Shown here piece after piece: positions 1-64,000 of a stretch of DNA of 64,000 nucleotides; position 1 is the stretch's first letter, and the number at the start of each line of letters is the position of its first letter. The notes beneath the pieces are model-generated. The model ran no database searches. It was given only the letters and a program-made list of their open reading frames with translations, and had not been told where the DNA came from. Source of the DNA: Rhizobium sp. TH2 (GTDB taxonomy: Bacteria > Pseudomonadota > Alphaproteobacteria > Rhizobiales > Rhizobiaceae); assembly GCF_024707525.1 (NCBI RefSeq), contig NZ_CP062231.1, forward strand, positions 5,431,501 to 5,495,500. The letters are read 5' to 3'. The position numbers and the translations under genes are program-made.

Positions 1-1
1 G

Positions 2-736
2 CCGCAGCGGCTGGTGGTTTCGCTGACGTCCTATCCCAAGCGGTTCGATGTCCTGCATCTGACGATCAAGTCGATTCTGGCCCAGGACACGGCGGCCGAT
101 GTCGTGGTGTTATGGGTCGCGCATGCCGACATGGACAAGCTGCCCGCCAATGTCAGGCGGCTGGAAAAACATGGGCTGACGATCAGGGCCACCGACGACC
201 TGCGCTCTTACAAGAAGATCATTCCCACGCTCGCGGATTATGGCGATGCCTTCATCGTCACCGCCGACGACGATGTCTATTATCCCCGCCACTGGCTCAG
301 GACATTCTGCGCGGCCTACAGGCCGGGCGAGCGGGAGGTGCTGTGCTACCGCGCCCACCGCATGGCTTTCGCGGGGCCGGACCTCGCCCCCTATGACAGC
401 TGGACCTTCGAGATCACCGAGACCGAACCGGCGCCGGATCTCTTCTTCACCGGCGTCGGCGGCGTGTTTTATCCGCCCGGCGTGTTCCACGAGGATGTCG
501 CGAACCGTACGCGTCTCATGGAGCTTTGCCCCAGCACCGACGATGTCTGGCTGAACTGGATGGTCCGCCTCGGTGGCGCCAGGATTCGCAAGGTCGGGCG
601 CAAGCAGCGTTTTCACGAGTGGCGGGGCTCACAAGACGTGGCACTCCAGAACAGCAACCGCTTCGCCACGGCAGGCAACGACCAGCAGATCGCCAATATC
701 GTCCGTGCTTACGGTTATGCGGGGGTGCGGCCATGA
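2..736 (+). CDS. Glycosyltransferase, 5'-partial
   Basis: The frame is open from the window edge, so the true start lies outside. Visible are 244 residues beginning in a strand typical of these enzymes (VVSLTSYPKRF), followed by a DDD-type metal/nucleotide-sugar motif in TADDDVYYP about 90 residues in. This resembles the glycosyltransferase family often encoded in exopolysaccharide loci of rhizobia. It probably transfers a sugar to a lipid-linked glycan at the cytoplasmic face of the inner membrane; donor and acceptor cannot be read from the sequence. The stop overlaps the start of the flippase gene (ATGA), which indicates translational coupling in one polysaccharide operon. Confidence 0.75.
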   Translation, partial: PQRLVVSLTSYPKRFDVLHLTIKSILAQDTAADVVVLWVAHADMDKLPANVRRLEKHGLTIRATDDLRSYKKIIPTLADYGDAFIVTADDDVYYPRHWLRTFCAAYRPGEREVLCYRAHRMAFAGPDLAPYDSWTFEITETEPAPDLFFTGVGGVFYPPGVFHEDVANRTRLMELCPSTDDVWLNWMVRLGGARIRKVGRKQRFHEWRGSQDVALQNSNRFATAGNDQQIANIVRAYGYAGVRP

Positions 737-2175
737 CCATGAAAAACCAGGCTTACTCAGCGGTAAGATGGACGACGGCGGTCACCGTCGGGCGTGTTAT
801 CCTCCAGACCCTGCAGCTCATCGTACTTGCCCGGCTGATCTCGCCGCAGGATCTGGGCTTGATGGCGATGCTGCTCACCGTGACGGCCTTCATCCAGTTG
901 TTTGCCGATCTCGGCGTGTCCAATTCGATCATCCATGCGCGAGAAATCTCGCGCGAGGTGCTGTCCACGCTCTACTGGTTGAATGTCCTGGTAGGCGCCC
1001 TGCTGTCCGGCGCGATCTGGGCCGCGAGCCCGTGGATTTCGGGCTTCTATGGCGACCCGGGTCTTGCCGAGCCTCTCGCCATTGCCAGCCTGTCGTTCCT
1101 TCTGCTGGCACTCGGCCAGCAGATCAAGGTTCTGGCGGAAAAACGGCTGGCGTTCCGGCCAGTCGCCATTGTCGAGATAGCCGCCGCGTTGGCGAGTACG
1201 GCCGTGACGGTTGTCGCGGCCTATAACGGCTTCGGCGTCTATTCGCTCGTCGCGGGCGTGCTCGTTTTGGCGGGGGGAAACAGCCTTCTTTACTGGCTGT
1301 TTGCTAGGGATGGCTGGTGGCCGGGGCTGCGGCTGAGCTTTTCCCAGGCCAAGCCGCATCTTAAATCCGGCCTTTATCTTCTCGGCACCAGCCTCGCCAA
1401 CACCGCGACGGTGCAGGCGGATGTCATTCTCGTTGGCCGGCTGCTGGGCAGCACCGCGCTCGGCTTCTACACCGTGCCGCGCGAACTCTGCCTGAAGGTC
1501 ATGTTCGCAACCAACCCGATCGTCACGCGGGTCGGAACGCCGCTGATCGCGCAGGCGCAGGGCGATCCGGGGCTGCTCCGCAGGGTCTATCTCTCGACGA
1601 TCCGCATGACGTCGTCGATCAATTTCCCGATCTATGGCGCCATCGCCACCTTTCGCCACGAAGTAGTCGAAGTGGTGTTCGGCCCGGCCTGGAGCGCGTC
1701 CGCGGATCTGCTCGGTCTGATGGCCGTGTGGGGCATGTTCAGGGCGCTTGGAAACCCGGTCGGAAGCCTGCTTTACGGAACCGGCCGCTCGCGGCTGGCG
1801 CTGGCGCAGAGCCTGACGGTTACCGTTCTCATCATTCCTACCGTGCTCCTGGGCTCGCTCTGGGGTCCGGCTGGCGTCGCCTGCGCGCTGACGCTCTTCT
1901 ATATCGGCTTCACCTTTGGTGTCTGGTGGTTCGTGGTGAAGCCCGTCACCGGCGCTGGCATCTGGGCCTATACCGAACAGTGGGCGACGCCGCTTCTGGT
2001 CACCCTCCTCGCCTGCGTCATCGCGCTTGCAAGCGTGCATACGCTTTCGGCCACGCTACCGCGCCTGGCGGTAGGCCTGGCGATCGGCGCCACCGCCTAT
2101 CTCGGCTTCAGCTGGTTGATCAATCGGAAATGGTGCCTGGCAATGTGGGGCCTCGTCGGCCTGAGGCAGGCCTGA
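733..2175 (+). CDS. Wzx/PST-type polysaccharide flippase
   Basis: A 480-residue polytopic protein with about 12 to 14 hydrophobic segments and the usual N-terminus of the polysaccharide transporter (MOP) family, including WTTAVTVGRVILQ and LARLISPQDLG. Members export undecaprenyl-linked oligosaccharide repeat units from the cytoplasmic to the periplasmic leaflet. The ATG at 733 overlaps the upstream glycosyltransferase stop by 4 bases, a better start than the longer frame that would run back into that gene. With three glycosyltransferases around it, it likely flips the glycan they build. Whether the product is exopolysaccharide or O-antigen is not determined here. Confidence 0.85.
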   Translation: MTMKNQAYSAVRWTTAVTVGRVILQTLQLIVLARLISPQDLGLMAMLLTVTAFIQLFADLGVSNSIIHAREISREVLSTLYWLNVLVGALLSGAIWAASPWISGFYGDPGLAEPLAIASLSFLLLALGQQIKVLAEKRLAFRPVAIVEIAAALASTAVTVVAAYNGFGVYSLVAGVLVLAGGNSLLYWLFARDGWWPGLRLSFSQAKPHLKSGLYLLGTSLANTATVQADVILVGRLLGSTALGFYTVPRELCLKVMFATNPIVTRVGTPLIAQAQGDPGLLRRVYLSTIRMTSSINFPIYGAIATFRHEVVEVVFGPAWSASADLLGLMAVWGMFRALGNPVGSLLYGTGRSRLALAQSLTVTVLIIPTVLLGSLWGPAGVACALTLFYIGFTFGVWWFVVKPVTGAGIWAYTEQWATPLLVTLLACVIALASVHTLSATLPRLAVGLAIGATAYLGFSWLINRKWCLAMWGLVGLRQA

Positions 2176-2220
2176 ATGGACATGGCCAGCCTCGATATCT
2201 CGCATAAGGAAATAATCGCG

Positions 2221-3126
2221 ATGACTTCACCCCTCTTCACCATCGTCGTGCCGGTCTACAATCGCGCGCATCTGATCGGCCGGACATTGCAGTCGGTGCT
2301 CGACCAGACCTGCCAGGATTTCGAGATCGTCGTCGTCGACGATGGTTCGAAGGACGATATCGAGGCGGCGATATCAGGCATCGGCGATCAACGCATCCGC
2401 CTGATCCGCCAGGAGAATGGTGGTGGCGGTGCGGCAAGGAACAACGGCATCGAGCACGCGACCGGCCAGTACATCGCCTTCCTTGATTCCGACGATCTCT
2501 TCATGCCCGACAAGCTCGCGCGCTATGCAAGCGAATTTCCGCTGCCAGACAACGCGGTCCTCTATTCCTCGATGAATGTAGACCGGGGCGTGGACAAATA
2601 CTGGATCAGGCCTGATCGTCCGATCACCGATGGCGAGGACGTCGGCGAATATCTCTTCTGCGCAAACCAGCTCATACAGACCTCGACGCTTGTCGTGCCG
2701 GCGCCGCTAGCCAAGCGGGTGAAGTTCGACCCCGGCCTGAGACGCGGCCAGGACCTCGATTTCTGCATCCGGCTGCAGCGGGCGGGCGCCGTCTTCAGGA
2801 TGCTCAACGAACCGCTGACCATCTGGTTCGACGATACCGAGACGGGCCGCACGTCCTACGTCAAGGGCTACGAGACCTCTCTCAACTGGCTGACCCGCGC
2901 CGAACCGATGCTGACCCAGAAGGCCAGGATCGGCTATCGCGCGACTGTGCTTGCCTATCATATGGGGCCGGTGAAGCCTTTCGTGGCGATGCGCGATCTC
3001 TTCAATGGCTGGATGTATGGCGGTGTTTCCACGCGCGTGACCGCCCGGCAGATGCTGAGGGCGTTCCTGCCTAGATCGTTCTACCGGACGGTGGTAAACA
3101 GCTTCGTCGCGAAGTTCGGACGCTAG
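2221..3126 (+). CDS. Family 2 glycosyltransferase
   Basis: A 301-residue GT-A fold glycosyltransferase: FTIVVPVYNR at the N-terminus, DDGS at residues 40-43 (nucleotide binding) and DSDD at 89-92 (metal-binding DxD equivalent). ATG 2221 is chosen because AAGGA ends 10 bases upstream and the protein then begins directly with the GT2 core; an in-frame ATG at 2176 would add 15 non-conserved residues. It follows the flippase by 45 bases in the same direction, so it is probably co-transcribed and adds one sugar to the repeat unit. It is closely similar in layout to the next gene, suggesting an old duplication. Confidence 0.88.
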   Translation: MTSPLFTIVVPVYNRAHLIGRTLQSVLDQTCQDFEIVVVDDGSKDDIEAAISGIGDQRIRLIRQENGGGGAARNNGIEHATGQYIAFLDSDDLFMPDKLARYASEFPLPDNAVLYSSMNVDRGVDKYWIRPDRPITDGEDVGEYLFCANQLIQTSTLVVPAPLAKRVKFDPGLRRGQDLDFCIRLQRAGAVFRMLNEPLTIWFDDTETGRTSYVKGYETSLNWLTRAEPMLTQKARIGYRATVLAYHMGPVKPFVAMRDLFNGWMYGGVSTRVTARQMLRAFLPRSFYRTVVNSFVAKFGR

Positions 3127-3187
3127 GAGCCTTCTTTTGCAACTGGTCCCGGAAAAGATATTTGAAGATTTTAGAGCGAGCCGTCGC

Positions 3188-4174
3188 ATGACGAAGCCCG
3201 AATTCTCTGTGATCATCCCGGTCTACAACAGGACTTCGCTGCTGAAGAGAGCCGTGGAGTCCGTTCTTCGCCAGGATTTCGCAGATGTCGAAGTCCTTGT
3301 GATCGACGACGGCTCGGTTGAAGACATCAAGAGCATTGTTGATACATTCTCCGATCCTCGCATCCGCTATCACAGGCAATCGAACCAGGGCGCGAGTGCC
3401 GCGCGCAATGCCGGCATCGATCGGGCCACCGGCACCTATGTCGCCTTCCTCGATTCGGATGATGTGTTTCTCCCGCACCATCTGGTGACCATGCGTGCCA
3501 TTCTGCGCAATGCGCCTGGTTCGGTCGCCTACTGCCCGATCATCGCGACGCGCGGCATACATGGCAATTTCATCAAGCCTCCGCGCGCCATATCGCCGGG
3601 CGAGGACATGGCGACGTACCTCATGTGCGACCGGGGCTTCGTCCAGACCAGCGGCGTCTGCCTGTCCCGCGAAACCGCGAAACTGATCCGCTACCGGAAT
3701 GACGCCAAGTTCGGCGACGATACGGATTTCGCCGTGCGGCTCCATCTCGCGGGTTATCCGTTCATCATGGCCGATGCACCGGGTGTCGTCTGGTCGGACG
3801 ATCTCGACCACGATCGGCTTTCTGACATCAGGCAGCCGCTCGGCGACCTGCAATGGCTGGAAGACCTGCGCCCGGATATCCCGGCGCGCGCCTATCATGG
3901 CTATAAGGGCTGGCATCAGGCCAAGAGCCTGATGCAGACCGCGCCGCTCCGTGCGCTTGGCCTCTACTTCAAGGCGGCCTCGAGAGGCGCCTATTCCCCC
4001 CGATTCGCCATGGTCGTCCTGCTGCAGATCGTCGTGCCGAACCATTACTACCGGGTGCTTTCGGATGTCTGGATCAGACGGCGCACCAGGAAGAGGGAGC
4101 GCCGCGGCGCGGCGAAACTATCGGATCTTGCCGGCGACCGTGTATCCGACAGCCAGGTCCGCCGTCCGTCGTGA
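3188..4174 (+). CDS. Family 2 glycosyltransferase, paralogue of the preceding gene
   Basis: A 328-residue GT2 enzyme with SVIIPVYNR at the N-terminus, DDGS at 40-43 and DSDD at 89-92, at the same positions as in the upstream paralogue. The ATG at 3188 puts the fold start at the N-terminus; an in-frame TTG at 3137 would give a 17-residue extension without conserved features. The C-terminus is basic (RIRRRTRKRERRG type), perhaps for membrane contact. It is the last gene of the polysaccharide operon. Sugar donor and linkage are unknown. Confidence 0.87.
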   Translation: MTKPEFSVIIPVYNRTSLLKRAVESVLRQDFADVEVLVIDDGSVEDIKSIVDTFSDPRIRYHRQSNQGASAARNAGIDRATGTYVAFLDSDDVFLPHHLVTMRAILRNAPGSVAYCPIIATRGIHGNFIKPPRAISPGEDMATYLMCDRGFVQTSGVCLSRETAKLIRYRNDAKFGDDTDFAVRLHLAGYPFIMADAPGVVWSDDLDHDRLSDIRQPLGDLQWLEDLRPDIPARAYHGYKGWHQAKSLMQTAPLRALGLYFKAASRGAYSPRFAMVVLLQIVVPNHYYRVLSDVWIRRRTRKRERRGAAKLSDLAGDRVSDSQVRRPS

Positions 4175-4255
4175 ATTTAGCGGTCTCGGAAAATGGATTG
4201 AAAGGCGGCCCTTGACGCCTTAGCTTCGCGGCCTCGGAAAACCAGAGACGCGCCG

Positions 4256-5590
4256 ATGAACACGTTCCATCATCTCCTCGCCAACAACCTGGTCGCCAAC
4301 ATCACGAACTTCACGGTGTGGTTCGCGCTGACATTCTGGGTTTATATCGAGACGCATTCGGTGTTCGCGACCGGCATGATCGCCGGCGTCTATCTGGTGT
4401 TCACCGCGGCCTTCGGCTTCTGGTTCGGCAGTATCGTCGATCATAATTCCAAGAAGGCGACCATGCTCGCTTCGAGCGTGGTTTCAGCAGGCTTCTATGT
4501 GTTGTCTTTGGCCTTGGTATTGTTGTCGCCGGAAACGGTCTTCACCAATCCCTATGGCCTGCATCTCTGGGTGCTCGTGCTCCTGGTGATGCTCGGCGTC
4601 ATCGCCGGCAACATCCGTTCCATCGCACTTCCGACACTGGTCACCGTGCTCATTCCCGAGGACGGCCGAGACAAGGCCAATGGTCTTGTCGGCATGGTGA
4701 CCGGCATTGGTTTCCTCACCACCTCGGTGATCAGCGGTTTCCTCGTCGCCTGGGGCGGCATGATCGCGACGCTCGCGCTGGCACTGGTCTTCACAGTGCT
4801 GGCCTTCGCGCATCTGGCCTTCGTCCGGATCGACGAGAAGCGCGTGGAGGCAGCGCCGGATCAGCCGGCCGCGCCCAAGCGCGTCGACATCAAGGGGACA
4901 ATCGCGGTGGTAGCCGCCGTGCCGGGTCTCTTCGCGCTCATCTTTTTTGCCACGTTCAACAATTTTCTCGGCGGCATCTTCATGGCGCTGCTCGATGCCT
5001 ATGGCCTGTCGCTGGTTTCGGTTCAGAACTGGGGACTGCTCTTCGGCGTTATCTCGACCGCCTTCATCGTCAGCGGCATCGTCATATCGAAAACCGGGCT
5101 GGGCAGGAACCCGCTGCGCACGCTGCTGCTGGTCAATCTCATCGTCTGGGCGGTCTGCTGCGTCTTCACTATTCAATCGTCCATCTGGCTCCTCGCAGGC
5201 GGCTGTTTCGTCTGGATGCTGCTCGGCCCTTATGCCGAGGCGGCCGAGCAGACGGTGCTGCAAAAGGTGGTGCCGCTCGAGCGCCAGGGCCGCGTCTTCG
5301 GCTTCGCGCAATCGGTGGAACAGGCAGCCTCGCCCCTGACCGCTTTCCTCATCGGCCCGCTCACCCAGTTCGTCGTCATCCCCTTCATGACCGACGGGGC
5401 AGGTGCCGATGCGATAGGTGGCTGGTTCGGAACCGGCCCAGCACGCGGCATCGCGCTGGTGTTCACCCTCTCGGGCGTTCTCGGCGTGGTGATCACCATC
5501 CTCGCCATGCGATCGAGCTATTATCGCAGGCTGTCCGCGGCATATGCCAATGGCGCATCCAGCGAAGCCGCGATGCCGAATTCGGCATAG
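4256..5590 (+). CDS. MFS transporter
   Basis: A 444-residue hydrophobic protein with about 10 to 12 membrane helices, a cytoplasmic loop around residue 200 (charged, DEKRVEAAPDQP) and the MFS loop 2-3 pattern near residue 60 (FGSIVDHNSKK, a variant of GxxxDxxxRK). Members are secondary transporters of the inner membrane. The N-terminus MNTFHHLLANNLVANI resembles MFS proteins annotated as multidrug/enterobactin exporters; the substrate cannot be assigned. It stands between the polysaccharide operon and the catabolic cluster, 82 bases after the former, and no functional link to either is evident. Confidence 0.8.
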   Translation: MNTFHHLLANNLVANITNFTVWFALTFWVYIETHSVFATGMIAGVYLVFTAAFGFWFGSIVDHNSKKATMLASSVVSAGFYVLSLALVLLSPETVFTNPYGLHLWVLVLLVMLGVIAGNIRSIALPTLVTVLIPEDGRDKANGLVGMVTGIGFLTTSVISGFLVAWGGMIATLALALVFTVLAFAHLAFVRIDEKRVEAAPDQPAAPKRVDIKGTIAVVAAVPGLFALIFFATFNNFLGGIFMALLDAYGLSLVSVQNWGLLFGVISTAFIVSGIVISKTGLGRNPLRTLLLVNLIVWAVCCVFTIQSSIWLLAGGCFVWMLLGPYAEAAEQTVLQKVVPLERQGRVFGFAQSVEQAASPLTAFLIGPLTQFVVIPFMTDGAGADAIGGWFGTGPARGIALVFTLSGVLGVVITILAMRSSYYRRLSAAYANGASSEAAMPNSA

Positions 5591-5695
5591 CTCGGGAGTC
5601 CGGGTCGATTTAGAACCGCCTGTAAGTTGTCGAGCAATGTCGATGACATCGGTCTTGGCAGACAATTTCTGCCGTGATCAGCAAATTTTTAGTTT

Positions 5696-5717
5696 TGCAG
5701 ATTGTTGACAATCTGCA
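5696..5717. promoter_or_regulatory. Perfect palindromic operator upstream of GntR regulator 1
   Basis: Two 10-base arms, TGCAGATTGT and ACAATCTGCA, are exact reverse complements separated by TG. The centre TTGTTGACAA fits the y-GT-n-AC-r layout of FadR/FCD-type GntR operators. It ends 35 bases before the regulator start, consistent with autoregulation. The 10-mer TGTTGACAAT (5703-5712) recurs at 17501, 22382 (minus strand) and 27249 (minus strand), each at the head of a unit of the cluster. Confidence 0.75.
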
Positions 5718-5752
5718 TTCTGCATATTACACATCGCGTCATGGAGGAGCCC

Positions 5753-6424
5753 ATGACAATCACCGCCTTCGATTTTCTGAGGTCGAATTCGCTGCCGATG
5801 CTGCTGGAGCAGGAGATCGAGCGCGTCATACTGGGTGGCGAATTCAAGCCCGGCGACCACATCAACGAAAAGGAACTCGCACTGCGCTTCGGCATCAGCC
5901 GTGGCCCGGTTCGCGAGGCGCTGCGTTCGCTCGATTCCTCGGGACTCGTCGAACAGGTTCCCAACCGGGGCGTCTTCGTCCGCACGCTGACCGCCCAGCA
6001 GGCCTGTGACGTCTATGATGTCCGCGCCGTGCTGTTCGGCCTCGTGGGCAAGCTGCTGGCGGAGCGGATCACGGATGAGGGCATCGCCCGGCTCAAGGCT
6101 TTTGTTGCCGACATGGATGTCGCCGTCGCCGCGGATGATTTCGAAGCCTATGTGAAGATCAATTTCGCCTTCCACGAATTCATCGTCGAAAGCACCGAAA
6201 ATCCGACGCTGGCGCAGCAATATCTCACGCTGGTCAAGCAGTTGCGCCTCTATCGCGCCCGCAGCCTGATGCTGGGCGATTCCATGCATGCATCGCACCT
6301 CGAGCACCACGCCATGGTCGATGCGATCGCCGCGCGCGATGCCGCCCGGGCGCTTGCCGCCCATACAAGACATGTCGAGGCAGCCAAGGAACGGCTGATG
6401 GCGACGACGACGGACCTCAAGTAA
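5753..6424 (+). CDS. GntR-family (FadR/FCD) transcriptional regulator 1
   Basis: A 223-residue regulator: N-terminal winged HTH (about residues 15-75, with ISRGPVREALRSLDSSGLVE as recognition region and NRGVFV as wing) and an all-helical FCD effector domain (about 85-210). FCD proteins bind carboxylic acids and usually repress catabolic genes until the ligand appears. Start ATG 5753 has GGAGGAG 3 to 9 bases upstream; the in-frame ATG at 5741 lies on top of that RBS. It heads the long forward unit (MmgE/PrpD, TctCBA, MmgE/PrpD, SDR), 18 bases before the next gene. A perfect palindrome sits 35 bases upstream. Confidence 0.92.
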   Translation: MTITAFDFLRSNSLPMLLEQEIERVILGGEFKPGDHINEKELALRFGISRGPVREALRSLDSSGLVEQVPNRGVFVRTLTAQQACDVYDVRAVLFGLVGKLLAERITDEGIARLKAFVADMDVAVAADDFEAYVKINFAFHEFIVESTENPTLAQQYLTLVKQLRLYRARSLMLGDSMHASHLEHHAMVDAIAARDAARALAAHTRHVEAAKERLMATTTDLK

Positions 6425-6442
6425 ATCAAGGAGAATGAACGC

Positions 6443-7885
6443 GTGCAGATCAATTCCGACATCACCGCGCAGGCCATACGTTTCATCGAGCGCACGACCT
6501 ATGCCGACTTGCCGGAAGAGGCGCTTGTCATCGGCCGCCGCTGCATGGTCGACACGGTTGGGCTCTATCTGGCCGGCAGCCAGGAACAGTCCGTCCGCAT
6601 CCTGATCGAAGATGCATTCAACCAGGGCGGCCGGGGCGATGCGCCGCTGCCCGGCGGCGGCGCCAAAAAGGTGCCGGCGGCGCTGGCCGGGCGGGTATGG
6701 GGCACATCGGGCCACGCCCATGATTGGGACGACACCCAGGTCTCGCACGATCCGGACCATGTCTATGGCCTTCTGACCCATCCCTCGGTCCCGCCGCTGA
6801 CGGCAGCGCTCATCGTTGCCAGCGAGCTCGGCAACAAGGACGGTCGCGATGTGATGCTGGCCTTCCAGGTCGGCTTCGAGGTCGAGTGCAAGATTTCCGA
6901 ATGGATGAAACCGCGCCACTATCGCCGTGGCCACCATACGAGCGGCACTGTCGGCACGTTCGGTGCTGCCGCGGCAGCCGCCAAGCTCATGGGCCTGACT
7001 GGCGACAAGCTTGCGCATGCCCTGGGACTGGCTGCGAGTTTCGCGTCGGGCATCCGCGTCAATTTCGGCACCATGACCAAGCCGCTGCATGTTGGCCGCG
7101 CCTGCGAGAACGGCATCACCGCCGCGATCCTCGCGTCAAAGGGCTTCGAGGCCGATCCGGCGGCACTCGATGGCACCTGGGGGTTCTTCAGCGTCATGGG
7201 CGAAGGTTTTGACGCCGCCAAGGCGGAGGCCGGGTTCGGCGCACCGCTGACCATCGTCTCGCCCGGCGTGAGCGTGAAGCCGTATCCATCGGGTATCCTT
7301 ACGCACCAGTCCATGGATGCAATGCTGAAGCTGGTCCTCGATCACGATCTCAAGCCCGAACAGGTCGAGCGCATCCGCTTCTTCGCCGGCAAGAACATTA
7401 TCGAGCCGATCCGCTATCCGATCGCCAGGAACCATCTGCAGGCCAAGTTCTCGATGCCGGCGCTTCTCGCGATGATCGTGCTGTGCCGCCGCGCCAGCCA
7501 TCACGAGTTCGAGGATGCCTTCGTTGCCGGCGAGGCAATGCAGGATCTGCAGGCGCGCACCGACGTGATCAACGATCTTGAGATCGACGCCCAGGGCTAC
7601 GACAAGATCCGCTCGCGCATCGAAGTCATCACCAGGGACGGACGCACGCTCGTGCAATGGGCTGACGAACGCTATCGCGGCGGGCCATCCAACCCGATCA
7701 GCGACGAGGGCCTGGATGGCAAGTTCCGCATGTGCGCCGAGGGCGTCATCGATGCGGCAAAGCAGGATGAATTGCTGGCGCTGGTGCGCGGCATCGACAA
7801 GGACGCGGATGTCGCTCGCGTCATTTCACTGATCAGCGGCACCTCGCCTGAAGGCCATGCGGCCAAGGCGGCGGCCGCGGAGTAA
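6443..7885 (+). CDS. MmgE/PrpD family protein 1
   Basis: A 480-residue member of the MmgE/PrpD fold, which includes 2-methylcitrate dehydratase PrpD, cis-aconitate decarboxylase and iminodisuccinate epimerase. Family landmarks are HAHDWDDTQ near residue 93, GLLTHPSVPPL near 110, and MTKPLHVGRACENG near 210. The start is GTG 6443 with AAGGAG about 10 bases upstream; a nearby ATG is out of frame. It is most like MmgE/PrpD protein 3 of this cluster (same DxxVYGLLTHP and MTKPxHxGR blocks), pointing to duplication. Acting in the cytoplasm, it probably dehydrates, decarboxylates or epimerises a di- or tricarboxylate; the exact substrate is unknown and prpD should not be assigned. Confidence 0.88.
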   Translation: MQINSDITAQAIRFIERTTYADLPEEALVIGRRCMVDTVGLYLAGSQEQSVRILIEDAFNQGGRGDAPLPGGGAKKVPAALAGRVWGTSGHAHDWDDTQVSHDPDHVYGLLTHPSVPPLTAALIVASELGNKDGRDVMLAFQVGFEVECKISEWMKPRHYRRGHHTSGTVGTFGAAAAAAKLMGLTGDKLAHALGLAASFASGIRVNFGTMTKPLHVGRACENGITAAILASKGFEADPAALDGTWGFFSVMGEGFDAAKAEAGFGAPLTIVSPGVSVKPYPSGILTHQSMDAMLKLVLDHDLKPEQVERIRFFAGKNIIEPIRYPIARNHLQAKFSMPALLAMIVLCRRASHHEFEDAFVAGEAMQDLQARTDVINDLEIDAQGYDKIRSRIEVITRDGRTLVQWADERYRGGPSNPISDEGLDGKFRMCAEGVIDAAKQDELLALVRGIDKDADVARVISLISGTSPEGHAAKAAAAE

Positions 7886-7937
7886 CCGAAAATACCAAGC
7901 CGTTTGGGAGAAACGGCATTTCAAATGGGAGAGAGAA

Positions 7938-8906
7938 ATGAGCATACTCGGAATGATCGGCAAGGCCGCGCTCGGCCTTGCAGCCACGGCCTTCCTCACC
8001 AGCCAGGTCGCGCAGGCGGAACCACTGAAATACCCGGTGAAAGTCGTGACGCTCGTCACGCATTCGAGCCCGGGCGGCGGCAGCGATGTGTTCCTGCGCG
8101 AGATGACCAAGCATCTGGGCAAATACATCGACGCCACTTTCGTCGTCGAGAACGTCCAGGGCGGCAGTGGCGCCAAGGCCATGGCGCGCGTCGCCGCGGC
8201 GGAACCCGACGGCAGCACCTTCTACGCAACCACGCCGACCTACATCTACACTTCGTTGATGAGCTCGCCGCCCAGCACCTTCAAGGACATGCAGCCGTTG
8301 GTGAACATCTTCGTCGATAGCGAAGTGATCTTCACCCGCACTGACGGCCCCTTCAAGAGCCTCAAGGATGTCATCGAGCACGCCAAGAACGAGCGTGGCA
8401 AGTGGGGTGCTGCCAACCCGGCTTCGCTCGAACGCCAGGCCGCCGAACAGCTCAAGGCCGCAGCCGGCGTGACGCCCGCGATCGTCACCCATGAGGGCGG
8501 CGGCGACATGATGCTGAACGTGCTCAACGGCACGCTCGACATCGGCATCGGCGAAATCCAGGAACTGCGCTCGCAGCTCGACGCCGGGACGATCACGCTA
8601 CTCGCCACGTTCAATCCCGAGCGCATCGCCGAGAAGCCCGACGTGCCGACCGTCAAGGAACTGGGCTACGACGTTGTCCTGACCAAGTTCCGTGGCCTCG
8701 CCGGCCCCAGGGGTCTTTCGGATGAAACCGCCGCGATCTGGGATGAGGCGATCAAAAACCTGCTCGCCGATCCGGACTACAAGAAGGCCTACACCGCCGA
8801 GGTGCTGGTGCCGCAGCTGATCGGCCACAAGGATTATCCCGGCTTCGTCAATGATTTCGCGACCAAGACCGAAAACTTCCTGAAGTCCACCGGCGCCGTC
8901 AAGTGA
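7938..8906 (+). CDS. tctC: Tripartite tricarboxylate transporter substrate-binding protein (TctC/Bug)
   Basis: A 322-residue periplasmic binding protein with a clear signal peptide (about 30 residues, ending AQAEP). Bug-family features include SSPGGGSDVFLR near residue 48, GGSGAKAMA near 80 and the late block EKPDVPTVKELGY. TctC proteins bind a carboxylate through two water-bridged loops and deliver it to the TctAB permease. ATG 7938 follows a purine-rich GGGAGAGAG; a longer frame lacks a signal peptide. It is first of a complete tctCBA set, placed between two MmgE/PrpD genes, so the ligand is likely the carboxylic substrate of this cluster. Confidence 0.92.
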   Translation: MSILGMIGKAALGLAATAFLTSQVAQAEPLKYPVKVVTLVTHSSPGGGSDVFLREMTKHLGKYIDATFVVENVQGGSGAKAMARVAAAEPDGSTFYATTPTYIYTSLMSSPPSTFKDMQPLVNIFVDSEVIFTRTDGPFKSLKDVIEHAKNERGKWGAANPASLERQAAEQLKAAAGVTPAIVTHEGGGDMMLNVLNGTLDIGIGEIQELRSQLDAGTITLLATFNPERIAEKPDVPTVKELGYDVVLTKFRGLAGPRGLSDETAAIWDEAIKNLLADPDYKKAYTAEVLVPQLIGHKDYPGFVNDFATKTENFLKSTGAVK

Positions 8907-8913
8907 TTATGAT

Positions 8914-8937
8914 CCGGGGCCGGTTCGCCGGCCCCGG
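8914..8937 (+). other. Strong intercistronic hairpin between tctC and tctB
   Basis: CCGGGGCCGG and CCGGCCCCGG form a perfect 10-bp GC stem with a TTCG tetraloop, and no U-tract follows. Such a structure right after a binding-protein gene usually stabilises the upstream mRNA or attenuates the downstream membrane genes, so that SBP exceeds permease. It lies 7 bases after the tctC stop. Confidence 0.8.
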
Positions 8938-8965
8938 TCAGACGACCTCACCCCGAGGATACCTC

Positions 8966-9448
8966 ATGACCAAAGACCTTTTGAGCGGCGTTGCCCTGCT
9001 CGGCATTTCAGGCACTTACTACGCCTGGTCCACCTACATCGCCGATAGCACGCTTTCCGATGAAGTTGGAGCTGGCGGCCTGCCGCGCGCACTGGCGGTC
9101 GTGCTCGCCATACTCGGCGTCATCCTGATCGCTCGCACGCTGCTCATAGCCCGGGCTGCGGCTCCGGCAAATGCGGCCGCCTCCGACGATGACGAGGAAC
9201 AGGCGAGCCTGCCGCGCGGCATCGGTTTCCTGCTGATCGGCGCGGCCTATATCTTTCTGCTTCCCTTCGTCGGCTACATCCTGGCAACCGCGCTGATGAT
9301 TGCGGCCGTTGCACTTTATGAGGGCGCGGCGAGAACCTGGGCGATCCCTGCCGCCGCGCTCGGTGGCGGCGTGTTCTACTGGGCGATCTTCGTCAAGCTT
9401 CTCGGTGTTCATCAGCCCATGGGCTCGATCTTTCAAGGACTTTTCTGA
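8966..9448 (+). CDS. tctB: Tripartite tricarboxylate transporter small membrane subunit (TctB)
   Basis: A 160-residue protein with four predicted membrane helices (about residues 5-25, 36-55, 85-105, 110-150) and a charged acidic loop between helices 2 and 3 (ASDDDEEQ). This is the usual TctB topology and size. TctB pairs with TctA to form the sodium- or proton-coupled carboxylate permease fed by TctC. ATG 8966 follows CCGAGGA; a start at 8903 would overlap the hairpin. The stop overlaps the tctA start by one base (TGATG), indicating coupled translation of the two membrane subunits. Confidence 0.88.
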   Translation: MTKDLLSGVALLGISGTYYAWSTYIADSTLSDEVGAGGLPRALAVVLAILGVILIARTLLIARAAAPANAAASDDDEEQASLPRGIGFLLIGAAYIFLLPFVGYILATALMIAAVALYEGAARTWAIPAAALGGGVFYWAIFVKLLGVHQPMGSIFQGLF

Positions 9449-10944
9449 TGGCCACCTTCTGGGACATCATGCATCTGCTGACGGGGACACCGCTCGTCCT
9501 CGTCGCCATCATCGGCCTCACCTGGGGCATTCTCGGCGGCGCGCTGCCGGGCATTTCGGCGTCGATCACCATGGCGCTGGTGCTGCCCTTCACCTATACG
9601 ATGGACCCGGCAATGGCGATTGCGCTGCTTGCCTGCGTCTATATCGGCGCCGAATATGGCGGCTCTATTCCCGCGATTCTGATCCGGACGCCGGGCACCA
9701 ATTCTTCCGCCGCCACCGTCATCGACGGCTATGAGATGAACCGCCAGGGCCGCGCTGGCGAGGCGCTCGGAATCTCGCTGATGTCGGGCGTTGTCGGCAG
9801 CCTGTTCGGCCTCGCCATGCTGGTCCTTCTCACCGAGCCGCTGTCATGGCTGGCGCTGCTCTTCACCCCGGCCTCCTATTTCGGTCTCGGCATTCTCGGC
9901 CTCAGCGTCATCGCTTCGACGAGCGGCGGCTCGCTCGTCAAGGGGCTTGCATCGGCGGTCATCGGCCTGATGATTTCCACGGTCGGCACCGACCCGATTT
10001 CGGGCGTGACGCGCTTCACCTTCAATGCACCGGATCTTCTCGGCGGCATCGAGCCGGTGCTGGTCATGGTCGGCCTGTTCGCGTTGACCGAACTGATGAG
10101 CCAGTCCGGTTCGACATCGGTGATGAAGCTCAATGCCAGCATCCGTATAAAGCTGCCCAGCCTCGATCTGATGAACAGGCTCAAGCGCTCGCAATTCATC
10201 GGCTGTCTGCTGGGCCTGTTCGAGGGACTGACGCCGGGTGGCGGCGGTTCCATCGCCGCCTTCATGTCCTATAACGAAGCCAAGCGCTGGTCGAAGGAAC
10301 CGGAGAAATTCGGCAAGGGCTCGGAAGAGGGCGTCGCCGCACCCGAGGCCGCCAACAACACCGTGGCCAGCACGGCACTCATTCCGCTGCTGAGCTTCGG
10401 CATTCCAAGCTCGAACTCGACGGCCGTGCTGCTGGGCGGATTGCTGATGCACGGATTGATCCCCGGCCCGCGTCTGTTCGAGCAGAGCGCCCAGGTCATC
10501 GACAGCATCTATGTCGGCTCGTTCATCGCCATCATCGCCCAGATCGGCATCGGCATGATCATCCTGCCCGCCTGCATCTGGCTGGTGAACCGTCCGCGTC
10601 CCTATCGCGCCGGCTTCATCTTCGCGCTGATCCTGTCGGGCCTCTACACGCTCAACAACAGCACGTTCGATCTCGGCCTTGCGCTCGGTCTCGGTCTGCT
10701 TGGCTACTTCATGCGGCTGACCAAGTTCCCTGTTCTGCCGATGATCCTCGGCGTCGTGCTCGGCCATCTCGTCGAATCGAGCTACCGGCGTTCGCTGGTG
10801 CTCTCGGGTGGCGACCTGATGGTGTTCCTGGAGGATCCGATTGCCGTCATCCTTCTGTCCCTCGCCCTGATCTTCGTGATCTTCTCGCTGCGGCGGGAGA
10901 TCCTCGAGGTCCGCAAAAGTAAGTTAGAGGAAGCCCATTCATGA
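9448..10944 (+). CDS. tctA: Tripartite tricarboxylate transporter large membrane subunit (TctA)
   Basis: A 498-residue integral membrane protein with 11 to 12 helices and the conserved TctA signature GALPGISASITMALVLPFT followed by GGSIPAILIRTPGT near residue 70. A second repeated half begins near residue 255 (EGLTPGGGGS). It forms the translocation channel of a secondary, binding-protein-dependent carboxylate importer. The start overlaps tctB and the stop overlaps the next MmgE/PrpD gene (ATGA), so transporter and enzyme are translationally coupled, good evidence that the enzyme acts on the imported compound. Confidence 0.95.
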   Translation: MATFWDIMHLLTGTPLVLVAIIGLTWGILGGALPGISASITMALVLPFTYTMDPAMAIALLACVYIGAEYGGSIPAILIRTPGTNSSAATVIDGYEMNRQGRAGEALGISLMSGVVGSLFGLAMLVLLTEPLSWLALLFTPASYFGLGILGLSVIASTSGGSLVKGLASAVIGLMISTVGTDPISGVTRFTFNAPDLLGGIEPVLVMVGLFALTELMSQSGSTSVMKLNASIRIKLPSLDLMNRLKRSQFIGCLLGLFEGLTPGGGGSIAAFMSYNEAKRWSKEPEKFGKGSEEGVAAPEAANNTVASTALIPLLSFGIPSSNSTAVLLGGLLMHGLIPGPRLFEQSAQVIDSIYVGSFIAIIAQIGIGMIILPACIWLVNRPRPYRAGFIFALILSGLYTLNNSTFDLGLALGLGLLGYFMRLTKFPVLPMILGVVLGHLVESSYRRSLVLSGGDLMVFLEDPIAVILLSLALIFVIFSLRREILEVRKSKLEEAHS

Positions 10945-12311
10945 ATATCCTGGTACCCGCATCCGCACCGGTTGCGTCCAAGCTGGCAGCCTTTGCCGCC
11001 GATGCCCAGCCCTCGAAGGCGGCCTCTGCCATCTGCCGCCGGCTGGTGTTCGACATCATCGCTTTGGCAATCGCCGCCCGCGACACCGACTACGTGCAGG
11101 CAGCACTGGCGAGTGCTGTCGATGATGGCCCTTGCACCGCCTTCGGACACGGCCGGACGCTCGGCCTCTATGATGCAGCCGTGGTCAACGGAACCGCCGC
11201 TCACGGCGAGGATTTCGACGACACGTTCGAGGGCGGACCGATCCATGCCGGTGCTGTCATCGTCTCGGCAGTCATGGCGATCGCCGAGAAGCGTGGCCTT
11301 GGCGGAGACGCCGTCATGCGCGGCATCGCCGTCGGCACGGAACTCATGTGCCGCATGAGCCTGGTGGCGCCGCAGGCGACCCACAAGGCAAGCTTTCATC
11401 CGACCGCCATCTTCGGCGCACCGGCCGCCGCTGCCGCCGTCGGCGCAGCTCTCGGTCTCGACTCGGAGACGATCGGCCGTGCACTCGGCATATCGGGCAG
11501 CCTCGCCTCCGGCATCATCGAATATCTCTCCGACGGCAGCTCGACCAAGCGGCTGCATGCCGGCGCCGCCGCGCAGGCGGGTCTCCGCGCGGCGCTGCTG
11601 GCGGAGGGCGGCTTCACCGGTCCCCTCACTGTATTCGACGGCACCAACGGCATGTATAAGGCGTTTGCCCCTTCCAAGACGCCGGACTTCTCCAAGCTCA
11701 TAGATGGCCTGGGCTCGGAATGGATTCTCGAGACGCTGGCTTTCAAACCCTATGCCTGCGGAACCATGACCCAGCCATTCATCGATTGCGCGATGAAGCT
11801 GGCCGCGACCGGCGTCAAGGCTGACGACATCGTCTCGATCAGCTGTAATGTCGGCGAGGGCACTGTTCACCGGCTATGGGAACCGCTCGCGGAAAAACAC
11901 CGGCCGCCGAACGGTTATGCGGGTAAATTCTCGACACCCTATTGCGTCGCCGTTGGCTTCATCGACGGGCAGGCGGGTCTCGGCCAGTTCACCGACGAAC
12001 GGGTGAAGGACCCCGCCGTTCGGGCGCTGGCCGCCAAGGTCTCATACGTCATCGATCTGAACGATCCCTATCCGCGCAACTTCACTGGTCATATCAAAGC
12101 CATGTTGAAGGACGGCACGGTGCATGAATTCCATCAGCCCCATATGCGCGGCGGTGCCCATGAGCCCTTGCCGGACACGGAACTGCTGGCCAAATTCGAA
12201 GCCAATCTCCGTTTTGGTGGCTTCTCGGAAGGTGCCATCCAATCCCTCAAGACCGCGTTGGACCGGATCGCCGATGGCGGCAGGGTCGATCTTTCACCGG
12301 CAAGACAGTGA
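10941..12311 (+). CDS. MmgE/PrpD family protein 2
   Basis: A 456-residue MmgE/PrpD-fold protein. The family landmark HGEDFDDTF lies near residue 90, followed by a glycine/alanine-rich helical region and STKRLHAGAAAQAG near 195. It is clearly more distant from proteins 1 and 3 of the cluster than those are from each other, so it probably catalyses another step (or another stereochemistry) in the same route. Start and stop each overlap neighbours by 4 bases (tctA upstream, SDR downstream). Reaction options known for the family are dehydration, decarboxylation and epimerisation of polycarboxylates; none can be selected from sequence alone. Confidence 0.88.
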   Translation: MNILVPASAPVASKLAAFAADAQPSKAASAICRRLVFDIIALAIAARDTDYVQAALASAVDDGPCTAFGHGRTLGLYDAAVVNGTAAHGEDFDDTFEGGPIHAGAVIVSAVMAIAEKRGLGGDAVMRGIAVGTELMCRMSLVAPQATHKASFHPTAIFGAPAAAAAVGAALGLDSETIGRALGISGSLASGIIEYLSDGSSTKRLHAGAAAQAGLRAALLAEGGFTGPLTVFDGTNGMYKAFAPSKTPDFSKLIDGLGSEWILETLAFKPYACGTMTQPFIDCAMKLAATGVKADDIVSISCNVGEGTVHRLWEPLAEKHRPPNGYAGKFSTPYCVAVGFIDGQAGLGQFTDERVKDPAVRALAAKVSYVIDLNDPYPRNFTGHIKAMLKDGTVHEFHQPHMRGGAHEPLPDTELLAKFEANLRFGGFSEGAIQSLKTALDRIADGGRVDLSPARQ

Positions 12312-13078
12312 GCAGCGACATGGCAGACAGACAGGATCTCAAGGGGCAGGTCGCCCTGGTAACCGGCGCAGCCCGCAATATCGGCCGCGCCATCGCGCTG
12401 GCGCTGGCGGGCGCCGGCGCTGATATCGCCATCATCGCGCGGTCCGACCAGGGGGCAGCGGACGCCGTGGCACGCGAAGTCGAGGCCCTGGGATGCCGGG
12501 CCACCGTGGTGCTTGGCGACGTCTCGCGCGAGGACGATGCGGCGCGGCTGGTGGACCAGACGGTCAAGGCGCTCGGCCGGCTCGACATTCTCGTCAACAA
12601 TGCCGCCATTCGCCGCGAGGCACCCGTCGAAACGCTGTCCTATACCGACTGGCGCGATGTCATGGGCGTGACACTCGATGGTGCCTTCCTGATGATCCGG
12701 GCGGCGATCCCGCATCTTCTGGCCAGCGGACATGGCTCGATCATCAATATCGGCGGGCTGACCGCCTATACCGGCGCACCCAATCGCGCCCATGTCATTT
12801 CCGCCAAGGCCGGTCTGGATGGGTTGACCAAGGCGTTGGCGCATGAACTCGGGCCCCGCGGCATCACCGTCAACATTGTGGCGCCGGGCATGATCGAGAC
12901 CAATCGCGCGCACACCGGCGGAGCTGAGCCCACCCATCACCAGACCACGCGCACGCTGGTCGGACGGCGGGGAACGGCCGAAGAAGTCGCGGCGGCCGTT
13001 CGCTATCTCGCCGGCAGTGACGCGCGCTTCACCAACGGCCAGACATTGCATATCAACGGGGGCGCATATCTGCCCTAA
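12308..13078 (+). CDS. SDR-family protein lacking the canonical catalytic residues
   Basis: A 256-residue Rossmann protein of classical SDR length, with the nucleotide loop TGAARNIG at 19-26 and NNA at 97-99. The catalytic tetrad is degraded: the Tyr of YxxxK is Val163 (HVISAK, Lys167 kept), the Ser 13 residues earlier is Gly150, and the Asn of the NxxGxF region is Thr122. I recall a subset of proteobacterial SDRs with an RAHVxxAKxG segment like this, so it looks like a subfamily trait and not a sequencing error. It may bind NAD(P) without standard oxidoreduction, or use His162. The start overlaps the MmgE/PrpD stop (ATGA). Confidence 0.85.
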   Translation: MSSDMADRQDLKGQVALVTGAARNIGRAIALALAGAGADIAIIARSDQGAADAVAREVEALGCRATVVLGDVSREDDAARLVDQTVKALGRLDILVNNAAIRREAPVETLSYTDWRDVMGVTLDGAFLMIRAAIPHLLASGHGSIINIGGLTAYTGAPNRAHVISAKAGLDGLTKALAHELGPRGITVNIVAPGMIETNRAHTGGAEPTHHQTTRTLVGRRGTAEEVAAAVRYLAGSDARFTNGQTLHINGGAYLP

Positions 13079-13123
13079 TAGCCGACGCATTTCCTACGCA
13101 TTCAGCATCCGTGGACATTGCCG

Positions 13124-13684
13124 ATGTCTTTGTCAGAACCCGCCCCGCCGACCACGCCGCCAAGCCTGGCCGAGCTGTTCCTCCTCTGCTTCAAGATCGG
13201 TGTCCTCAGCTTCGGCGGCGGGCTGTCGGGCTGGCTCTATCAGGAATTCGTGCTGCGCAAGCAGTGGATCGACGAGGACACCTTTGCCAGCAGCCTGGCG
13301 ATCTCGCAGATGTTGCCCGGCGCCAATGTGGTCAATCTGGTCATCTGCATGGGCGAGCAGTTGTGTGGCCCGCGCGGTGCGATCGTCGGCGTCGCGGGTT
13401 TTCTCGTCGGCCCGTTCTTCGCGGTCATCGGTCTCTATCAGCTCTTCGATTTGTTAGCCGGCTATCCGTTGCTGCCGGTGATCTCTGATGGCATCGCCTT
13501 CGCGGCAATCGGCCTGCTCTTGCTGATGTGCGTTCACGGTATCCGGCGCGCCACGCGTTTTCCGCCGTCCATCATCATCATCGCGGTCACCGCGCTGCTG
13601 GCCGGCGTGCTGCAATGGCCGCTGATTCCCGTGGCGTTGGTCATGGCGCCGATCAGCGTGGCGATGGTCTGGAGGCGCACCTGA
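13124..13684 (+). CDS. Chromate transporter family protein, N-half (short-chain CHR)
   Basis: A 186-residue membrane protein with the CHR-family start F(K)IGVLSFGGG and LAISQMLPGANVVNL, and about five to six helices. It corresponds to one half of a full ChrA; the next gene encodes the other half, as in paired short-chain CHR systems. ChrA proteins export chromate using the proton gradient, but many paired forms in catabolic clusters have no proven chromate role. ATG 13124 is preferred over the TTG 6 bases earlier. It lies 45 bases after the SDR gene, so it may belong to the same long transcript. Confidence 0.85.
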   Translation: MSLSEPAPPTTPPSLAELFLLCFKIGVLSFGGGLSGWLYQEFVLRKQWIDEDTFASSLAISQMLPGANVVNLVICMGEQLCGPRGAIVGVAGFLVGPFFAVIGLYQLFDLLAGYPLLPVISDGIAFAAIGLLLLMCVHGIRRATRFPPSIIIIAVTALLAGVLQWPLIPVALVMAPISVAMVWRRT

Positions 13685-13685
13685 T

Positions 13686-14237
13686 ATGCGCGATGGCATC
13701 CTCACCGGCCTCATCCTCGTCTTCGTGCCGTTCTCGCTGACCTCGATCGGCGGCGGCGGCGCCATTATCGCCGGCATTCAGAACGAGACGGTCTCCGTCC
13801 ATAACTGGCTCAGCACCGAGGACTTCATCCACTTGTTTGCCGTTTCCAGGGCCGCGCCTGGACCTGGAATGATGTTGGCGACCGTCATCGGCTGGCATGT
13901 TGCGGGCTGGCTCGGCGCACTGGTCGCATCGCTTGCGCTGTTCGTGCCGTCGTCGCTGCTCTGCTACGCGGTGTTCCGCTGGACCAACGCGCATCGCGAA
14001 AAGAGGTGGCATCGCGCGATGCGCGAGGGGCTGGCGCCTGTTGGAATCGGCCTGATCATGGCCGGCGTGATCACGCTGTTCAGGGTCACCAATGGCGGCC
14101 TGCTCGGCCTGTCGATCGCCTGCCTTGCGACAATGATCCTCTACTTCGTTCCGAAGTTTCCGGTGTTGATCGTGCTCGCCCTCGGCGGCGCAATCGCCGC
14201 CGTCGCCTTGGGAGGATGGCAGGCGATTGGCTTCTAG
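13686..14237 (+). CDS. Chromate transporter family protein, C-half (short-chain CHR)
   Basis: A 183-residue membrane protein, second member of the pair. It repeats the family hallmark in the form VPFSLTSIGGGGA and ends helix 3 with RAAPGPGMMLATVIGW, the counterpart of the QMLPGAN block in its partner. It starts one base after the upstream stop, so the two proteins are made together and probably form an antiparallel heterodimer in the inner membrane. It could export an oxyanion or an acidic intermediate. It ends convergently with the pdxA2-like gene, overlapping it by 4 bases. Confidence 0.85.
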   Translation: MRDGILTGLILVFVPFSLTSIGGGGAIIAGIQNETVSVHNWLSTEDFIHLFAVSRAAPGPGMMLATVIGWHVAGWLGALVASLALFVPSSLLCYAVFRWTNAHREKRWHRAMREGLAPVGIGLIMAGVITLFRVTNGGLLGLSIACLATMILYFVPKFPVLIVLALGGAIAAVALGGWQAIGF

Positions 14238-15247
14238 TTCGCGAGACGCTTGAACCGGATCAACCGGCTGGCCAGCTTGATGGCATTCTCGATCGCGCCT
14301 GTATTGGCGATGCCCTGTCCGACGATGTCGAAGGCGGTGCCGTGCGCAGGCGTCGTGAATACGGTTTCCAGCCCGGCGGTTACTGTAACGCCGCGATTGA
14401 AACCCTTCATCTTGGTCGCGATCTGGCCCTGGTCGTGATACATCGCCAGCACGCCGTCGAACTCACCAGCAAAGGCCTTCAGATAGACAGTGTCTGATGG
14501 AAACGGCCCCTGGCAATCATAGCCCTTCGCAGCCATGGCCTGAACCGCCGGCCGGATGATCTCGATTTCTTCCATGCCGAACAGGCCGTTCTCGCCGCCA
14601 TGCGGATTGAGTGCCGCGACCGCCAGACGCGGCGCCTCGATACCGGCCTTGCGCATCATGGTCGTGGCAAGTTCGATGGCGCTCTCGATCGCCGGCCCCG
14701 TTACCTGCTCCACCGCCTGTCGGAGCGAGACATGCGAGGTGACGCGCGACATCCATTGATTGTCGAGCACGTTCATCTCGCTGAAATAGCCCTGATGGCC
14801 GAGCAGGTGGGCGAACATCTTGTGCTCGTCGGGAAACTTCCAGCCGCCGTCATACATGGCGCGCTTGTTGAGCGGCGCGAAGGAAACCCCCTCGACCTCG
14901 CCTGATTTGGCGAAAGCGATGGCGCGCGCCAGGGTCTCGCCTGTCACCCGACCGGATTCGGCGCTGTTCCTGCCCGGCGGGTAGAGCGAGGGATCGGTAT
15001 TGCCGATATCGATGATCGGGACGGAGGCGTCCGACCAATCCACGGCCGAGGGCCGCGCATAGGGCCTGAGCGCGAAGGAAACGCCGGCCTGCCGCATGCC
15101 GAGTTCCATCACCCTGGCATCGCCGACCATGACGATCCGCGCGTCGTTCTTCAGTCGGCCATCGCTCAGAATGCGGGCCGTCTGTTCCGGGCCGATGCCG
15201 GTGCAGTCGCCCGGCGTGAGCGCGATAACGGGGAGTTCGGTGCTCAT
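14234..15247 (-). CDS. pdxA2: PdxA2-like 4-hydroxythreonine-4-phosphate dehydrogenase family enzyme
   Basis: A 337-residue PdxA-fold protein. The three metal-binding histidines appear in their family contexts: TSHVSL near residue 171, NPHGGE near 217 and YHDQG near 274. PdxA oxidises and decarboxylates 4-phosphohydroxythreonine in B6 synthesis, but paralogues embedded in catabolic operons (PdxA2, TphB-like) act as decarboxylating dehydrogenases on other acids. Here it is translationally coupled (ATGA) to a tartrate-dehydrogenase-like gene and shares its operon with a second one, so a catabolic role is far more likely than vitamin B6 synthesis. No DUF1537 kinase gene, a common partner of PdxA2, is nearby. 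Confidence 0.85.
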   Translation of the reverse strand: MSTELPVIALTPGDCTGIGPEQTARILSDGRLKNDARIVMVGDARVMELGMRQAGVSFALRPYARPSAVDWSDASVPIIDIGNTDPSLYPPGRNSAESGRVTGETLARAIAFAKSGEVEGVSFAPLNKRAMYDGGWKFPDEHKMFAHLLGHQGYFSEMNVLDNQWMSRVTSHVSLRQAVEQVTGPAIESAIELATTMMRKAGIEAPRLAVAALNPHGGENGLFGMEEIEIIRPAVQAMAAKGYDCQGPFPSDTVYLKAFAGEFDGVLAMYHDQGQIATKMKGFNRGVTVTAGLETVFTTPAHGTAFDIVGQGIANTGAIENAIKLASRLIRFKRLAN

Positions 15248-16344
15248 GCTGCCCTCGTCTGGTTGGACGGATTCTTCAGCGCCGCTTCGATAGCCTTGCC
15301 GCATTCAATCGTGCTGGCGGTGCCGCCGAGATCGCGGGTCCGGGTAATGGGATCGGCCAGCACGGTCTGGATAGCCGAGACGATTGCCGCGGCGGCCTCG
15401 GGATGGCCGAGATGATCGAGCATCATCGCGCCGGCCCAGACCTGGCCGATCGGATTAGCGACCCCCTTGCCGGCAATATCCGGCGCCGAACCATGCACAG
15501 GCTCGAACAGCGACGGGAACGTGCGCTCCGGATTGATATTGCCCGAAGGCGCGATGCCGATTGTGCCGGTACAGGCCGGGCCGAGATCGGAGAGGATATC
15601 GCCGAACAGATTGGAGGCGACGACGACGTCGAATCGATCCGGATTGAGCACGAAGTGGGCGCAGAGAATATCGATGTGATACTTGTCCCAGCGCACATCG
15701 GGATAGGCCTTGCCCATTTCCTCGACCCGCTCGTCCCAATAGGGCATGGTGATCGATATGCCATTCGACTTGGTCGCCGATGTCAGGTGCTTCTTGCCCC
15801 GGCTCTGTGCCAGATCGAAGGCATAGCGCAGGATGCGGTCGACGCCGATCCGGCTCATCACCGTTTCCTGGATGACGATCTCGCGTTCGGTGCCGGGATA
15901 CATCTTGCCGCCGATCGAGGAATATTCGCCCTCGGTATTTTCCCGCACGACGAAGAAATCGATGTCGCCCGGCTTACGGCCCGCCAGCGGCGACGGCACG
16001 CCGGGCATCAGCCGCACGGGCCTGAGATTCACGTACTGGTCGAACTCGCGGCGGAACTGCAGGAGCGAACCCCAGAGCGAGATGTGATCCGGCACGGTAT
16101 CCGGCCAACCCACGGCGCCGAAGAAGATCGCGTCATGACCGCCGATCCTGGTCTTCCAGTCGTCCGGCATCATCTTGCCATGGGCGGCATAGTAGTCGCA
16201 GGAGGCGAAATCGAAATGATCGAAGGCCAGGTCGATCTCGAAGCGGCCGGCGGCTGCTTTCAGCACGCGCAGTCCCTCTGGCACCACTTCCTTGCCGATG
16301 CCGTCGCCGGGAATGACGGCGATCTTCAGGTGATTTGAGGACAT
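15244..16344 (-). CDS. Tartrate/D-malate dehydrogenase-like beta-decarboxylating dehydrogenase 1
   Basis: A 366-residue member of the isocitrate/isopropylmalate dehydrogenase superfamily. Its substrate loop NLRPVRLMPGVPSPLAG and VVRENTEGEYSS (about residues 103-145) is the pattern of tartrate dehydrogenase/D-malate dehydrogenase. Metal-binding aspartates lie in FGDILSD (near 244). It oxidises a (2R,3S)-hydroxyacid with NAD and usually decarboxylates it. ATG 16344 has AAGGA 6 bases upstream; a GTG two codons earlier is less likely. It overlaps pdxA2 by 4 bases and follows dehydrogenase 2 by 10. ttuC or dmlA would be reasonable names but the substrate is not proven. Confidence 0.9.
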   Translation of the reverse strand: MSSNHLKIAVIPGDGIGKEVVPEGLRVLKAAAGRFEIDLAFDHFDFASCDYYAAHGKMMPDDWKTRIGGHDAIFFGAVGWPDTVPDHISLWGSLLQFRREFDQYVNLRPVRLMPGVPSPLAGRKPGDIDFFVVRENTEGEYSSIGGKMYPGTEREIVIQETVMSRIGVDRILRYAFDLAQSRGKKHLTSATKSNGISITMPYWDERVEEMGKAYPDVRWDKYHIDILCAHFVLNPDRFDVVVASNLFGDILSDLGPACTGTIGIAPSGNINPERTFPSLFEPVHGSAPDIAGKGVANPIGQVWAGAMMLDHLGHPEAAAAIVSAIQTVLADPITRTRDLGGTASTIECGKAIEAALKNPSNQTRAA

Positions 16345-16354
16345 GTCCACTCCT

Positions 16355-17431
16355 TCAGGTGTTGTCGCCGAGGATTGCAGCGATAACGGCTTCGGTCACG
16401 TCAGCGGTGGTCGCCGTGCCCTTGAGATCCGGTGTGTGCAGCTTGGTGTCTGCCGTCACCCGCTCGATGGCTCGCATCAACCTTGCTGCCGCTGCCGGTT
16501 CGCCGAGATGCTCGAACATCATCACCGCCGACCAGAATGTGCCGACCGGATTGGCGATGCCCTTGCCAGTGATATCGAAGGCCGAACCATGGATCGGCTC
16601 GAACATCGAGGGAAAGCGCCCCTCGGGATTGAGATTGGCCGTCGGCGCGATGCCGATCGAGCCCGAGAGGGCAGCGGCTAGGTCCGAGAGGATGTCGGCA
16701 TGCAGGTTGGTGGCGACGATCGTGTCGAGCGAGCGCGGATGAAGCGTCATCCGCACGGTCATCGCATCGACCAGCATCTTGTCCCAGGTGACATCGGGGA
16801 AATCGGCAGCGACCTCGCGGGCGATCTCGTCCCACAGAACCATGCCATGCCGCTGGGCATTCGACTTGGTCACCACGGTCAGTAGCTTGCGCGGCCGCTT
16901 CTGTGCCAGTTCAAACGCGAAGCGCATGATGCGGCTGACGCCGGCGCGGGTGAAGATGGAGACTTCGGTCGCCACTTCCTCCGGCAGGCCGCGATGTGAG
17001 CGGCCGCCCTGTCCGGCATATTCGCCTTCGGAATTTTCGCGCACGATCACCCAGTCGAGATCCTCGGCCGTCACGCCGGCAAGCGGGCTCTTGATGCCGG
17101 GCAGGATGCGGGTCGGGCGGACATTGGCATACTGGTCGAAGGGCTGGCAGATGGCGAGGCGCAGGCCCCAGAGAGTCAGGTGATCCGGCACATCTGGCGC
17201 CCCGACCGCGCCGAAATAAATGGCGTCGAATTTCTTGAGTTGGTCGATACCGCCTTCCGGCATCAGCACGCCGTTGGCCTTGTAGAAATCCGAGCCCCAG
17301 GGGAAATTCTCGACCTTGAGCGAGAACTGGCCATCGCGGGTTGCGCAGGCGCTCAAAACCTCGAGCCCCGCAGCGATGACTTCCTTGCCGATGCCATCAC
17401 CGGGAATGGCGGCGATACTATATTCTCTCAC
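16355..17431 (-). CDS. Tartrate/D-malate dehydrogenase-like beta-decarboxylating dehydrogenase 2
   Basis: A 358-residue superfamily member like its downstream neighbour: NVRPTRILPGIKSPLAG near residue 102, IVRENSEGEYAGQGG near 130, metal site near DAMTVRM and HADILSD, and GSAFDITGKGIANP near 285. The start is GTG 17431 with GGGAGG about 8 bases upstream. It is the first gene of a three-gene leftward unit (dehydrogenase 2, dehydrogenase 1, pdxA2) whose promoter region is shared with the divergent dehalogenase gene and holds an inverted repeat. Two similar dehydrogenases side by side suggest two stereoisomers or two successive hydroxyacids. Confidence 0.9.
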   Translation of the reverse strand: MREYSIAAIPGDGIGKEVIAAGLEVLSACATRDGQFSLKVENFPWGSDFYKANGVLMPEGGIDQLKKFDAIYFGAVGAPDVPDHLTLWGLRLAICQPFDQYANVRPTRILPGIKSPLAGVTAEDLDWVIVRENSEGEYAGQGGRSHRGLPEEVATEVSIFTRAGVSRIMRFAFELAQKRPRKLLTVVTKSNAQRHGMVLWDEIAREVAADFPDVTWDKMLVDAMTVRMTLHPRSLDTIVATNLHADILSDLAAALSGSIGIAPTANLNPEGRFPSMFEPIHGSAFDITGKGIANPVGTFWSAVMMFEHLGEPAAAARLMRAIERVTADTKLHTPDLKGTATTADVTEAVIAAILGDNT

Positions 17432-17483
17432 GATGGCGACCTCCCAAATTCACGCGCATCACTCGGATGCCCAATTTCGGAGG

Positions 17484-17511
17484 AATTGTCAATTATAAAC
17501 TGTTGACAATT
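17484..17511. promoter_or_regulatory. Inverted-repeat operator in the divergent dehydrogenase/dehalogenase promoter
   Basis: AATTGTCAA (17484-17492) and TTGACAATT (17503-17511) are exact reverse complements 10 bases apart. The site lies midway between the GTG of dehydrogenase 2 (52 bases) and the ATG of the dehalogenase (55 bases), and contains the cluster-wide 10-mer TGTTGACAAT at 17501. One bound regulator could control both directions. Confidence 0.7.
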
Positions 17512-17566
17512 TACCAAAATGAGGATGAGTCTATCCTCATAAGCGAGGATCACGGAGGAGAGTGCA

Positions 17567-18526
17567 ATGTCGCAACCCGTCACACAGACCAAATCTTCAC
17601 GGCCGCCCTTCTCCTGGGAGAAAGGTCAACTCATGGAAGGCTTCCGCTACGAGCGGGTGAAGACCTCGGGCGCCGAGATCAATGTCGCGATCGGCGGCGA
17701 AGGGCCGCCGTTGCTTCTGCTGCACGGCAATCCGCTGACCCATGTCAGCTGGCACAAGATCGCGCCGGCGCTGGCGAAGAGTTTTACCTTGATCATGCCC
17801 GACCTGCGCGGCTACGGCGACAGCTCCAAGCCCGATGGCGGCGAGGATCATTCGGGCTATTCGTTCCGGTCGATGGGCCAGGACAATGCGGAAGTGATGA
17901 CGCATTTCGGCTTCGATCGCTTCCAGGTCGCCGGACATGATCGTGGCGCGCGCGTCGCCTTTCGCATGGCGCTCGATTTTCCGGATCGTATCGAGCGCGT
18001 GGCAGCACTCGATATCGTGCCGACGCACCACGCGCTGACCAATGTGACGCTCGGTTGGGGCATCGAGGCCTATCACTGGTTTTTCATGGCGCAGAAGGCA
18101 CCGTTTCCGGAGAAACTGCTGACGGCGGACCTCAGCTATTACATCGATTACAAGCTCAACAAGAAGGGCGTCGGGCTGGAGATTTTCAGCCCCGAGGCGA
18201 TGGCCGAATACAAGCGCTGCACGACGCCGGAGCAGATTCATGCGGTCTGCGAGGACTATCGCGCCACCGTCGGCGTCGATCTGGCGATGGATACCGCCGA
18301 CTACAACGCAAAACGCATGATCGCCTGCCCGGTTCTGGTTCTGTGGGGCAGCAACAGCCATTGCGGCCGCCATTTCAAGCCACTCGAAGCCTGGAGCACA
18401 TGGGCGCCCGACCTGCGTGGCTGGGACGTGCCGACCGGCCACTATCCCGCCGAACAGCGGGCCGACCTGATCTATGATGCGTTCTGGGATTTCTTCAGTG
18501 GTCAGGAACCTGTGGCGGCGGCTTGA
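17567..18526 (+). CDS. Fluoroacetate/haloacetate dehalogenase-type alpha/beta hydrolase
   Basis: A 319-residue alpha/beta hydrolase with every active-site residue known for fluoroacetate dehalogenase: nucleophile Asp125 with Arg126 and Arg129 (GHDRGAR), acid Asp149 (LDIVPT), halide pocket His170, Trp171 and Tyr231, and base His292 (GHYPAEQ). Spacing matches the Rhodopseudomonas enzyme with a constant offset of +15, later +12. The predicted reaction is hydrolysis of haloacetate to glycolate and halide. GGAGGAG lies 5 bases upstream of ATG 17567; a later ATG at 17633 would remove 22 non-conserved residues. It is divergent from the dehydrogenase operon and shares its operator. Epoxide hydrolase is the main alternative, but it would need a Tyr pair in the cap and not His-Trp. 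Confidence 0.88.
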   Translation: MSQPVTQTKSSRPPFSWEKGQLMEGFRYERVKTSGAEINVAIGGEGPPLLLLHGNPLTHVSWHKIAPALAKSFTLIMPDLRGYGDSSKPDGGEDHSGYSFRSMGQDNAEVMTHFGFDRFQVAGHDRGARVAFRMALDFPDRIERVAALDIVPTHHALTNVTLGWGIEAYHWFFMAQKAPFPEKLLTADLSYYIDYKLNKKGVGLEIFSPEAMAEYKRCTTPEQIHAVCEDYRATVGVDLAMDTADYNAKRMIACPVLVLWGSNSHCGRHFKPLEAWSTWAPDLRGWDVPTGHYPAEQRADLIYDAFWDFFSGQEPVAAA

Positions 18527-18589
18527 GTGACTGCTGTTTCACCGGCCGCGCAAGCGGCCAGTGTCGCTGTCCGCAAACCTCTCCTCCGT

Positions 18590-18691
18590 CATCCTCGGGC
18601 TTGTCCCGAGGATCTGGGACGGAAGATATTTCCGATTGTTATCAGGGATATAGCGAGGGCTCACCAGATCCTCGGGACAAGCCCGAGGATG
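18590..18691. repeat. Extragenic palindrome pair (28-bp perfect inverted repeat)
   Basis: The 28 bases at 18590-18617 are repeated exactly in inverse at 18664-18691. Each arm is itself palindromic (ATCCTCGGG, CTTGT, CCCGAGGAT), so each folds alone and the pair folds together. Similar CCTCGGGCTTG-type palindromes are very common between genes in alphaproteobacteria. It sits between convergent genes and could end transcription in both directions. Confidence 0.85.
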
Positions 18692-18706
18692 GCGTTCGGG
18701 GTGGTA

Positions 18707-19777
18707 TCACCCGATCGCCCTGATAATCCCCGCCGTCATCTCAGCCGTACCCGCCGTGCCTTTGATGTCCTGCGTCCGCGTCGCGGGGTTGGCAAGCGCC
18801 GTGGCAATCGCGTCCTGCATCATCTTCGCCGCTCGCACCGCCTCTGGAATCTTCCTGTTATGGCCCAGCCACTCAATCATCATCCGCGCCGACTCGATCA
18901 TCGCGAAGGGATTGGCGATGCCTTTGCCGGCAATATCGGGCGCCGAGCCATGGGTCGCCTGCGCCATCGCCAGATTACCCTCGCCTATGCAAAGCCCCGG
19001 CGCCATGCCGAGCCCGCCGACCAGGCCGGCGGCCTCGTCGGTGAGGATATCGCCGAACATGTTGGTGGTAACAATGACGTCGAAGCTCTGCGGATCGCGG
19101 ATCAGGCGCATCGCCATCGTATCGACGATCACTTCGTCGACGGTGACATCCGGGAACTCCTTGGCGACCCGGTGGCATTCCTCGACGAACATGCCGCAAC
19201 CGAGTTTGAACACCGTGTTCTTGTGCACCAGCGTCAGTCGCTTCTTGCGCTGCTGGGCGATCTCGAAGGCGGCGCGCGCCACCCGTGACGACCCGGCCCG
19301 CGTGATCACCCGCACCGAAATCGTCACATCCTCCGTGGGGCGGAACTCGCCGGAGCCGGCGACGACATTGCGGTCGGGCTGGAAGCCTTCGTTGTTTTCG
19401 CGCACGATGACCAGGTCGATATCGTCATAGATCGCGCCGAGGCCGGGGAAGGACTTCGTCGGCCGCACATTGGCATACAGGTTGAAGCCCTTGCGCATGA
19501 TCGGGTGCGGATTGATGGCACCCGGCACTTTCGGATAGGCCTGATGGCCGATCGGCCCGAGGATGAAGCCATCCATCCTGGCCAGCGTCTCCATCGTGCC
19601 CTCGGGAAAGGTCGATCCATGCGTGTCGAGCGCGGTGCGGCCGATCGGCATCGGCCGCCAGTCGATTCTGAGCCCCGTCTTGGCGGCTGCGGCACGGGTG
19701 ACCTCGACGGCAGCGGGCACGATCTCGTGGCCGATATCGTCACCGTTCAATATGCCGATCACGAGATGATGTGACAT
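18707..19777 (-). CDS. Isocitrate/isopropylmalate dehydrogenase-family enzyme 3
   Basis: A 356-residue beta-decarboxylating dehydrogenase, more divergent than the other two. Its N-terminus is GILNGDDIGHE where the usual form is PGDGIGxE, with NVRPTKSFPGLGAIYDDIDLVIVRENNEG around 100-130 and metal site MFGDILTDEAAG near 242. The start ATG 19777 follows AAAGGA. It is the third gene after MmgE/PrpD 3 and the AbrB-like transporter, all leftward and 12 to 16 bases apart. The changed nucleotide/substrate loops suggest a substrate different from tartrate or malate. Isocitrate itself is unlikely given the short length and context. Confidence 0.88.
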   Translation of the reverse strand: MSHHLVIGILNGDDIGHEIVPAAVEVTRAAAAKTGLRIDWRPMPIGRTALDTHGSTFPEGTMETLARMDGFILGPIGHQAYPKVPGAINPHPIMRKGFNLYANVRPTKSFPGLGAIYDDIDLVIVRENNEGFQPDRNVVAGSGEFRPTEDVTISVRVITRAGSSRVARAAFEIAQQRKKRLTLVHKNTVFKLGCGMFVEECHRVAKEFPDVTVDEVIVDTMAMRLIRDPQSFDVIVTTNMFGDILTDEAAGLVGGLGMAPGLCIGEGNLAMAQATHGSAPDIAGKGIANPFAMIESARMMIEWLGHNRKIPEAVRAAKMMQDAIATALANPATRTQDIKGTAGTAEMTAGIIRAIG

Positions 19778-19789
19778 GGTTCAGTCCTT

Positions 19790-20890
19790 TCAATCAGACG
19801 AAGCGCCAAGGCGGCGCGAGAGAGCTTCAAAAATGCGGAGTGCGAATAGGATGGTCGTCATCACCACGGCGATGCGGGTGATCTGGAAGGCGGTGACAAT
19901 CGTGGAATCGAGATGCATGGCCGTGGCCGTGAGCACCATTTCGGTGACGCCCGCGGGTGCGAGTGCGAGAAGGCTGGTCACGAAAGGCAGCCCCGTCGCG
20001 TAGGACAGCAAGGTGGCAAGACCCGCCGCCGCCGCGAGCAGGAAGGCGGTGACGACCAGCGCCGAGACCGTCACCTGCGACAGGCGCCCAAGCAGTGATC
20101 GCCTGAAGCGGCAGCCGAGCCAGCATCCGATCACGATCTGCGCGATGGTGAGCGCAAGTGGTGGAATGGAGAACGGGCCGAGGTCGAGCCCTGCGACAAC
20201 GGCCGCGATGATGGCGGGAACCAGAAGCCAAGTGTTGGGCAGTCGCAGCCTGCGCACCCAGAAGGCTGCAGCCGTCGAGGCGAGGAATAGCGCCAGCAAT
20301 GGCCAGATCTCACCCGCGAGTGGCACCAAGACCGGTTGAATGCCCCCATCTGCGCCGAAGATCGTGACCAGGAAAGGCACGGTCGTCACGATTGCCGTAA
20401 CCCGGATGAGATGAACGACCGCCACGATATCGCCATCGGCTTTCTTCTGATGCGCGACCACGGCCATCTCCACGACGCCTGCCGCGGCGGTCGCGAAGAA
20501 AGCGGTCCGGCTGTCGATGCCGGCCAGCCGCCTGAGGATGATCGCCGCGAGCATCGACACGAAGATCATCAGCACGATCGCCAGTGCCATGAAGGGCAGC
20601 AGCTTGGCGACAGTCAGGACAACGGCGGGGATGAAGCGCAGGCCAATCGCGAGGCCGACCACGACCTGGCCGATTTCGCGACCATAAGGCACGGCACGCA
20701 GCGGCGCGCCTGCCATCGCGGCGATACCGCAAGCCAGTAGTGGACCGAGCAGATAGGGAAGCGGTATCGCCAGCGATCGCGCAAGGAACGCGCCGGCGAT
20801 ACCGATGGCGAGGGTGAGCCCAATCCGGGCAACGGCATCTACCAAGGCTTTCAGCCTTGCGCCACCGCCGTGTTCCCCTCGATCGAGCAT
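19790..20890 (-). CDS. AbrB-family membrane protein (putative ammonia monooxygenase annotation family)
   Basis: A 366-residue hydrophobic protein of about 10 helices in two repeated halves, each with a PLPYLLGPLL- or LPFVTSLLALAPAGVTEM-like segment, as in PF05145. That family is often mislabelled ammonia monooxygenase or AbrB regulator; it has neither copper-enzyme nor DNA-binding features and is best viewed as an inner-membrane transporter of unknown substrate. ATG 20890 is preferred over the overlapping GTG one codon earlier. Between an MmgE/PrpD gene and a hydroxyacid dehydrogenase gene, it may move an acid of this pathway. Confidence 0.8.
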   Translation of the reverse strand: MLDRGEHGGGARLKALVDAVARIGLTLAIGIAGAFLARSLAIPLPYLLGPLLACGIAAMAGAPLRAVPYGREIGQVVVGLAIGLRFIPAVVLTVAKLLPFMALAIVLMIFVSMLAAIILRRLAGIDSRTAFFATAAAGVVEMAVVAHQKKADGDIVAVVHLIRVTAIVTTVPFLVTIFGADGGIQPVLVPLAGEIWPLLALFLASTAAAFWVRRLRLPNTWLLVPAIIAAVVAGLDLGPFSIPPLALTIAQIVIGCWLGCRFRRSLLGRLSQVTVSALVVTAFLLAAAAGLATLLSYATGLPFVTSLLALAPAGVTEMVLTATAMHLDSTIVTAFQITRIAVVMTTILFALRIFEALSRRLGASSD

Positions 20891-20906
20891 CACGATGCTT
20901 TCTGCG

Positions 20907-22322
20907 TCAGCCGATGGAGATCAGTCGCGACGACAGGTCATCGACCGTCTTGAGAGTATCGAGGACGCGCACGAGTTCGATGATCTCGTTGGCCTTGGCG
21001 GCTGCCATGCCGGCGAATTCGGCATTCTCGCGGAACTTGCCGGCGACCTCGTCATAGCTCATCGGGAAAGCCGGGCTGCCCTTGCCGAAATCGGCGCGGC
21101 CGGAGATCTTGCGGCCATCCGTCAGCGTGATGTCGATCAGAGTCGTCATCAGGTGGTAGCCTGCGGCCTCCGCCTCGTCGTCGATGACGAAATCGACCCT
21201 CTCGATCATCGCCTTGACGTCGTCGCGCTCGACTGCCGCATCGGTGAACTCGTTGAGACCCGCGCGACCCTCGAGCAGCAGGATCGCCATGCAGAATTCC
21301 ATCGAGAATTTCGCCTGAAGCTCGTCCTTGGGACGATGATGGATCAGCGCGTTCGGCATGTTGGAATTGGTGCCCACGCGTACGCGGACGACATCCTCGG
21401 CCTTGATACTGTTCGCCTTGATCAGCCGCAGCATCTCGGTCATGCCGGGATGGGTGAGCGAGCCCGACGGATGCGGCTTGATTGAAATGCCCGGCTCGGC
21501 GAAGGTCCAGGGCGCCCCGAGCTTGCCATGGATGGCGCTCTGGTCGTAGCCGCCGCCGGCCGCCGAGAAGAAGCCGCGCGGGGCTTCGAGGATCGTCGGC
21601 GCCGCCGTCCAGCCGTAGGATGCGAACTGGGCAGCCGCGACGCCGCTTTCCGACGAGCGCCCGGCATGGAAGGGCTTGGTCATCGTGCCGAAATTCTCGC
21701 GCAGGCCGGCCGACTGGCTGCCCGCGATCGACAGCGCACGGAGCGTCGTGGCCACGTCGAGGCCCATCAGCTTGGCCGCAGCCGAAGCAGCAGCGAATGT
21801 GCCGCAGGTCGCGGTAGCATGAAAGCCGGTCTGGTAATGGCGCGGGTTGATCGCCTCGGCGATCTTGCACTCGACTTCGACGCCGAGATGATAGGCCAAC
21901 ATGAAATCCTTGCCCGATGCCTTGGTCAGCTCGGCGATCGCGAAAGCTGCCGGCAGCGCCGGCGCGGTCGGATGCGTCAGCAGGCCGTAGACCCGGTCCT
22001 TGGCGACGGCGAGCTGGGTGTCGTCGTAATCGTCGGCGTGAATGCCGACGCCGTTGACGAAGGCGGCGAAGCGCGGGGAGACCTTGCGGCCAGCGCCGAT
22101 CACCGTGGCGGCACCATCGGCCAGACCCAGGTCATCGAGGTGGCGGCGTGCCAGTTCGCCGCTCTTGGCAACCGAACCGGACAGAGCTAGGCCAAAGCCA
22201 TCGAGGATGTGCTTCTTGCCGAGTTCGATGACCTCGGCCGACAAGTTCTCGTATTTCGCATCGACCACGAATTCCGCGACGTACTTCGTCAGCCCGACAT
22301 CGACAGGGGTTTGTTGGTTCAT
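20907..22322 (-). CDS. MmgE/PrpD family protein 3
   Basis: A 471-residue MmgE/PrpD-fold protein, paralogue of protein 1: HADDYDDTQ near residue 95, DRVYGLLTHPTAPALPAAF near 108, MTKPFHAGRSSESG near 215 and GISIKPHPSG near 285. ATG 22322 has AGGAGGA 8 bases upstream, which decides against the ATG seven codons earlier. It heads the leftward unit MmgE/PrpD 3 - AbrB - dehydrogenase 3. The promoter region behind it carries the cluster motif. Retention of two similar copies at opposite ends of the cluster suggests distinct but related substrates. No reaction can be assigned beyond the family range. Confidence 0.88.
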   Translation of the reverse strand: MNQQTPVDVGLTKYVAEFVVDAKYENLSAEVIELGKKHILDGFGLALSGSVAKSGELARRHLDDLGLADGAATVIGAGRKVSPRFAAFVNGVGIHADDYDDTQLAVAKDRVYGLLTHPTAPALPAAFAIAELTKASGKDFMLAYHLGVEVECKIAEAINPRHYQTGFHATATCGTFAAASAAAKLMGLDVATTLRALSIAGSQSAGLRENFGTMTKPFHAGRSSESGVAAAQFASYGWTAAPTILEAPRGFFSAAGGGYDQSAIHGKLGAPWTFAEPGISIKPHPSGSLTHPGMTEMLRLIKANSIKAEDVVRVRVGTNSNMPNALIHHRPKDELQAKFSMEFCMAILLLEGRAGLNEFTDAAVERDDVKAMIERVDFVIDDEAEAAGYHLMTTLIDITLTDGRKISGRADFGKGSPAFPMSYDEVAGKFRENAEFAGMAAAKANEIIELVRVLDTLKTVDDLSSRLISIG

Positions 22323-22373
22323 GCGAAAATCCTCCTCACGCATTTCAAAACTCTGGGAGGACTGTGCAAATCA

Positions 22374-22394
22374 GATTGTTAATTGTCAACAGTT
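22374..22394. promoter_or_regulatory. Cluster operator motif upstream of MmgE/PrpD 3
   Basis: On the minus strand AACTGTTGACAATTAACAATC; the 10-mer TGTTGACAAT is at 22382-22391. The 15-mer AAACTGTTGACAATT is shared exactly with the divergent site at 17498-17512. It lies about 52 bases before the MmgE/PrpD 3 start and after the end of GntR regulator 2. Symmetry is only partial here. Confidence 0.65.
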
Positions 22395-22444
22395 TTTTGT
22401 TTGCAAAGGCGATACGGCGATATTTCTCGCTCGTTTCTCGCATC

Positions 22445-23167
22445 TTATGAGGGAGTATTGGTGGCCCTCGGCGCAGGAGTGGGCTGGCCCGCCTTGCGGG
22501 TCCGCTCGATGCCGTTGAGGATATGGGTGCGCGCCGCGATCAGGCTTTTTACCGGATCGCGCGCTTCGAGTGCATCGACGATGGCGCGATGCTCCTCGTT
22601 TGAAATGTGCAGAACGTCGTGGCTGGAAAGGGCACGATAGCGCTGGATATGCAGTTCGCGCACGAAGCTCTGGTAGATCAACTCCAGCCGTTTGTTGCCG
22701 GCCATGACAGTGAGCTGTTTGTGGAATTCGAGGTTGACCGGATAATAGACATGGACGTCACCGATCGCGACGATTTCGTCCATCCGCTGCAGCAGCGCGC
22801 GGAGAATGGCGATCTGCGCATCGGTGATCCGCTCGGCCAGCATCATCGCCATGCATCCGAACACGCCGGCACGGGCCTCGGAGAGATCCTGCGCCTCGTC
22901 ATTGGTTAGCGCCCGGATGAAGAAGCCGCGATTGGGGATGATCTCGATCAATCCCATCGCCGCAAGCGCGCTGCAGGCTTCGCGGATCGGCCCGCGGCTG
23001 ACGCCCAGGCGCTGCGAAAGCCCGTTCTCGTTGACCCGCTCGTTCGGCTTCAGTTCGCCGTCGATGATCATCCGCTCGATCTCGGCCTGCACCACGTTGG
23101 CAAGGGAGCGGGTGCGAAGAAAATCAATCGCCGAGATATTTTGCGGTGCGTTTGTTAGGTCTGACAT
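22445..23167 (-). CDS. GntR-family (FadR/FCD) transcriptional regulator 2
   Basis: A 240-residue regulator with an N-terminal winged HTH (about residues 17-85, VSRGPIREACSALAAMGLIE and NRGFFI) and a C-terminal FCD ligand domain. It shares the recognition-helix block SRGP(V/I)REA and the phrase xxxAxDFLRxxSL with regulator 1, so the two probably read the same DNA motif. ATG 23167 is chosen because the upstream 21 residues are low in conservation. It lies after the ABC transporter genes in the same direction, 147 bases on, and before MmgE/PrpD 3. Like other FCD proteins it likely senses a carboxylate. Confidence 0.9.
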   Translation of the reverse strand: MSDLTNAPQNISAIDFLRTRSLANVVQAEIERMIIDGELKPNERVNENGLSQRLGVSRGPIREACSALAAMGLIEIIPNRGFFIRALTNDEAQDLSEARAGVFGCMAMMLAERITDAQIAILRALLQRMDEIVAIGDVHVYYPVNLEFHKQLTVMAGNKRLELIYQSFVRELHIQRYRALSSHDVLHISNEEHRAIVDALEARDPVKSLIAARTHILNGIERTRKAGQPTPAPRATNTPS

Positions 23168-23314
23168 AAGCGGGCCATTGTAACGGGTCCATCGGAAAGG
23201 CGTAGGCGCCATGCCATTACTGGCAGGCATCCATGATTTCTCTTACCAGCAATCATATATGTTTGCGACTGCCGACAATTGACACTCCCCGGCTTTATTG
23301 GCCTCGCCAAGTGA

Positions 23315-25033
23315 TCAACCCCGCGAGTTCATTTGCGACCCGCCAAGCACCGGCAGCCGGTTGGCCAGGAAGACGACCAGGAAGGACACGGCGAGCAGGA
23401 TGATGCCGAGCACGCAGATCGCGCCCAGATCGCCGCTTTCGTTGAGGTCGTAGATGATCACCGAAACCAGCTTGGTATTGGCCGTGGTCAGCAGGATGGT
23501 GGCCGACAATTCGCGGATCGTACCGACGAAAACGAAGCACCAGGCCGCGACGACGCTTGTCCGGAGCAGCGGCGCCGTGATGTCCCACAGCGTCCTGAGC
23601 CGCGAGGCGCCCATGACGCGACCAGCCTCCTCCAGTTCCGGATGCACGCCCGAAAACGCGGATGACATCTGCTGGTAACCGGCAGGCAGTTCAATCGTCA
23701 TGAAGGCGATCAGCAGGATCCAGATCGTGCCATAGAGCTGGAAAGTCGGGTTGGCATAGCTGAGGAACAGGCCGACGCCGAGCACGATGCCAGGCACCGC
23801 CACCGGTGCCGTGGCCAGCACACCGAGGAAGCGCGCGCCCGGTATCGACCGCCGGATGACGAGATAGGACACGACCAGAGCGATCGCGGTGACCGCCGTC
23901 GCCGTCAGGAAGCCGAGCAGGAACGTGTTCCATAGCGCCAGCCGCGTTGCCGAGAAATCGAACAACACGAAGTTCCAATGGCTAAGCGTGATCGTATCCC
24001 AGTTGATCGGGTCGCCGACCGTGCCGGTGAAAGCCGTCTTGATGATGGCGAGATAGGGAAAGATGATCGTCAGGCTCAGAATGCCGCCGACAAATGCCAC
24101 GGCAGCCCATTTCCAGCGCCCAAGCTTCGTGATGCGCGGCGTGCCGCTCTTGCCGCCCAGGACGGTATAGCCCTTCCGGCCCAATATGGCCTTCTGCGCG
24201 CGCAGCAGCATGATGGTGATGATCAGCAGGGGAAGCGCCGCAGCCGCAGCAAGTCCCAACCGGGGCGGGAACTGGAACAGGCTCCAAATCTTGGTGGTGA
24301 TGACGTGGAAGCCGGCGGGCAGTGCGAGGATCGCCGGCGAGCCGAACATGGTCAGCGCCTGAAGTATGGCGATCAGCGTGCCGGCGAGCATGGCTGGCAG
24401 CACCAGCGGAATGGTCACCTTGCGCAGCGTCGTCATGGAACCGCCGCCGAGAATCGCGGACGCGTCCTCGAGATCGGACGGCACGCGGTCGAGCGCATTG
24501 GCCACAAGCGTGAACACATAGGGAAAGGTGAAACAGGCAATCGCGAAGACCAGACCGGAGAACGTATAGATGTTGACCAGATAGGCCGAGGAATCGAGGC
24601 CAAGGATCTTGCGGTAGAGAATGTTGACGATGCCGCTATTCGGCGCCGCCAGGATTTCATAGGCGATGGCGCCGAGGAATGGCGGCGTGACGAAGGACGC
24701 CGTCACCAGGATTCTTACGATCTTGCGCCCGGGCAGATCAGTCCGGGCGACAAGCCAGGCCATCGGCGTCGCGATGATGCAGGCCAGCACGCCGACGGCG
24801 AGCGCCATGCCGATCGCCAGCGCATAGGCCCGAACCAGGGTCGGATCGGCCACCAATGCGACGAAGTTTTCGACCGTGGCGGAGCCATCGGTATCGCTGC
24901 GGAAACTGTAATAGGTCAGCCAGAAGAGTGGCAGGAGAACCAAAACGCTCAGGACGAGGGTCAGCAGAGCGAAAGTCGGCCATGAAAGGTCGATGCCGCG
25001 GCGCCGACCCTGTACCTGAGCGTTACTGGTCAT
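23315..25033 (-). CDS. Fused ABC importer permease, ferric-iron/polyamine type
   Basis: A 572-residue protein made of two BPD_transp_1 permease domains in one chain (about residues 15-280 and 310-560), each with the EAA loop that contacts the ATPase (EDASAILGG near 190, EEAGRVMGASRLRTLWDI near 470). Fused permeases like this are typical of FbpB/AfuB-type ferric importers and related uptake systems. The start ATG 25033 is 6 bases after the SBP stop, so the two are coupled. It works with the adjacent family-1 SBP and MalK-like ATPase. Confidence 0.92.
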   Translation of the reverse strand: MTSNAQVQGRRRGIDLSWPTFALLTLVLSVLVLLPLFWLTYYSFRSDTDGSATVENFVALVADPTLVRAYALAIGMALAVGVLACIIATPMAWLVARTDLPGRKIVRILVTASFVTPPFLGAIAYEILAAPNSGIVNILYRKILGLDSSAYLVNIYTFSGLVFAIACFTFPYVFTLVANALDRVPSDLEDASAILGGGSMTTLRKVTIPLVLPAMLAGTLIAILQALTMFGSPAILALPAGFHVITTKIWSLFQFPPRLGLAAAAALPLLIITIMLLRAQKAILGRKGYTVLGGKSGTPRITKLGRWKWAAVAFVGGILSLTIIFPYLAIIKTAFTGTVGDPINWDTITLSHWNFVLFDFSATRLALWNTFLLGFLTATAVTAIALVVSYLVIRRSIPGARFLGVLATAPVAVPGIVLGVGLFLSYANPTFQLYGTIWILLIAFMTIELPAGYQQMSSAFSGVHPELEEAGRVMGASRLRTLWDITAPLLRTSVVAAWCFVFVGTIRELSATILLTTANTKLVSVIIYDLNESGDLGAICVLGIILLAVSFLVVFLANRLPVLGGSQMNSRG

Positions 25034-25039
25034 GATGCA

Positions 25040-26086
25040 TCAAGTCCCGAAAAACTTTTCATAATTAGCCTTGATCGTCGGGATTTCCGGTTCGAGCTTG
25101 ATCGGATCGGAGTGCAGGACCTTGATCTTGGACAGCGGCGTCCGGTCTGCTTTTTCCTTCACATCGGGATGGAAGGAGCGCAGGCCGCCGAAATCGCTGT
25201 TGAGCTGCTGGGCTTCGAGCGAAAAGAGGAAGGCATAGAACAGCTTGGCGGCATTGGGATGCGGCGATTGCTTGAGCACCGCGGCATTTCCGACAGCCAG
25301 CGGCGTGCCTTCGTCGGGATAGACGATCTTGATCGGCTTGCCCTCATCGATCAGCCGGAAGACATTGTATTCATTGCCATCGACTTCAAGCGCCCGTTCA
25401 CCCTGCGCCAGCTTCTTCGGCGGTTCGGTGGAAGACTGCACCTGCATGATTTCCTGGGTGCCGAGCTTTTCGAAAAAGTCCCAGCCGAGCAACTGGCTGA
25501 GCACGAAAGTCGAAGTCATGACCGTGCCGCTATAGCCGGGATGGGCCTTGACCATCTTGCCCTTGTACTTGGGATCGAGCAGGTCCGTCCATGTCTTCGG
25601 CGCGTCGGCCTCGGACATCAGATCGGTGCGATAGGCCATGACCGCGAGATGGGCGCGATAGACAGCGAAATTGCCGTCGGGATCGCGCTCGTCGGCCGGC
25701 CACTTGTCGGCGACTTCCTGCGGCACCATCGGTGCCAGCCATCCCTGGCGCTTGAAATATTCGAAATGCACCGCGTCTGACGTCTCGATCACGTCTGCAT
25801 TGTAGATGCCCGTCGAGTACTCTTGGCCGATGCGCTGGAACACGCGTTCGGATCCGGCGCGCTCCACTTGCACGGCGATTTCCGGATATTTGCTCTTGAA
25901 CAGTTCGGCAAGCTTTTCGGCAACGGCCACGTCGGTTGCGGTATAGAAGACCACATTGCCTTCGGTCTTGGCGGCAGCCTCCAGTTCAGGTGTTATCTGA
26001 TACGGCGCCGGCGCCTCGGCCGAGGCGTTGGTCGACACCGCAAGCGCCGATACGAAAAGCACGGCGGATAGAGTTTTCTTCCACAT
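25040..26086 (-). CDS. Periplasmic family-1 substrate-binding protein of the ABC importer
   Basis: A 348-residue secreted binding protein; the signal peptide (MWKKTLSAVLFVSALAVST, cleavage about ASA-EAP near residue 24) is clear. The body has the ferric-binding/thiamine-type SBP layout (GNVVFYTATDVAVAEKL, KTWTDLLDPKYKGK, and DEGTPLAVGNAAVLK near residue 265). A tyrosine pair as in FbpA near the C-terminus is not evident, so iron should not be assumed; organic ligands are possible. GGAGG lies 7 bases before ATG 26086, preferred over GTG 26092. It is the middle gene of the ATPase-SBP-permease operon. Confidence 0.88.
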   Translation of the reverse strand: MWKKTLSAVLFVSALAVSTNASAEAPAPYQITPELEAAAKTEGNVVFYTATDVAVAEKLAELFKSKYPEIAVQVERAGSERVFQRIGQEYSTGIYNADVIETSDAVHFEYFKRQGWLAPMVPQEVADKWPADERDPDGNFAVYRAHLAVMAYRTDLMSEADAPKTWTDLLDPKYKGKMVKAHPGYSGTVMTSTFVLSQLLGWDFFEKLGTQEIMQVQSSTEPPKKLAQGERALEVDGNEYNVFRLIDEGKPIKIVYPDEGTPLAVGNAAVLKQSPHPNAAKLFYAFLFSLEAQQLNSDFGGLRSFHPDVKEKADRTPLSKIKVLHSDPIKLEPEIPTIKANYEKFFGT

Positions 26087-26104
26087 ATTCACTTCCTCCC
26101 TTTG

Positions 26105-27169
26105 TTACTTCGCGAGCGCCCGGCACTTTTCCGGCGGAAAATGCAGCCAAACCTCCTGGCCAACCGGGATCGCGACGTTGACCGGTGCGACAGTCCGCAC
26201 CACCTCTCCGCCGGCAATCGAAACGAGATAGTCCCGGTGCGAACCGAGATAGATCTGACGCGTAACGGTGCCCGCCGTGACATTGGTGTCGTAGGCGGGG
26301 CGCCCGGATGAAAGTTCGATATCGTGATGGCGCACGGAGACCGCCGTCTTGGCGCCAGTCATGGCGGTACCACTGCCGCAGCGCAGGATCAGACCGCCTT
26401 CGCAGGCCACTGTGGTGCTATCGGTTGCCTTGCCGCTCAGAATGTTGGTGCCGCCGATGAAGCGGGCAACGAACTCGGTAGCTGGCCGCTCGTAGATATC
26501 CTCCGGCGTTCCGGCCTGCTCGATGTTGCCATCGTTCATCACAACGATCATGTCGGCCGTGGTCATCGCCTCGGCCTGATCGTGGGTCACATAGACGGTG
26601 GTATAACGAAACTCGTCATGCAGCCTGCGAATCTCGAAACGCATCTCCTCGCGCAGATTGGCATCGAGGTTGGAAAGCGGCTCGTCGAGCAACAGTATTT
26701 CGGGCTGGATCACCAGCGCGCGGGCCAGCGAAACACGCTGCTGCTGGCCGCCCGACAACTCGCCGGGATACCGATCCTTCAATGCCAGAAGCTGGGTGGC
26801 CGAGAGGATCTTCTCGACGCCCTGCGCGATCGCCGCTTTCGCCAATCCGCGCAGACCGAGCCCATAGGCGACATTGCCGAACACAGTCATATGCGGCCAG
26901 AGCGCATAGCTCTGGAAGATCATCGACATATTGCGCCGTTCCGGCGGAACGGTCGATTGCGCCGACGAAATGCTCTTGCCGCCGACCCGGATTTCTCCTT
27001 CGGTCGCGGCAATGAAGCCTGCGATCAGTCGGAGCGTCGTCGTCTTGCCGCAGCCCGAAGGCCCGAGAAGACACACGAGCTTGCCCTTGTCGACAGTGAG
27101 ATTGATGTTCTTGACGACTTTGAGAGAACCATAGCTCTTCGAAAGGCCGTCCAATTCAAGATATGCCAT
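26105..27169 (-). CDS. ABC importer ATPase (MalK/FbpC-like, with TOBE domain)
   Basis: A 354-residue ATPase: Walker A GPSGCGKTT at 36-44, Q-loop FQSYALWPH near 85, signature LSGGQQQR near 137, Walker B LLLDEPLSNLD near 157, H-loop YVTHDQ near 194, and a C-terminal TOBE_2 regulatory domain (about 270-350). This is the subtype that powers ferric, polyamine and sugar importers. GGGAGG precedes ATG 27169. It is the first gene of the leftward operon whose upstream region (27244-27274) carries the cluster operator motif. Confidence 0.95.
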   Translation of the reverse strand: MAYLELDGLSKSYGSLKVVKNINLTVDKGKLVCLLGPSGCGKTTTLRLIAGFIAATEGEIRVGGKSISSAQSTVPPERRNMSMIFQSYALWPHMTVFGNVAYGLGLRGLAKAAIAQGVEKILSATQLLALKDRYPGELSGGQQQRVSLARALVIQPEILLLDEPLSNLDANLREEMRFEIRRLHDEFRYTTVYVTHDQAEAMTTADMIVVMNDGNIEQAGTPEDIYERPATEFVARFIGGTNILSGKATDSTTVACEGGLILRCGSGTAMTGAKTAVSVRHHDIELSSGRPAYDTNVTAGTVTRQIYLGSHRDYLVSIAGGEVVRTVAPVNVAIPVGQEVWLHFPPEKCRALAK

Positions 27170-27243
27170 TCCACCTCCCGAGTCCCAGTGAAGGCCGCGC
27201 CCGGCCTCCAGAAATTGGCATACTCAAAACCTAGGAGGTGAAT

Positions 27244-27274
27244 TGCAGATTGTCAACAGATTACTGTTGTCAAT
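27244..27274. promoter_or_regulatory. Imperfect inverted-repeat operator upstream of the ABC operon
   Basis: ATTGTCAACAG (27249-27259) faces CTGTTGTCAAT (27264-27274), one mismatch in 11. On the minus strand the motif continues as GTTGACAATCTGCA, identical to the right half of the perfect palindrome at 5696. It lies about 80 bases before the ATPase start. Confidence 0.7.
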
Positions 27275-27492
27275 ATGACTGACAGCGCATGCGATGGCGA
27301 TCGACGCCATCTTGCCACTGCTGCGAGGCCATAACTCGCACACCGTACTCAATCAGCGCGAGCCAATCGAATGGTGCGCTACTCGTTCCACTGCTGCAGG
27401 AAGATTCTTCGCAAATTGTCTAAAGTTCAACTGTCCGGCAGTTGACGGTTCGCGAGCGTCTGGCAGAATTGAGGATAGTAAAGGCGCGCGTC

Positions 27493-27744
27493 ATGTCTAT
27501 GAATTCACCGCGATATCCTGGACCATACGCACAACGAGCAATAGACTGCGAACTTGCAATCGAGCGTGACTTTTTTCGGGAAGCAGTGGAAGCCCACACC
27601 CCGTTTTTAGACCTCGATGCAATACTAACCGCTCTTGCCGACGATGCCCTGAGGGCCGGGTGGTCTGAAGAGGAACTGACTGAAGCAGTCATTGCGCTCG
27701 CGAAGCGCCACAAGATGAACAACGACCACAAGTGCCCGAAATAG
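27493..27744 (+). CDS. Small hypothetical protein
   Basis: An 83-residue acidic/helical protein beginning MSMNSPRYPGPY and containing ALADDALRAGWSEEELTEAV, a pattern seen in small helical proteins of rhizobia. A TTG 51 bases upstream would extend it to 100 residues. No clear RBS is visible, and there is no motif that gives a function. It stands alone between the ABC operon and the RTX gene. It may be a real gene given its protein-like composition and strand bias, but this is uncertain. Confidence 0.5.
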   Translation: MSMNSPRYPGPYAQRAIDCELAIERDFFREAVEAHTPFLDLDAILTALADDALRAGWSEEELTEAVIALAKRHKMNNDHKCPK

Positions 27745-28048
27745 AAACGGGGAAGTCCGCCAACCTCCCCGCGCTCCGCGAAGTCCTCGAAAGAAACGAA
27801 GCAATGCAATCGTGCGCTTTATAAGGCCGCGCAGCAAGAACATCTAATTTATAACAGACTAATATATTCGGCATTTTAATGAATCTGTGGCGCAATTGTC
27901 GCCATGGCAAAACGCTCTAAGTCTCCCACGTCCGCACCACTCAAGATAACGCCAATTGAAGTCTGCTTGATCGGCGGTAGGAGCTGATATTTGTTGACAG
28001 CATTCTAATATATAGGATGCTTTCTCCTTTCGGTTGGAGGTTCGATCC
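27745..28048. other. Intergenic region upstream of the RTX gene
   Basis: AT-richer than its surroundings. It contains TTGACA at 27994 but no well-spaced -10, so no promoter is called. A 27-codon open frame from 27903 was seen and not accepted as a gene. The RBS TTGGAGG at 28034-28040 belongs to the RTX gene. Confidence 0.5.
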
Positions 28049-28894
28049 ATGGTTACGAAAAAGGGTACGAACGGCAGCGACAAGATCAACGGCACGAGCG
28101 GCGACGATCTGCTGTATGGTCTCGGAGGAAACGATTTCCTTACCGGCCTGAACGGCAATGACATTCTATTGGGCGGTATTGGCAATGACCGCCTCGATGG
28201 GAAACTCGGCGACGACGAAATGTTGGGGGAGGCAGGCAATGACCTATTCCTTCCTGGTGGTGCCGGTAGTGGCGCGGATGCCATGGATGGTGGCTCCGGC
28301 ATTGACACCGTCAGCTATGCGAACTTCACACCCACTGCAGGCATTAACCTATCCTTTGGAACGTCGGCGATCGGCGCGGGAGACGCGGCGGGGGATTCAT
28401 TTTCGGGCATTGAGAATTTCATTGGAACCAGCGGCAATGATACCGTGGGTTTCCATTTCTTCGAAGACGTGCTTCCTGGATTCATCCACGGCGGCAAGGG
28501 TAACGACTCAATAGCAGGAAACGGCAACACGATAAGAGGCGACGCCGGTAACGACCTGCTCTTCGGCGATTTCAACACCAATGTTGTCGACCGAATATGG
28601 CTCCAGCTCAACAAGGGCGCCGACATCATCTATAACTTCCGGCATGCGAACGAAGACAAGCTTTTGCTGAAGGGCAGCGAGTTTGGGATCGGCAAGTTGC
28701 TGAACTCCAATGAATTCTTCGTTCGTGACAGCGATTCCAATGCCACTGGAACCGAAGAGCAAGTCATTTATAGGCAGGACACGCGTCAACTCTTTTTTGA
28801 TGAAGACGGCACCGGAAGCGAGGCGGCTGTCCTCCTGGCGACATTCGGCACAACACTCTCGGACCCGGTGCTTTCGGATTTCCTGGTGCTTTAA
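28049..28894 (+). CDS. RTX-type calcium-binding protein, probably type I secreted
   Basis: A 281-residue protein with no Sec signal. Nonapeptide repeats of the GGxGxDxLx kind fill about residues 25-80 (NGTSGDDLLYGLGGNDFL, LLGGIGNDRLDG, MLGEAGNDLF) and recur near 150-185 (GGKGNDSIAG, RGDAGNDLLFGD). Such repeats form calcium-stabilised beta rolls outside the cell. The C-terminal 100 residues (FRHANEDKLLLKGSEF, FFDEDGTGSEAAVLLATF) match the C-terminal region common in type I-secreted rhizobial proteins. Start ATG 28049 has TTGGAGG 8 bases upstream. No T1SS transporter is encoded nearby, so export would use a distant system. Confidence 0.88.
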   Translation: MVTKKGTNGSDKINGTSGDDLLYGLGGNDFLTGLNGNDILLGGIGNDRLDGKLGDDEMLGEAGNDLFLPGGAGSGADAMDGGSGIDTVSYANFTPTAGINLSFGTSAIGAGDAAGDSFSGIENFIGTSGNDTVGFHFFEDVLPGFIHGGKGNDSIAGNGNTIRGDAGNDLLFGDFNTNVVDRIWLQLNKGADIIYNFRHANEDKLLLKGSEFGIGKLLNSNEFFVRDSDSNATGTEEQVIYRQDTRQLFFDEDGTGSEAAVLLATFGTTLSDPVLSDFLVL

Positions 28895-28927
28895 GCCGCG
28901 ATCTGAAAACTTGTTGGTGGCCAACCC

Positions 28928-29548
28928 CTGAGCCTGCGAGACGGCGTTCGGCCTTCTTACGGCTATGCACTGGAATTCGCCAAGACCAAGCAGGAACTGC
29001 TGACGGCGGCCTAGAAGGCGAAGAAGGATATCACGCCGCACCTTGCGGCAGATATCGACAAGGTGTCGGCGGCCTATGGACGGCAAGCTGACTTGGCAGG
29101 ATCTCGGCGACGCGCGATGAACACACTCAATCGCATCGCTGATAAGATGCAGCAGATGTTCGTCGACAGCCTTTTTTCGCAGGGCGGCATGAATTGGTTG
29201 ACGCAGCTTTTAGGCGGCGTGGTGGGTGCGGTCACTGGTGGGACGGCTGGCGCCGGCGGGGTCGGGCTTGGCCAGGCTATCCAAACTGCAGCGCCGCAGG
29301 TGTCACCTTCCGCCCTTCGCGCCGGCGCAGGAGCGCGCAGCGGTTCGCAGGGCGCCGTGAAGGTCACTGTCATCAACAACGCGCGTGCCGATGTTCGGAC
29401 GGAAGAGCGAGACGACGGCAAAGGCGGTCGGAACGTGACGTTCGTCCTCGAGGAGCAAGTCGCCAGCGCGATCAGCCGGCCGGGCTCGGCGGCGAACAAG
29501 GCTCTGCGGTCGAATTTCGGCGTGGGGCAGCGCCTAGTGAAGCGGTAA
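28928..29548 (+). pseudogene. Phage tail tape-measure C-terminal fragment, copy 1
   Basis: The decayed reading frame reads YALEFAKTKQELLTAA, then an in-frame TAG (29012-29014), then KAKKDITPHLAADIDKVSAAY. A shift follows into DGKLTWQDLGDA and another shift into NTLNRIADKMQQMFVDSLF, and it finishes intact through EQVASAISRPGSAANKAL to FGVGQRLVKR and a stop. Coiled-coil then glycine-rich hydrophobic then basic C-terminus is typical of tail-length tape-measure proteins of siphoviruses. The last about 180 bases are nearly identical to the copy ending at 34893. No other tail genes are adjacent, so it is a remnant. Confidence 0.75.
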
Positions 29549-29974
29549 CTAGGCGACTTGAACACGCTTCGAGGGCCATGGGGGCCTGGGCGCCTAGTGG
29601 TATACCTCGTCATCGAGTGGCGAGAATATTGCGTCCAAAAACCTCCCCTACCCCTTCGCATCATAGCTGTGCGCTGCTGTCCGTCTCACCAACCTCGCGA
29701 TTCAAGCCTCTGATTTGATAAGGCTTTATTAAGTTTTCTACTCCGAATGAGCCGGCTATGTCGTTTTTGTGTCTTTTCTGTAACAAGCACAATGCAAGAT
29801 CGCCTTGTGGCGGCGCCTTTGGAGCTTTCGAGATTGCGAATCCCGAACTCTCTTTTATGATTACACCCGAAGCACAGGTTGTGCCGACGTCTTCGAACCA
29901 AGGATTGGGCAGGGTGCTGTCCTTCGGCGACGAAAAGACCCGATCCGATTTAAACTTTTGACTGGAGGTCAGAA
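29549..29974. promoter_or_regulatory. Long upstream region of the porin gene
   Basis: No gene was recognised in these 426 bases. The segment is AT-rich from about 29705 and ends with TGGAGG 12 to 7 bases before the porin ATG. A long AT-rich leader is expected for a highly expressed porin; promoter elements were not identified with confidence. Confidence 0.4.
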
Positions 29975-31069
29975 ATGAACATTAAGAGCCTTCTTCTCGG
30001 CTCCGCCGCTGCCCTGGCAGTGGTCTCCGGCGCACAGGCTGCCGACGCTGTCGTCGCTGCCGAGCCGGAACCCATGGAATATGTACGCGTCTGCGACGCT
30101 TACGGCACGGGCTTCTTCTACATCCCGGGCACCGAAACCTGCCTCAAGATCGGCGGCCAGCTGCGTTACGAAAAGCGCTTCGGCACCAACGGTGTTGAAA
30201 AGTATGACCGCGCTGGTCTTCTCACCGGCAGATCGACGGATGATGCCTACGACAACCACACCCGCGCTCGTCTGCGTATCGACGCTCGCAATGACTCCGA
30301 GTGGGGCACTGTCTACAGCTGGATCCAGATCCAGGCTGACTCGGTGAACAACGGCGAGAACATCTACGGCGAAGGCAATAACAGCTACCTCCGTGCCTAC
30401 TACTACTTCGGCATCGGTGGCCTCGAATTCGGCAACTACGACAGCCAGTGGGCGAAGTTCATGGGCTACGGCGGCCGTACCGATGACGGCGGCGTCTACA
30501 CCTCTGACTGGAACTATCCTGACTCGCGCCAGTATGTGAGCTACACGGCTGACTTCGGCAACTTCAAGGCCTTCGTCTCGCTCGACAACGACGCTGACGA
30601 ATTCTACAAGCCGGAAGATCATGACGGCGACGGCCTCGCCGGCAAGCGTGGCCGCCAGTACCTGCCCGATATCTCGGCTGGTGTGTCCGGCACCTTCGGC
30701 GACTACCAGGCTGCCGCAGCGATCGGTTATGACGAGTCCGACGAATCCTTCGCGGTCAAGAAGGTTGTTCGTGGCGACATCGGCATGTTCGGCTTCACCG
30801 CGATGGGCCTGTATTCGAACAGCGACGAGAACATCTACTTCGCTTATGACGGCTTCAGCGCCTTGATCGGCCTGTCTGCCAAGGTCACCGACACCGTGAC
30901 CGTCGCGAAGGACATCCAGTGGTTCGACAACGGCGACTGGCGCCTGGTTGGCGATGTCAACTGGGAAGTCGCTACGGGCTTCTCGGTCCTGGTTGAAGGC
31001 ATCTACTTCAACCCTGACAAGGGCGACGACTCCAAGGCTGGCATGCTGCGCTTCCAGCGCAATTTCTAA
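29975..31069 (+). CDS. Major outer-membrane porin (Porin_2, Omp2b/RopA type)
   Basis: A 364-residue porin with a signal peptide (MNIKSLLLGSAAALAVVSGAQAAD, cleavage after AQA) and the conserved N-terminal block YVRVCDAYGTGFFYIPGTETC, including the two cysteines characteristic of Hyphomicrobiales porins. It continues with alternating aromatic/acidic strands and ends in Phe (RFQRNF), the BamA-recognised C-terminal strand. It forms trimeric diffusion channels in the outer membrane. Codon use is strongly biased, as expected for an abundant protein. A perfect terminator follows 23 bases after the stop, so it is monocistronic. Confidence 0.95.
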   Translation: MNIKSLLLGSAAALAVVSGAQAADAVVAAEPEPMEYVRVCDAYGTGFFYIPGTETCLKIGGQLRYEKRFGTNGVEKYDRAGLLTGRSTDDAYDNHTRARLRIDARNDSEWGTVYSWIQIQADSVNNGENIYGEGNNSYLRAYYYFGIGGLEFGNYDSQWAKFMGYGGRTDDGGVYTSDWNYPDSRQYVSYTADFGNFKAFVSLDNDADEFYKPEDHDGDGLAGKRGRQYLPDISAGVSGTFGDYQAAAAIGYDESDESFAVKKVVRGDIGMFGFTAMGLYSNSDENIYFAYDGFSALIGLSAKVTDTVTVAKDIQWFDNGDWRLVGDVNWEVATGFSVLVEGIYFNPDKGDDSKAGMLRFQRNF

Positions 31070-31092
31070 TCTGAGTTCACTCTCGGATGCGA

Positions 31093-31117
31093 AAGGCCCG
31101 GGTCTCCCGGGCCTTTT
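31093..31117 (+). terminator. Rho-independent terminator of the porin gene
   Basis: AAGGCCCGGG and CCCGGGCCTT form a perfect 10-bp stem with a TCT loop, merging into a run of five T. It lies 23 bases after the porin stop. Confidence 0.95.
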
Positions 31118-31135
31118 TGCGTTGGAATGTCAGCT

Positions 31136-31410
31136 TTAGAGCCCTTCAGGGTTAAATGGAAACATTCTGTTGGCTCAAGCGGAATCGCATGTTTGACCGG
31201 CCCGCGCGCGTCGTAGCCAAAGCATACGGCCAAGCTGGCCGGTCAAAGAGGCGGCCCGCTTCAGCCAACCCGAAGGGCCGGGCATCTTTCCGCCATGACC
31301 CTGTGGCGATGACCTCGGCCGTACCTACGGGTACGACCTCGATCATCGCCTTGGTCCTGACGAAAACCTGCTCCGGCAGAATGCTTCCATTTAACCCTGA
31401 AGGGCTCTAA
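31136..31410. repeat. 275-bp element with 34-bp terminal inverted repeats
   Basis: The termini 31136-31169 and 31377-31410 are inverse copies (33 of 34 positions, TTAGAGCCCTTCAGGG outward). An internal 11-bp perfect inverted repeat (TTTGACCGGCC / GGCCGGTCAAA, 31192-31202 and 31237-31247) adds a second hairpin. No protein-coding potential is recognised. The size and structure resemble MITE/RIME-like intergenic elements of rhizobia. Its right end provides the TAG stop codon of the neighbouring hydrolase gene. Confidence 0.75.
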
Positions 31411-32276
31411 TGGGACGCGATAAAATTGGAGACCGGTCCAAGCACATCAGGAATGTGCAGGATCGGCGCATGCCCTTGACCTCTGGCCATGATCAATTCG
31501 ATTTGCGGCCCGTGTCGTGCGACCATCTCACCGGCCACATCCGCCGAAAACAGCTTCGAGTTTTCGCCCCGCACGATCATCACGGGAATTGAAGCGAGTG
31601 CTTCATATTGCGGCCAGAGATCGGGCAGGTGCTGATCCATGTCCATGGTCTTCAACGGTTCGACCAGCGCCGGATCATAATCCGAAACAATGCGCCCGCC
31701 CGTCTCCCGGAAGATCGCATCCGCCATGTCGTTCCAGTCATTGTCGCCAAGCGCGGGAGAGTCCACGCCGTGCGTTGCCTTGAGCGCGCGGGCTGCCTCG
31801 GTAAAGTCCTTTGGCTCCAGCCGCGCCGACAGATATTCGCGGATCACCCGCAACCCGGCGACCTCGATGACCGGCCCGACGTCGTTGAGAATGCATGCCG
31901 CGATCATATCGGGCACGAAAGCAGGCAGAATATGCAGGATCAAGCCGCCACGCGACGTGCCGATGAAGATCGCACGGCTGATGCCGAGCGTCCGCAATGC
32001 GGCGACCACGTCCTGGGCCTCGCGGCCGATATTGTAGTTGGCGGGGTTCGGATCCCGGGCGGAAAGGCCGCGGCCGCGATAGTCGAGGGTGATCACGCGC
32101 CGCCCCTGGTCTGCAAGCCATGTCGCCAGCTGGTGAAAATCCCGGCTGTTGCGGGAGAGCCCCGCCAGGCAGACGATCGGCCGTCGCCCGGAATTCCCGC
32201 TTCCATAGTCACGGCCGTAAAGTGCCAGCCCATCGTCGCTGGTGAAGTGAAGGGGCGTAAAGCCATCTTGCTGCAT
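31407..32276 (-). CDS. Alpha/beta hydrolase
   Basis: A 289-residue alpha/beta hydrolase: oxyanion segment CLAGLSRNSRDF near residue 35, LDYRGRGLS near 65, and nucleophile Ser in GTSRGG near 105, where the canonical form is GxSxG. A late acid lies near MIVRGENSKL and the His in GQGHAPIL near 270. The triad is complete, so it is an active hydrolase, possibly an esterase or C-C hydrolase; the substrate is unknown. ATG 32276 is preferred, since 19 further upstream residues are atypical. Its stop codon lies inside the terminal repeat of the 275-bp element, so the original C-terminus may have been altered. Confidence 0.85.
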   Translation of the reverse strand: MQQDGFTPLHFTSDDGLALYGRDYGSGNSGRRPIVCLAGLSRNSRDFHQLATWLADQGRRVITLDYRGRGLSARDPNPANYNIGREAQDVVAALRTLGISRAIFIGTSRGGLILHILPAFVPDMIAACILNDVGPVIEVAGLRVIREYLSARLEPKDFTEAARALKATHGVDSPALGDNDWNDMADAIFRETGGRIVSDYDPALVEPLKTMDMDQHLPDLWPQYEALASIPVMIVRGENSKLFSADVAGEMVARHGPQIELIMARGQGHAPILHIPDVLGPVSNFIASH

Positions 32277-32358
32277 GTTCTGTCCGTTCGCTGGTCGGAT
32301 GCGCAGCAAAGGCAAGAACGGCTTCCCGGTCAAGTGCCGGTATGAGAATTGCGGGACC

Positions 32359-33246
32359 CTATCGGCCAGCCGTCATGTCGGCGGCAATATCAGGTGTCTC
32401 GCTCAGCAGCAGCTTGTAGACCTGGTAATTCTCCATCACCCGCTGCACATAGTCGCGCGTTTCGGTGAAGGGAATGCTCTCCACCCAATCGACCGCGACG
32501 TCGATATCCTTGCCGCGCGGGTCGCCGTAACGCCTGATCCACTGCGTTACCCGGCTCGGCCCCGCATTATAGGCGGCGAAGGTCATGATCAGCGAGCCAT
32601 CGAATTTGCTGATCTGCTCGCCGAGATAGTGCGAGCCAAGCGTCGCGTTGAAGGCCGGATCCTCGGTCAGCTTCTCGTCCGCATAGGCCATCTGGTATTG
32701 CTTCGCGACACGTTTTGCGGTCGAGGGCAGCAATTGCAGCAGCCCGCGTGCGTTGGCGGGCGAGACAGCCTGCGGATTGAAGGCGCTCTCCTGCCGGGCG
32801 ATCGCATAGGCGAGCGCCTTGCCGGCACCGGAGATATCAGCCGTCTCTGGGATCGCACCGAGCGGGAAGGCGGCGAGCCCCGGATCATGGCCCTGCTTGA
32901 GTGCTGTCTTGCCAATCGCCAGCGCCAGTGTCGAACCGTGCGTTTCAAGTGCCTTGCTGGCAAGCTGCTGGATGTCGACCGGATTTTCGAGCGTCGCGGC
33001 GAGTGCGAGATACAGCCGTCGTGCCCGGGCGGCTTCCCCCGACTGCTCGATCAGCGAGAGGCCGATAATCTCTGGCCGCGACGCGAAGGCCAGCCGGTCG
33101 GCATCCGTTACAGCATAGCGGTGGCCGGGCTTGATCGCGACTTTCATCCGGGCCGCCGAGAGCTGGCCATAGAAGGTCGCGGGATATTCTGTCGCCCGCT
33201 CGAAATAATCCTTGGATTTCTCGCGGTTCGATTTCAGAGGGCCTAT
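32359..33246 (-). pseudogene. slt: Soluble lytic transglycosylase, C-terminal half only
   Basis: About 295 codons are open back to 33246, where an upstream in-frame TGA (33247-33249) blocks further reading. The segment has the Slt C-terminal lysozyme-like domain: catalytic Glu in ARQESAFNPQAVSPANARG, LLQLLPSTAK and AAYNAGPSRV. Full-length periplasmic Slt is about 600 to 700 residues with an N-terminal superhelical domain and signal peptide; both are missing. The truncation coincides within 3 bases with the stop of the integrase gene at 33243. A protein starting at Met 33147 would lack export, so loss of function is likely. Confidence 0.8.
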
Positions 33247-34124
33247 TCATAGATCTCCAGAACACTCGCACAGCCGGCAAGGTTCTTGGGCGCCAGGTGT
33301 GCGTATTTAACCGTCATACTGAGAGTTCGATGGCCTAAAAACTCCTGAATATGCCGGATGTCGATGCCTGATTGGGCGAGCCGGGAAGCACAGGTGTGGC
33401 GAAGGATGTGGGGCACCACCTGCTTGTCGTTTCCGAGCCCGCATCGCTCCTTCGCTTTCCGCCACGCGTATCGAAAATTCTGATAGTCTATGTCGTGAAA
33501 TGGACCGGCCAACGACCCGCACCTTAGCCTCGCGGACGACAGTGCGTCTTGCGCCTGCGTCGTCAGTGGCACGCTGCGAGGAAAGCCGCTCTTGGTTTCC
33601 CAGAACGTCGCAGTTTCACTATTCACATCTGGCCAACGAAGTTTTTGAGCTTCGCCAAATCGTGATCCGGTGGAGACCAGAAATCGGGAGAGATCACCGA
33701 ACTTCCTATCGATCGCATCGAGGACGGCAAACAGTGAGGACTGCTCCTCCTTTGAAAGAAATCGTATTCGACCCTTTCGCTCAGGGTACTTTCTCAGGTC
33801 GGGAAGCTTATCAATATGCCCGTCGTTATAGTGCTTGCGAAGCAACTTGCTGAGACAGGACAGCTTCCTGTTTATCGTACTGTTCTTATTACCTTTTCGG
33901 CGGAGGGCGCCCCGGATTGTATTGGTCAGATCATTCCCGATGCTCTGAATGCCATGTTTGTCGGCAATGTACTGGAGTTCGGCGATGTATCCCTGACAGC
34001 ATCTCTTGTGGTGGCCAGGCTCCCATAACATATCGCCGTAAAGCGACCATAGCTCGATCAAATCAAGCGGCTTTTCGCCCATTCCAAATCCTCGGTCACC
34101 CTTTGAGATGCGGGCAACCTGCAT
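33243..34124 (-). CDS. Tyrosine recombinase / phage-type integrase
   Basis: About 293 residues from Met 34124 with an N-terminal core-binding SAM-like region (WSLYGDMLWEPGHHK) and a C-terminal catalytic domain with Arg in STGSRFGEAQKLRW, His-x-x-Arg in HILRHTCASRL, His in FLGHRTLSMT and the Tyr nucleophile in VKYAHLAP. The set is complete, so the protein may be active. Earlier in-frame starts (34205 or further) run into the tape-measure fragment and are less likely. Its end coincides with the break in slt. Its element may have entered or recombined at that gene. Confidence 0.8.
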   Translation of the reverse strand: MQVARISKGDRGFGMGEKPLDLIELWSLYGDMLWEPGHHKRCCQGYIAELQYIADKHGIQSIGNDLTNTIRGALRRKGNKNSTINRKLSCLSKLLRKHYNDGHIDKLPDLRKYPERKGRIRFLSKEEQSSLFAVLDAIDRKFGDLSRFLVSTGSRFGEAQKLRWPDVNSETATFWETKSGFPRSVPLTTQAQDALSSARLRCGSLAGPFHDIDYQNFRYAWRKAKERCGLGNDKQVVPHILRHTCASRLAQSGIDIRHIQEFLGHRTLSMTVKYAHLAPKNLAGCASVLEIYE

Positions 34125-34295
34125 CGATTCCCGGTTTCGGCCAAGTTGAAAAGTTTGGGAGTGCCCGATCGAGCATTGTAGGGTGCTATAGAAGGTCTCG
34201 GGCATCCCGTTCATCGGGATGTCAGCACACAGCGAGTACCCGATTGGTGAACGGTAAACGTAAGCGCACGCCAGCTTCGGAGGTGTTTCCTTACC

Positions 34296-34893
34296 GTGCC
34301 GTCCGGCTTTGCGACGGGCAGCGCGAAGCTTCGGGAGCTCGCCGAGAAAAACCGGAAAGCGGCCGATGCTGTTCAGTTCCAAAAGGACGTTCTCAGCGGC
34401 GCGCTGACCGATATGCGGGCGGCGCTTGAAGACGGTAAGGTGACGTGGGAAGAGCTCGGCAGCGTGGGCAGTGAATGTTCTCAACCGCATGGCCGACAAG
34501 CTGCAGCAGATGTTCGTGGACAGCCTTTTTCCAGAGTGGCGGGTTTAACCTTCTCTCGCTGTCGGCGGCGCGACGACGGGTGCGTTTCCCCCCGCTCCAA
34601 AGGTCGGGCTTGGCTCCGTTATCAATGCCCAGGCGGCACGTGTTTCACCTTCCGCCCTCCGGGGCGGCGCGGGTCGCCCCCATGGCGCTTCACAGGGCAA
34701 TGTTAAGGTGACGGTCATCAACAATGCACGCGCGGATGTCCGGACCGAAGAGCGCGACGATGGCAAAGGCGGCCGGAACGTCACGTTCGTGCTCGAGGAG
34801 CAAGTCGCGAGCGCGATAACCCGGCCCGGCTCGGCAGCGAACAGGGCGATGCGGGCGAATTTCGGCGTGGGGCAGCGCCTGGTGAAGCGGTAG
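34296..34893 (+). pseudogene. Phage tail tape-measure C-terminal fragment, copy 2
   Basis: It reads SGFATGSAKLRELAEKNRKA through ALEDGKVTWEELG, then shifts frame into NVLNRMADKLQQMFVDSLF and shifts again through a glycine/alanine segment. The intact end runs VKVTVINNARADVRTEERDD to FGVGQRLVKR. At least two frameshifts prevent a full product. The terminal about 60 residues are almost the same as in copy 1 (29548). The two copies flank the porin-hydrolase-slt-integrase segment in direct orientation. Confidence 0.75.
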
Positions 34894-34989
34894 GCTGACA
34901 CCCAATTTGATTTGAATTGGAGCCGCAGTGGTTCTAGCGCCGAAGCTGTGACATGATCGCGCCAGCATGGGGACTGGAGCAGCATCAAC

Positions 34990-35580
34990 ATGACCTACGG
35001 AATTTCAGAAGAAAACTTGGCGGCGATGGATCCCGACTTACGAGCGTTTGCGCTCGTCGGTGCCTTCATGGGTTTCTTTGCGCTACTTGAGCAAGGAATC
35101 AATCAGACAATCGGGGAAGTTCTAGAAGTGGACGGCGCAGCTAGAACGATCGTTACGCGGAATATGACCTTTGACGACAAAGTCAAAACGTTGCGCGCAT
35201 TGGTAGCGGCACTACTCATCGATAAGGACGCTGCTAAGAATTTCGACGATCTCGCCCTTCGGGCGCGCAAGGCCTCTGAAACCAGGAACGTTGTCGCTCA
35301 TACGGCTTTTCGTCGAAGTCCGAAAACTGACGGCGTGGAGTTTTTCGCGATCACTGCCACGAAATCCCTCAAGTTTCCCGACATGGATTGGCCGGTCGAA
35401 GAATTTTTGCGCCAAATCGAGGAGATCAACGATATCGACAACCAGCTTAGATCGATGGAAAGCAAGATGACTTACCAGCGCGTAGCAAAAGCTCTTATGA
35501 ACCCCAGCTCGGCGGGAAAGCTGCCGTCATCGCTCTTTGGTGGGCTATTCGGTCTCGGAAAATCTCTAACTGAAAGTTAG
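34990..35580 (+). CDS. Hypothetical protein with HEPN-like Rx4H motif
   Basis: A 196-residue mainly helical protein. RNVVAH near residue 100 fits the Rx4H motif of HEPN ribonucleases, and it follows a helix (NFDDLALRARKASET) as in that fold. HEPN proteins often act as RNA-cutting toxins or in phage defence, but the motif alone is weak. ATG 34990 follows GGAGCAGCATCAAC with moderate complementarity. It is in the prophage remnant, alone on its strand, with no clear antitoxin partner next to it. Function is not assigned. Confidence 0.6.
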   Translation: MTYGISEENLAAMDPDLRAFALVGAFMGFFALLEQGINQTIGEVLEVDGAARTIVTRNMTFDDKVKTLRALVAALLIDKDAAKNFDDLALRARKASETRNVVAHTAFRRSPKTDGVEFFAITATKSLKFPDMDWPVEEFLRQIEEINDIDNQLRSMESKMTYQRVAKALMNPSSAGKLPSSLFGGLFGLGKSLTES

Positions 35581-35720
35581 CCAGCCAACTGGAACAGACC
35601 GGGAAATCGAGTGGCGAACCTTCTTGGTAGCCAGTTGATTTTCCTGACTTGTATGTGGCCCTCAGGCACTCAAGCCCGGTATACGCGCATTCGGCCCTTC
35701 CCGGTCTTATATCGGCTCTT

Positions 35721-35963
35721 TCAAGTTAAATCACCCGCTGCTTTTGCTTCGTCGTCGAGTTGGGCGATGATGCGCAGCGCCGCGACGTGAAGGCCGAGGC
35801 CCAGGACCAGAAGGAATACGCTGGCGGGAAAAATTCCCATGAAGCTCTCCCGTGACATGAACGCAACCGTCGGCGCGATCGCACTGATCGCGAACGACGC
35901 CACGGCGATCCTATTGAAAAAATTTGCGGTGAGCTTTATTCGCTCGCGCTTACCCTCTGTCAT
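35721..35963 (-). CDS. Small two-helix membrane protein of phage-type locus
   Basis: An 80-residue protein with MTEGKRERIKLTANFFNRI followed by two hydrophobic helices (about residues 20-38 and 44-65). Small proteins beginning MTEKERIK..ANxxN with this topology occur in rhizobial prophages. It starts 13 bases after the stop of the Arc-like repressor gene, so the two form a unit. It could be a phage exclusion or lysis accessory protein; this is speculation. Confidence 0.6.
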   Translation of the reverse strand: MTEGKRERIKLTANFFNRIAVASFAISAIAPTVAFMSRESFMGIFPASVFLLVLGLGLHVAALRIIAQLDDEAKAAGDLT

Positions 35964-35976
35964 GCCTTTTGCTTCC

Positions 35977-36474
35977 TCACGCGTCTTCCGGCGCCTCGCC
36001 GGTACCGCCAACTCTTTCGGCGGCCAACCGTCGTTCAAAATCGCGCGGCGGCTCGTTCTCGCGCAACCAGGTGAATGACGGCAGCAGCTCGTCTGCGAAA
36101 GCGGCCAGGTCGGCGGGCACGTTGTCGCCGTGCGAAAGAATAGTGTGGCAGAGCGCTTTCGCTAGGCCGGCATATTGTCGTGTCAGGTCATTCTGCTGCA
36201 GGTACAAATCCTTCCACACCTCGCCTTTGCTCACAAGATCCTCAAGGGCTCGCCTAGCGTCTGCGGCCTCGGTTCGCAGGAGGTCGAAATCTTCTTGCTT
36301 TATCGGGCTGCGAGGACTGTCGTGGTCGAGGATTGGCGGAAAATCGAACGTGTCCTGGAGGCGTTGGACGATCTCACTCGAAAGGCTGCGCCGGCTGCTG
36401 GTAGCAGCGCCGTCGAGCTGAGCTTTCAGCTGTCCCGGAATTATCAACTTAAATTGTGTGTCGGAGGTCTTCAT
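35977..36474 (-). CDS. Arc-like ribbon-helix-helix repressor with C-terminal extension
   Basis: A 165-residue protein. Residues 1-45 (TQFKLIIPGQLKAQLDGAATSSRRSLSSEI) match the Arc-like RHH DNA-binding domain: a short beta strand that enters the major groove followed by two helices. The rest is helical (EDFDLLRTEAADARRALEDL) and may oligomerise. ATG 36474 starts directly at the strand. It is transcribed divergently from a smaller Arc-like gene, and the 92-base gap between them holds three palindromes that are likely bound by one or both proteins. Confidence 0.75.
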   Translation of the reverse strand: MKTSDTQFKLIIPGQLKAQLDGAATSSRRSLSSEIVQRLQDTFDFPPILDHDSPRSPIKQEDFDLLRTEAADARRALEDLVSKGEVWKDLYLQQNDLTRQYAGLAKALCHTILSHGDNVPADLAAFADELLPSFTWLRENEPPRDFERRLAAERVGGTGEAPEDA

Positions 36475-36485
36475 GCCTCGACTAT

Positions 36486-36551
36486 GGACATAAAGTGTCC
36501 TTGACGCCACGGACATTTTGTGTCCATAAGTCGGAAGGACAAAAACTGTCC
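36486..36551. promoter_or_regulatory. Triple palindromic operator GGACA-n5-TGTCC
   Basis: Three 15-base palindromes: 36486-36500 (centre TAAAG), 36511-36525 (centre TTTTG) and 36537-36551 (centre AAAAC), with centres 25 and 26 bases apart. They fill the divergent interval between two Arc-like genes. The regular 2.5-turn phasing suggests cooperative binding on alternating faces of the helix. Confidence 0.85.
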
Positions 36552-36566
36552 GTCACGGAGGCGTGT

Positions 36567-36743
36567 ATGAGTGACGACCATGTGCAGTTCAAGATCAAGC
36601 TGCCCGAGCACGTCAAGGGCTGGCTGGCGGCGGAAGCCAATCGCAACATGCGGTCGCAGAGCGCAGAAGTCGTGCTGGCTATCAAAGAGAAAATGATTAG
36701 GCAGCAATCCTCTGAAACGAAAAATGGCACCGTCTCGGCCTGA
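36567..36743 (+). CDS. Arc-like ribbon-helix-helix DNA-binding protein
   Basis: A 58-residue protein almost wholly composed of one Arc/RHH domain: VQFKIKLPEHVKGWLAAEANRNMRSQSAEVVLAI. The strand VQFKIKLP parallels TQFKLIIP of the divergent repressor, so the two may recognise the same sites or heterodimerise. ATG 36567 has ACGGAGG 5 bases upstream. The promoter must lie in the triple-palindrome interval. It is probably a phage-type switch (Arc/Mnt-like or Cro-like) for the genes to the right. Confidence 0.8.
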   Translation: MSDDHVQFKIKLPEHVKGWLAAEANRNMRSQSAEVVLAIKEKMIRQQSSETKNGTVSA

Positions 36744-36761
36744 GAACCGACGGTGCCATTT
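36722..36761 (+). other. 13-bp perfect hairpin overlapping the end of the Arc-like gene
   Basis: AAATGGCACCGTC (36722-36734) and GACGGTGCCATTT (36749-36761) are exact complements with a 14-base loop containing the stop codon of the Arc-like gene. Only TTT follows, so it may be an attenuator or RNA-stability element and not a full terminator. Confidence 0.75.
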
Positions 36762-36789
36762 CAATCTGGAGCCATAGGAGGGCACCAAA

Positions 36790-37431
36790 ATGCAGGAACT
36801 TTCTACACCGGAAACACCCGAAAATGCAAGCGCTGAGCCCGGCGACATCATCGATATGCTGCTGACTGCCGAAGGCAAAGTGATCGGCCTGCACACGATG
36901 GCCACCGCCCTGTCTGAACTGCTCGACGGCGATCTGACGAAAGACCTCGCCCAGACCCGCCGAAAGATGTCAGCCGCGTTCCAAGCCGCTTGGGCCATCG
37001 AAGATATGGCCGATGGGGCACTAAAGACGATCCACGTTGCTCTCGACGTTGGCTATGCGACCCGTACTGATACCCCAAAGCTCGATAAAGCAGCCGAGGC
37101 GATGCGGACGGCGATCATCGACGGCCTTGCGCCCGGCGATCAAAATCAAAAGGTCGGAGGGTTTGCGCTGACCTCGTCTTGCACCCGCGATCTGATGATT
37201 GATTTCACCGACGATTTGTTGTCGATCATAGACGAACTCAGCGTCGCCCGCCTCGCCGTCACGAACACTGATTGGCTCGCCCTCGAGGACATGGACAGCA
37301 TCGGCATCGTTCTCGATCGTAGCCACGCAAGAGCGAAAGCGCTGCGCGTCAGGATGAATAATTGCATCGATGCAGAGACCGGCAGCCCGCCCCGCCGCCA
37401 CGCGCGGGCAGCCGAGGCGGGCTCCGCATGA
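36790..37431 (+). CDS. Hypothetical phage-locus protein
   Basis: A 213-residue acidic, mainly helical protein starting MQELSTPETPENASAEPGDI. GGAGGG lies about 9 bases before ATG 36790. There is no recognised domain; alternating helices (HTMATALSELLDGDLTKDLAQTR type) suggest an all-alpha fold. The stop overlaps the next gene by 4 bases (ATGA), and that gene overlaps the integrase, so the three form a coupled unit downstream of the Arc-like regulator. A role in recombination control is possible from position only. Confidence 0.65.
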   Translation: MQELSTPETPENASAEPGDIIDMLLTAEGKVIGLHTMATALSELLDGDLTKDLAQTRRKMSAAFQAAWAIEDMADGALKTIHVALDVGYATRTDTPKLDKAAEAMRTAIIDGLAPGDQNQKVGGFALTSSCTRDLMIDFTDDLLSIIDELSVARLAVTNTDWLALEDMDSIGIVLDRSHARAKALRVRMNNCIDAETGSPPRRHARAAEAGSA

Positions 37432-37661
37432 GCGCGCCCGCCACCAGCGGCCCGGCGATCGTTACCGCCGGGCCGCGTTCCAGCTTCAAGCAGATTGATG
37501 TCGAGCGGGCCGTGAAGGGCGCGCTCAAGGCTGGCATGATCGTCCACGAAATTATTGCGTCAGCAGACGGCATTCGCGTCGTTACACATCCCTCGGCCGC
37601 CAAGGTGCGGCCGGCAGCGAACGAATGGGACGAGGTCTTCGACGATGGCGCGCAAGAGTAG
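37428..37661 (+). CDS. Small hypothetical protein upstream of integrase
   Basis: A 77-residue protein, MSAPATSGPAIVTAGP then FKQIDVERAVKGALKAGM. It overlaps its upstream neighbour by 4 and the integrase by 17 bases. Small proteins of this type are frequently found directly before integrases in alphaproteobacterial prophages. An excisionase-like role is possible, but no wHTH is convincing. Confidence 0.65.
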   Translation: MSAPATSGPAIVTAGPRSSFKQIDVERAVKGALKAGMIVHEIIASADGIRVVTHPSAAKVRPAANEWDEVFDDGAQE

Positions 37662-38757
37662 GTCGGCGCTGCCGAAGCATGTCTCTCCGGCCCGCGATCG
37701 TCATGGCAAGATGCGCTACCGGTTCCGCAAAGGGATGCACTCCGCCTATATCAAGGCGGAGTTTCCATCCGACGAATTCGATCGGCAGTATCAGGCAGCG
37801 CTGAAAGGCGAGGCGGTGGCGAAAACGCAGGTCGGCAAGCGCCGCGAAGTCGCACGCTCGATGTCGGCGCTGATCGCGTCCTACTACCAGACAGCGGAAT
37901 TCACCGGCACCGCCGCATCTACGCAAAACACCTATCGCGGCATAAGCGAGGCGTTGCGCCGCGAACACGGCCCCAAGCTTGTTGCTAATCTCACCCGTGC
38001 GCACGTCAAAAAGATGATTGGCAATATGTCGAAGACGCCGGCCGCCGCGAACAATCGGCTTCGTATGCTGCGGATACTGATGCGCACGGCGCTCGACCTC
38101 GAATGGATCAAGGTCGATCCGACTGACAAGGTCAAAGGTTTCTCGAAGAAAACTGACGGCTTCCACACATGGACCGAGAACGAGATTGCTGCCTATGAGG
38201 CCCGCCATCCAATCGGCACCAAGGCCCGCCTGGCGATGGCGCTGATGCTCTACACTGGGCAGCGTCGCGGCGATGCCGTCCGGCTGGGCTGGAAGGATGT
38301 CAGTGGCAACAAGATCGCCGTGCGACAGGAAAAGACGGGCACGCGGTTGAAGCTGAAAATGCACCCTTCGCTCGTTGAGGCGTTGGGCATGACAGACCCT
38401 GGCGCCGAGACATTCCTGCGGACGGAATTCAAGAAGGCCTTCACCGCCGCCGGCTTCGGAAACTGGGTCCGCGAGCGGTGCGATGAAGCGGGCCTAACCC
38501 ATTGCTCCGCGCATGGATTGCGCAAAGCCGCAGCGCGGCGCCTGGCGGAGGCTGGCAACAGCGTTAACCTTATCGCGTCCGTGACAGGGCACCTCTCGCT
38601 CAAGGAAGTCGAGCGCTACACCCGAGAAGCAGACCAAGAACGCATGGCCGACACGGCGGTCGATACCATGCCCGAAAGGTCCGATCGTAAACAAGAGATT
38701 GTCCAACCCTCCCAAGAGGTTGGACAGACGGAAGGAAATAACGATGAAAAATCATAA
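37645..38757 (+). CDS. Tyrosine integrase of the prophage remnant
   Basis: A 370-residue tyrosine recombinase: core-binding region about residues 65-155, catalytic Arg near 206 (YTGQRRGDAVRL), HxxR near 290 (HGLRKAAARRL), His near 315 (TGHLSLKE) and Tyr near 325 (ERYTREAD). All five catalytic landmarks are present. It starts within the preceding small gene (17-base overlap) and ends 14 bases before the 16-bp repeat that matches the tRNA-Ser 3' end, the usual place for an integrase next to its att site. It likely integrated the older element at this tRNA. Confidence 0.9.
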   Translation: MARKSRSALPKHVSPARDRHGKMRYRFRKGMHSAYIKAEFPSDEFDRQYQAALKGEAVAKTQVGKRREVARSMSALIASYYQTAEFTGTAASTQNTYRGISEALRREHGPKLVANLTRAHVKKMIGNMSKTPAAANNRLRMLRILMRTALDLEWIKVDPTDKVKGFSKKTDGFHTWTENEIAAYEARHPIGTKARLAMALMLYTGQRRGDAVRLGWKDVSGNKIAVRQEKTGTRLKLKMHPSLVEALGMTDPGAETFLRTEFKKAFTAAGFGNWVRERCDEAGLTHCSAHGLRKAAARRLAEAGNSVNLIASVTGHLSLKEVERYTREADQERMADTAVDTMPERSDRKQEIVQPSQEVGQTEGNNDEKS

Positions 38758-38771
38758 GGTTGAAAAAGAAG

Positions 38772-38787
38772 ATGGCGGACAGAGCGG
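38772..38787. repeat. Left attachment-site repeat (att core, copy 1)
   Basis: ATGGCGGACAGAGCGG, identical to 54205-54220, which is the 3' acceptor end plus CCA of tRNA-Ser. It separates the two integrase genes. It is interpreted as the crossover core left by insertion at the tRNA gene. Confidence 0.8.
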
Positions 38788-38928
38788 CCGCCATTCTTCG
38801 GTCCCATGTCGTAGCAACAAGTCTCGGATTGGCATAGATATCAATGTGATAGTTGATTTTAATCGATGCGACATGTTGCAATTCGTTGCCATCAATGTCA
38901 CTATTTTAGGTGGGTACAAAGATGGGTA

Positions 38929-40167
38929 ATGACGTTGCCAAAGATAGCAAAAGAGCTAGTTGCGTTGACCGTGAACCGGCTCAGGCATCCGGGTAAACAC
39001 GCGGTTGGCGGAGTATCTGGACTACTGCTCCAAGTCACGCCCTCCGGTGCGCGGTCATGGTTGCTGCGTGTTGCAATTGACGGCAAGCGCCGCGAACATG
39101 GGCTGGGACCATTCCCAGAAGTCTCACTTGCCGAAGCTCGCGAACGTGCCAGGAAGGCGAAGCGCGAAATTTACGACGGCGTCAATCCAATCGAACGCAA
39201 CCGACAAGCAAGGCTCGTAATCAGCCAGCGTTTAACTTTTGAGAAGGCGGCAGAAAAATATCTAGCGTCAAAGCGGATTGAATTCAGTAACGAAAAACAC
39301 GCCGATCAATGGGAAAGCACATTGGCGACATATGCCACCCCTGTGATTGGTGGCATGGCAGTTTCGGAAATCACCGTCCATGATATTCAAGCCGTTCTTA
39401 AACCGATATGGGAGAGCAAAACAGAAACGGCATCTCGGCTGCGTGGTCGAATAGAAGCTGTTCTTAGCTGGGCAACTGTGAACGGTCATCGGAGTGGCGA
39501 CAATCCGGCACGTTGGAAGGGTAATCTAGAGGCCGTCATGCCAAAACCAGCAAAGCAGTTCGCGGTCAATCATGGCGCAATCCGAATGAAAGAAGCGTCA
39601 GCATGGTTTGCGGCCTTGCGCCAACGGGAGGGGATATCAGCGCGGGCGCTTGAATTTATGGCATTCACGGCCGCACGATCAGGAGAAGTGCGCGGGATGA
39701 CGTGGGACGAAATCGACTCGGACGCCCAACTGTGGGTGATTCCGGCGGCTCGCATGAAGGCAAAGCGCGAGCACCGCGTACCACTCACGGATGATGCAAT
39801 AAAGCTTCTGAAAGCGCTGCCTGATTTGGAGGGTTCATCCTATGTGTTTGCCGCGCCACGTGGTGGCGCGTTGTCGGATATGAGCTTGTCTGCCGTCATG
39901 CGCCGAATGCACGCCGTTGAATTGGAGGGCGGCCGCAAAGGATGGTTGGATCGCAATTCGAACCGTCCCGCTGTTCCACATGGAATTCGCAGCACATTTC
40001 GCGATTGGGCTGCCGAAATTTCTGACTATCCGCAGGAAATGGCCGAAATGGCGCTCGCTCATTCAATCGGCAACAAGGTCGAGGCCGCTTATCGACGTGG
40101 TGACATGATGGAAAAGCGCCGCCACATGATGGCAGATTGGGCTGCTTTTTTAAGAGGCCAGGAATGA
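38929..40167 (+). CDS. P4-type tyrosine integrase
   Basis: A 412-residue integrase of the P4/DUF4102 class. The N-terminal arm-binding domain covers about residues 5-85 (VGGVSGLLLQVTPSGARSWL and GLGPFPEVSLAEARERARK), then core-binding, then catalytic Arg near 249 (AARSGEVRG), HxxR near 351 (HGIRSTFRDW) and Tyr near 387 (AAYRRGDMM). This class targets tRNA 3' ends, matching the 16-bp tRNA-Ser repeat 141 bases upstream. ATG 38929 begins the conserved arm domain; an ATG 7 bases earlier is out of frame. It overlaps the next gene by 4 bases. Confidence 0.93.
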   Translation: MTLPKIAKELVALTVNRLRHPGKHAVGGVSGLLLQVTPSGARSWLLRVAIDGKRREHGLGPFPEVSLAEARERARKAKREIYDGVNPIERNRQARLVISQRLTFEKAAEKYLASKRIEFSNEKHADQWESTLATYATPVIGGMAVSEITVHDIQAVLKPIWESKTETASRLRGRIEAVLSWATVNGHRSGDNPARWKGNLEAVMPKPAKQFAVNHGAIRMKEASAWFAALRQREGISARALEFMAFTAARSGEVRGMTWDEIDSDAQLWVIPAARMKAKREHRVPLTDDAIKLLKALPDLEGSSYVFAAPRGGALSDMSLSAVMRRMHAVELEGGRKGWLDRNSNRPAVPHGIRSTFRDWAAEISDYPQEMAEMALAHSIGNKVEAAYRRGDMMEKRRHMMADWAAFLRGQE

Positions 40168-40550
40168 ACGAAGTTGAATTTGATAGGATTGTTTATCTGG
40201 CCGCGAACGGGGATGCGGAACCCTTGGTCAAATGGTTGCGATCGGACGAGCATATCGGACCATTGGAGCGTGACTACATAGCAGAGCTTTTGGAGCAACT
40301 GATCAAACTCAATCCACCAAAAAACAAGAGGGGAAGGCCGAAGGTTTTCAAGGGCGCGTTGCGTATGGCGGCGATCGAATATGTCAAGCGGACAAGGCGC
40401 GGTGAGAATTCCGATTCTGTTGCATCGAACATAATGGCCAGAACGAAAATCAAAAGGTCAAAGTTATTTGAAGAAATAAAGGAGCTTAAAGATTTTGAAG
40501 ACAAAGCGAAACGGAGCGGCGAAAGGTTCGCAGATATAGAAAACTGGTAG
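40164..40550 (+). CDS. Hypothetical protein coupled to the integrase
   Basis: A 128-residue protein: an acidic N-terminal half (EVEFDRIVYLAANGDAEPLV) and a basic C-terminal half (KNKRGRPKVF, RTRRGENSDS, KIKRSKLFEEIKEL). GRPK resembles an AT-hook. It may bind DNA and assist recombination, for example as an integration host or directionality factor. The start overlaps the integrase stop (ATGA). The function is not established. Confidence 0.65.
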   Translation: MNEVEFDRIVYLAANGDAEPLVKWLRSDEHIGPLERDYIAELLEQLIKLNPPKNKRGRPKVFKGALRMAAIEYVKRTRRGENSDSVASNIMARTKIKRSKLFEEIKELKDFEDKAKRSGERFADIENW

Positions 40551-40572
40551 TCCATTAATAAAGCCGCTTATT

Positions 40573-40624
40573 TGGACCGCTTTATAGGCAGTCCAGATAT
40601 TACGTCACTTAGATGGACCGCTTT
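40573..40624. promoter_or_regulatory. Direct repeats upstream of the AlpA-like gene
   Basis: TGGACCGCTTT occurs at 40573-40583 and 40614-40624, 41 bases apart (about four helical turns). The interval contains no gene and lies 67 bases before the AlpA-like start. It is a possible operator or excisionase-binding array. Confidence 0.55.
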
Positions 40625-40690
40625 CTTTATTGTAAATCGTATGAAGGTGTTTCAGTCTATCCGCATCCAAGGCAACTAGTAGGATGCAGT

Positions 40691-40900
40691 ATGACCAAAT
40701 TTGCTAAATCGCTCACTCACAACAGCCGGTTTTTATCCGATCTGCAATTCGCAGAACGCATCGGCGTTCATCGCACCACCATTTGGCGGCGAATGCGGGA
40801 AGACACCAATTTTCCGAAGCCTGTGAAGCTCTCCGGCGGATGTTCGCGCTGGCGACTAGGCGACGTGGAGGCGTGGGAAAACAGCCTCGCAGCAGCGTGA
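40691..40900 (+). CDS. AlpA-family HTH regulator/excisionase
   Basis: A 69-residue winged HTH protein. The block FLSDLQFAERIGVHRTTIWRRMRED, then NFPKPVKLSGGCSRW, then DVEAWENS, is the AlpA/MerR-like layout used by P4-type elements to control excision. AlpA binds near the integrase or att site and activates or directs excision. ATG 40691 is used; an ATG 7 bases earlier is out of frame. It stands between integrase and replicase genes, as in P4-like satellites. Confidence 0.9.
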   Translation: MTKFAKSLTHNSRFLSDLQFAERIGVHRTTIWRRMREDTNFPKPVKLSGGCSRWRLGDVEAWENSLAAA

Positions 40901-41047
40901 CGGCGGAGACTATGTCCGCGATATTGGCCGAAAAAACGTACGTAAACAATATGTTATAATAGGCTTAAAAAAATACCCACCAAAATACCCGCCCAAAAAG
41001 GTGCCCGGCCAGCCGTGGGACGTTTAACCGGGCGATGGATTTGCCAC

Positions 41048-43498
41048 ATGAATGTACCTCAACTATCGCCACGAAACAATGTGCCCGAAGCACTTAGGGC
41101 CTATCCGCAATTCATCGTGTGGAAGCTTGTGCAAAAAGCCGGTTATCCGAAACCGCGCAAGTTGCCTTTCAACCCCATGACCGGAAACACCGCTAGCGCG
41201 ACCGACCCCACGACTTGGGCCGATTATGCGACGGCTTGCGCAGCGCTAGCGCATGGCAACTTCAATGGCATAGGTTTTGTTTTCACACCGCATGATCCTT
41301 TCGTTTTTATTGATCTGGACGATTGCCGGGACCATGCCACGGGGGACTGGCTTCAATACGCTCGGGTGATCAAAGACCTTTGGTTTCGAACTGCGGCGTG
41401 GGAAACCAGCCAAAGCGGAAACGGCCTGCATGGGATCGTTCGCGTAGCCGATAAGACAGCATTTTCTGGCAAGGCGCGCAAATGGTCCGATACAGAAGGC
41501 CACTCGTTCGAATGCTACATTTCTGGCCGCTTTGTTGCGTTCGGCCACTGTGATTGGGTACCGCCGGAAGTGGGACCGGATTGCGACGTGATGCTTACGA
41601 CTTGGATCGATAGCTTTCCCCCCAGATCAGGCAATGCAAAGCAAATTACGCTTGGTCGCGAGCATTGGCAGGACGCAGCGCGGCCGGGCTACAATGGGCC
41701 GTCGGACGATGACGAATTGATCAGGCGGGCATGTGCGAGCGCTGGCGGGCCGCGTGTAATGTTCGGCGGGAAGGCGTCGTTCCGTGACCTTTGGGAAGGG
41801 AATGCCGTCAAATTGGCGCGATGTTATCCGCCCGGCGGCGACCATCGCGCTTTCGATAGCAGTCAAGCTGAACTGGCGCTTGCCGGCGCGCTCGCGTGGT
41901 GGACAGGATGCAATCCCTTTCGCATCGAACGCTTGATGAACCGTGCGCCAATATGCCAGCGGAAAAAATGGTCGATGCATGCTGACTATCGAGCCCGAAC
42001 AATCAATGAGGTGTGTGGACAGGATCGCCAGTTTATGACGACCCGCACTCAAAAGGGTGATATTGATATAGGCGACGGTTTGGAATTTCCGCCCTTGCCC
42101 GACATCCTGACCCTAGACGAAGCATTGGCTGATTTGGTCTTGGTGGGCGGGTCATATATCGCGAGCCGACGCAGCAAGCGCGTCCTCAAATATGAAAACG
42201 CAATGCGGGACTATGCGGCGTCAATCGTCTTGATTGATAGCGGAGACACTGACCGGGAAGGCAAGCCCGTGTCCAAGCGCGTTCCGGTGTTGAAATTGTG
42301 GATGAACCATCCTGGCCGCATCACAGTAGACGGGCTGACATGGCAACCAGGCGAACCGGAAATTTGCAGTGCGCTTGACCGTTCGCAAGGGGGCAGCCGA
42401 GCCTACAACATGTGGAGCGGTTTACGTATTTCGGAACCGCCCGCAGACTGGGAAGAACGGGTAAGACCATTTCTTGATCATGTTGCTTATCTCTTGCCGA
42501 ACGCCGAGGAGTGCGCGCGCTTCCTTCAATGGCTGGCTCATATCTTCCAAAAACCAAATGAGCTTCCCCATACCCATTATCTCATGATCGCGCGGCAAAC
42601 TGGCATCGGACGCGGGACATTTGCCAGCATTCTAACACGGGCGTTACCCGGCTACGTTGCCACGAATGTGGACGTGAGTGCCGTCATTGGCGGTGGTTTT
42701 AACGAACGCATTTCACAAAAGCTGCTCGCAACCTTTGACGAAATTCGTGAAGGAAATTCATCCGATCGATACTCAAAGAGCGAGGCGCTTAAATCGGCGC
42801 TCACAACCGAGACCCGGAACATCAATGTGAAATATGGCGCGCAATACATCGAGAAAAATTGTTGCCGCTTCCTGATGTTCAGTAACCATCTGGACGCCTT
42901 ACCGTTCGATAATAACGACCGCCGTGTGATCGTTATCGCCAATCCGGACGAACGAAAGCCAATAGAATGGTTCGAACGCCTTCATAGCTTGGCCAATGAT
43001 CCGAAATTCATTGCCAGCGTGCAACGGTATCTCGCGACGCTCGACATAGGCAGTTTCAAAGCGGGGGAGTGCGCCCCAATGAACGCCATCAAAGCACAGG
43101 CACTGTCCAGCATGGAAAGTGACGCGGACAAAGCCGCGCGCCAGTTCCGCGAAGAGTGGCAAGGCGATTTGGCTACCGTTCGGGATTTGAGAGAGTTCAT
43201 CGGCATTGAAGACGCACCAAAGGGGCGTGCCATGAACCATGTCTATGAACGGGCTGGGATGCAATCGAGCGGCCACAAGATAAAAATGAGCAATCACCTC
43301 GAAACCGTATTGATCGTGAAGGGCGCGCACACTGTGGACGATGTGAAACGCATGGATAATCAAATGCTCACGAAATTAATAGCCGATGCAAGGCGGCGAT
43401 GGGCAATTGCACAGGGGGGTGCACCTCCATCCGTCCAACCGGGGCAGATCATCCCCTTCACATTGGGTATCCCAAGTATCCAAAGTATCTCTAGTTAA
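41048..43498 (+). CDS. Bifunctional primase-polymerase / SF3 helicase replicase
   Basis: An 816-residue replication protein. The N-terminus has an AEP (PrimPol) core: FVFIDLDDCRD around 86-96 (catalytic acidic pair) and SGNGLHGIVR near 125. After a linker comes a D5/SF3-type ATPase: Walker A RQTGIGRGT at about 516-524, Walker B TFDEIREG near 563, and RFLMFSNHLDALPFDNNDRR near 605 with sensor Asn and Arg finger. Primase fused to helicase is the hallmark of self-replicating satellites and plasmid-prophages (P4 alpha-like). ATG 41048 begins the family-like start. AAATACCC repeats precede the gene. Confidence 0.9.
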   Translation: MNVPQLSPRNNVPEALRAYPQFIVWKLVQKAGYPKPRKLPFNPMTGNTASATDPTTWADYATACAALAHGNFNGIGFVFTPHDPFVFIDLDDCRDHATGDWLQYARVIKDLWFRTAAWETSQSGNGLHGIVRVADKTAFSGKARKWSDTEGHSFECYISGRFVAFGHCDWVPPEVGPDCDVMLTTWIDSFPPRSGNAKQITLGREHWQDAARPGYNGPSDDDELIRRACASAGGPRVMFGGKASFRDLWEGNAVKLARCYPPGGDHRAFDSSQAELALAGALAWWTGCNPFRIERLMNRAPICQRKKWSMHADYRARTINEVCGQDRQFMTTRTQKGDIDIGDGLEFPPLPDILTLDEALADLVLVGGSYIASRRSKRVLKYENAMRDYAASIVLIDSGDTDREGKPVSKRVPVLKLWMNHPGRITVDGLTWQPGEPEICSALDRSQGGSRAYNMWSGLRISEPPADWEERVRPFLDHVAYLLPNAEECARFLQWLAHIFQKPNELPHTHYLMIARQTGIGRGTFASILTRALPGYVATNVDVSAVIGGGFNERISQKLLATFDEIREGNSSDRYSKSEALKSALTTETRNINVKYGAQYIEKNCCRFLMFSNHLDALPFDNNDRRVIVIANPDERKPIEWFERLHSLANDPKFIASVQRYLATLDIGSFKAGECAPMNAIKAQALSSMESDADKAARQFREEWQGDLATVRDLREFIGIEDAPKGRAMNHVYERAGMQSSGHKIKMSNHLETVLIVKGAHTVDDVKRMDNQMLTKLIADARRRWAIAQGGAPPSVQPGQIIPFTLGIPSIQSISS

Positions 43499-43640
43499 TA
43501 GAACGTCTGGAAAATTTGATTGTATCAATTAATAGCAATAAGTGCTGATCATAATATGGCAAACTACATAAATATGAAAACTGTCACTGTCATTTGCCGT
43601 GATTTCCAATGGAAGGATACTTTGGATACTTTGGATACCC
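43465..43640. other. Candidate replication origin: iteron inverted repeat
   Basis: The arms 43465-43489 and 43616-43640 are 25-base inverse copies with one mismatch. Each arm consists of three 9-base iterations (GGATACTTT-type; the left arm reads AAGTATCCA-type). The left arm overlaps the last codons of the replicase gene and the 126 bases between arms are very AT-rich. Iterons around an AT-rich segment next to a replicase gene fit an ori or crr-like element. Confidence 0.6.
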
Positions 43641-43665
43641 CGCGCTCGCCTATGAGGACAGAACT

Positions 43666-43917
43666 ATGAGGGTTAATCTGATTGAATTTGTGAAGCTTGA
43701 TGCGGCGGAATATGCCGACCTCATAGTCGTGGTGGACCTGTTGAATCTTAGCGTGCCGACAGAGTACATCCCTGGCGAGCTTTACGCCGCTGCATTCATC
43801 ACCATGCGGAAATGCGTTCCTAGCGTTCGGGATTGCAACGACATGGATTTCGTCGCCGACAATCTTAGGATCAACCGGCTTTTGATTGACCGGTGGCGGG
43901 AATTAAAACCAACGTGA
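43666..43917 (+). CDS. Small hypothetical protein, paralogue A
   Basis: An 83-residue protein: VKLDAAEYADLIVVVDLLNL near the start, then AAFITMRKC and NRLLIDRWRELK. It is alignable over its length with the next gene (KLDxADxxLL, MRKC, NRxLI). GAGGA lies 7 bases before ATG 43666. It has no known domain. Pairing of paralogous small genes right after a replicase is seen in satellites for copy-control or antirepressor genes, but that is only positional. Confidence 0.6.
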   Translation: MRVNLIEFVKLDAAEYADLIVVVDLLNLSVPTEYIPGELYAAAFITMRKCVPSVRDCNDMDFVADNLRINRLLIDRWRELKPT

Positions 43918-43937
43918 AGGAACCGAGCATTACTGAT

Positions 43938-44222
43938 ATGAAAGTTTGGAGCGATGGTATCGATATGGCTGATCCAGGGGAAATAGCGAAGTTGGACAAA
44001 GCCGATTTTGATTTATTGATGACGGTTGCTGCCCTGTTTGTGAACGGCCCAAACTCACCCCTGACCGATATTCCTAAAGCCCACATCGCCCCGGCTTTTC
44101 ATCTCATGAGGAAGTGCGGTGCCACGGTGCAAAGTTATGCCACCATGTGCATGGTCGCTTGGGGAATTGAAACTAACAGGTCTTTGATTGCCCAATTACG
44201 GGCCTATGAAAAGTTGCGGTAG
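43938..44222 (+). CDS. Small hypothetical protein, paralogue B
   Basis: A 94-residue protein beginning MKVWSDGIDMADPGEIAKLD and containing ADFDLLMTVAALF, FHLMRKCGATVQS and NRSLIAQLRAYEK. It corresponds segment by segment to the preceding gene. ATG 43938 follows AAGGAACCGAG. A GTG start at 43893 would overlap the upstream gene. Function unknown. Confidence 0.6.
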   Translation: MKVWSDGIDMADPGEIAKLDKADFDLLMTVAALFVNGPNSPLTDIPKAHIAPAFHLMRKCGATVQSYATMCMVAWGIETNRSLIAQLRAYEKLR

Positions 44223-44291
44223 TTACTTTGGAGTTATTTGCAAAGTTTCTGCATAACGCCGAACGCTTACGCGTGGAGCTTGCTTTCAAGG

Positions 44292-44465
44292 TTATGCCCC
44301 TTGCGATCGATACAGGTCTGACCCACCGAGCTTGCCCAAAGCCCGTTCCAGGACGTCACCGATAATGTTTTCCCACCCATTGAACCTGACCAAGAATTCC
44401 CCAAGCGCAACCTGATAATCTGCCTGAATTCCCGGGTCTGCCCAAATCATCATCATCTTCGTCAT
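44292..44465 (-). CDS. Short hypothetical ORF (57 residues)
   Basis: It reads MTKMMMIWADPGIQADYQVA, then LGEFLVRFNGWENIIGDVLE, then RALGKLGGSDL, an amphipathic helix-rich composition that looks protein-like. It fills an otherwise empty 360-base gap between paralogue B and the HTH gene, together with unassigned flanking DNA. It may be a fragment of a larger helical protein. No RBS is convincing. Confidence 0.35.
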   Translation of the reverse strand: MTKMMMIWADPGIQADYQVALGEFLVRFNGWENIIGDVLERALGKLGGSDLYRSQGA

Positions 44466-44583
44466 AGCCGTTTGACATGTTCCCTCGCAGTAAGTGGGGA
44501 CAACAACTTGCTAAATTCGTCCTAAGCGCCTTGTCAGCGATGCTGGGCCGTGCGCGCGACACGACCCAGGATGGTGACGGCGC

Positions 44584-44937
44584 TTAGCTGATGGGGTTTT
44601 TGGTACGATTGGCACCTCCAACCTTCTCCCACGCTTTAAAGCGATGATTGGCGGCGCCAAAGCTAATGTCCATCAGTTCGGCTACCGCATAGCGGGTCTT
44701 TCCAGCATCGAAGAGGCGGTAACAAATTTCGATGCCTCGCGATGTCAGTTTTTCAAGTCCGCCAACCTCGTATTTATTCGCTGGGTCTTTTGGGTCGAAA
44801 GACATATCGAGGGGTTTTTCAGACCTCAGTTGCGTGCGGAGGGCTGAGATGCCCGCCAAAACACGCTCCAGAGCCTGGGTAATGCCATCGAGAGTTTCTC
44901 CGACGGATTTGACGTCATAGGTATGTGATTGGGTCAT
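44584..44937 (-). CDS. HTH-containing hypothetical regulator
   Basis: A 117-residue protein. The N-terminal half is a probable coiled coil (GETLDGITQALERVLAGISALR). The C-terminal 45 residues (TSRGIEICYRLFDAGKTRYA, then VAELMDISFGAANHRFKAW) read as a helix-turn-helix with the AVAELMDISFGAAN turn. The palindrome TCCTTAA-n4-TTAAGGA 12 bases upstream of its start would serve autoregulation. Promoter sharing with the divergent gene at 45122 is likely. Confidence 0.65.
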   Translation of the reverse strand: MTQSHTYDVKSVGETLDGITQALERVLAGISALRTQLRSEKPLDMSFDPKDPANKYEVGGLEKLTSRGIEICYRLFDAGKTRYAVAELMDISFGAANHRFKAWEKVGGANRTKNPIS

Positions 44938-44948
44938 GCGTTTCTCCG

Positions 44949-44966
44949 TCCTTAACTATTTAAGGA
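44949..44966. promoter_or_regulatory. Palindromic operator of the divergent HTH gene
   Basis: TCCTTAA (44949-44955) and TTAAGGA (44960-44966) are exact complements around CTAT. A further half-site TAGTTAAGGATG follows at about 44984. The placement between divergent genes suggests repression by the HTH protein to the left. Confidence 0.6.
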
Positions 44967-45121
44967 TAGGCGTATCTCTAATCTAGTTAAGGATGGTGTC
45001 AAGCTGCTTTTTCGAGCAGGACATTTTCATTGGAATTTCGTCGAGAAAGATGTGGTGGACTAATGAAGCCATATTTCATAGTAGCTCGCTTACGCAGGTA
45101 TCCTCCCAGCCCGAGAATTCC

Positions 45122-45583
45122 ATGAAAATCGAAAAACCAAAGAAAATTCTAGTCATTCGTGTTTCAAAAATGGATGGCGTTGACCCTGTTGAAGAAATTC
45201 AAAAAGTCATTGATAAAAAAGGGCATTGTTGGTTTGGAAAATACGGACGCCTGATAGGCGTAAAGGCATTTGGAAAGGCGGTTTCGAAGAATATAGTTAT
45301 TATTTCTAAGGAGGGGAGAACATATAAGCCATATCTTTTCAGAAGGTCTGCAGTACAGAGAACTATCCCCGAGGACTGTTGCTATCCTCTTTATTACAAT
45401 GAATTTCTGAGGCGAATTAGCTTTTGGATGAAACTTAGGGCTCTTCCTCCTTACGAGTTGGATTTGGCTGACCTGCAGATAGTAAGCAGCAAAATGCCCT
45501 TGAGAGAAATGCTCGGCCAAGCCATGTCGGGACATTTTATTTGCGAGCTTAGGGCGGGCATCAAGAACGAAACTTTCGTTTGA
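45122..45583 (+). CDS. Hypothetical protein, low GC
   Basis: A 153-residue basic protein: KPKKILVIRVSKMDGVDPVE, then KKGHCWFGKYGRLIGVKAFG, then aromatic-rich segments (CCYPLYYNEFLRRISFWMKL). The base composition is distinctly AT-richer than the neighbours, indicating separate acquisition. ATG 45122 is favoured; a GTG/ATG farther upstream adds an unlikely 43 residues. No domain is recognised. It lies to the left of the R-M genes and is divergent from the HTH gene. Confidence 0.6.
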   Translation: MKIEKPKKILVIRVSKMDGVDPVEEIQKVIDKKGHCWFGKYGRLIGVKAFGKAVSKNIVIISKEGRTYKPYLFRRSAVQRTIPEDCCYPLYYNEFLRRISFWMKLRALPPYELDLADLQIVSSKMPLREMLGQAMSGHFICELRAGIKNETFV

Positions 45584-45587
45584 TACG

Positions 45588-45872
45588 CTATAGGAAGCGG
45601 CGGATATCGTTCTCGGCCGTTTTCATCAAATCATCAACAGCATCCACGCCCGTTTTGTTCTCCACATCGAATTTTGTGATTAAATCAACCTGATAGGATA
45701 GCGTCGCCATCAGCCCATCTGGATAAGTGATAGCGACCGGAACACCTTGCTGCGTGACGTCCACCTTAATGGTCATGGGACTGGTTGGTTCGATGAAGGC
45801 CGTGACTACATAGGTCGTGCCCTTGTGGTCAAACGTTTGGGTTTGAAAAATCTCGCATTCAGCTGTTGGCAA
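45588..45872 (-). CDS. Hypothetical protein
   Basis: A 94-residue acidic protein: MPTAECEIFQTQTFDHKGTT, then YVVTAFIEPTSPMTIKVDVT, then GLMATLSYQVDLITKFDVEN. Predominantly beta at the start with a helical tail. No signal peptide and no known domain. It converges with the preceding gene, 4 bases apart, and diverges from the putative restriction gene at 46016. Confidence 0.55.
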   Translation of the reverse strand: MPTAECEIFQTQTFDHKGTTYVVTAFIEPTSPMTIKVDVTQQGVPVAITYPDGLMATLSYQVDLITKFDVENKTGVDAVDDLMKTAENDIRRFL

Positions 45873-46015
45873 GCGGAAATCTCCTGTTTCGATTTCGAGT
45901 CATGTGGTGCATACGCATCTACAACCCGAGCGTTTTGAATAGCCATTTGTATATATGTTTGACTCTTTAGGGTTGTTCCTAAATTCTTCCTCCGAATCAG
46001 GGGAATCGTCATTTC

Positions 46016-46903
46016 ATGTCCGATATAAAGTTTCTCGACACGATTACCGACGTCAGTAAGATTGTCACACCAATTGATAGCGCTTTGCGTTTTCCAGAAG
46101 TTCTAGAAGTGCTTTTTGAGAAGTACAAAGCACCGATTGAGGTTTTCTGCCAGCTCGTTAAGGAAAGCGCTTCCAGTGGCGAAGTGTTGAGCCGCATCCG
46201 ACGTGCCGACCGCGATGCGGATGAACGCATGGCACTTCTTAAAATGTATCGCCGCTGCGTTTCCCCGGTACTTGACACCGAAGCGACCAAAAAAATCAAG
46301 AAGGTAAGCACGGAATCTCTGATTGAGATTTATGGGATGACCTTTAAGCCCATCGGTAAACTGAAAGAGCAATTTGGTGATCTATCACCCGAAGCGCGGT
46401 TCGCCTTGGCAGCGTTGATTGGTGAGTACGATACCAGAGGGCAATCCGGATACGAGCTAACGGGGCTATTTTTTGATTGGTTTGAAGAGCACTTTAGGGA
46501 TCTATTTACTATAGAAGGGCCACGCGGGGCGGGCCGGGACATCGAGCTTTCCACCATATACCCGGAGTTCAAGAGCGCGTTTCCGTGTGATTTTGTCGTC
46601 CGTCGTGCGGCTGACAACGAGGTCGTGGCGATTGGCTTTGCCCGCTACGATTCCACACGCGGCGGCGCGCAGTCCGACGACCGCACGGGGGGGAACAGCA
46701 ACAAGGTCGAAAAGGCCAAAGCTTTTGACAAGGTGACCCCCACCAAGCTCAAGATGATATTCCTGTCCGATGGCCCAGGCCTCATGCATGGCGACACCTG
46801 GAAAGAGGCCTGCGAGCTGGATGGCGATTGGGACGGCCGAGTGAGGGTTATCACCTTGAAGCTGGCGGCAAAGCGTATTACCGCCGACTGGTTGAACGGC
46901 TAG
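46016..46903 (+). CDS. Putative type II restriction endonuclease
   Basis: A 295-residue protein. The C-terminal half resembles restriction enzymes: GPRGAGRDIELSTIYPEF, then FPCDFVVRR near 190 and VVAIGFARYDSTRGGAQSDD, with a late DGPGLMHGDTWKEAC. Acidic residues in GRDIEL, CDF and RYD could form the metal site, but a canonical PD-(D/E)xK cannot be pinned down. The main support is genetic: it converges on, and overlaps by 4 bases, a DNA adenine/cytosine-N4 methyltransferase gene. Specificity is unknown. An unrelated DNA-modifying role is possible. Confidence 0.65.
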   Translation: MSDIKFLDTITDVSKIVTPIDSALRFPEVLEVLFEKYKAPIEVFCQLVKESASSGEVLSRIRRADRDADERMALLKMYRRCVSPVLDTEATKKIKKVSTESLIEIYGMTFKPIGKLKEQFGDLSPEARFALAALIGEYDTRGQSGYELTGLFFDWFEEHFRDLFTIEGPRGAGRDIELSTIYPEFKSAFPCDFVVRRAADNEVVAIGFARYDSTRGGAQSDDRTGGNSNKVEKAKAFDKVTPTKLKMIFLSDGPGLMHGDTWKEACELDGDWDGRVRVITLKLAAKRITADWLNG

Positions 46904-48231
46904 ATGCCTGCCAAAACGTCAATTTCTTGCCCATAGGCCTCATAAAGGCGGCTGTCCACGTAGAAGGCGCATTCCTGTTTGGCTTTCAAAGCGCCGTCTT
47001 TAGCAAAAGGCAGCTCGGGCTCGTCCCGGCCGCGTTTCTTGTTCACATAGTCACCCATGGCCTCAACCCCATGGCGCATACGGCGAAGCGTGGCTTTGGC
47101 AGCGGTAAAGGACGCATCCATGCCAATATAGCGGCGGCCGGTGTCGCGGGCTGCCTGGAGCGTCGTGCCGGACCCGCAGAAGGGGTCTATCACTAGGTCG
47201 CCGGGGTCTGAGCTGGCGCCGACAATCATCTTAATCATGTCGAGGTTCTTTTCGGTGGGATAACCCGAAATCTGGATGCTCTGGTGGTGGGCGTCCCGGT
47301 ATTGCTCCCAATAATCGCTGATAGTTCGCTTTTTGTCGGCCGTCCAATAGACCTTCCGGCGCGGGTTGCCATTGCTCGACCAATACATGTCGCCTATCTT
47401 GTCCAACTCCTCCAGCTTTGAGGGTACATACTGCCAATGCTTGCCAGGTGGGGGTAACATGTCCCGCCACGCCATTCCGGTTTCCCCGTTGCGGGTTCCT
47501 GGGGCATGGATGGGCACGAGCTTGTAGCGGCGCCCGAATTCATCCACGCGCGGGTATTCTTTCAAAATCCAGTCGTCCTCGGCCGCTGTGCCGGGCTGAT
47601 TCCATTTATAAGATTTGCCTTTCGTGTAAAAAAGGACGAAGTCGTTGAGGTTCGCGAACTGCTTGCTAGTGAAATTCTTGCTGCTGCATTTCCGGCGCGT
47701 AATTAGATTTCGGAAATTGTCGGTGCCGAAAATCTCGTCCATCACGATTTTTAGATGAGCAACCATCTGGTGCCCGATGTGGACATAGATGGACCCGTCG
47801 TCCGTCATACATTCCCTCATCAGGATAAGGCGGCGGCGCATGAACTCAATGTAGGCAGCCTGCCCCATGCGGTCGTCATAGGCATGTTCAAGGTCGCGAG
47901 AATGAAAATCCAAGCCGGTGCCATAGGGCGGGTCGAGGTAGAAAAGAGTAGCCTTGCGGCCAGTTTGCGCCAGTTCCTGCAGCGCGAAGAAATTATCATC
48001 GAGGACGAAGGCATTGTCTGGGAAGGTGCTCGCTTCAAAAACCCCCTTAGCCCTTAGGTGCAGAAAGTCGCGTTGCACCGGCCTTACGATGTCTATGACG
48101 TCGGCTTTGTGGTGATAAGCAAGAATGGCTTCCTCGCGATCAGAGGGCAAGGGTAAATCATCTTCATAGAAATTCCGTGCAGAAATGGCGTCGGGTGAAT
48201 GTTGTTCGCGTTTTGTGATACCGGTCGCCAT
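46900..48231 (-). CDS. DNA N6-adenine/N4-cytosine methyltransferase (beta class)
   Basis: A 443-residue methyltransferase with motif IV DPPY at 100-103 (FYLDPPYGTG), a target-recognition stretch in the middle, and motif I DPFCGSGTT at about 349-357. The order IV before I defines the beta class. It transfers methyl from SAM to adenine-N6 or cytosine-N4 in a specific sequence, protecting the host from the cognate endonuclease. GGAGG 6 bases before ATG 48231 decides the start. It overlaps the putative restriction gene tail to tail. The length and DPPYGTG form also resemble type III Mod proteins, but no Res gene is present. Confidence 0.9.
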   Translation of the reverse strand: MATGITKREQHSPDAISARNFYEDDLPLPSDREEAILAYHHKADVIDIVRPVQRDFLHLRAKGVFEASTFPDNAFVLDDNFFALQELAQTGRKATLFYLDPPYGTGLDFHSRDLEHAYDDRMGQAAYIEFMRRRLILMRECMTDDGSIYVHIGHQMVAHLKIVMDEIFGTDNFRNLITRRKCSSKNFTSKQFANLNDFVLFYTKGKSYKWNQPGTAAEDDWILKEYPRVDEFGRRYKLVPIHAPGTRNGETGMAWRDMLPPPGKHWQYVPSKLEELDKIGDMYWSSNGNPRRKVYWTADKKRTISDYWEQYRDAHHQSIQISGYPTEKNLDMIKMIVGASSDPGDLVIDPFCGSGTTLQAARDTGRRYIGMDASFTAAKATLRRMRHGVEAMGDYVNKKRGRDEPELPFAKDGALKAKQECAFYVDSRLYEAYGQEIDVLAGI

Positions 48232-48419
48232 ATATGCCTCCATTACGATGTGGTAACCAATTCAGAACAAACTGGCAACTTGTGACGAATAATGGCCATA
48301 ATCAGTCTATCAATCAAGTAGGGGTAGACGAAATAAATAAGGTAACCAGAAGGCAGGAATCGGGTGGCGGGAAGCGGTGATCGCGCTAAAATGGTGTGAC
48401 CGCAATTAGAGGTCACCCG

Positions 48420-49145
48420 ATGCCGCATAATCCTGACGACACCATAGAAGCTACGGTCTCAAAGTACGACTGGACCCGCCTTAAAAGCGAGCTGGATTCT
48501 TATGGATGCACAGTTTTAGAAAGCCTCTTAACCGACGAAGAATGCGCGCAACTTGCGCAGCTCTATAAGGAGCCGGACCTGTTTCGCTCTCATATTGTCA
48601 TGGCCAAGTATGGTTTTGGCCGAGGGGAATACCGCTATTTCCAGTACCCGCTGCCCCAACTCATCGGTAGACTCCGCACGAGCCTCTATCCGCGCCTGGC
48701 TCACGTCGCCAATGACTGGAACATCCGTTTGAATGTTGATGAGCGATTTCCAACATTGCATTCGGAATTCCTGGACCGTTGCCATGCGCTAGGTCAGCAA
48801 CGACCCACACCGTTGCTGCTGCAGTACGGGGAAGGGGATTTCAACTGCCTGCACCAGGACCTATACGGCGAGGTTGCCTTCCCCATCCAGGTCGCCGTTT
48901 TGTTATCAGAGCCGGGGCGCGATTTTACCGGTGGCGAGTTCTGCTTAACAGAACAACGGCCTCGCATGCAGAGCCGCGTAGAGGTAGTTCCCTTGCGGCA
49001 GGGTGACGCCGTAGCCTTCGCTGTTCACAATCGGCCGGTCCAAGGCACCAAGGGTGTTTACCGCGTCAATCTTCGCCATGGTGTCAGCCGTTTACGTTCG
49101 GGCCAAAGGCACACCTTGGGCATCATCTTCCATGATGCTACCTAA
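48420..49145 (+). CDS. 2OG-Fe(II) oxygenase, PF09859-like (nucleic-acid type)
   Basis: A 241-residue oxygenase. Iron ligands His and Asp appear in LHQDLYGE near 150, the distal His in NLRHGVSRLRSGQRHTLG near 220 with Arg for 2-oxoglutarate in the same block, ending HDAT. This arrangement matches the Oxygenase-NA family, which is commonly found beside alkylation-repair genes and is predicted to act on modified bases. AGAGG precedes ATG 48420. Its location directly beside the methyltransferase in a mobile element suggests DNA modification or demodification as part of defence or counter-defence. Confidence 0.8.
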   Translation: MPHNPDDTIEATVSKYDWTRLKSELDSYGCTVLESLLTDEECAQLAQLYKEPDLFRSHIVMAKYGFGRGEYRYFQYPLPQLIGRLRTSLYPRLAHVANDWNIRLNVDERFPTLHSEFLDRCHALGQQRPTPLLLQYGEGDFNCLHQDLYGEVAFPIQVAVLLSEPGRDFTGGEFCLTEQRPRMQSRVEVVPLRQGDAVAFAVHNRPVQGTKGVYRVNLRHGVSRLRSGQRHTLGIIFHDAT

Positions 49146-49412
49146 ATATCTGTCTTGATGAGGTTGCAGGCCAAGAGCCTTGAAGTTGTCTTAACGTCCA
49201 CACGAAGAGGCGCGAAAAAACCATCGGCAGATCGCGACCATTCGGAAGGGCATGTGCAGGGGAGCTGCGAGGTGTCACCCGGCGTGACGACCGAAAACTA
49301 TTGAAATGGCTATGTATTTCAAGACGCTTGAGTGGCCTTTCGGTATCGCTCTAACAGGCCATGGATTGACCGACTGCGCGCATATCATGAGTCGCGATAG
49401 CGTGGAGCGGCT

Positions 49413-49835
49413 CTAAAGATTGTAGCCAATGTGAGTGTACCGTTCACCCGATTTGCCTGCGCATCGTTTCTTCCAGCTTTTGGCGTCGGTCCGAACTGCC
49501 ATATCTTTGCCGATTACCGCTGCCTCAGTAACAATTGCATTGAACGAATTCGTCCCTCGATAAGTGATGCAAAGATTTCCGTCTTTAACTTTCAAAGCGT
49601 TCACCAAAACAAAACTGTCAGGATTCTTCAAAGCAGTGACCATCCTCCGAAGTGCTGCGCTATAAAGCTGATATTCTTTGTCTTCGGCGGCCGCTGTGAT
49701 TTCCAAATTTGTAGGTGGCTTCATTTCCTCGGAGCGTTGTGACCCAATCGCAAGGCGAAGGGCTAATAAGACCACTGGCAATGTTATAACCACCAATGCC
49801 GTGTAACCCAAAAATTTGAATATCCTCCGAAGCAT
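49413..49835 (-). CDS. Membrane-anchored hypothetical protein
   Basis: A 140-residue protein with an N-terminal membrane helix (about residues 8-30, LGYTALVVITLPVVLLALRL) then a periplasmic domain of mixed structure (KEYQLYSAALRRMVTALKNP, DGNLCITYRGTN, KKRCAGK). Two cysteines may pair. It resembles small secreted proteins annotated as hypothetical in rhizobia. It lies alone on the minus strand between the oxygenase and the XRE regulator; its upstream region is shared with the XRE gene. Confidence 0.6.
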   Translation of the reverse strand: MLRRIFKFLGYTALVVITLPVVLLALRLAIGSQRSEEMKPPTNLEITAAAEDKEYQLYSAALRRMVTALKNPDSFVLVNALKVKDGNLCITYRGTNSFNAIVTEAAVIGKDMAVRTDAKSWKKRCAGKSGERYTHIGYNL

Positions 49836-49903
49836 TGATCGTCCCCCTCATTGTGGCAGCGCCGACCTCAGTCGTCCCTCAACAGCTATTAACGCGCCAC
49901 TAA

Positions 49904-49927
49904 ATCCAAGACTGTCAGTCTTTGGAT
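49904..49927. promoter_or_regulatory. Near-palindrome upstream of the XRE regulator
   Basis: ATCCAAGACTG and CAGTCTTTGGAT are complementary around a T, apart from one extra T in the right arm. It lies about 32 bases before the XRE start. It is a plausible autoregulatory operator. Confidence 0.5.
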
Positions 49928-49958
49928 TGTCAAGGCTAAGTTCCGTCTTTTGGCGGAT

Positions 49959-50219
49959 ATGGACCCTAAACATATACTCGGCTGGAATCTACGAAAGCAT
50001 AGGGTGGCGAGCGGGTTGAGCCAGGAACGGCTTGCTCTCGAATCCGGTATCGATCCTGCTTATGTGGGACGCGTAGAGCGCGGACGCGAGAATGTTACCT
50101 TGAATACGCTGGAAGTGCTGGCGGGTACGTTAGGCGTGTCGATAGCTGATTTGTTTCGCGTGCCATTGCCATCAGAGGAGGCACCCAAGCCGCTTCGGGC
50201 AGGAAGAAAAAAGAAATAG
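49959..50219 (+). CDS. XRE-family HTH regulator
   Basis: An 86-residue Cro/C1-type HTH protein: LGWNLRKHRVASGLSQERLA, LESGIDPAYVGRVERGRENV, TLNTLEVLAGTLGVSIADLF. Size and fold match R-M controller (C) proteins as well as small phage regulators. ATG 49959 is used; a TTG three codons earlier is possible. Placement beyond the methyltransferase and oxygenase means it could regulate the R-M genes only in trans. It is followed by two secreted-protein genes on the same strand. Confidence 0.85.
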   Translation: MDPKHILGWNLRKHRVASGLSQERLALESGIDPAYVGRVERGRENVTLNTLEVLAGTLGVSIADLFRVPLPSEEAPKPLRAGRKKK

Positions 50220-50339
50220 TAACTTGCCCGAGGAGGCAGTACGCCTCGGGCCTTACCTACCCCCGCCCGTAGCTATCTGACCTGCTAGACAATCCGAGCG
50301 TACTAGAGCAATCTTGGTGGCTGGCGCGGAGAGGTCTAC

Positions 50340-50987
50340 ATGCGTATCGTAACAATCGTCATGGCTACGCTCGTGGCATCACTCGCCTATGCAGGTGAGG
50401 ATAACGTACGTCATCCTCTATCGGTTGAAGAGCTTGTGAGCAGCCCCGACCTGTCCGGCGTTGACCGCATTCTCATCGGCGGGCGGGTGAGTTTTCTGCA
50501 GTTCAACTGCGACGGCATGCAGCTTTCGGAAGCGGGGGAAGCCATCCGCGTGTGGTATGCCCAAAAGACGTCTGCACAGGAACCAGATTTTACTGGCATT
50601 AGTCTTGGCGCCATGCAAACCCTGCACTCGCTCTCAAAAACGGAAGGTATGCCCGCATTCTGCAAACGACTAATGTCGATGCCGAGCGTTGCACCTTATG
50701 TCGGCAAGACTGGCGTTAGTGCCTTGCGGACCGACATTGGCCGCGCTTTGGCCCTCATCGAATTTGGCGCCAACGAGTGCAAATTGACCAAGTCGGCCGA
50801 AGCGATCGAAATGGAATATGCGTCGAAGTTTGGTGACCTGCCAGAAGATGAGGCGACGGAAATTGAATCGGTCAAAGAAACGCAACTAGTGAAGCTCGCG
50901 GAAGCTTTCCCGACCACCAGGGAGGACCGGGAGATTTTCTGCACTGTGTTCCCCATTCAACAACCAAAGCTGTTCAGGAGGGAATAA
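50340..50987 (+). CDS. Secreted hypothetical protein
   Basis: A 215-residue protein with a Sec signal peptide (MRIVTIVMATLVASLAYAG, cleavage near AYA-GED). The mature part has two similar segments, each with one central Cys and a helix pattern (FNCDGMQLSEAGEAIRVWYA and FGANECKLTKSAEAIEMEYA), each followed by a later segment with another Cys (PAFCKRL; REIFCTV). This indicates an internal duplication with one disulfide per repeat. No known domain. The next gene encodes another secreted protein, so both may act in the periplasm as a pair. Confidence 0.7.
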   Translation: MRIVTIVMATLVASLAYAGEDNVRHPLSVEELVSSPDLSGVDRILIGGRVSFLQFNCDGMQLSEAGEAIRVWYAQKTSAQEPDFTGISLGAMQTLHSLSKTEGMPAFCKRLMSMPSVAPYVGKTGVSALRTDIGRALALIEFGANECKLTKSAEAIEMEYASKFGDLPEDEATEIESVKETQLVKLAEAFPTTREDREIFCTVFPIQQPKLFRRE

Positions 50988-51035
50988 GCTTGCTTGAAGT
51001 CGAAAGCCGGAAGCTACGTAAATTGGGGAGATGAC

Positions 51036-51518
51036 ATGGGGCGTGTGATACCAATTAGCATGGCGTTGGCGATTGTCCTGACGATCTCCGTTCGTGCCGA
51101 AGATACGCAATTTGACCTAGCCGTGAAGACGGCGGAATGGCTTAAGCAGAATGACGCGGATGGCACTTGGTATGCTTATCTGGGCCGAGCCGGTTGGTAT
51201 GCGGCTGTCGTATCGCAGTGCAAAGGTGAACTTGAGTTGACCGCAAGTGGCCGAAAGTTGGTCGAGCCCGCCAAAGCGGTTTATTTTCTCGGCCGAGGCA
51301 AGATCACGGGGGCGCATAACATTGGCGACGATTACCTCGAAAAATGGGTGTGGGCATACGAGGGAAGCTATGATCAAGCGGTACACGGAATATCGCAACT
51401 CTCGCCCGCGCCCGGGGAAGACCCTACACTTTCTTTGCGCAGAAATTGCCTGGTTGCAGGGCAATTGGACAAAGATACAAATGGCAATTTCTACGTCGAA
51501 CGGAAGGCCCGCGAGTAG
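51036..51518 (+). CDS. Secreted hypothetical protein
   Basis: A 160-residue protein with a signal peptide (VIPISMALAIVLTISVRAED, cleavage near VRA-EDT). The mature region contains one Cys after YAAVVSQ (SQCKGELELTASGRKLV) and another late (RRNCLVAG). SQCKGELELTASGRKL parallels the CDGMQLSEAGEAI and CKLTKSAEAI segments of the upstream protein, suggesting a related fold. GGGGAG precedes ATG 51036. Function unknown. Confidence 0.65.
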   Translation: MGRVIPISMALAIVLTISVRAEDTQFDLAVKTAEWLKQNDADGTWYAYLGRAGWYAAVVSQCKGELELTASGRKLVEPAKAVYFLGRGKITGAHNIGDDYLEKWVWAYEGSYDQAVHGISQLSPAPGEDPTLSLRRNCLVAGQLDKDTNGNFYVERKARE

Positions 51519-51599
51519 GTGTCGGGTTATTAGGCTGGGACTGGGTAATCCCGTTGAAGGTTAGCATGCTAGACACAGGTGCGAAGAGCACAGAGCGTT

Positions 51600-51797
51600 A
51601 TGATCAAGTTCGTCATTGCAATTTTCGTCGTCGCTAATACTGCTACACTCGCCTACTTGGTCTCCGTGACACCAAGCGAAGTCACCCCTCAATCAAGAGG
51701 ACCGGACATGGGCGGCGAATCATCAAATTGGCTGAATGGTGGAGCGGGTAACGGAAGTTACTGTCCCGCGCTCATTGAAATTACTACATTTTACTGA
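51600..51797 (+). CDS. Small hypothetical protein with N-terminal hydrophobic helix
   Basis: A 65-residue reading frame starting MIKFVIAIFVVANTATLAYL, a single membrane or signal helix, followed by a polar, glycine-rich tail (GGESSNWLNGGAGNGSY). It has no clear RBS. It could be a small membrane protein or a decayed signal-peptide gene of the same kind as its two upstream neighbours. Confidence 0.4.
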   Translation: MIKFVIAIFVVANTATLAYLVSVTPSEVTPQSRGPDMGGESSNWLNGGAGNGSYCPALIEITTFY

Positions 51798-52154
51798 TTA
51801 TCTTAAGATTTCGGGCGCATAAGTGCGGATCATATCTAATTCTTTACTGTCGGAAGACCATGCTTGGTCGCAGCGAGGCAGGGAACCAGTCGCCCAACAA
51901 CTATACTGCCTTCGATATACTGGTGAATGTCCGCGACGCGGGCGATCTGTTATCACCTGGGTCACCCGGGGCGCACGCCGACATTATCCGCATCGATGGC
52001 AGGGTCAACGCACTGATGCGGCTCTGTCCAGATCTTGTCGTAGAGATATGTGGACCGTTGGTGCGCGCTACGGCGACTGCGACGACTTCGCTATGGCCAA
52101 GCGCGCGTAGGCAGACCGCGTTCCTCTCACTGCCCGTCAATCAGTCGAAGAGAC
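51798..52154. other. Intergenic region, possible decayed gene
   Basis: One frame (about 51860-52050) reads protein-like (YTAFDILVNVRDAGDLLSPG, then HADIIRIDGRVNALMRLCPD) and a shift would lead into GDCDDFAMAKRA and a stop. No intact gene is accepted. It may be a frameshifted remnant. Confidence 0.35.
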
Positions 52155-52784
52155 TCACATTGGTAAACCACGGTCGTCAAAGATTTCCAAAGCGCGTGGG
52201 AGGGCCGTGACGACGCTGATCACCGCTGGCATTAAAAACAGCAAAGCGCCTAACATAAACATGCTGAAGCAAACCATCGGCATTCGCATCCCCTGACGAT
52301 CAAGCAATGTATAATAGTCAGATGCCAGGACAGAGGTGGCTATTCCCTCGGACTTCGCAATGTCAAGGTCGGTCTGTTGAACGCGGAGATTTGCTCGTTG
52401 AACCACAGAATCGGAAGGAATACTCTCTATCGCTCGCGCAGCATGGTCTGGCTCAGATGGATCGAGCCCTCGGACAACATAGTCCACGTAGTCGCGACGA
52501 TCGCGAAACCGTTTAATGGGATAAGGGCAAAAGAGCCAATAGATGCTCATCGCAAACAAGATAAAGAGGCCGCCCATAAACATAGTTTTGAATGGCGCGG
52601 CCACAACCGTACCTGTCGTGGCAGCGAGACCCTTAGATACAAAGGCATACTTCTCGCTGAAAACGATAGCGTAGCCCAATACGGACAAAAGGCTTGTCGC
52701 TTGCGGCAACCGAGATTGCATCACGGCAGCACACATTGACCAACGCACCCAAAAAGAGCGATCTTCCCTTAGCACCGAAGACAC
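52155..52784 (-). CDS. Membrane hypothetical protein, third gene of a three-gene unit
   Basis: About 209 residues from GTG 52784. Four hydrophobic segments: near residues 33-48, 63-85 (MGGLFILFAMSIYWLFCPY), 165-180 and 182-197 (MLGALLFLMPAVISVVTA). A cytoplasmic or periplasmic helical domain lies between pairs (RRDYVDYVVRGLDPSEPDHA). There is no RBS before the GTG, and the frame is open straight back to the TGA of the upstream gene, which is in the same frame. The true start is therefore uncertain: it could be made by readthrough or reinitiation. Confidence 0.55.
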   Translation of the reverse strand: MSSVLREDRSFWVRWSMCAAVMQSRLPQATSLLSVLGYAIVFSEKYAFVSKGLAATTGTVVAAPFKTMFMGGLFILFAMSIYWLFCPYPIKRFRDRRDYVDYVVRGLDPSEPDHAARAIESIPSDSVVQRANLRVQQTDLDIAKSEGIATSVLASDYYTLLDRQGMRMPMVCFSMFMLGALLFLMPAVISVVTALPRALEIFDDRGLPM

Positions 52785-52802
52785 CAGTAATTGTTCAAGA
52801 AG

Positions 52803-53285
52803 TCAGCTCATCTGTTGATTAGGGTTCGTCACTTCAAATTTTTTACGGCTACGAATTTTTGCCCCCAGGTCATTCGCGTCGTTCGTTCTTTGGAACCAGA
52901 AAAATCCCATTATAATAGTAAGCAAAAGCGATACGCAGCATATCAGCAACACAGCCAAGTCCTGAGATCCAATCGGGTTCTGAGCATTTCCGAGCTTTGG
53001 TAGCTTTTCCATCGCCGGCACGATCGACCCAAGAAATATCCCCAGCGTCCCCCAAAATATTTCTACCACGTGGTCTTTTCGGAGTTCTGACAGCTGGTTT
53101 AATTCCATATCGCTGATCCAGTGCTCGATCGGGTTTTCATCAAATGTGACGTGCGGTGTCCGTCTAGGAACGTTTTGGAGTGCGCGCCCGCTGTCAGTCG
53201 GTATCACTTGTTCGCTAAAAAGGCGGTCTTTGGATACGCGGGAACCGCCACCCGAGGCGGCGTTAGCCTTGGGTTTGGTCGCCAT
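52803..53285 (-). CDS. Membrane hypothetical protein, second gene of a three-gene unit
   Basis: A 160-residue protein with a long polar N-terminus (MATKPKANAASGGGSRVSKD) and two membrane helices (about residues 82-98 and 118-138, AVLLICCVSLLLTIIMGFFW). It ends with a basic tail KIRSRKKFEV. It overlaps the upstream gene by 23 bases in another frame, so the two are co-translated. The topology recalls small effector or sensor subunits of membrane-based defence operons, but no motif proves it. Confidence 0.55.
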   Translation of the reverse strand: MATKPKANAASGGGSRVSKDRLFSEQVIPTDSGRALQNVPRRTPHVTFDENPIEHWISDMELNQLSELRKDHVVEIFWGTLGIFLGSIVPAMEKLPKLGNAQNPIGSQDLAVLLICCVSLLLTIIMGFFWFQRTNDANDLGAKIRSRKKFEVTNPNQQMS

Positions 53286-53559
53286 CGCCGGCCCCCATGA
53301 TGGCATCGATCTCCTCTTGGAAGGGCTCCAACAGGGACTGCAGAACATTCTTCAGATCGTAGGCTTGGAGTGGCGTCATCTGGATTGCCACGCGGTAAGC
53401 GACATGTCCCGACGGCCCCATAGTCTCGCCAAACGCGATTCTGAATTTGCCTGGCACGCCTCCCTCAGTTGAGACAAGAAACCTGTCCACGACTGCGGTT
53501 GGAACTGCATAAGATGCGGATAAATCGTCCGCAGAGACAGTTTTGGGTTTTTCGTACAT
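53263..53559 (-). CDS. DUF3467-like hypothetical protein, first gene of a three-gene unit
   Basis: A 98-residue protein. FRIAFGETMGPSGHVAYRVA followed by IQMTPLQAYDLKNVLQSLLE matches the beta-then-helix layout of DUF3467-like proteins (dEvxxdFG..., ...lsPxxAkxLxxxL). Such proteins are small, soluble and of unknown function. ATG 53559 starts the unit; the stop lies inside the next gene. This gene and the following two membrane proteins likely form one transcript at the right end of the element. Confidence 0.6.
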   Translation of the reverse strand: MYEKPKTVSADDLSASYAVPTAVVDRFLVSTEGGVPGKFRIAFGETMGPSGHVAYRVAIQMTPLQAYDLKNVLQSLLEPFQEEIDAIMGAGDGDQTQG

Positions 53560-54204
53560 GAAGAGCCCTTTTTAACAACTGAGCTATCCATATACGATTC
53601 TGTGCAGAAGAAGGGATACGCTTTGCACATGAACGGGCCGCGTTAAGCAGTACCGTTTCCCGATCGCCACCTCGAATGCTAGGAAGCTATCGAATACCCC
53701 GTCATCGCTATCGTCGATGAGGGCAAGGCAGTCGGCGCGTCAATCGCGGATGTTGCCACAGCTCTGGTCGCCTTGGCGACAATGTCATGCTGGCTGATGC
53801 AGCGAACGGCGATACTGAGCGATAGTTCGCGGAGTCTCCAGGCGCGGACAAAACAGCGTAAGTGAAACGCCGTGACACGAATGAAAGGAATTTCGACCAA
53901 GCATTCAGACCGTAGGGCCGACCTGAAATCTAGGTTGGTATATGACGAGCCGAACCAAGCCTGTCAACGCGTTCGATGAAATCTGCGACGCAAATGCCTC
54001 TACGCTTCCGTCGCGCCTAAGCCGATAATTGCTCTTATGGACGTGAGCTGTAATCCGGACGGCGGTGAGCAGTAACGTCTTGCCCGATGGCGGAGCGTTA
54101 TATCGCGAAGTAGCGATTAGTAGCGCATATTTTGAGGGGAAGGTTGGTGGGTTAAAATGATCCTTGGCTCTAAGTACATGAAAAAATGTAATTTTTTTGG
54201 GGTA
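53560..54204. other. Non-coding or degenerate right end of the element
   Basis: No intact gene was accepted in 645 bases. A 60-codon open stretch without a start (about 53690-53872, EYPVIAIVDEGKAVGASIAD type) looks like a remnant. A tRNA-like start (GGATAGCTCAGTTG on the minus strand near 53578-53591) lacks the rest of a tRNA. Confidence 0.4.
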
Positions 54205-54220
54205 ATGGCGGACAGAGCGG
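54205..54220. repeat. Right attachment-site repeat (att core, copy 2)
   Basis: ATGGCGGACAGAGCGG, exact copy of 38772-38787. On the minus strand it is the tRNA-Ser 3' acceptor strand, discriminator and encoded CCA. Integration therefore keeps a whole tRNA on the right side. Confidence 0.8.
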
Positions 54221-54295
54221 GATTCGAACCCGCGGTACGCTTTCACGTACACACACTTTCCAGGCGTGCGCCTTCAACCACTCGGCCACCTGTCC
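54206..54295 (-). tRNA. tRNA-Ser(GGA)
   Basis: A 90-nt tRNA with encoded CCA. The acceptor stem pairs GGACAGG with the 3' strand TCTGTCC, the T-loop GGTTCGAATCC is canonical, there is a long variable arm as in class II tRNAs, and the anticodon GGA lies at 54259-54261. Its 3' end is the integration target of the element on its left. Confidence 0.97.
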
Positions 54296-54540
54296 GTAAC
54301 GGAAAGCCGATCAGATCAGCGAAAGACGAGATAAAAACTCAGCCCCGCCCGTTCCGGCTACCGGGCGCGGATATATACCGAGGTCCGTTGCCATATCAAC
54401 CCTGTTTTGACATTTTTGAGACAATTCGTCCGTCGTCGCATAGATGAAACATTGAAACCGCAAAATCCCGGGATTATCTGATCTGTGAGTGGATTGTCCA
54501 AGCGCGGGTTCCGCGTGGATCCGACGGTGTGGGAAGTGTC

Positions 54541-54858
54541 ATGCGTTTCTTGTTGAGGTTCCTCAGTCTGGCCTTTCTCGTGGCCGCGGTGATGACCGGG
54601 ATCATCGATTCCATCCAGTCGGTGGCGAGCGAGACGGTGGTCGTCACGCCCTTCGGCGCGGCGATCTTCAGCGTCAATCCGGAAATCCTGGCCGCCGCCG
54701 AAACCTGGTCGCTGGCGCACCTGCCGGCCTGGATGTGGAACACCTTTGCCGAATGGACGCTGCTGCAGCCTGCCTTTGCGGTCTTCCTCTTCCTTTCCTT
54801 CATGCTCTGGGCGGTCGCTTTCAGGCGCGAACCGGCGGCCGGCCGTTTCGCTGCATGA
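54541..54858 (+). CDS. Conserved small membrane protein
   Basis: A 105-residue protein with two membrane helices: an N-terminal one (about 5-22, FLSLAFLVAAVMTGIIDSI) and a C-terminal one (about 78-95, PAFAVFLFLSFMLWAVAFRR), with WSLAHLPAWMWNT between. A similar protein is common in rhizobial genomes; its role is unknown. It lies between tRNA-Ser and the nucleoside transporter and is followed by a terminator. Confidence 0.75.
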   Translation: MRFLLRFLSLAFLVAAVMTGIIDSIQSVASETVVVTPFGAAIFSVNPEILAAAETWSLAHLPAWMWNTFAEWTLLQPAFAVFLFLSFMLWAVAFRREPAAGRFAA

Positions 54859-54887
54859 ACCTGTCAAATAACTGAAAGAACAGGAGA

Positions 54888-54911
54888 AATCGGCATCTGC
54901 CGGTTTTTTTT
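54888..54911 (+). terminator. Rho-independent terminator
   Basis: ATCGGCA pairs with TGCCGGT and is followed by eight T in a row. The loop is very short, so the effective stem may be 5 bp. It lies 30 bases after the small membrane protein gene. Confidence 0.75.
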
Positions 54912-55083
54912 ACCATTTGAAAAATTTTTGGTGAATTTTTTCTTCCACCATGCAAGGATGCCGCGCAGCCGGGTCTCGGGAGGTTTGAGGCCGGTCGGAA
55001 GGTGCGTGGCGCGCTTACGCTCAAGAGGGGAGCGTGCCCGAGCTGAACCAAAGAAAATGTGTTAGCAAAAACAGGGCTCACAA

Positions 55084-56079
55084 ATGAAAAAAATTCTTCT
55101 GACACTCATGGCCACTGCATCCATGGCCGCTTCGGCTTTGGCAGCCGACGTCAAGCCAGCACTCATCTATGACCTTGGCGGCAAGTTCGACAAGTCGTTC
55201 AACGAAGCGGCCTTCAACGGCGCCGAGAAGTTCAAGGCCGAAACCGGCATCGAATATCGCGAGTTCGAAATCGCCAACGACGCGCAGCGCGAACAGGCGC
55301 TCCGCAAGTTCGCCGGCGACGGCAACAACCCGATCGTGGTCGCAGGCTTCTCATGGGCCGCGGCGCTCGAAAAGGTCGCGGCCGAGTATCCCGACACCAA
55401 GTTCTCGATCATCGACATGGTGGTCGTCGGCAAGCCGAACATCAAGTCGATCGTCTTCAAGGAACAGGAAGGCTCCTATCTCGCCGGCGTCATGGCCGCG
55501 ATGGCTGCCAAGTCCAAGAAGGCCGGCTTCGTCGGCGGCATGGATATCCCGCTGATCCACAAGTTCGCCTGCGGCTTCGTCGGCGGTTTCAAGTCCGTCG
55601 CCAAGGACGGCGAAGTGCTCCAGGCCTATACCGGCACGGATTACACCGCATGGAACGATCCGGTTAAGGGTGGCGAAATCACCAAGTCGCAGATCGCCCA
55701 GGGCGCTGATGTCGTCTATCACGCCGCTGGCGGCACCGGCGTCGGCGTGCTTCAGGCGGCCGCCGAAGCCAACAAGCTCGGCATCGGCGTCGACTCCAAC
55801 CAGAACGGCCTGCAGCCGGGCAAGGTCCTGACCTCGATGCTCAAGCGCGTCGATGTCGCGGTCTATTCGTCCTTCATGGATGCCAAGAACGACAAGTTCG
55901 TCGCCGACATCCAGAATCTCGGCCTCAAGGAAGATGGCGTCGGCGTCGCACTCGACGACAACAACAAGGCCCTCGTGAGCCCGGAAATGCTTGCTGCGGT
56001 CGACAAGGCCAAGGCTGATATTATTGCCGGCACCGTTCAGGTCCACGACTATATGTCGGACGAGAAGTGCCCCTACTGA
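55084..56079 (+). CDS. BMP-family nucleoside-binding protein of an ABC importer
   Basis: A 331-residue periplasmic binding protein: signal peptide to about residue 21 (MASALAAD), then the PnrA/Bmp core with YDLGGKFDKSFNEAAFNGAE near 30, VAGFSWAAALEKVA near 90, VGGMDIPLIHKFACGF near 150 and GGTGVGVLQAA near 218. Bmp proteins bind purine or pyrimidine nucleosides. The ATPase and permease genes follow 430 bases later, and cytidine deaminase and thymidine phosphorylase come after these, so nucleosides are the likely ligand. A GC hairpin behind the gene may keep SBP expression above that of the rest. Confidence 0.93.
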   Translation: MKKILLTLMATASMAASALAADVKPALIYDLGGKFDKSFNEAAFNGAEKFKAETGIEYREFEIANDAQREQALRKFAGDGNNPIVVAGFSWAAALEKVAAEYPDTKFSIIDMVVVGKPNIKSIVFKEQEGSYLAGVMAAMAAKSKKAGFVGGMDIPLIHKFACGFVGGFKSVAKDGEVLQAYTGTDYTAWNDPVKGGEITKSQIAQGADVVYHAAGGTGVGVLQAAAEANKLGIGVDSNQNGLQPGKVLTSMLKRVDVAVYSSFMDAKNDKFVADIQNLGLKEDGVGVALDDNNKALVSPEMLAAVDKAKADIIAGTVQVHDYMSDEKCPY

Positions 56080-56092
56080 GACTAGCAAATGA

Positions 56093-56123
56093 AAGCCCGC
56101 CCCTCGCATGAAGGGGCGGGCTT
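56093..56123 (+). terminator. Hairpin after the BMP gene
   Basis: AAGCCCGCCCCT and AGGGGCGGGCTT form a perfect 12-bp stem with a 7-base loop. The following T-tract is poor (CTTGTCATAT), so it may be a partial terminator or mRNA stabiliser. It lies between convergent bmp and slyX. Confidence 0.8.
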
Positions 56124-56176
56124 GTCATATCCAGGGGAATGGGACGCGGGCAAGACCTGGGGATTACCGGGCAGCG

Positions 56177-56398
56177 TCAATAGTGGGGAGGCCGCGTGAT
56201 CGCGGGGGCTTCGAGGCTTGATTCCTCGATCGCGCTAAATCGCTCCTTCAGCTGTTCGAGCGTCTTCTGCATCTTGTCGATGGCGTTCCACTGGCTGGCG
56301 ATCTCGGCCGACAGTTCGTCGATCGTTCGCGCCTGGTGGGCGGCGAGTTCTTCGAGTTCGGTAAGGCGGGCTGGCAGGGCGCCGGTCGTATCTTCCAT
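56177..56398 (-). CDS. slyX: SlyX family protein
   Basis: A 73-residue coiled-coil protein with the SlyX layout: heptads through LTELEELAAHQARTIDELSA and QWNAIDKMQKTLEQLKERF, and the terminal PPHY typical of the family. SlyX is a small cytoplasmic protein of unknown function. ATG 56398 is preferred to an ATG nine codons upstream. It lies on the opposite strand between the nucleoside SBP and ATPase genes. Confidence 0.9.
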   Translation of the reverse strand: MEDTTGALPARLTELEELAAHQARTIDELSAEIASQWNAIDKMQKTLEQLKERFSAIEESSLEAPAITRPPHY

Positions 56399-56510
56399 GG
56401 CTTCAATCCCCGATATTTTCGTCAAAGGCGCTGGACATCAGGCCCGGAACCTTAAAATGTGACTCGTATGCGCCGCCTTGGGAGGCTGGCCGTCAGCGAT
56501 ATGGACCGTC

Positions 56511-58046
56511 ATGAGCGAACTCGCCATCGAACTCAAGGGCATCGACAAGAGCTTTGGGCCTGTCCACGCCAACAAGAATATCGACCTCAAGGTCCGCAAG
56601 GGGACCATCCACGGCATTATCGGCGAAAATGGCGCCGGAAAATCGACGCTCATGTCGATCCTTTACGGCTTCTATCAGGCCGACAAGGGCGAGATTCATA
56701 TCGGTGGCCGGCCGGCCAACATCAAGGATCCGAGTGCGGCGATCGCATCGGGCATCGGCATGGTTCATCAGCATTTCATGCTGGTCGAGAACTTCACGGT
56801 GCTCGAAAATGTCATGCTCGGCGCCGAGGATAGCCCGATCCTCAACAAGGGCATCGCCAAGGCGCGCAAGGAGCTCAAGCGCCTCGAAGACGAATACGAG
56901 ATGGAGGTCAACCCCGACGCGCTGATCGAGGAACTGCCTGTCGGCATCCAACAGCGGGTGGAAATCCTCAAAGCACTGTTCCGCGGCGCCGAAATCCTGA
57001 TCCTCGACGAGCCCACCGGCGTGCTGACGCCGGCCGAGGCCGACCATCTGTTCCGCATTCTCGGTCAGCTCAAGGACCAGGGCAAGACCGTTATTCTGAT
57101 CACCCACAAGCTGCGCGAGATCATGGCGATCACCGACGAAGTCTCCGTCATGCGGCGCGGCGAGATCGTCGCCACCCGCGAGACGGCGAAGACTTCGGTC
57201 GAAGAGCTGGCCGAGCTGATGGTCGGCCGGCGCGTGCTGCTTAGGGTCGAGAAGGGCGAGGCCAAGCCCGAGGGCGTCAAGCTCGCGGTGCGGGGTCTCA
57301 GCGTCAAGGATTCGCGCGGCGTCACCATGGTCGATAACGTCTCGTTCGATGTCCGGGCCGGCGAGATCGTCGGCATCGCGGGTGTAGCCGGCAACGGCCA
57401 ATCGGAACTGCTCGAGGCGATTTCGGGCATGCGCCGCGCCGTATCGGGCAGCGTCGAGCTCGATGGCAAGGATACCGACGCCACCGGCCATCGCGATCCG
57501 GCCGGGCTGCGCAAGCGCGGTCTCGCCCACGTGCCCGAGGACCGCCACCATATGGGCCTGGTGCTGAAATTCGAGGAGAGCGAGAATTCCATCCTCGGCT
57601 ACCACGACGATCCGAAATACGGCCGCGCCGGCCTGCTCAACGTCGACGCCATCCGCGCCGACGCGCAGGCCAAGATCGAGCAATACGATATCAGGCCGCC
57701 CAATTCCCGGCTGAAGACCGCCAATTTCTCCGGCGGCAACCAGCAGAAGATCGTGCTGGCGCGTGAAATGGAACGCGACCCGATCGTGCTGATCATCGGC
57801 CAGCCGACACGCGGCGTCGATGTCGGCGCCATCGAATTCATCCACCGCCGCATCATCGAAATGCGCGATGCCGGCAAGGCCATCCTGCTGGTCTCGGTCG
57901 AGCTCGACGAAATCCGCTCATTGGCCGATCGTATTCTCGTGATGTTCGCCGGCCGCGTGGTCGGCGAGCGCTCGCCCGAAACGCCCGAGGGCGAGATAGG
58001 CCTGCTCATGGCCGGCGTCGAACAGAAACTGGAGGCAGCCGAATGA
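56511..58046 (+). CDS. Nucleoside ABC importer ATPase (two ATPase domains)
   Basis: A 511-residue double ATPase as in RbsA/NupA-type importers. Domain 1: Walker A GENGAGKST near 36, Walker B ILILDEPTGVLTP near 161. Domain 2: degenerate Walker A GVAGNGQSE near 292 and signature FSGGNQQK near 408, with IGQPTRGVDVGA near 428. One ATP site being degenerate is normal for this class. ATG 56511 begins the conserved N-terminus. Its stop overlaps the first permease by 4 bases, so ATPase and permease are coupled. Confidence 0.95.
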   Translation: MSELAIELKGIDKSFGPVHANKNIDLKVRKGTIHGIIGENGAGKSTLMSILYGFYQADKGEIHIGGRPANIKDPSAAIASGIGMVHQHFMLVENFTVLENVMLGAEDSPILNKGIAKARKELKRLEDEYEMEVNPDALIEELPVGIQQRVEILKALFRGAEILILDEPTGVLTPAEADHLFRILGQLKDQGKTVILITHKLREIMAITDEVSVMRRGEIVATRETAKTSVEELAELMVGRRVLLRVEKGEAKPEGVKLAVRGLSVKDSRGVTMVDNVSFDVRAGEIVGIAGVAGNGQSELLEAISGMRRAVSGSVELDGKDTDATGHRDPAGLRKRGLAHVPEDRHHMGLVLKFEESENSILGYHDDPKYGRAGLLNVDAIRADAQAKIEQYDIRPPNSRLKTANFSGGNQQKIVLAREMERDPIVLIIGQPTRGVDVGAIEFIHRRIIEMRDAGKAILLVSVELDEIRSLADRILVMFAGRVVGERSPETPEGEIGLLMAGVEQKLEAAE

Positions 58047-59176
58047 GTGCGCCCTTTGCGAAACTACCGAACTGGGCGGAATATGGCCTGATCCCGGTGG
58101 TCAACCTCGTCGTTGCCTTTCTGATCTCCGGTCTGGTCGTGGTGTTTGCCGGCGAAAATCCGCTCAAGGCTGCCTATCTCATGGTTTCGGGCGCTTTCGG
58201 TTCCGGCGAGGGCATCGGCTATACGCTCTATTATGCCACCAATTTCATCTTCGCCGGGCTGGCAGTGGCAGTGGCCTTCCACGCCGGCCTGTTCAATATC
58301 GGCGTCGAAGGCCAGGCCTATGTCGGCGGCATCGGCGTTGCCGTGGCGGCGCTGACATTCGACGCCACTTTGCCCTGGTATCTGATCTTCGTGCTTGCCA
58401 TCATCGGCAGCATGGTCATGGGCGCTCTCTGGGCGCTTATACCGGCATGGCTGCAAGCCTATCGCGGCAGCCACATCGTCATCACCACCATCATGTTCAA
58501 CTACATCTCCTACAGCCTGATGCTGTGGATGCTGAACAAGGTCTTCAAGCCGCTCGGTTCCATGGCGCCGCAGTCGCGCACCTTCGGACCGGGCGGAGAA
58601 CTGCCGAAGCTCGATTGGCTGCTGGCGATATTCGGGCTGGACAATGGCAATTCGCCCTTCAACCTCACCTTCCTTCTCGCATTGCTGGCCGCTTTCCTGG
58701 TCTGGGTGCTGATCTGGCGGTCGCGGCTGGGCTACGAGATCCGCACGCTCGGCTTTTCCCCGGGCGCGGCACGCTATGCCGGTATTTATGAGAAGCGTAT
58801 AATCATCGTCACCATGCTGATCTCGGGTGGCCTTGCCGGGCTCCTGGCGATCAATTCGATCATGGGCGACCAGCACCGCATCCAGCAGGAATTCGTCTCC
58901 GGTGCCGGCTTCGTCGGTATCGCCGTGGCACTGATGGGTCGTTCGCATCCCATCGGCATTGTGCTCGCCTCCGTGCTGTTCGGCATGCTCTACCAGGGCG
59001 GCGCCGAGATCGCCTTCGACATGCCCAACATCTCGCGTGACATGATCGTCGTCATCCAAGGCTTGGTCATCCTGTTTGCCGGCGCGCTCGAGCACCTGTT
59101 CCGGCCCTCGATCGTGGCAGCCTTCGCGCGAATGCGAAGCGGTTCCGCGGCATCAACCGTGACGACGGGGGCCTGA
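58043..59176 (+). CDS. Nucleoside ABC importer permease 1
   Basis: A 377-residue BPD_transp_2 permease with about 9 helices; GLFNIGVEGQAYVGGIG near 85 is the family signature and IGIVLASVLFGMLYQGG near 315 the late one. It forms half of the membrane channel with the next gene product. The start overlaps the ATPase stop (ATGA). Confidence 0.93.
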   Translation: MSAPFAKLPNWAEYGLIPVVNLVVAFLISGLVVVFAGENPLKAAYLMVSGAFGSGEGIGYTLYYATNFIFAGLAVAVAFHAGLFNIGVEGQAYVGGIGVAVAALTFDATLPWYLIFVLAIIGSMVMGALWALIPAWLQAYRGSHIVITTIMFNYISYSLMLWMLNKVFKPLGSMAPQSRTFGPGGELPKLDWLLAIFGLDNGNSPFNLTFLLALLAAFLVWVLIWRSRLGYEIRTLGFSPGAARYAGIYEKRIIIVTMLISGGLAGLLAINSIMGDQHRIQQEFVSGAGFVGIAVALMGRSHPIGIVLASVLFGMLYQGGAEIAFDMPNISRDMIVVIQGLVILFAGALEHLFRPSIVAAFARMRSGSAASTVTTGA

Positions 59177-59179
59177 GCA

Positions 59180-60154
59180 ATGGGCAATATCGATATCTAC
59201 GTCTCCGTCCTGCAAGGCACCATCCGCAATTCGGTGCCGCTTATTCTCACGGCGCTCGCCGGCCTCTATGCCGAGCGTTCCGGCGTGGTCGATATCGGCC
59301 TCGAGGGCAAGCTGCTCGCCGCGGCCTTCGCCGGTGCGTCCGCCGCTGCCTATACCGGCTCGGCCCCATTGGGCTTGCTGGCGGCCGTCCTTTGTGCCGT
59401 GGCGTTTTCCGCGGTCCACGGCTATGCGTCCATTTCCCAGCGCGGCGACCAGATCGTTTCCGGCACGGCGCTGAACTTCATCGCCATAGGCGGAACCGTC
59501 ATCATCGGGCAGGCCTGGTTCAACATGGCTGGCCGGACGCCGTCGCTAGCGGCGGATGCTAAATTCAGCGATGCTTGGGGCCTGCCCTTCGCGGATTCGC
59601 TCGCTGGCATTCCCGTGCTGGGGGAGATCTATTCCCGCATCCTGTCGGGTCACTACTGGCTGACCTATTTTGCCTACGCATTGATCCCGATCACATGGTG
59701 GGTTCTCTATCGCACGCGATTTGGATTGCGCCTGCGTGCGGTGGGAGAAAACCCCGGCGCCGTCGATACCGCCGGCATTTCAGTGGTCAGGCTGCGGTAT
59801 CAGGCGGTGCTTCTGGGCGGCGTGTTTGTTGGTCTCGCCGGAGCGTTTCTGTCGATGGCGGTCAGCAGCGGCTTCACCAAGGGCATGTCGGCGGGTAAGG
59901 GCTATATCGCGCTCGCGGCGCTTGTGTTCGCCAACTGGAAGCCGAAGAATATCCTGTTCACCTGCCTGCTGTTCGGCTTTCTCGATGCACTCTCGATCAA
60001 CCTGCAAGGCAAGGCCATTCCACTGGTCGGCGAAATACCGGTCCAGCTCTGGACGGCTCTGCCCTATATCCTGACTGTCGTCCTGCTGGCCGGCTTCATC
60101 GGCAAGGCTATCCCGCCCAAGGCTTCGGGCACGCCTTACGTCAAGGAGCGTTGA
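59180..60154 (+). CDS. Nucleoside ABC importer permease 2
   Basis: A 324-residue BPD_transp_2 permease with GLYAERSGVVDIGLEGKLLA near 30, the counterpart of GLFNIGVEGQ in permease 1, and AVGENPGAVDTAGISV near 190 (cytoplasmic ATPase-contact loop). It starts 3 bases after permease 1 and ends one base before cdd, a tight operon. Confidence 0.93.
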   Translation: MGNIDIYVSVLQGTIRNSVPLILTALAGLYAERSGVVDIGLEGKLLAAAFAGASAAAYTGSAPLGLLAAVLCAVAFSAVHGYASISQRGDQIVSGTALNFIAIGGTVIIGQAWFNMAGRTPSLAADAKFSDAWGLPFADSLAGIPVLGEIYSRILSGHYWLTYFAYALIPITWWVLYRTRFGLRLRAVGENPGAVDTAGISVVRLRYQAVLLGGVFVGLAGAFLSMAVSSGFTKGMSAGKGYIALAALVFANWKPKNILFTCLLFGFLDALSINLQGKAIPLVGEIPVQLWTALPYILTVVLLAGFIGKAIPPKASGTPYVKER

Positions 60155-60155
60155 G

Positions 60156-60560
60156 ATGGCCGTCACGGATATCCTGTTCGAGGCTGCGCGAGACGCGATG
60201 ACCCGTTGCCATGCGCCCTATTCGAAATTCCCGGTGGGAGCCGCGATCCTGGCCGAGGACGGCAAGGTCTATAAGGGCGCCAATATCGAGAACCTCGCCT
60301 TCCCGCAAGGCTGGTGCGCCGAATGCACGGCGATCGGCGCGATGGTCATGGGCGGTGCAAGGAAGATCGTCGAGATCGGCGTTATAGCCGAGAAGATGGC
60401 CTACTGTCCGCCCTGCGGCGGCTGCCGGCAGAAGATCGCCGAATTTGCCGATCCATCGACATTGATCCATCTCTACGACGGCGCAGGCATGGTGAAGACA
60501 ATGACCATGAATGAGCTTCTGCCCTTCAGCTTCCAGACTGATACGATCGATAGAGGCTGA
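60156..60560 (+). CDS. cdd: Cytidine deaminase
   Basis: A 134-residue homotetrameric-type cytidine deaminase. The zinc site is complete: Cys and Glu in WCAECTA near 54-57 (catalytic Glu) and two Cys in CPPCGGCRQ near 88. PYSKFPVGAA near 20 is the substrate loop. It converts cytidine and deoxycytidine to uridine forms in the cytoplasm. It follows the importer by one base and precedes deoA by three, linking uptake to pyrimidine salvage. Confidence 0.97.
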   Translation: MAVTDILFEAARDAMTRCHAPYSKFPVGAAILAEDGKVYKGANIENLAFPQGWCAECTAIGAMVMGGARKIVEIGVIAEKMAYCPPCGGCRQKIAEFADPSTLIHLYDGAGMVKTMTMNELLPFSFQTDTIDRG

Positions 60561-60563
60561 ACG

Positions 60564-61874
60564 ATGATCCCGCAGGAAATCATCCTGGCCAAGCGCAACG
60601 GCGGCGTGCTGGGTGCCCCTGAGATCAGGGAATTCATCCAGGCGCTTTCCGACGGGCGACTGTCCGAGGGACAGATCGCGGCCTTTGCCATGGCCATCTG
60701 GTTCAACGGCATGAACCGCGACGAGACTGTGGCGCTGACGCTCGCCATGCGCGATTCAGGCGACGTCATGGCCTGGCCGGATCTCGACCGGCCGGTCGCC
60801 GACAAGCACTCCACCGGCGGCGTGGGCGACAATGTCTCGCTCATGCTGGCGCCCATCGTGGCCGCCTGTGGCGCCGCCGTGCCGATGATATCGGGGCGGG
60901 GCCTCGGCCATACGGGCGGTACGCTCGACAAGCTCGAGTCCATTCCCGGCTACGACATTTTCCCGAGCGCCGAGCGCTTCCGGGATATCGTCGGCGATAT
61001 CGGCTGCGCCATCATCGGCCAGACCGGCGAGATCGCGCCCGCCGACAAACGGCTTTACGCGATCAGGGACGTGACGGCTACCGTCGATTCCGTGCCCCTG
61101 ATCACGGCCTCGATCCTGTCCAAGAAGCTCGCGGCGGGCCTCCAGTCGCTGACCATGGATATCAAGGTCGGCAACGGCGCCTTCATGCAGACCATGGAGG
61201 AGGCGGAGGTGCTGGCCCGCTCGATCGTCGACGTGGCCAATGGTGCCGGCGTGAAGACGACCGCGCTGATCACCGACATGAACCAGCCGCTTGCCGATTG
61301 TGCCGGCAATGCGGTGGAGGTGGCACATGCCATGGTGTTCCTCGAAGGCCGCAAGGCGGGCACGCGGCTCCACGAAGTGGTGATGGCGTTCGCCGCCGAT
61401 ATGCTGGTCAATGCCGGCCTCGCGCCCTCGCTGGCCGAAGCTCATGCCAAGGCCGCACATGCGTTGGACAGCGGTGCCGCGCTCGAGCGTTTCGGCCGCA
61501 TGGTGCATGCGCTGGGCGGACCATCGGATTTCGCGGAGAACTGGAAAACCCATCTGCCGGTGGCGCCGATCGTCAGGCCGGTGCCCGCGCCCGAAAGCGG
61601 CGTTATCTCGGCCTATGCCACACGGGAGACCGGCCTTGCCGTGATCGCACTCGGCGGCGGACGGACACATCCGGACGATACGATCGATCATCGCACCGGC
61701 TTTTCGGCCATCCTTCCGAAAGGTACAAGGGTAGAGCGGGGAGATCCGATCGCCTTCGTTCACGCGACCGACGAGGCGTCGGCTGAACGTGGCACGTGGC
61801 ATTATCTGTCTGCGGTGACGATTGGTGAGAAGGCGCCTGCGGTGTCGTCCGTCATCCTTGATCGGATCAGTTGA
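60564..61874 (+). CDS. deoA: Thymidine phosphorylase
   Basis: A 436-residue enzyme of the thymidine/pyrimidine-nucleoside phosphorylase family: phosphate/substrate motif SDGRLSEGQIAAFAMA near 30, KHSTGGVGDNVSL near 83 (the family signature with catalytic His and Lys), and RDVTATVDSVPLITASILSK near 168. It splits thymidine with phosphate to thymine and deoxyribose-1-phosphate, which DeoB (partial at the right edge) isomerises. The length is normal. The 3' end overlaps the convergent protease gene by 8 bases. Confidence 0.96.
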   Translation: MIPQEIILAKRNGGVLGAPEIREFIQALSDGRLSEGQIAAFAMAIWFNGMNRDETVALTLAMRDSGDVMAWPDLDRPVADKHSTGGVGDNVSLMLAPIVAACGAAVPMISGRGLGHTGGTLDKLESIPGYDIFPSAERFRDIVGDIGCAIIGQTGEIAPADKRLYAIRDVTATVDSVPLITASILSKKLAAGLQSLTMDIKVGNGAFMQTMEEAEVLARSIVDVANGAGVKTTALITDMNQPLADCAGNAVEVAHAMVFLEGRKAGTRLHEVVMAFAADMLVNAGLAPSLAEAHAKAAHALDSGAALERFGRMVHALGGPSDFAENWKTHLPVAPIVRPVPAPESGVISAYATRETGLAVIALGGGRTHPDDTIDHRTGFSAILPKGTRVERGDPIAFVHATDEASAERGTWHYLSAVTIGEKAPAVSSVILDRIS

Positions 61875-62391
61875 CGAGCTTCAGCTCGTCATTCTCCGCC
61901 TTGTAGGAGGAGAGTTTTTTCAGGAAGCTCATGCCGATCAGCGGGAAACTCAGCGCTTTGCCGCGGATCACCATCGCATCGACATTGCGCACCTGCACGG
62001 TGCCGATCTCGACGGATTTCAGCATGATGCGCGCTGCCTTGACCTTGCCATTGGCGGTGGCAACTTCGTACTTGAACTTCAAGTCATTGCCACCATAACC
62101 GAGGCTGCGTGCCGTCATTTCGGAAAGCGTCACGAAGGTCGCGCCGGTATCGATCATTGACTCGACCGGCTTGCCGTTGATGCGGAACTTGCCGCCGAAA
62201 TGGCCGTTGTCGGCGGCTCTCAGCGTGTAGCTGCGGCCGTCTTCGGCGGGAGCCGAAGCATCGACCAGGCTCGCATGGGCCTCGACATCTTCCGTCGCGC
62301 CTTGCTTTGTCCCGACAAAGCCGACCATGGCAGGGACATTGACGGCGACGACGATCGTCGCTGACCAAATCAGAATTGCACGTCCTATCAT
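61867..62391 (-). CDS. Retropepsin-like aspartic protease (TIGR02281 type)
   Basis: A 174-residue protein with an N-terminal membrane anchor (about residues 4-25) and a single retropepsin-type domain; the catalytic motif is MIDTGATFVTLS near 79-90. A second conserved segment FPLIGMSFLKKL lies near 150. Such clan AA proteases are active as dimers, anchored in the inner membrane facing the periplasm, and common in alphaproteobacteria. ATG 62391 is chosen at the start of the anchor. Confidence 0.85.
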   Translation of the reverse strand: MIGRAILIWSATIVVAVNVPAMVGFVGTKQGATEDVEAHASLVDASAPAEDGRSYTLRAADNGHFGGKFRINGKPVESMIDTGATFVTLSEMTARSLGYGGNDLKFKYEVATANGKVKAARIMLKSVEIGTVQVRNVDAMVIRGKALSFPLIGMSFLKKLSSYKAENDELKLVN

Positions 62392-62510
62392 CACGACCGT
62401 TCCAGCCTCAAAACATTGCTGAAACGCTAGGCCCAATTCCTCATCAAATGGTAAAACCAGTGATTTTCAGGAGCTTGGAAGGCAATCGCCTGATCGGAGG
62501 GTTAACGGAA

Positions 62511-63140
62511 TCATTTGGTTCCGTACATCCGGTCGCCCGCATCGCCCAATCCTGGCACAATATAGCCCTTCTCATTGAGATGGCTGTCGATCGAGGCGGT
62601 ATAGATCGGCACGTCAGGATGTACGCTGCGAAAGTTCTTGATCCCCTCGGGCGCCGCGAGCAGGCACAGGAAGCGTATGTTCTTGGCGTTCCGCTCCTTG
62701 AGCTTGTCGATCGCCGCGATCGAGGAATTGCCGGTCGCCAGCATCGGATCGACGACGATCACCAGCCGCTCGTCGATATCCTCGGGCGCCTTGAAATAAT
62801 ATTCCACCGGCTTCAGCGTCTCGTGGTCGCGGTAGACGCCGATATGGGAGACGCGCGCCGAGGGCACGAGGTCGAGCATGCCTTCGAGCAAGCCGTTGCC
62901 GGCACGCAGGATGGAGGCGAAGACCAGCTTCTTGCCCTCGAGCACCGGCGACTGCATCACCTGCAGCGGCGTCTCGATCTCTTCCATGGTCATTTCGAGG
63001 TCGCGCGTCACTTCGTAACAGAGCAGCGTCGAAATCTCGCGCAGCAGCCGCCGGAAGCCGGCCGTGGAGGTCTCCTTCTTGCGCATGATCGTCAGTTTGT
63101 GCTGCACAAGCGGATGATCGATGACTGTGACGCCGTCCAT
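62511..63140 (-). CDS. upp: Uracil phosphoribosyltransferase
   Basis: A 209-residue enzyme of normal Upp length. Conserved blocks are [16 protein letters not shown] near 9, [13 protein letters not shown] near 77 (PRPP pyrophosphate loop), [12 protein letters not shown] near 130 (PRPP loop) and the uracil-binding C-terminus [16 protein letters not shown]. It makes UMP from uracil and PRPP. With cdd, deoA and the importer it completes a local pyrimidine-salvage set, though on the opposite strand. Confidence 0.97.
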
Positions 63141-63345
63141 GGGAGTAGCCTTCCGAGAAATTGACTATTGATCCCATGTCTTTTCATGCCCGGCCGCTGA
63201 TCGCAAGTATTGCCACGTGGATCGCGCTAATCATCCCCAGTCGAAGCGATTGAATGCATCAGGCATGGCCGCTGGCCGCCACACTGGCATTCCCATATCG
63301 TCCGCTTGATAAGATAGCGGAGCAGGCTTGTGGCCGTCATCGACC

Positions 63346-63660
63346 TCAAGTCTTGATTGGAACCTTATTGGGCCAATGCTCAAAAATATCTCTGGTTATG
63401 ACGTAGAATGCCAACATTGAGAGACAGACCACTCCAATGGAGAAGAAATAGAAATACCAGAATTTCAGCTTTTGGTCTTTGAGGGCAAAGACATTTTTCG
63501 CCAGCGGCCGCCACGAGATGCATCCGGTAAAGGAGGCAAGAACTATTCGATAAGTCAGCAGGGGTATGAACACTACGCAGTAAAGATATAGCAGCGACAG
63601 GCCCAGCAGTACGCGTCTGTTTTCAGATAGAAAAAAGCCGAGGTCTGTAAAAAACGTCAT
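63346..63660 (-). CDS. Small hypothetical membrane protein
   Basis: About 104 residues with an N-terminal helix (about 15-40, VLLGLSLLYLYCVVFIPLLT) and a second strong helix (about 67-90, FYFFSIGVVCLSMLAFYVIT). The base composition is AT-richer than both neighbours (upp and deoB), suggesting late insertion between them. ATG 63660 is used; TTG three codons earlier is possible. No function is known. Confidence 0.55.
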   Translation of the reverse strand: MTFFTDLGFFLSENRRVLLGLSLLYLYCVVFIPLLTYRIVLASFTGCISWRPLAKNVFALKDQKLKFWYFYFFSIGVVCLSMLAFYVITRDIFEHWPNKVPIKT

Positions 63661-63687
63661 CTGTTCCAAGCCCTGAAAATTGCTGTC

Positions 63688-64000
63688 TTACAGGAAGCTC
63701 CGCCCGTGCTGCCCGGGCGCGATGCCGAGATGCCGCGCCACGGTCTCGCCGATATCGGCGAAACTCTTGAGCACGCCTTGCGCGCCGGGCCGTATCGTCG
63801 GGCCGAAAGCCAGCACCGGCACCTTTTCGCGGGTATGGTCGGTCCCGCGCCATGTCGGGTCGCAGCCGTGGTCGGCGGTCAGGATCACCAGGTCATGCGG
63901 TCGCATCTTGCGGGCTACCTCGGGCAGGCGCCGGTCGAAGGCTTCGAGCGCCGCGGCATAGCCCGGCACATCGCGCCGGTGTCCGAAAAGCTGGTCGAAA
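63688..64000 (-). CDS. deoB: Phosphopentomutase, C-terminal part (5' end beyond window)
   Basis: About 103 C-terminal residues are visible, with the alkaline-phosphatase-superfamily metal motif [20 protein letters not shown] typical of DeoB and the terminal [20 protein letters not shown]. DeoB interconverts ribose/deoxyribose 1- and 5-phosphates, downstream of DeoA. The frame is open through the right edge of the window, so the start is not seen. Confidence 0.93.

Follow-up and report, generated by a model that had tools for sequence, protein, structure and literature searches.

In this work we have analysed a window of 64 kb (the whole stretch of DNA under study) from Rhizobium sp. TH2, in which a perfect 16-bp direct repeat, ATGGCGGACAGAGCGG, lies at 38772-38787 (attL) and again at 54205-54220 (attR). 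No further exact copy occurs in the window; with up to three mismatches allowed there are six matches, against 1.04 expected. The repeat consists of the final 15 nt of a predicted tRNA-Ser(GGA) gene (54206-54295, minus strand) plus one base, and the tRNA is kept intact. Between the repeats lies a low-GC insert of 15,433 bp (38788-54220), with a GC content of 51.9% against 61.4% and 60.6% (about 61%). When the flanks are joined (38787|54221), a 164-nt alignment at 82% runs across the junction in one congener (G001); in a second (G003) a homologue of the left-flank integrase stands directly against the same tRNA, and in a third (G005) the match to the right flank ends at 54205. Since the left-flank homologue is found directly at the same tRNA in two congeners, we regard the ends of the insert as real. 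Site-specific recombination into the 3' end of the tRNA-Ser(GGA) gene placed the element here, and the initial annotation, which had described a discrete integrative element bordered by a repeat equal to the tRNA end, is borne out by the repeat, the drop in GC and the congener junctions. The left flank is itself more than ordinary chromosome: it encodes a further tyrosine integrase, of a different type (37555-38757), which stops 15 bp short of the left repeat, and no exact piece of the tRNA end of 12 nt or more, which could be the distal copy for this neighbour, was found in the 45 kb leftward.

The core of the element reads, entirely on the plus strand, integrase, an ATGA-overlapping small gene, alpA, a primase/polymerase-helicase and a predicted origin; the accessory ORFs that come after it lie on both strands. 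The predicted integrase (38926-40167, alternative start ATG 38866) has the Pfam domains Arm-DNA-bind_3, Phage_int_M and Phage_integrase (PF13356, PF22022, PF00589) and keeps its catalytic residues, with R251, H352/R355, H379 and Y389 all present (numbering of the 413-aa form). The gene overlapping it (40164-40550, plus strand, junction GGAATGAACG) encodes an orphan protein of 128 aa in the position of the PICMI gene iolg; a protein search returned only the protein itself, and its predicted structure is all-helical with a mean pLDDT of 67. An AlpA-like regulator or excisionase follows (40688-40900, plus strand, alternative start 40613), as had been proposed, matching PF05930 with 27.9 bits at a cut-off of 21 and phrog_66 at 1.7e-9. 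The replicase (41015-43498, plus strand) is a PrimPol-helicase of the NrS-1 type, in agreement with the PrimPol/SF3 protein proposed at first: it carries the domains NrS-1 HBD and DUF5906 (PF22763, PF19263) and matches phrog_1829 (6.7e-79) and the NrS-1 primase chains 6a9w, 7rr4 and 6k9e of the PDB. With the NrS-1 phage polymerase (PMC8718748, PMC7102993) it shares the PrimPol, helix-bundle and SF3-like helicase domains and retains the primase motifs, but it belongs to an island rather than a phage, and the Walker A lysine of NrS-1 is an arginine in 20/20 sequences of our alignment A1, at a site placed by eye. As a separate observation, the ORFs read on contig C4 of this genome include a helicase-like protein.

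At the replicase stop codon we find a predicted replication origin (43465-43640), made of two oppositely oriented 25-nt iteron arms (43465-43489 and 43616-43640) around a 126-nt spacer, 68% AT, with the left arm falling in the final 34 nt of the replicase gene. Its score was reached by 0/121 control windows of the same stretch and by 0/500 first-order random sequences, so the candidate origin of the initial annotation goes beyond all controls, which supports a replication module with a credible predicted origin. The same plan exceeds all of a locus's own controls in 10 of the 25 distinct replicase loci, this element counted, and in 14 of the 25 no inverted repeat stands out at the stop codon, for two of them because the contig end is too near. 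It is also found in three contigs with phage-like terminase genes (L059-L061), and because of this the plan marks a replicon, not a satellite life. These contigs have a terminase-like block in common, with a Terminase_2 small subunit in L061 and homologues of it in the other two; their large-terminase and portal labels are our reading of the sequences, and the large terminase has no Pfam match. Could the NrS-1 priming motif TTTGGTTA explain the iterons? They contain TTTGGATA three times, a 7/8 match to that motif, but we rejected this explanation: 17 of the 20 one-mismatch copies in the element lie outside the predicted origin, and of the 11 other origins examined just two (L062 and L063) have such a copy.

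The cargo includes a BstEII-type restriction endonuclease (46016-46903, plus strand), which matches PDB 9ibq (BstEII) with an E-value of 5.8e-57 over residues 12-294. It adjoins a convergent DNA methyltransferase with a DPPY motif (46900-48243, minus strand; PF01555, 8.6e-46; PADLOC MTase_II, 1.4e-134), and the two constitute a Type II restriction-modification pair of the BstEII type, in keeping with the defence-type cargo noted earlier. We take GGTNACC, the specificity of the BstEII type, to be the putative target of this endonuclease; the element shows no avoidance of it, with 6 sites against 2.2 expected. Further along the plus strand lie a 2OG-Fe(II) oxygenase (48396-49145; PF09859, 6.9e-86) and an HTH regulator resembling restriction-modification control proteins (49950-50219; HTH_3, 4e-13; PADLOC Control_protein, 3.9e-14). 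The other ORFs are without family. Two small ones follow the origin on the plus strand, at 43667-43917 (the reading frame is open from 43609, within the iterons) and 43893-44222 (109 aa), and no similarity was seen when the two were compared. An ORF of 117 aa (44584-44937, minus strand) was considered as a small terminase and rejected, as it has only a weak HTH match (PF13384, E 0.088). ORFs of 196 aa (44993-45583, plus strand), 94 aa (45588-45872, minus strand) and 140 aa (49413-49835, minus strand) match no family, nor do two of 215 and 174 aa (50340-51518, plus strand) at cut-off, the first also being without a PHROG at E <0.1; three of 209, 181 and 98 aa (52155-53559, minus strand) have no Pfam family, and the first two of them no PHROG at E <0.1.

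The initial annotation had described an element without structural or conjugation genes, and none was recognised at cut-off among its non-redundant ORFs (at least 70 aa), of which Pfam covered 19/23 singly and 23/23 in a tally that lists 25 of the 27 families, and PHROGs 13/23. Within the same scope no packaging family, whether terS, psu, sid, capsid or another, was recognised, nor were phage lytic genes or the element's own capsid, portal and terminase genes that are the criterion for cf-PICIs. When the complete element was compared as DNA with phages and plasmids at near-identity, no match was obtained. No relaxase family reached cut-off in the ORFs of the element; the HTH protein at 49950-50219 has a far MobT match of 18.4 against the 600 bits of the cut-off.

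What kind of element is this? Gram-negative PICIs are described as being about 12-15 kb long, with unidirectional transcription and an attachment site never used by prophages, and as showing phage-dependent induction, packaging and interference; their origin commonly lies at the 3' end of the replication gene, where two iteron sets flank an AT-rich region (PMC6092414). With PICIs of the EcCICFT073 type the element shares an integrase at one end, AlpA, a fused primase-replication protein, apparently this origin plan, accessory genes, a similar size and the absence of structural genes. It differs from them in host class, in its NrS-1-type PrimPol, in having no recognised terS or interference gene and in bearing accessory genes on both strands. 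The PICMIs of Vibrionaceae, complete ones being reported only from Vibrio, have the same gene order: as in PICMI115, the integrase is followed by an ATGA-overlapping gene, alpA and a prim with DUF5906, then by a variable region up to the att site, and packaging genes are lacking (PMC10803314). The co-location of int, alpA and prim, one of the PICMI criteria, is found here, whereas the integration at fis by which PICMIs are defined and their very small size (6.7 kb on average) contrast with tRNA-Ser(GGA), 15.4 kb and another host class. Judged by its sequence, the anatomy fits Gram-negative PICIs and PICMIs better than P4.

The P4-like satellite proposed at first, for which CP4-like integrase domains, AlpA, a one-protein primase-helicase, the relative order int-alpA-replicase, the tRNA 3' site and defence cargo all speak, is scarcely tenable: the psu-delta-sid block, which P4-like elements carry between these two genes, int and alpA (PMC8628076), has no counterpart among the Pfam and PHROGs matches of the element's ORFs, and the replicase is of the NrS-1 type. 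We therefore reject P4 membership on gene content, and of the P4-type integrase claimed at the border the domain type and the general gene order hold, the family does not.

The relatives of the element are of several kinds. The replicase is present in 1/9 genomes of the genus, our own counted, and in 2/7 congeners examined the same tRNA and core are used by capsid-bearing elements of about 10 kb, which may be prophage remnants or satellites. Other genera also have a bare core resembling this one, in two cases next to a different tRNA: at tRNA-Ser(TGA), with a 14-bp repeat, in one genome (G1216), and beside tRNA-Met in another (G038). Four replicase relatives are named Mesorhizobium. A metagenomic element (L062) encodes a related replicase (42.6% over residues 229-789) together with Terminase_4, a small terminase, Peptidase_S78, Phage_capsid and an integrase between 51-bp tRNA-Met repeats; the primase part of its replicase differs, its integrase lies at the opposite end, and AlpA was not found in it.

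We propose, with a probability of roughly 0.6, that 38788-54220 is a phage satellite of the PICI/PICMI type, or a close relative of that kind. This reading rests on the precise ends, the PICMI gene order, the PICI origin plan, L062, the capsid-bearing elements of congeners, the occurrence of this core beside other tRNAs and the BstEII match; satellite status proper, that is, packaging by a phage, we infer. Against it we count that no packaging family was recognised in the ORFs scanned, that blastn at E ≤1 showed no DNA, such as a packaging site, in common between the element and either of the resident prophage-like regions (two, of 59.7 kb each), that the fis site and 6.7-kb size of PICMIs are not seen, that the replicase is in just 1/9 genomes of the genus, that 14 of the 25 loci have no inverted repeat that stands out at the stop codon, that terminase-bearing contigs share the origin plan, that L062 differs as described, and that the int-overlapping gene has no relatives.

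The main rival is a cryptic integrative replicon or integrative mobilizable element, which would excise, replicate like a plasmid and, with no dedicated phage helper, spread either by conjugation, using an oriT that went unrecognised, or by fortuitous transduction. Integrated elements bearing a PrimPol are a reported class, many at tRNA genes and some without phage or conjugation genes, and they share with ours the tRNA site, direct repeats, an AEP-family PrimPol and the lack of phage and conjugation genes (PMC5862659); that survey is centred on PrimPol-PV1 families, and the word 'satellite' is absent from its main text. The lack of a recognised packaging gene would suit such an element, and the matches listed include four plasmids from enterobacteria (9-17 kb) with 32-35% identity to the replicase over its helicase half. 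Nevertheless, the lack of a relaxase family at cut-off, the satellite features AlpA and PICI-type origin, and the existence of a relative with small terminase and capsid make it, in our view, unlikely. Still less probable is a prophage remnant that has lost its structural genes and been left with int, alpA and the replicase. The same replicase and origin plan in the contigs with a common terminase-like block would favour it, but the core genes are open with their motifs kept, the bare core recurs in other genera and the ends are precise.

We hypothesize that, in the life of a PICI/PICMI-type satellite, a helper phage entering or waking would raise AlpA, which together with the int-overlapping protein would help the integrase to excise a circle. 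The PrimPol-helicase would then bind the iterons, melt the AT-rich spacer and copy the circle. Because no packaging gene is recognised in the element, the helper's terminase would take up its DNA, perhaps in concatemeric form and into heads that stay unmodified, the mode reported for PICMI115 (PMC10803314). While the element is integrated, its BstEII-type system would guard it and the host against unmodified phages. Perhaps, and this broader proposal is possible yet rather doubtful, Alphaproteobacteria have their own PICI-type lineage founded on a single replicon, in which the gene of a PrimPol-helicase of the NrS-1 type has an inverted-iteron origin at the stop codon; this replicon would be common to phages and be combined with a small terminase and capsid, as in L062, or with cargo alone, as here; bare members would travel, as concatemers, in helper heads that are left unmodified and would repay this by restricting rival phages.

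In the satellite papers considered here, the PICIs and PICMIs described come chiefly from Gammaproteobacteria and Gram-positive bacteria, and the earlier remark that such elements are little described in Alphaproteobacteria agrees with our literature searches, which covered the main texts of open-licence papers. If a form that shares this origin plan recurs in the class, satellite parasitism would reach a group in which soil bacteria and plant partners abound. The element offers a predicted origin and a putative excision module open to direct testing and, if our reading is true, it would represent one route by which phages could move restriction genes.

The repeat of 16 bp occurs in perfect copies at 38772-38787 and 54205-54220 of the window (G000:C1:5431501-5495500 in a host genome of 6.4 Mb and 4 contigs). 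Because the tRNA-Ser(GGA) gene occupies 54206-54295 on the minus strand, the repeat corresponds to the 3' end of the tRNA, and the gene itself is intact; the direct repeat described in the initial annotation is thus borne out, both in its exact copies and in coordinates that fit the tRNA. The GC content between the repeats is 51.9%, versus 61.4% (1-33000) and 60.6% (54296-64000) in the flanks. The same tRNA locus was compared in seven of the eight other genomes of the genus, and all seven match the window neighbourhood on the right side of the tRNA, the G005 match to the right flank (80.8%, 3,151 columns) ending at 54205. In the congeners G001 and G003 the gene directly adjoining the tRNA is homologous to the integrase in the left flank of the window (protein identity 70% and 65%), and when the window flanks were joined by script, an alignment of 164 nt with G001 (82%) spanned the join. 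These two observations indicate that 15,433 bp were inserted between the left-flank integrase and the tRNA, and we infer that one tRNA site has been used by two elements in turn.

The other element type at this tRNA-Ser is about 10 kb long in both G001 (locus L028, 2675-13122, core copies at 2675 and 13107) and G003 (locus L031, 3131-13055, core copies at 3131 and 13040). Both elements carry an HK97-type capsid gene, accompanied in G001 by a prohead protease; the capsid genes have no mutual similarity, and the two elements share related integrases and a single Cys-rich protein. A Pfam tally covered 84 ORFs, among them 17 of L028 and 15 of L031; apart from one GTA-gp10-like protein in L031, the families listed (25 of 27) included none of terminase, portal or tail. 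One ORF of this pooled set matches RE_endonuc (PF19778, 2.7e-29). The left flank of the window retains the integrase of this element type (37555-38757), which ends 15 bp before the left repeat copy, together with an Arc-like gene (35977-36516) that belongs to the same Pfam family; matches of the L028 and L031 ORFs to window 20000-38787 are confined to the integrase. A further integrase lies at 33243-34499. No distal repeat was found for 33243-38771, which is probably a remnant of another element.

The replicase of the inserted element (41015-43498, plus strand) consists of PrimPol, helix-bundle and DUF5906 helicase domains and matches the solved NrS-1 chains. Its primase motif residues are invariant in all 20 sequences of our alignment (own included), and in all 20 an arginine stands at the position, matched by eye, of the catalytic Walker A lysine of the NrS-1 helicase (window 42599-42619, replicase residues 529-535; lysine placed according to PMC7102993). 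With the own genome counted each time, the replicase is present in 1/9 genomes of the genus, 10/394 of the family (E <= 1e-20), 2/289 of the class and, in a profile search at 1e-120, 1/397 of the order; two large genera gave 0/148 and 3/146. Among 7,999 candidate proteins scored, 180 were relatives at E <= 1e-3, and Mesorhizobium is the name of 4 among the 120 of these that were listed. Named relatives of the replicase and of the endonuclease discussed below come from Mesorhizobium, Rhizobium, Shinella and an alphaproteobacterial MAG.

At the replicase stop codon lie two 25-nt arms made up of ~9-bp iterons; they are oppositely oriented and separated by a 126-nt spacer of 68% AT, and the left arm starts 34 nt before the last base of the gene. 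In a stretch of 300 nt centred on the region of the replicase stop we scored the best inverted repeat, with the remaining 300-nt windows of each locus as controls. The candidate origin (43465-43640) holds up as a sequence feature, since its score of 22 was matched neither by its 121 controls (maximum 11) nor by 500 first-order random sequences (maximum 13). The 26 loci tested represent 25 distinct ones, because L058 and L081 are the same element (identical over 11,824 nt); L035, in which no stop is present, and L071-L074, below the script threshold, were left out. No control reached the locus score in 10 of the 25 (window, L050, L058/L081, L059, L060, L061, L062, L064, L066, L079), and in L063 1/117 controls equalled or exceeded it. 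The test failed in 14 (L048, L051-L054, L056, L057, L065, L067-L070, L049, L055); among these misses, L048 holds direct and inverted copies of TACCCACAC, and the contigs of L049 and L055 end 156 and 94 nt past the replicase stop. The iteron letters vary among lineages and the origin plan is constant. The features of PICI satellites include an origin immediately 3' of the replication gene, and the origin function of one PICI was tested (PMC6092414). A small-terminase gene is common to L059-L061 (assigned to Terminase_2 in L061, with homologues in the other two). These contigs resemble phages, and the plan therefore marks this replicon in phages too.

The integrase (38926-40167, plus strand) carries the R, H-R, H, Y residue set, and its stop overlaps the start of the next gene (128 aa) as ATGA; a search of a large protein set for relatives of this 128-aa protein returned only itself. 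The AlpA gene (40688-40900, plus strand) and then the replicase follow. A search for this synteny, suggested in the initial annotation, found the order integrase, AlpA-like gene, replicase at 7 of 14 cellular loci examined (present in window, L035, L049, L055, L057, L079 and L081; the others were L048, L050-L054 and L056). Those same seven loci supplied the sequences for the AlpA profile; independent backing comes from Pfam matches exceeding the cut-off (window and L081) and from tblastn hits with an E of 1e-3 or better at the loci in genomes G038, G312 and G1216. No Pfam AlpA match was found in L079, and the profile found AlpA in 0/17 IMG/VR contigs. The ATGA overlap recurs in L055 and L079 (there with a 64-aa ORF); the overlap is 1 nt in L049, the genes are contiguous in L057, and L035 and L081 have none. 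In G1216 the end of tRNA-Ser(TGA) is repeated over 14 bp at a distance of 11.8 kb. The core in G038 adjoins tRNA-Met, with no repeat found in the stretch examined, and a repeat search in G1272 found none. L079 (13163-15479) and L081 (6881-9408), distant elements within one genus, have four consecutive unknown genes in common after the replicase (31-45% identity), one of them with a sub-cut-off DUF5681 match; this block was not found in the window (tblastn, E 0.01). The most telling IMG/VR relative is L062 (IMGVR_UViG_3300027282_000032, 284-9571), with tRNA-Met and a 51-bp repeat 9.2 kb away. Between its repeats lie a replicase with the same Pfam pair (42.6% identity over residues 229-789 of ours, the primase part differing), Terminase_4 (small terminase), Peptidase_S78 (prohead protease), Phage_capsid and an integrase; portal and large terminase were absent among the 8 ORFs scanned. 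We regard it as a candidate capsid-bearing satellite.

The cargo region occupies the same place as the prim-fis hotspot of the PICMI satellites (PMC10803314). The protein encoded at 46016-46903 is similar to BstEII throughout (E 5.8e-57), and its gene is convergent with that of a DPPY-type DNA methyltransferase, the two forming, by homology, an R-M pair; "defence-type cargo" was therefore the right term for this pair. The remaining cargo comprises a control-protein-like HTH, a PF09859 oxygenase and several ORFs of no assigned function.

How might such an element live? We infer every step after its integration. The integrated element would be quiet, with restriction active; helper entry would raise AlpA, the integrase would then excise the element, the PrimPol-helicase would open the iteron origin and copy the DNA, and the helper would pack it. 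In PICMI115, excision needs int, alpA and the int-overlapping gene, and prim loss lowers copy number (PMC10803314). Could a helper reside in the same genome? Capsid and portal genes occur at two other loci (C1:1218438-1221345 and C1:1369164-1375646), which may be prophage head modules, possible helpers, or belong to gene transfer agents. Neither of the 59.7-kb regions surrounding these loci has DNA in common with the element (E <= 1). The word alphaproteobacteria is absent from the main text of the papers on PICMIs (PMC10803314), PICIs (PMC6092414) and P4 (PMC8628076). Int-alpA-prim loci outside Vibrio had been noticed, apparently without description, as PMC10803314 counts 135 such elements in complete genomes, 67 of them in Vibrionaceae, and mentions "incomplete PICMI-like variants" elsewhere. 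Judged from its sequence and the open-licence literature, the element would be a variant form of a known satellite kind, with a putative satellite life in Rhizobium.
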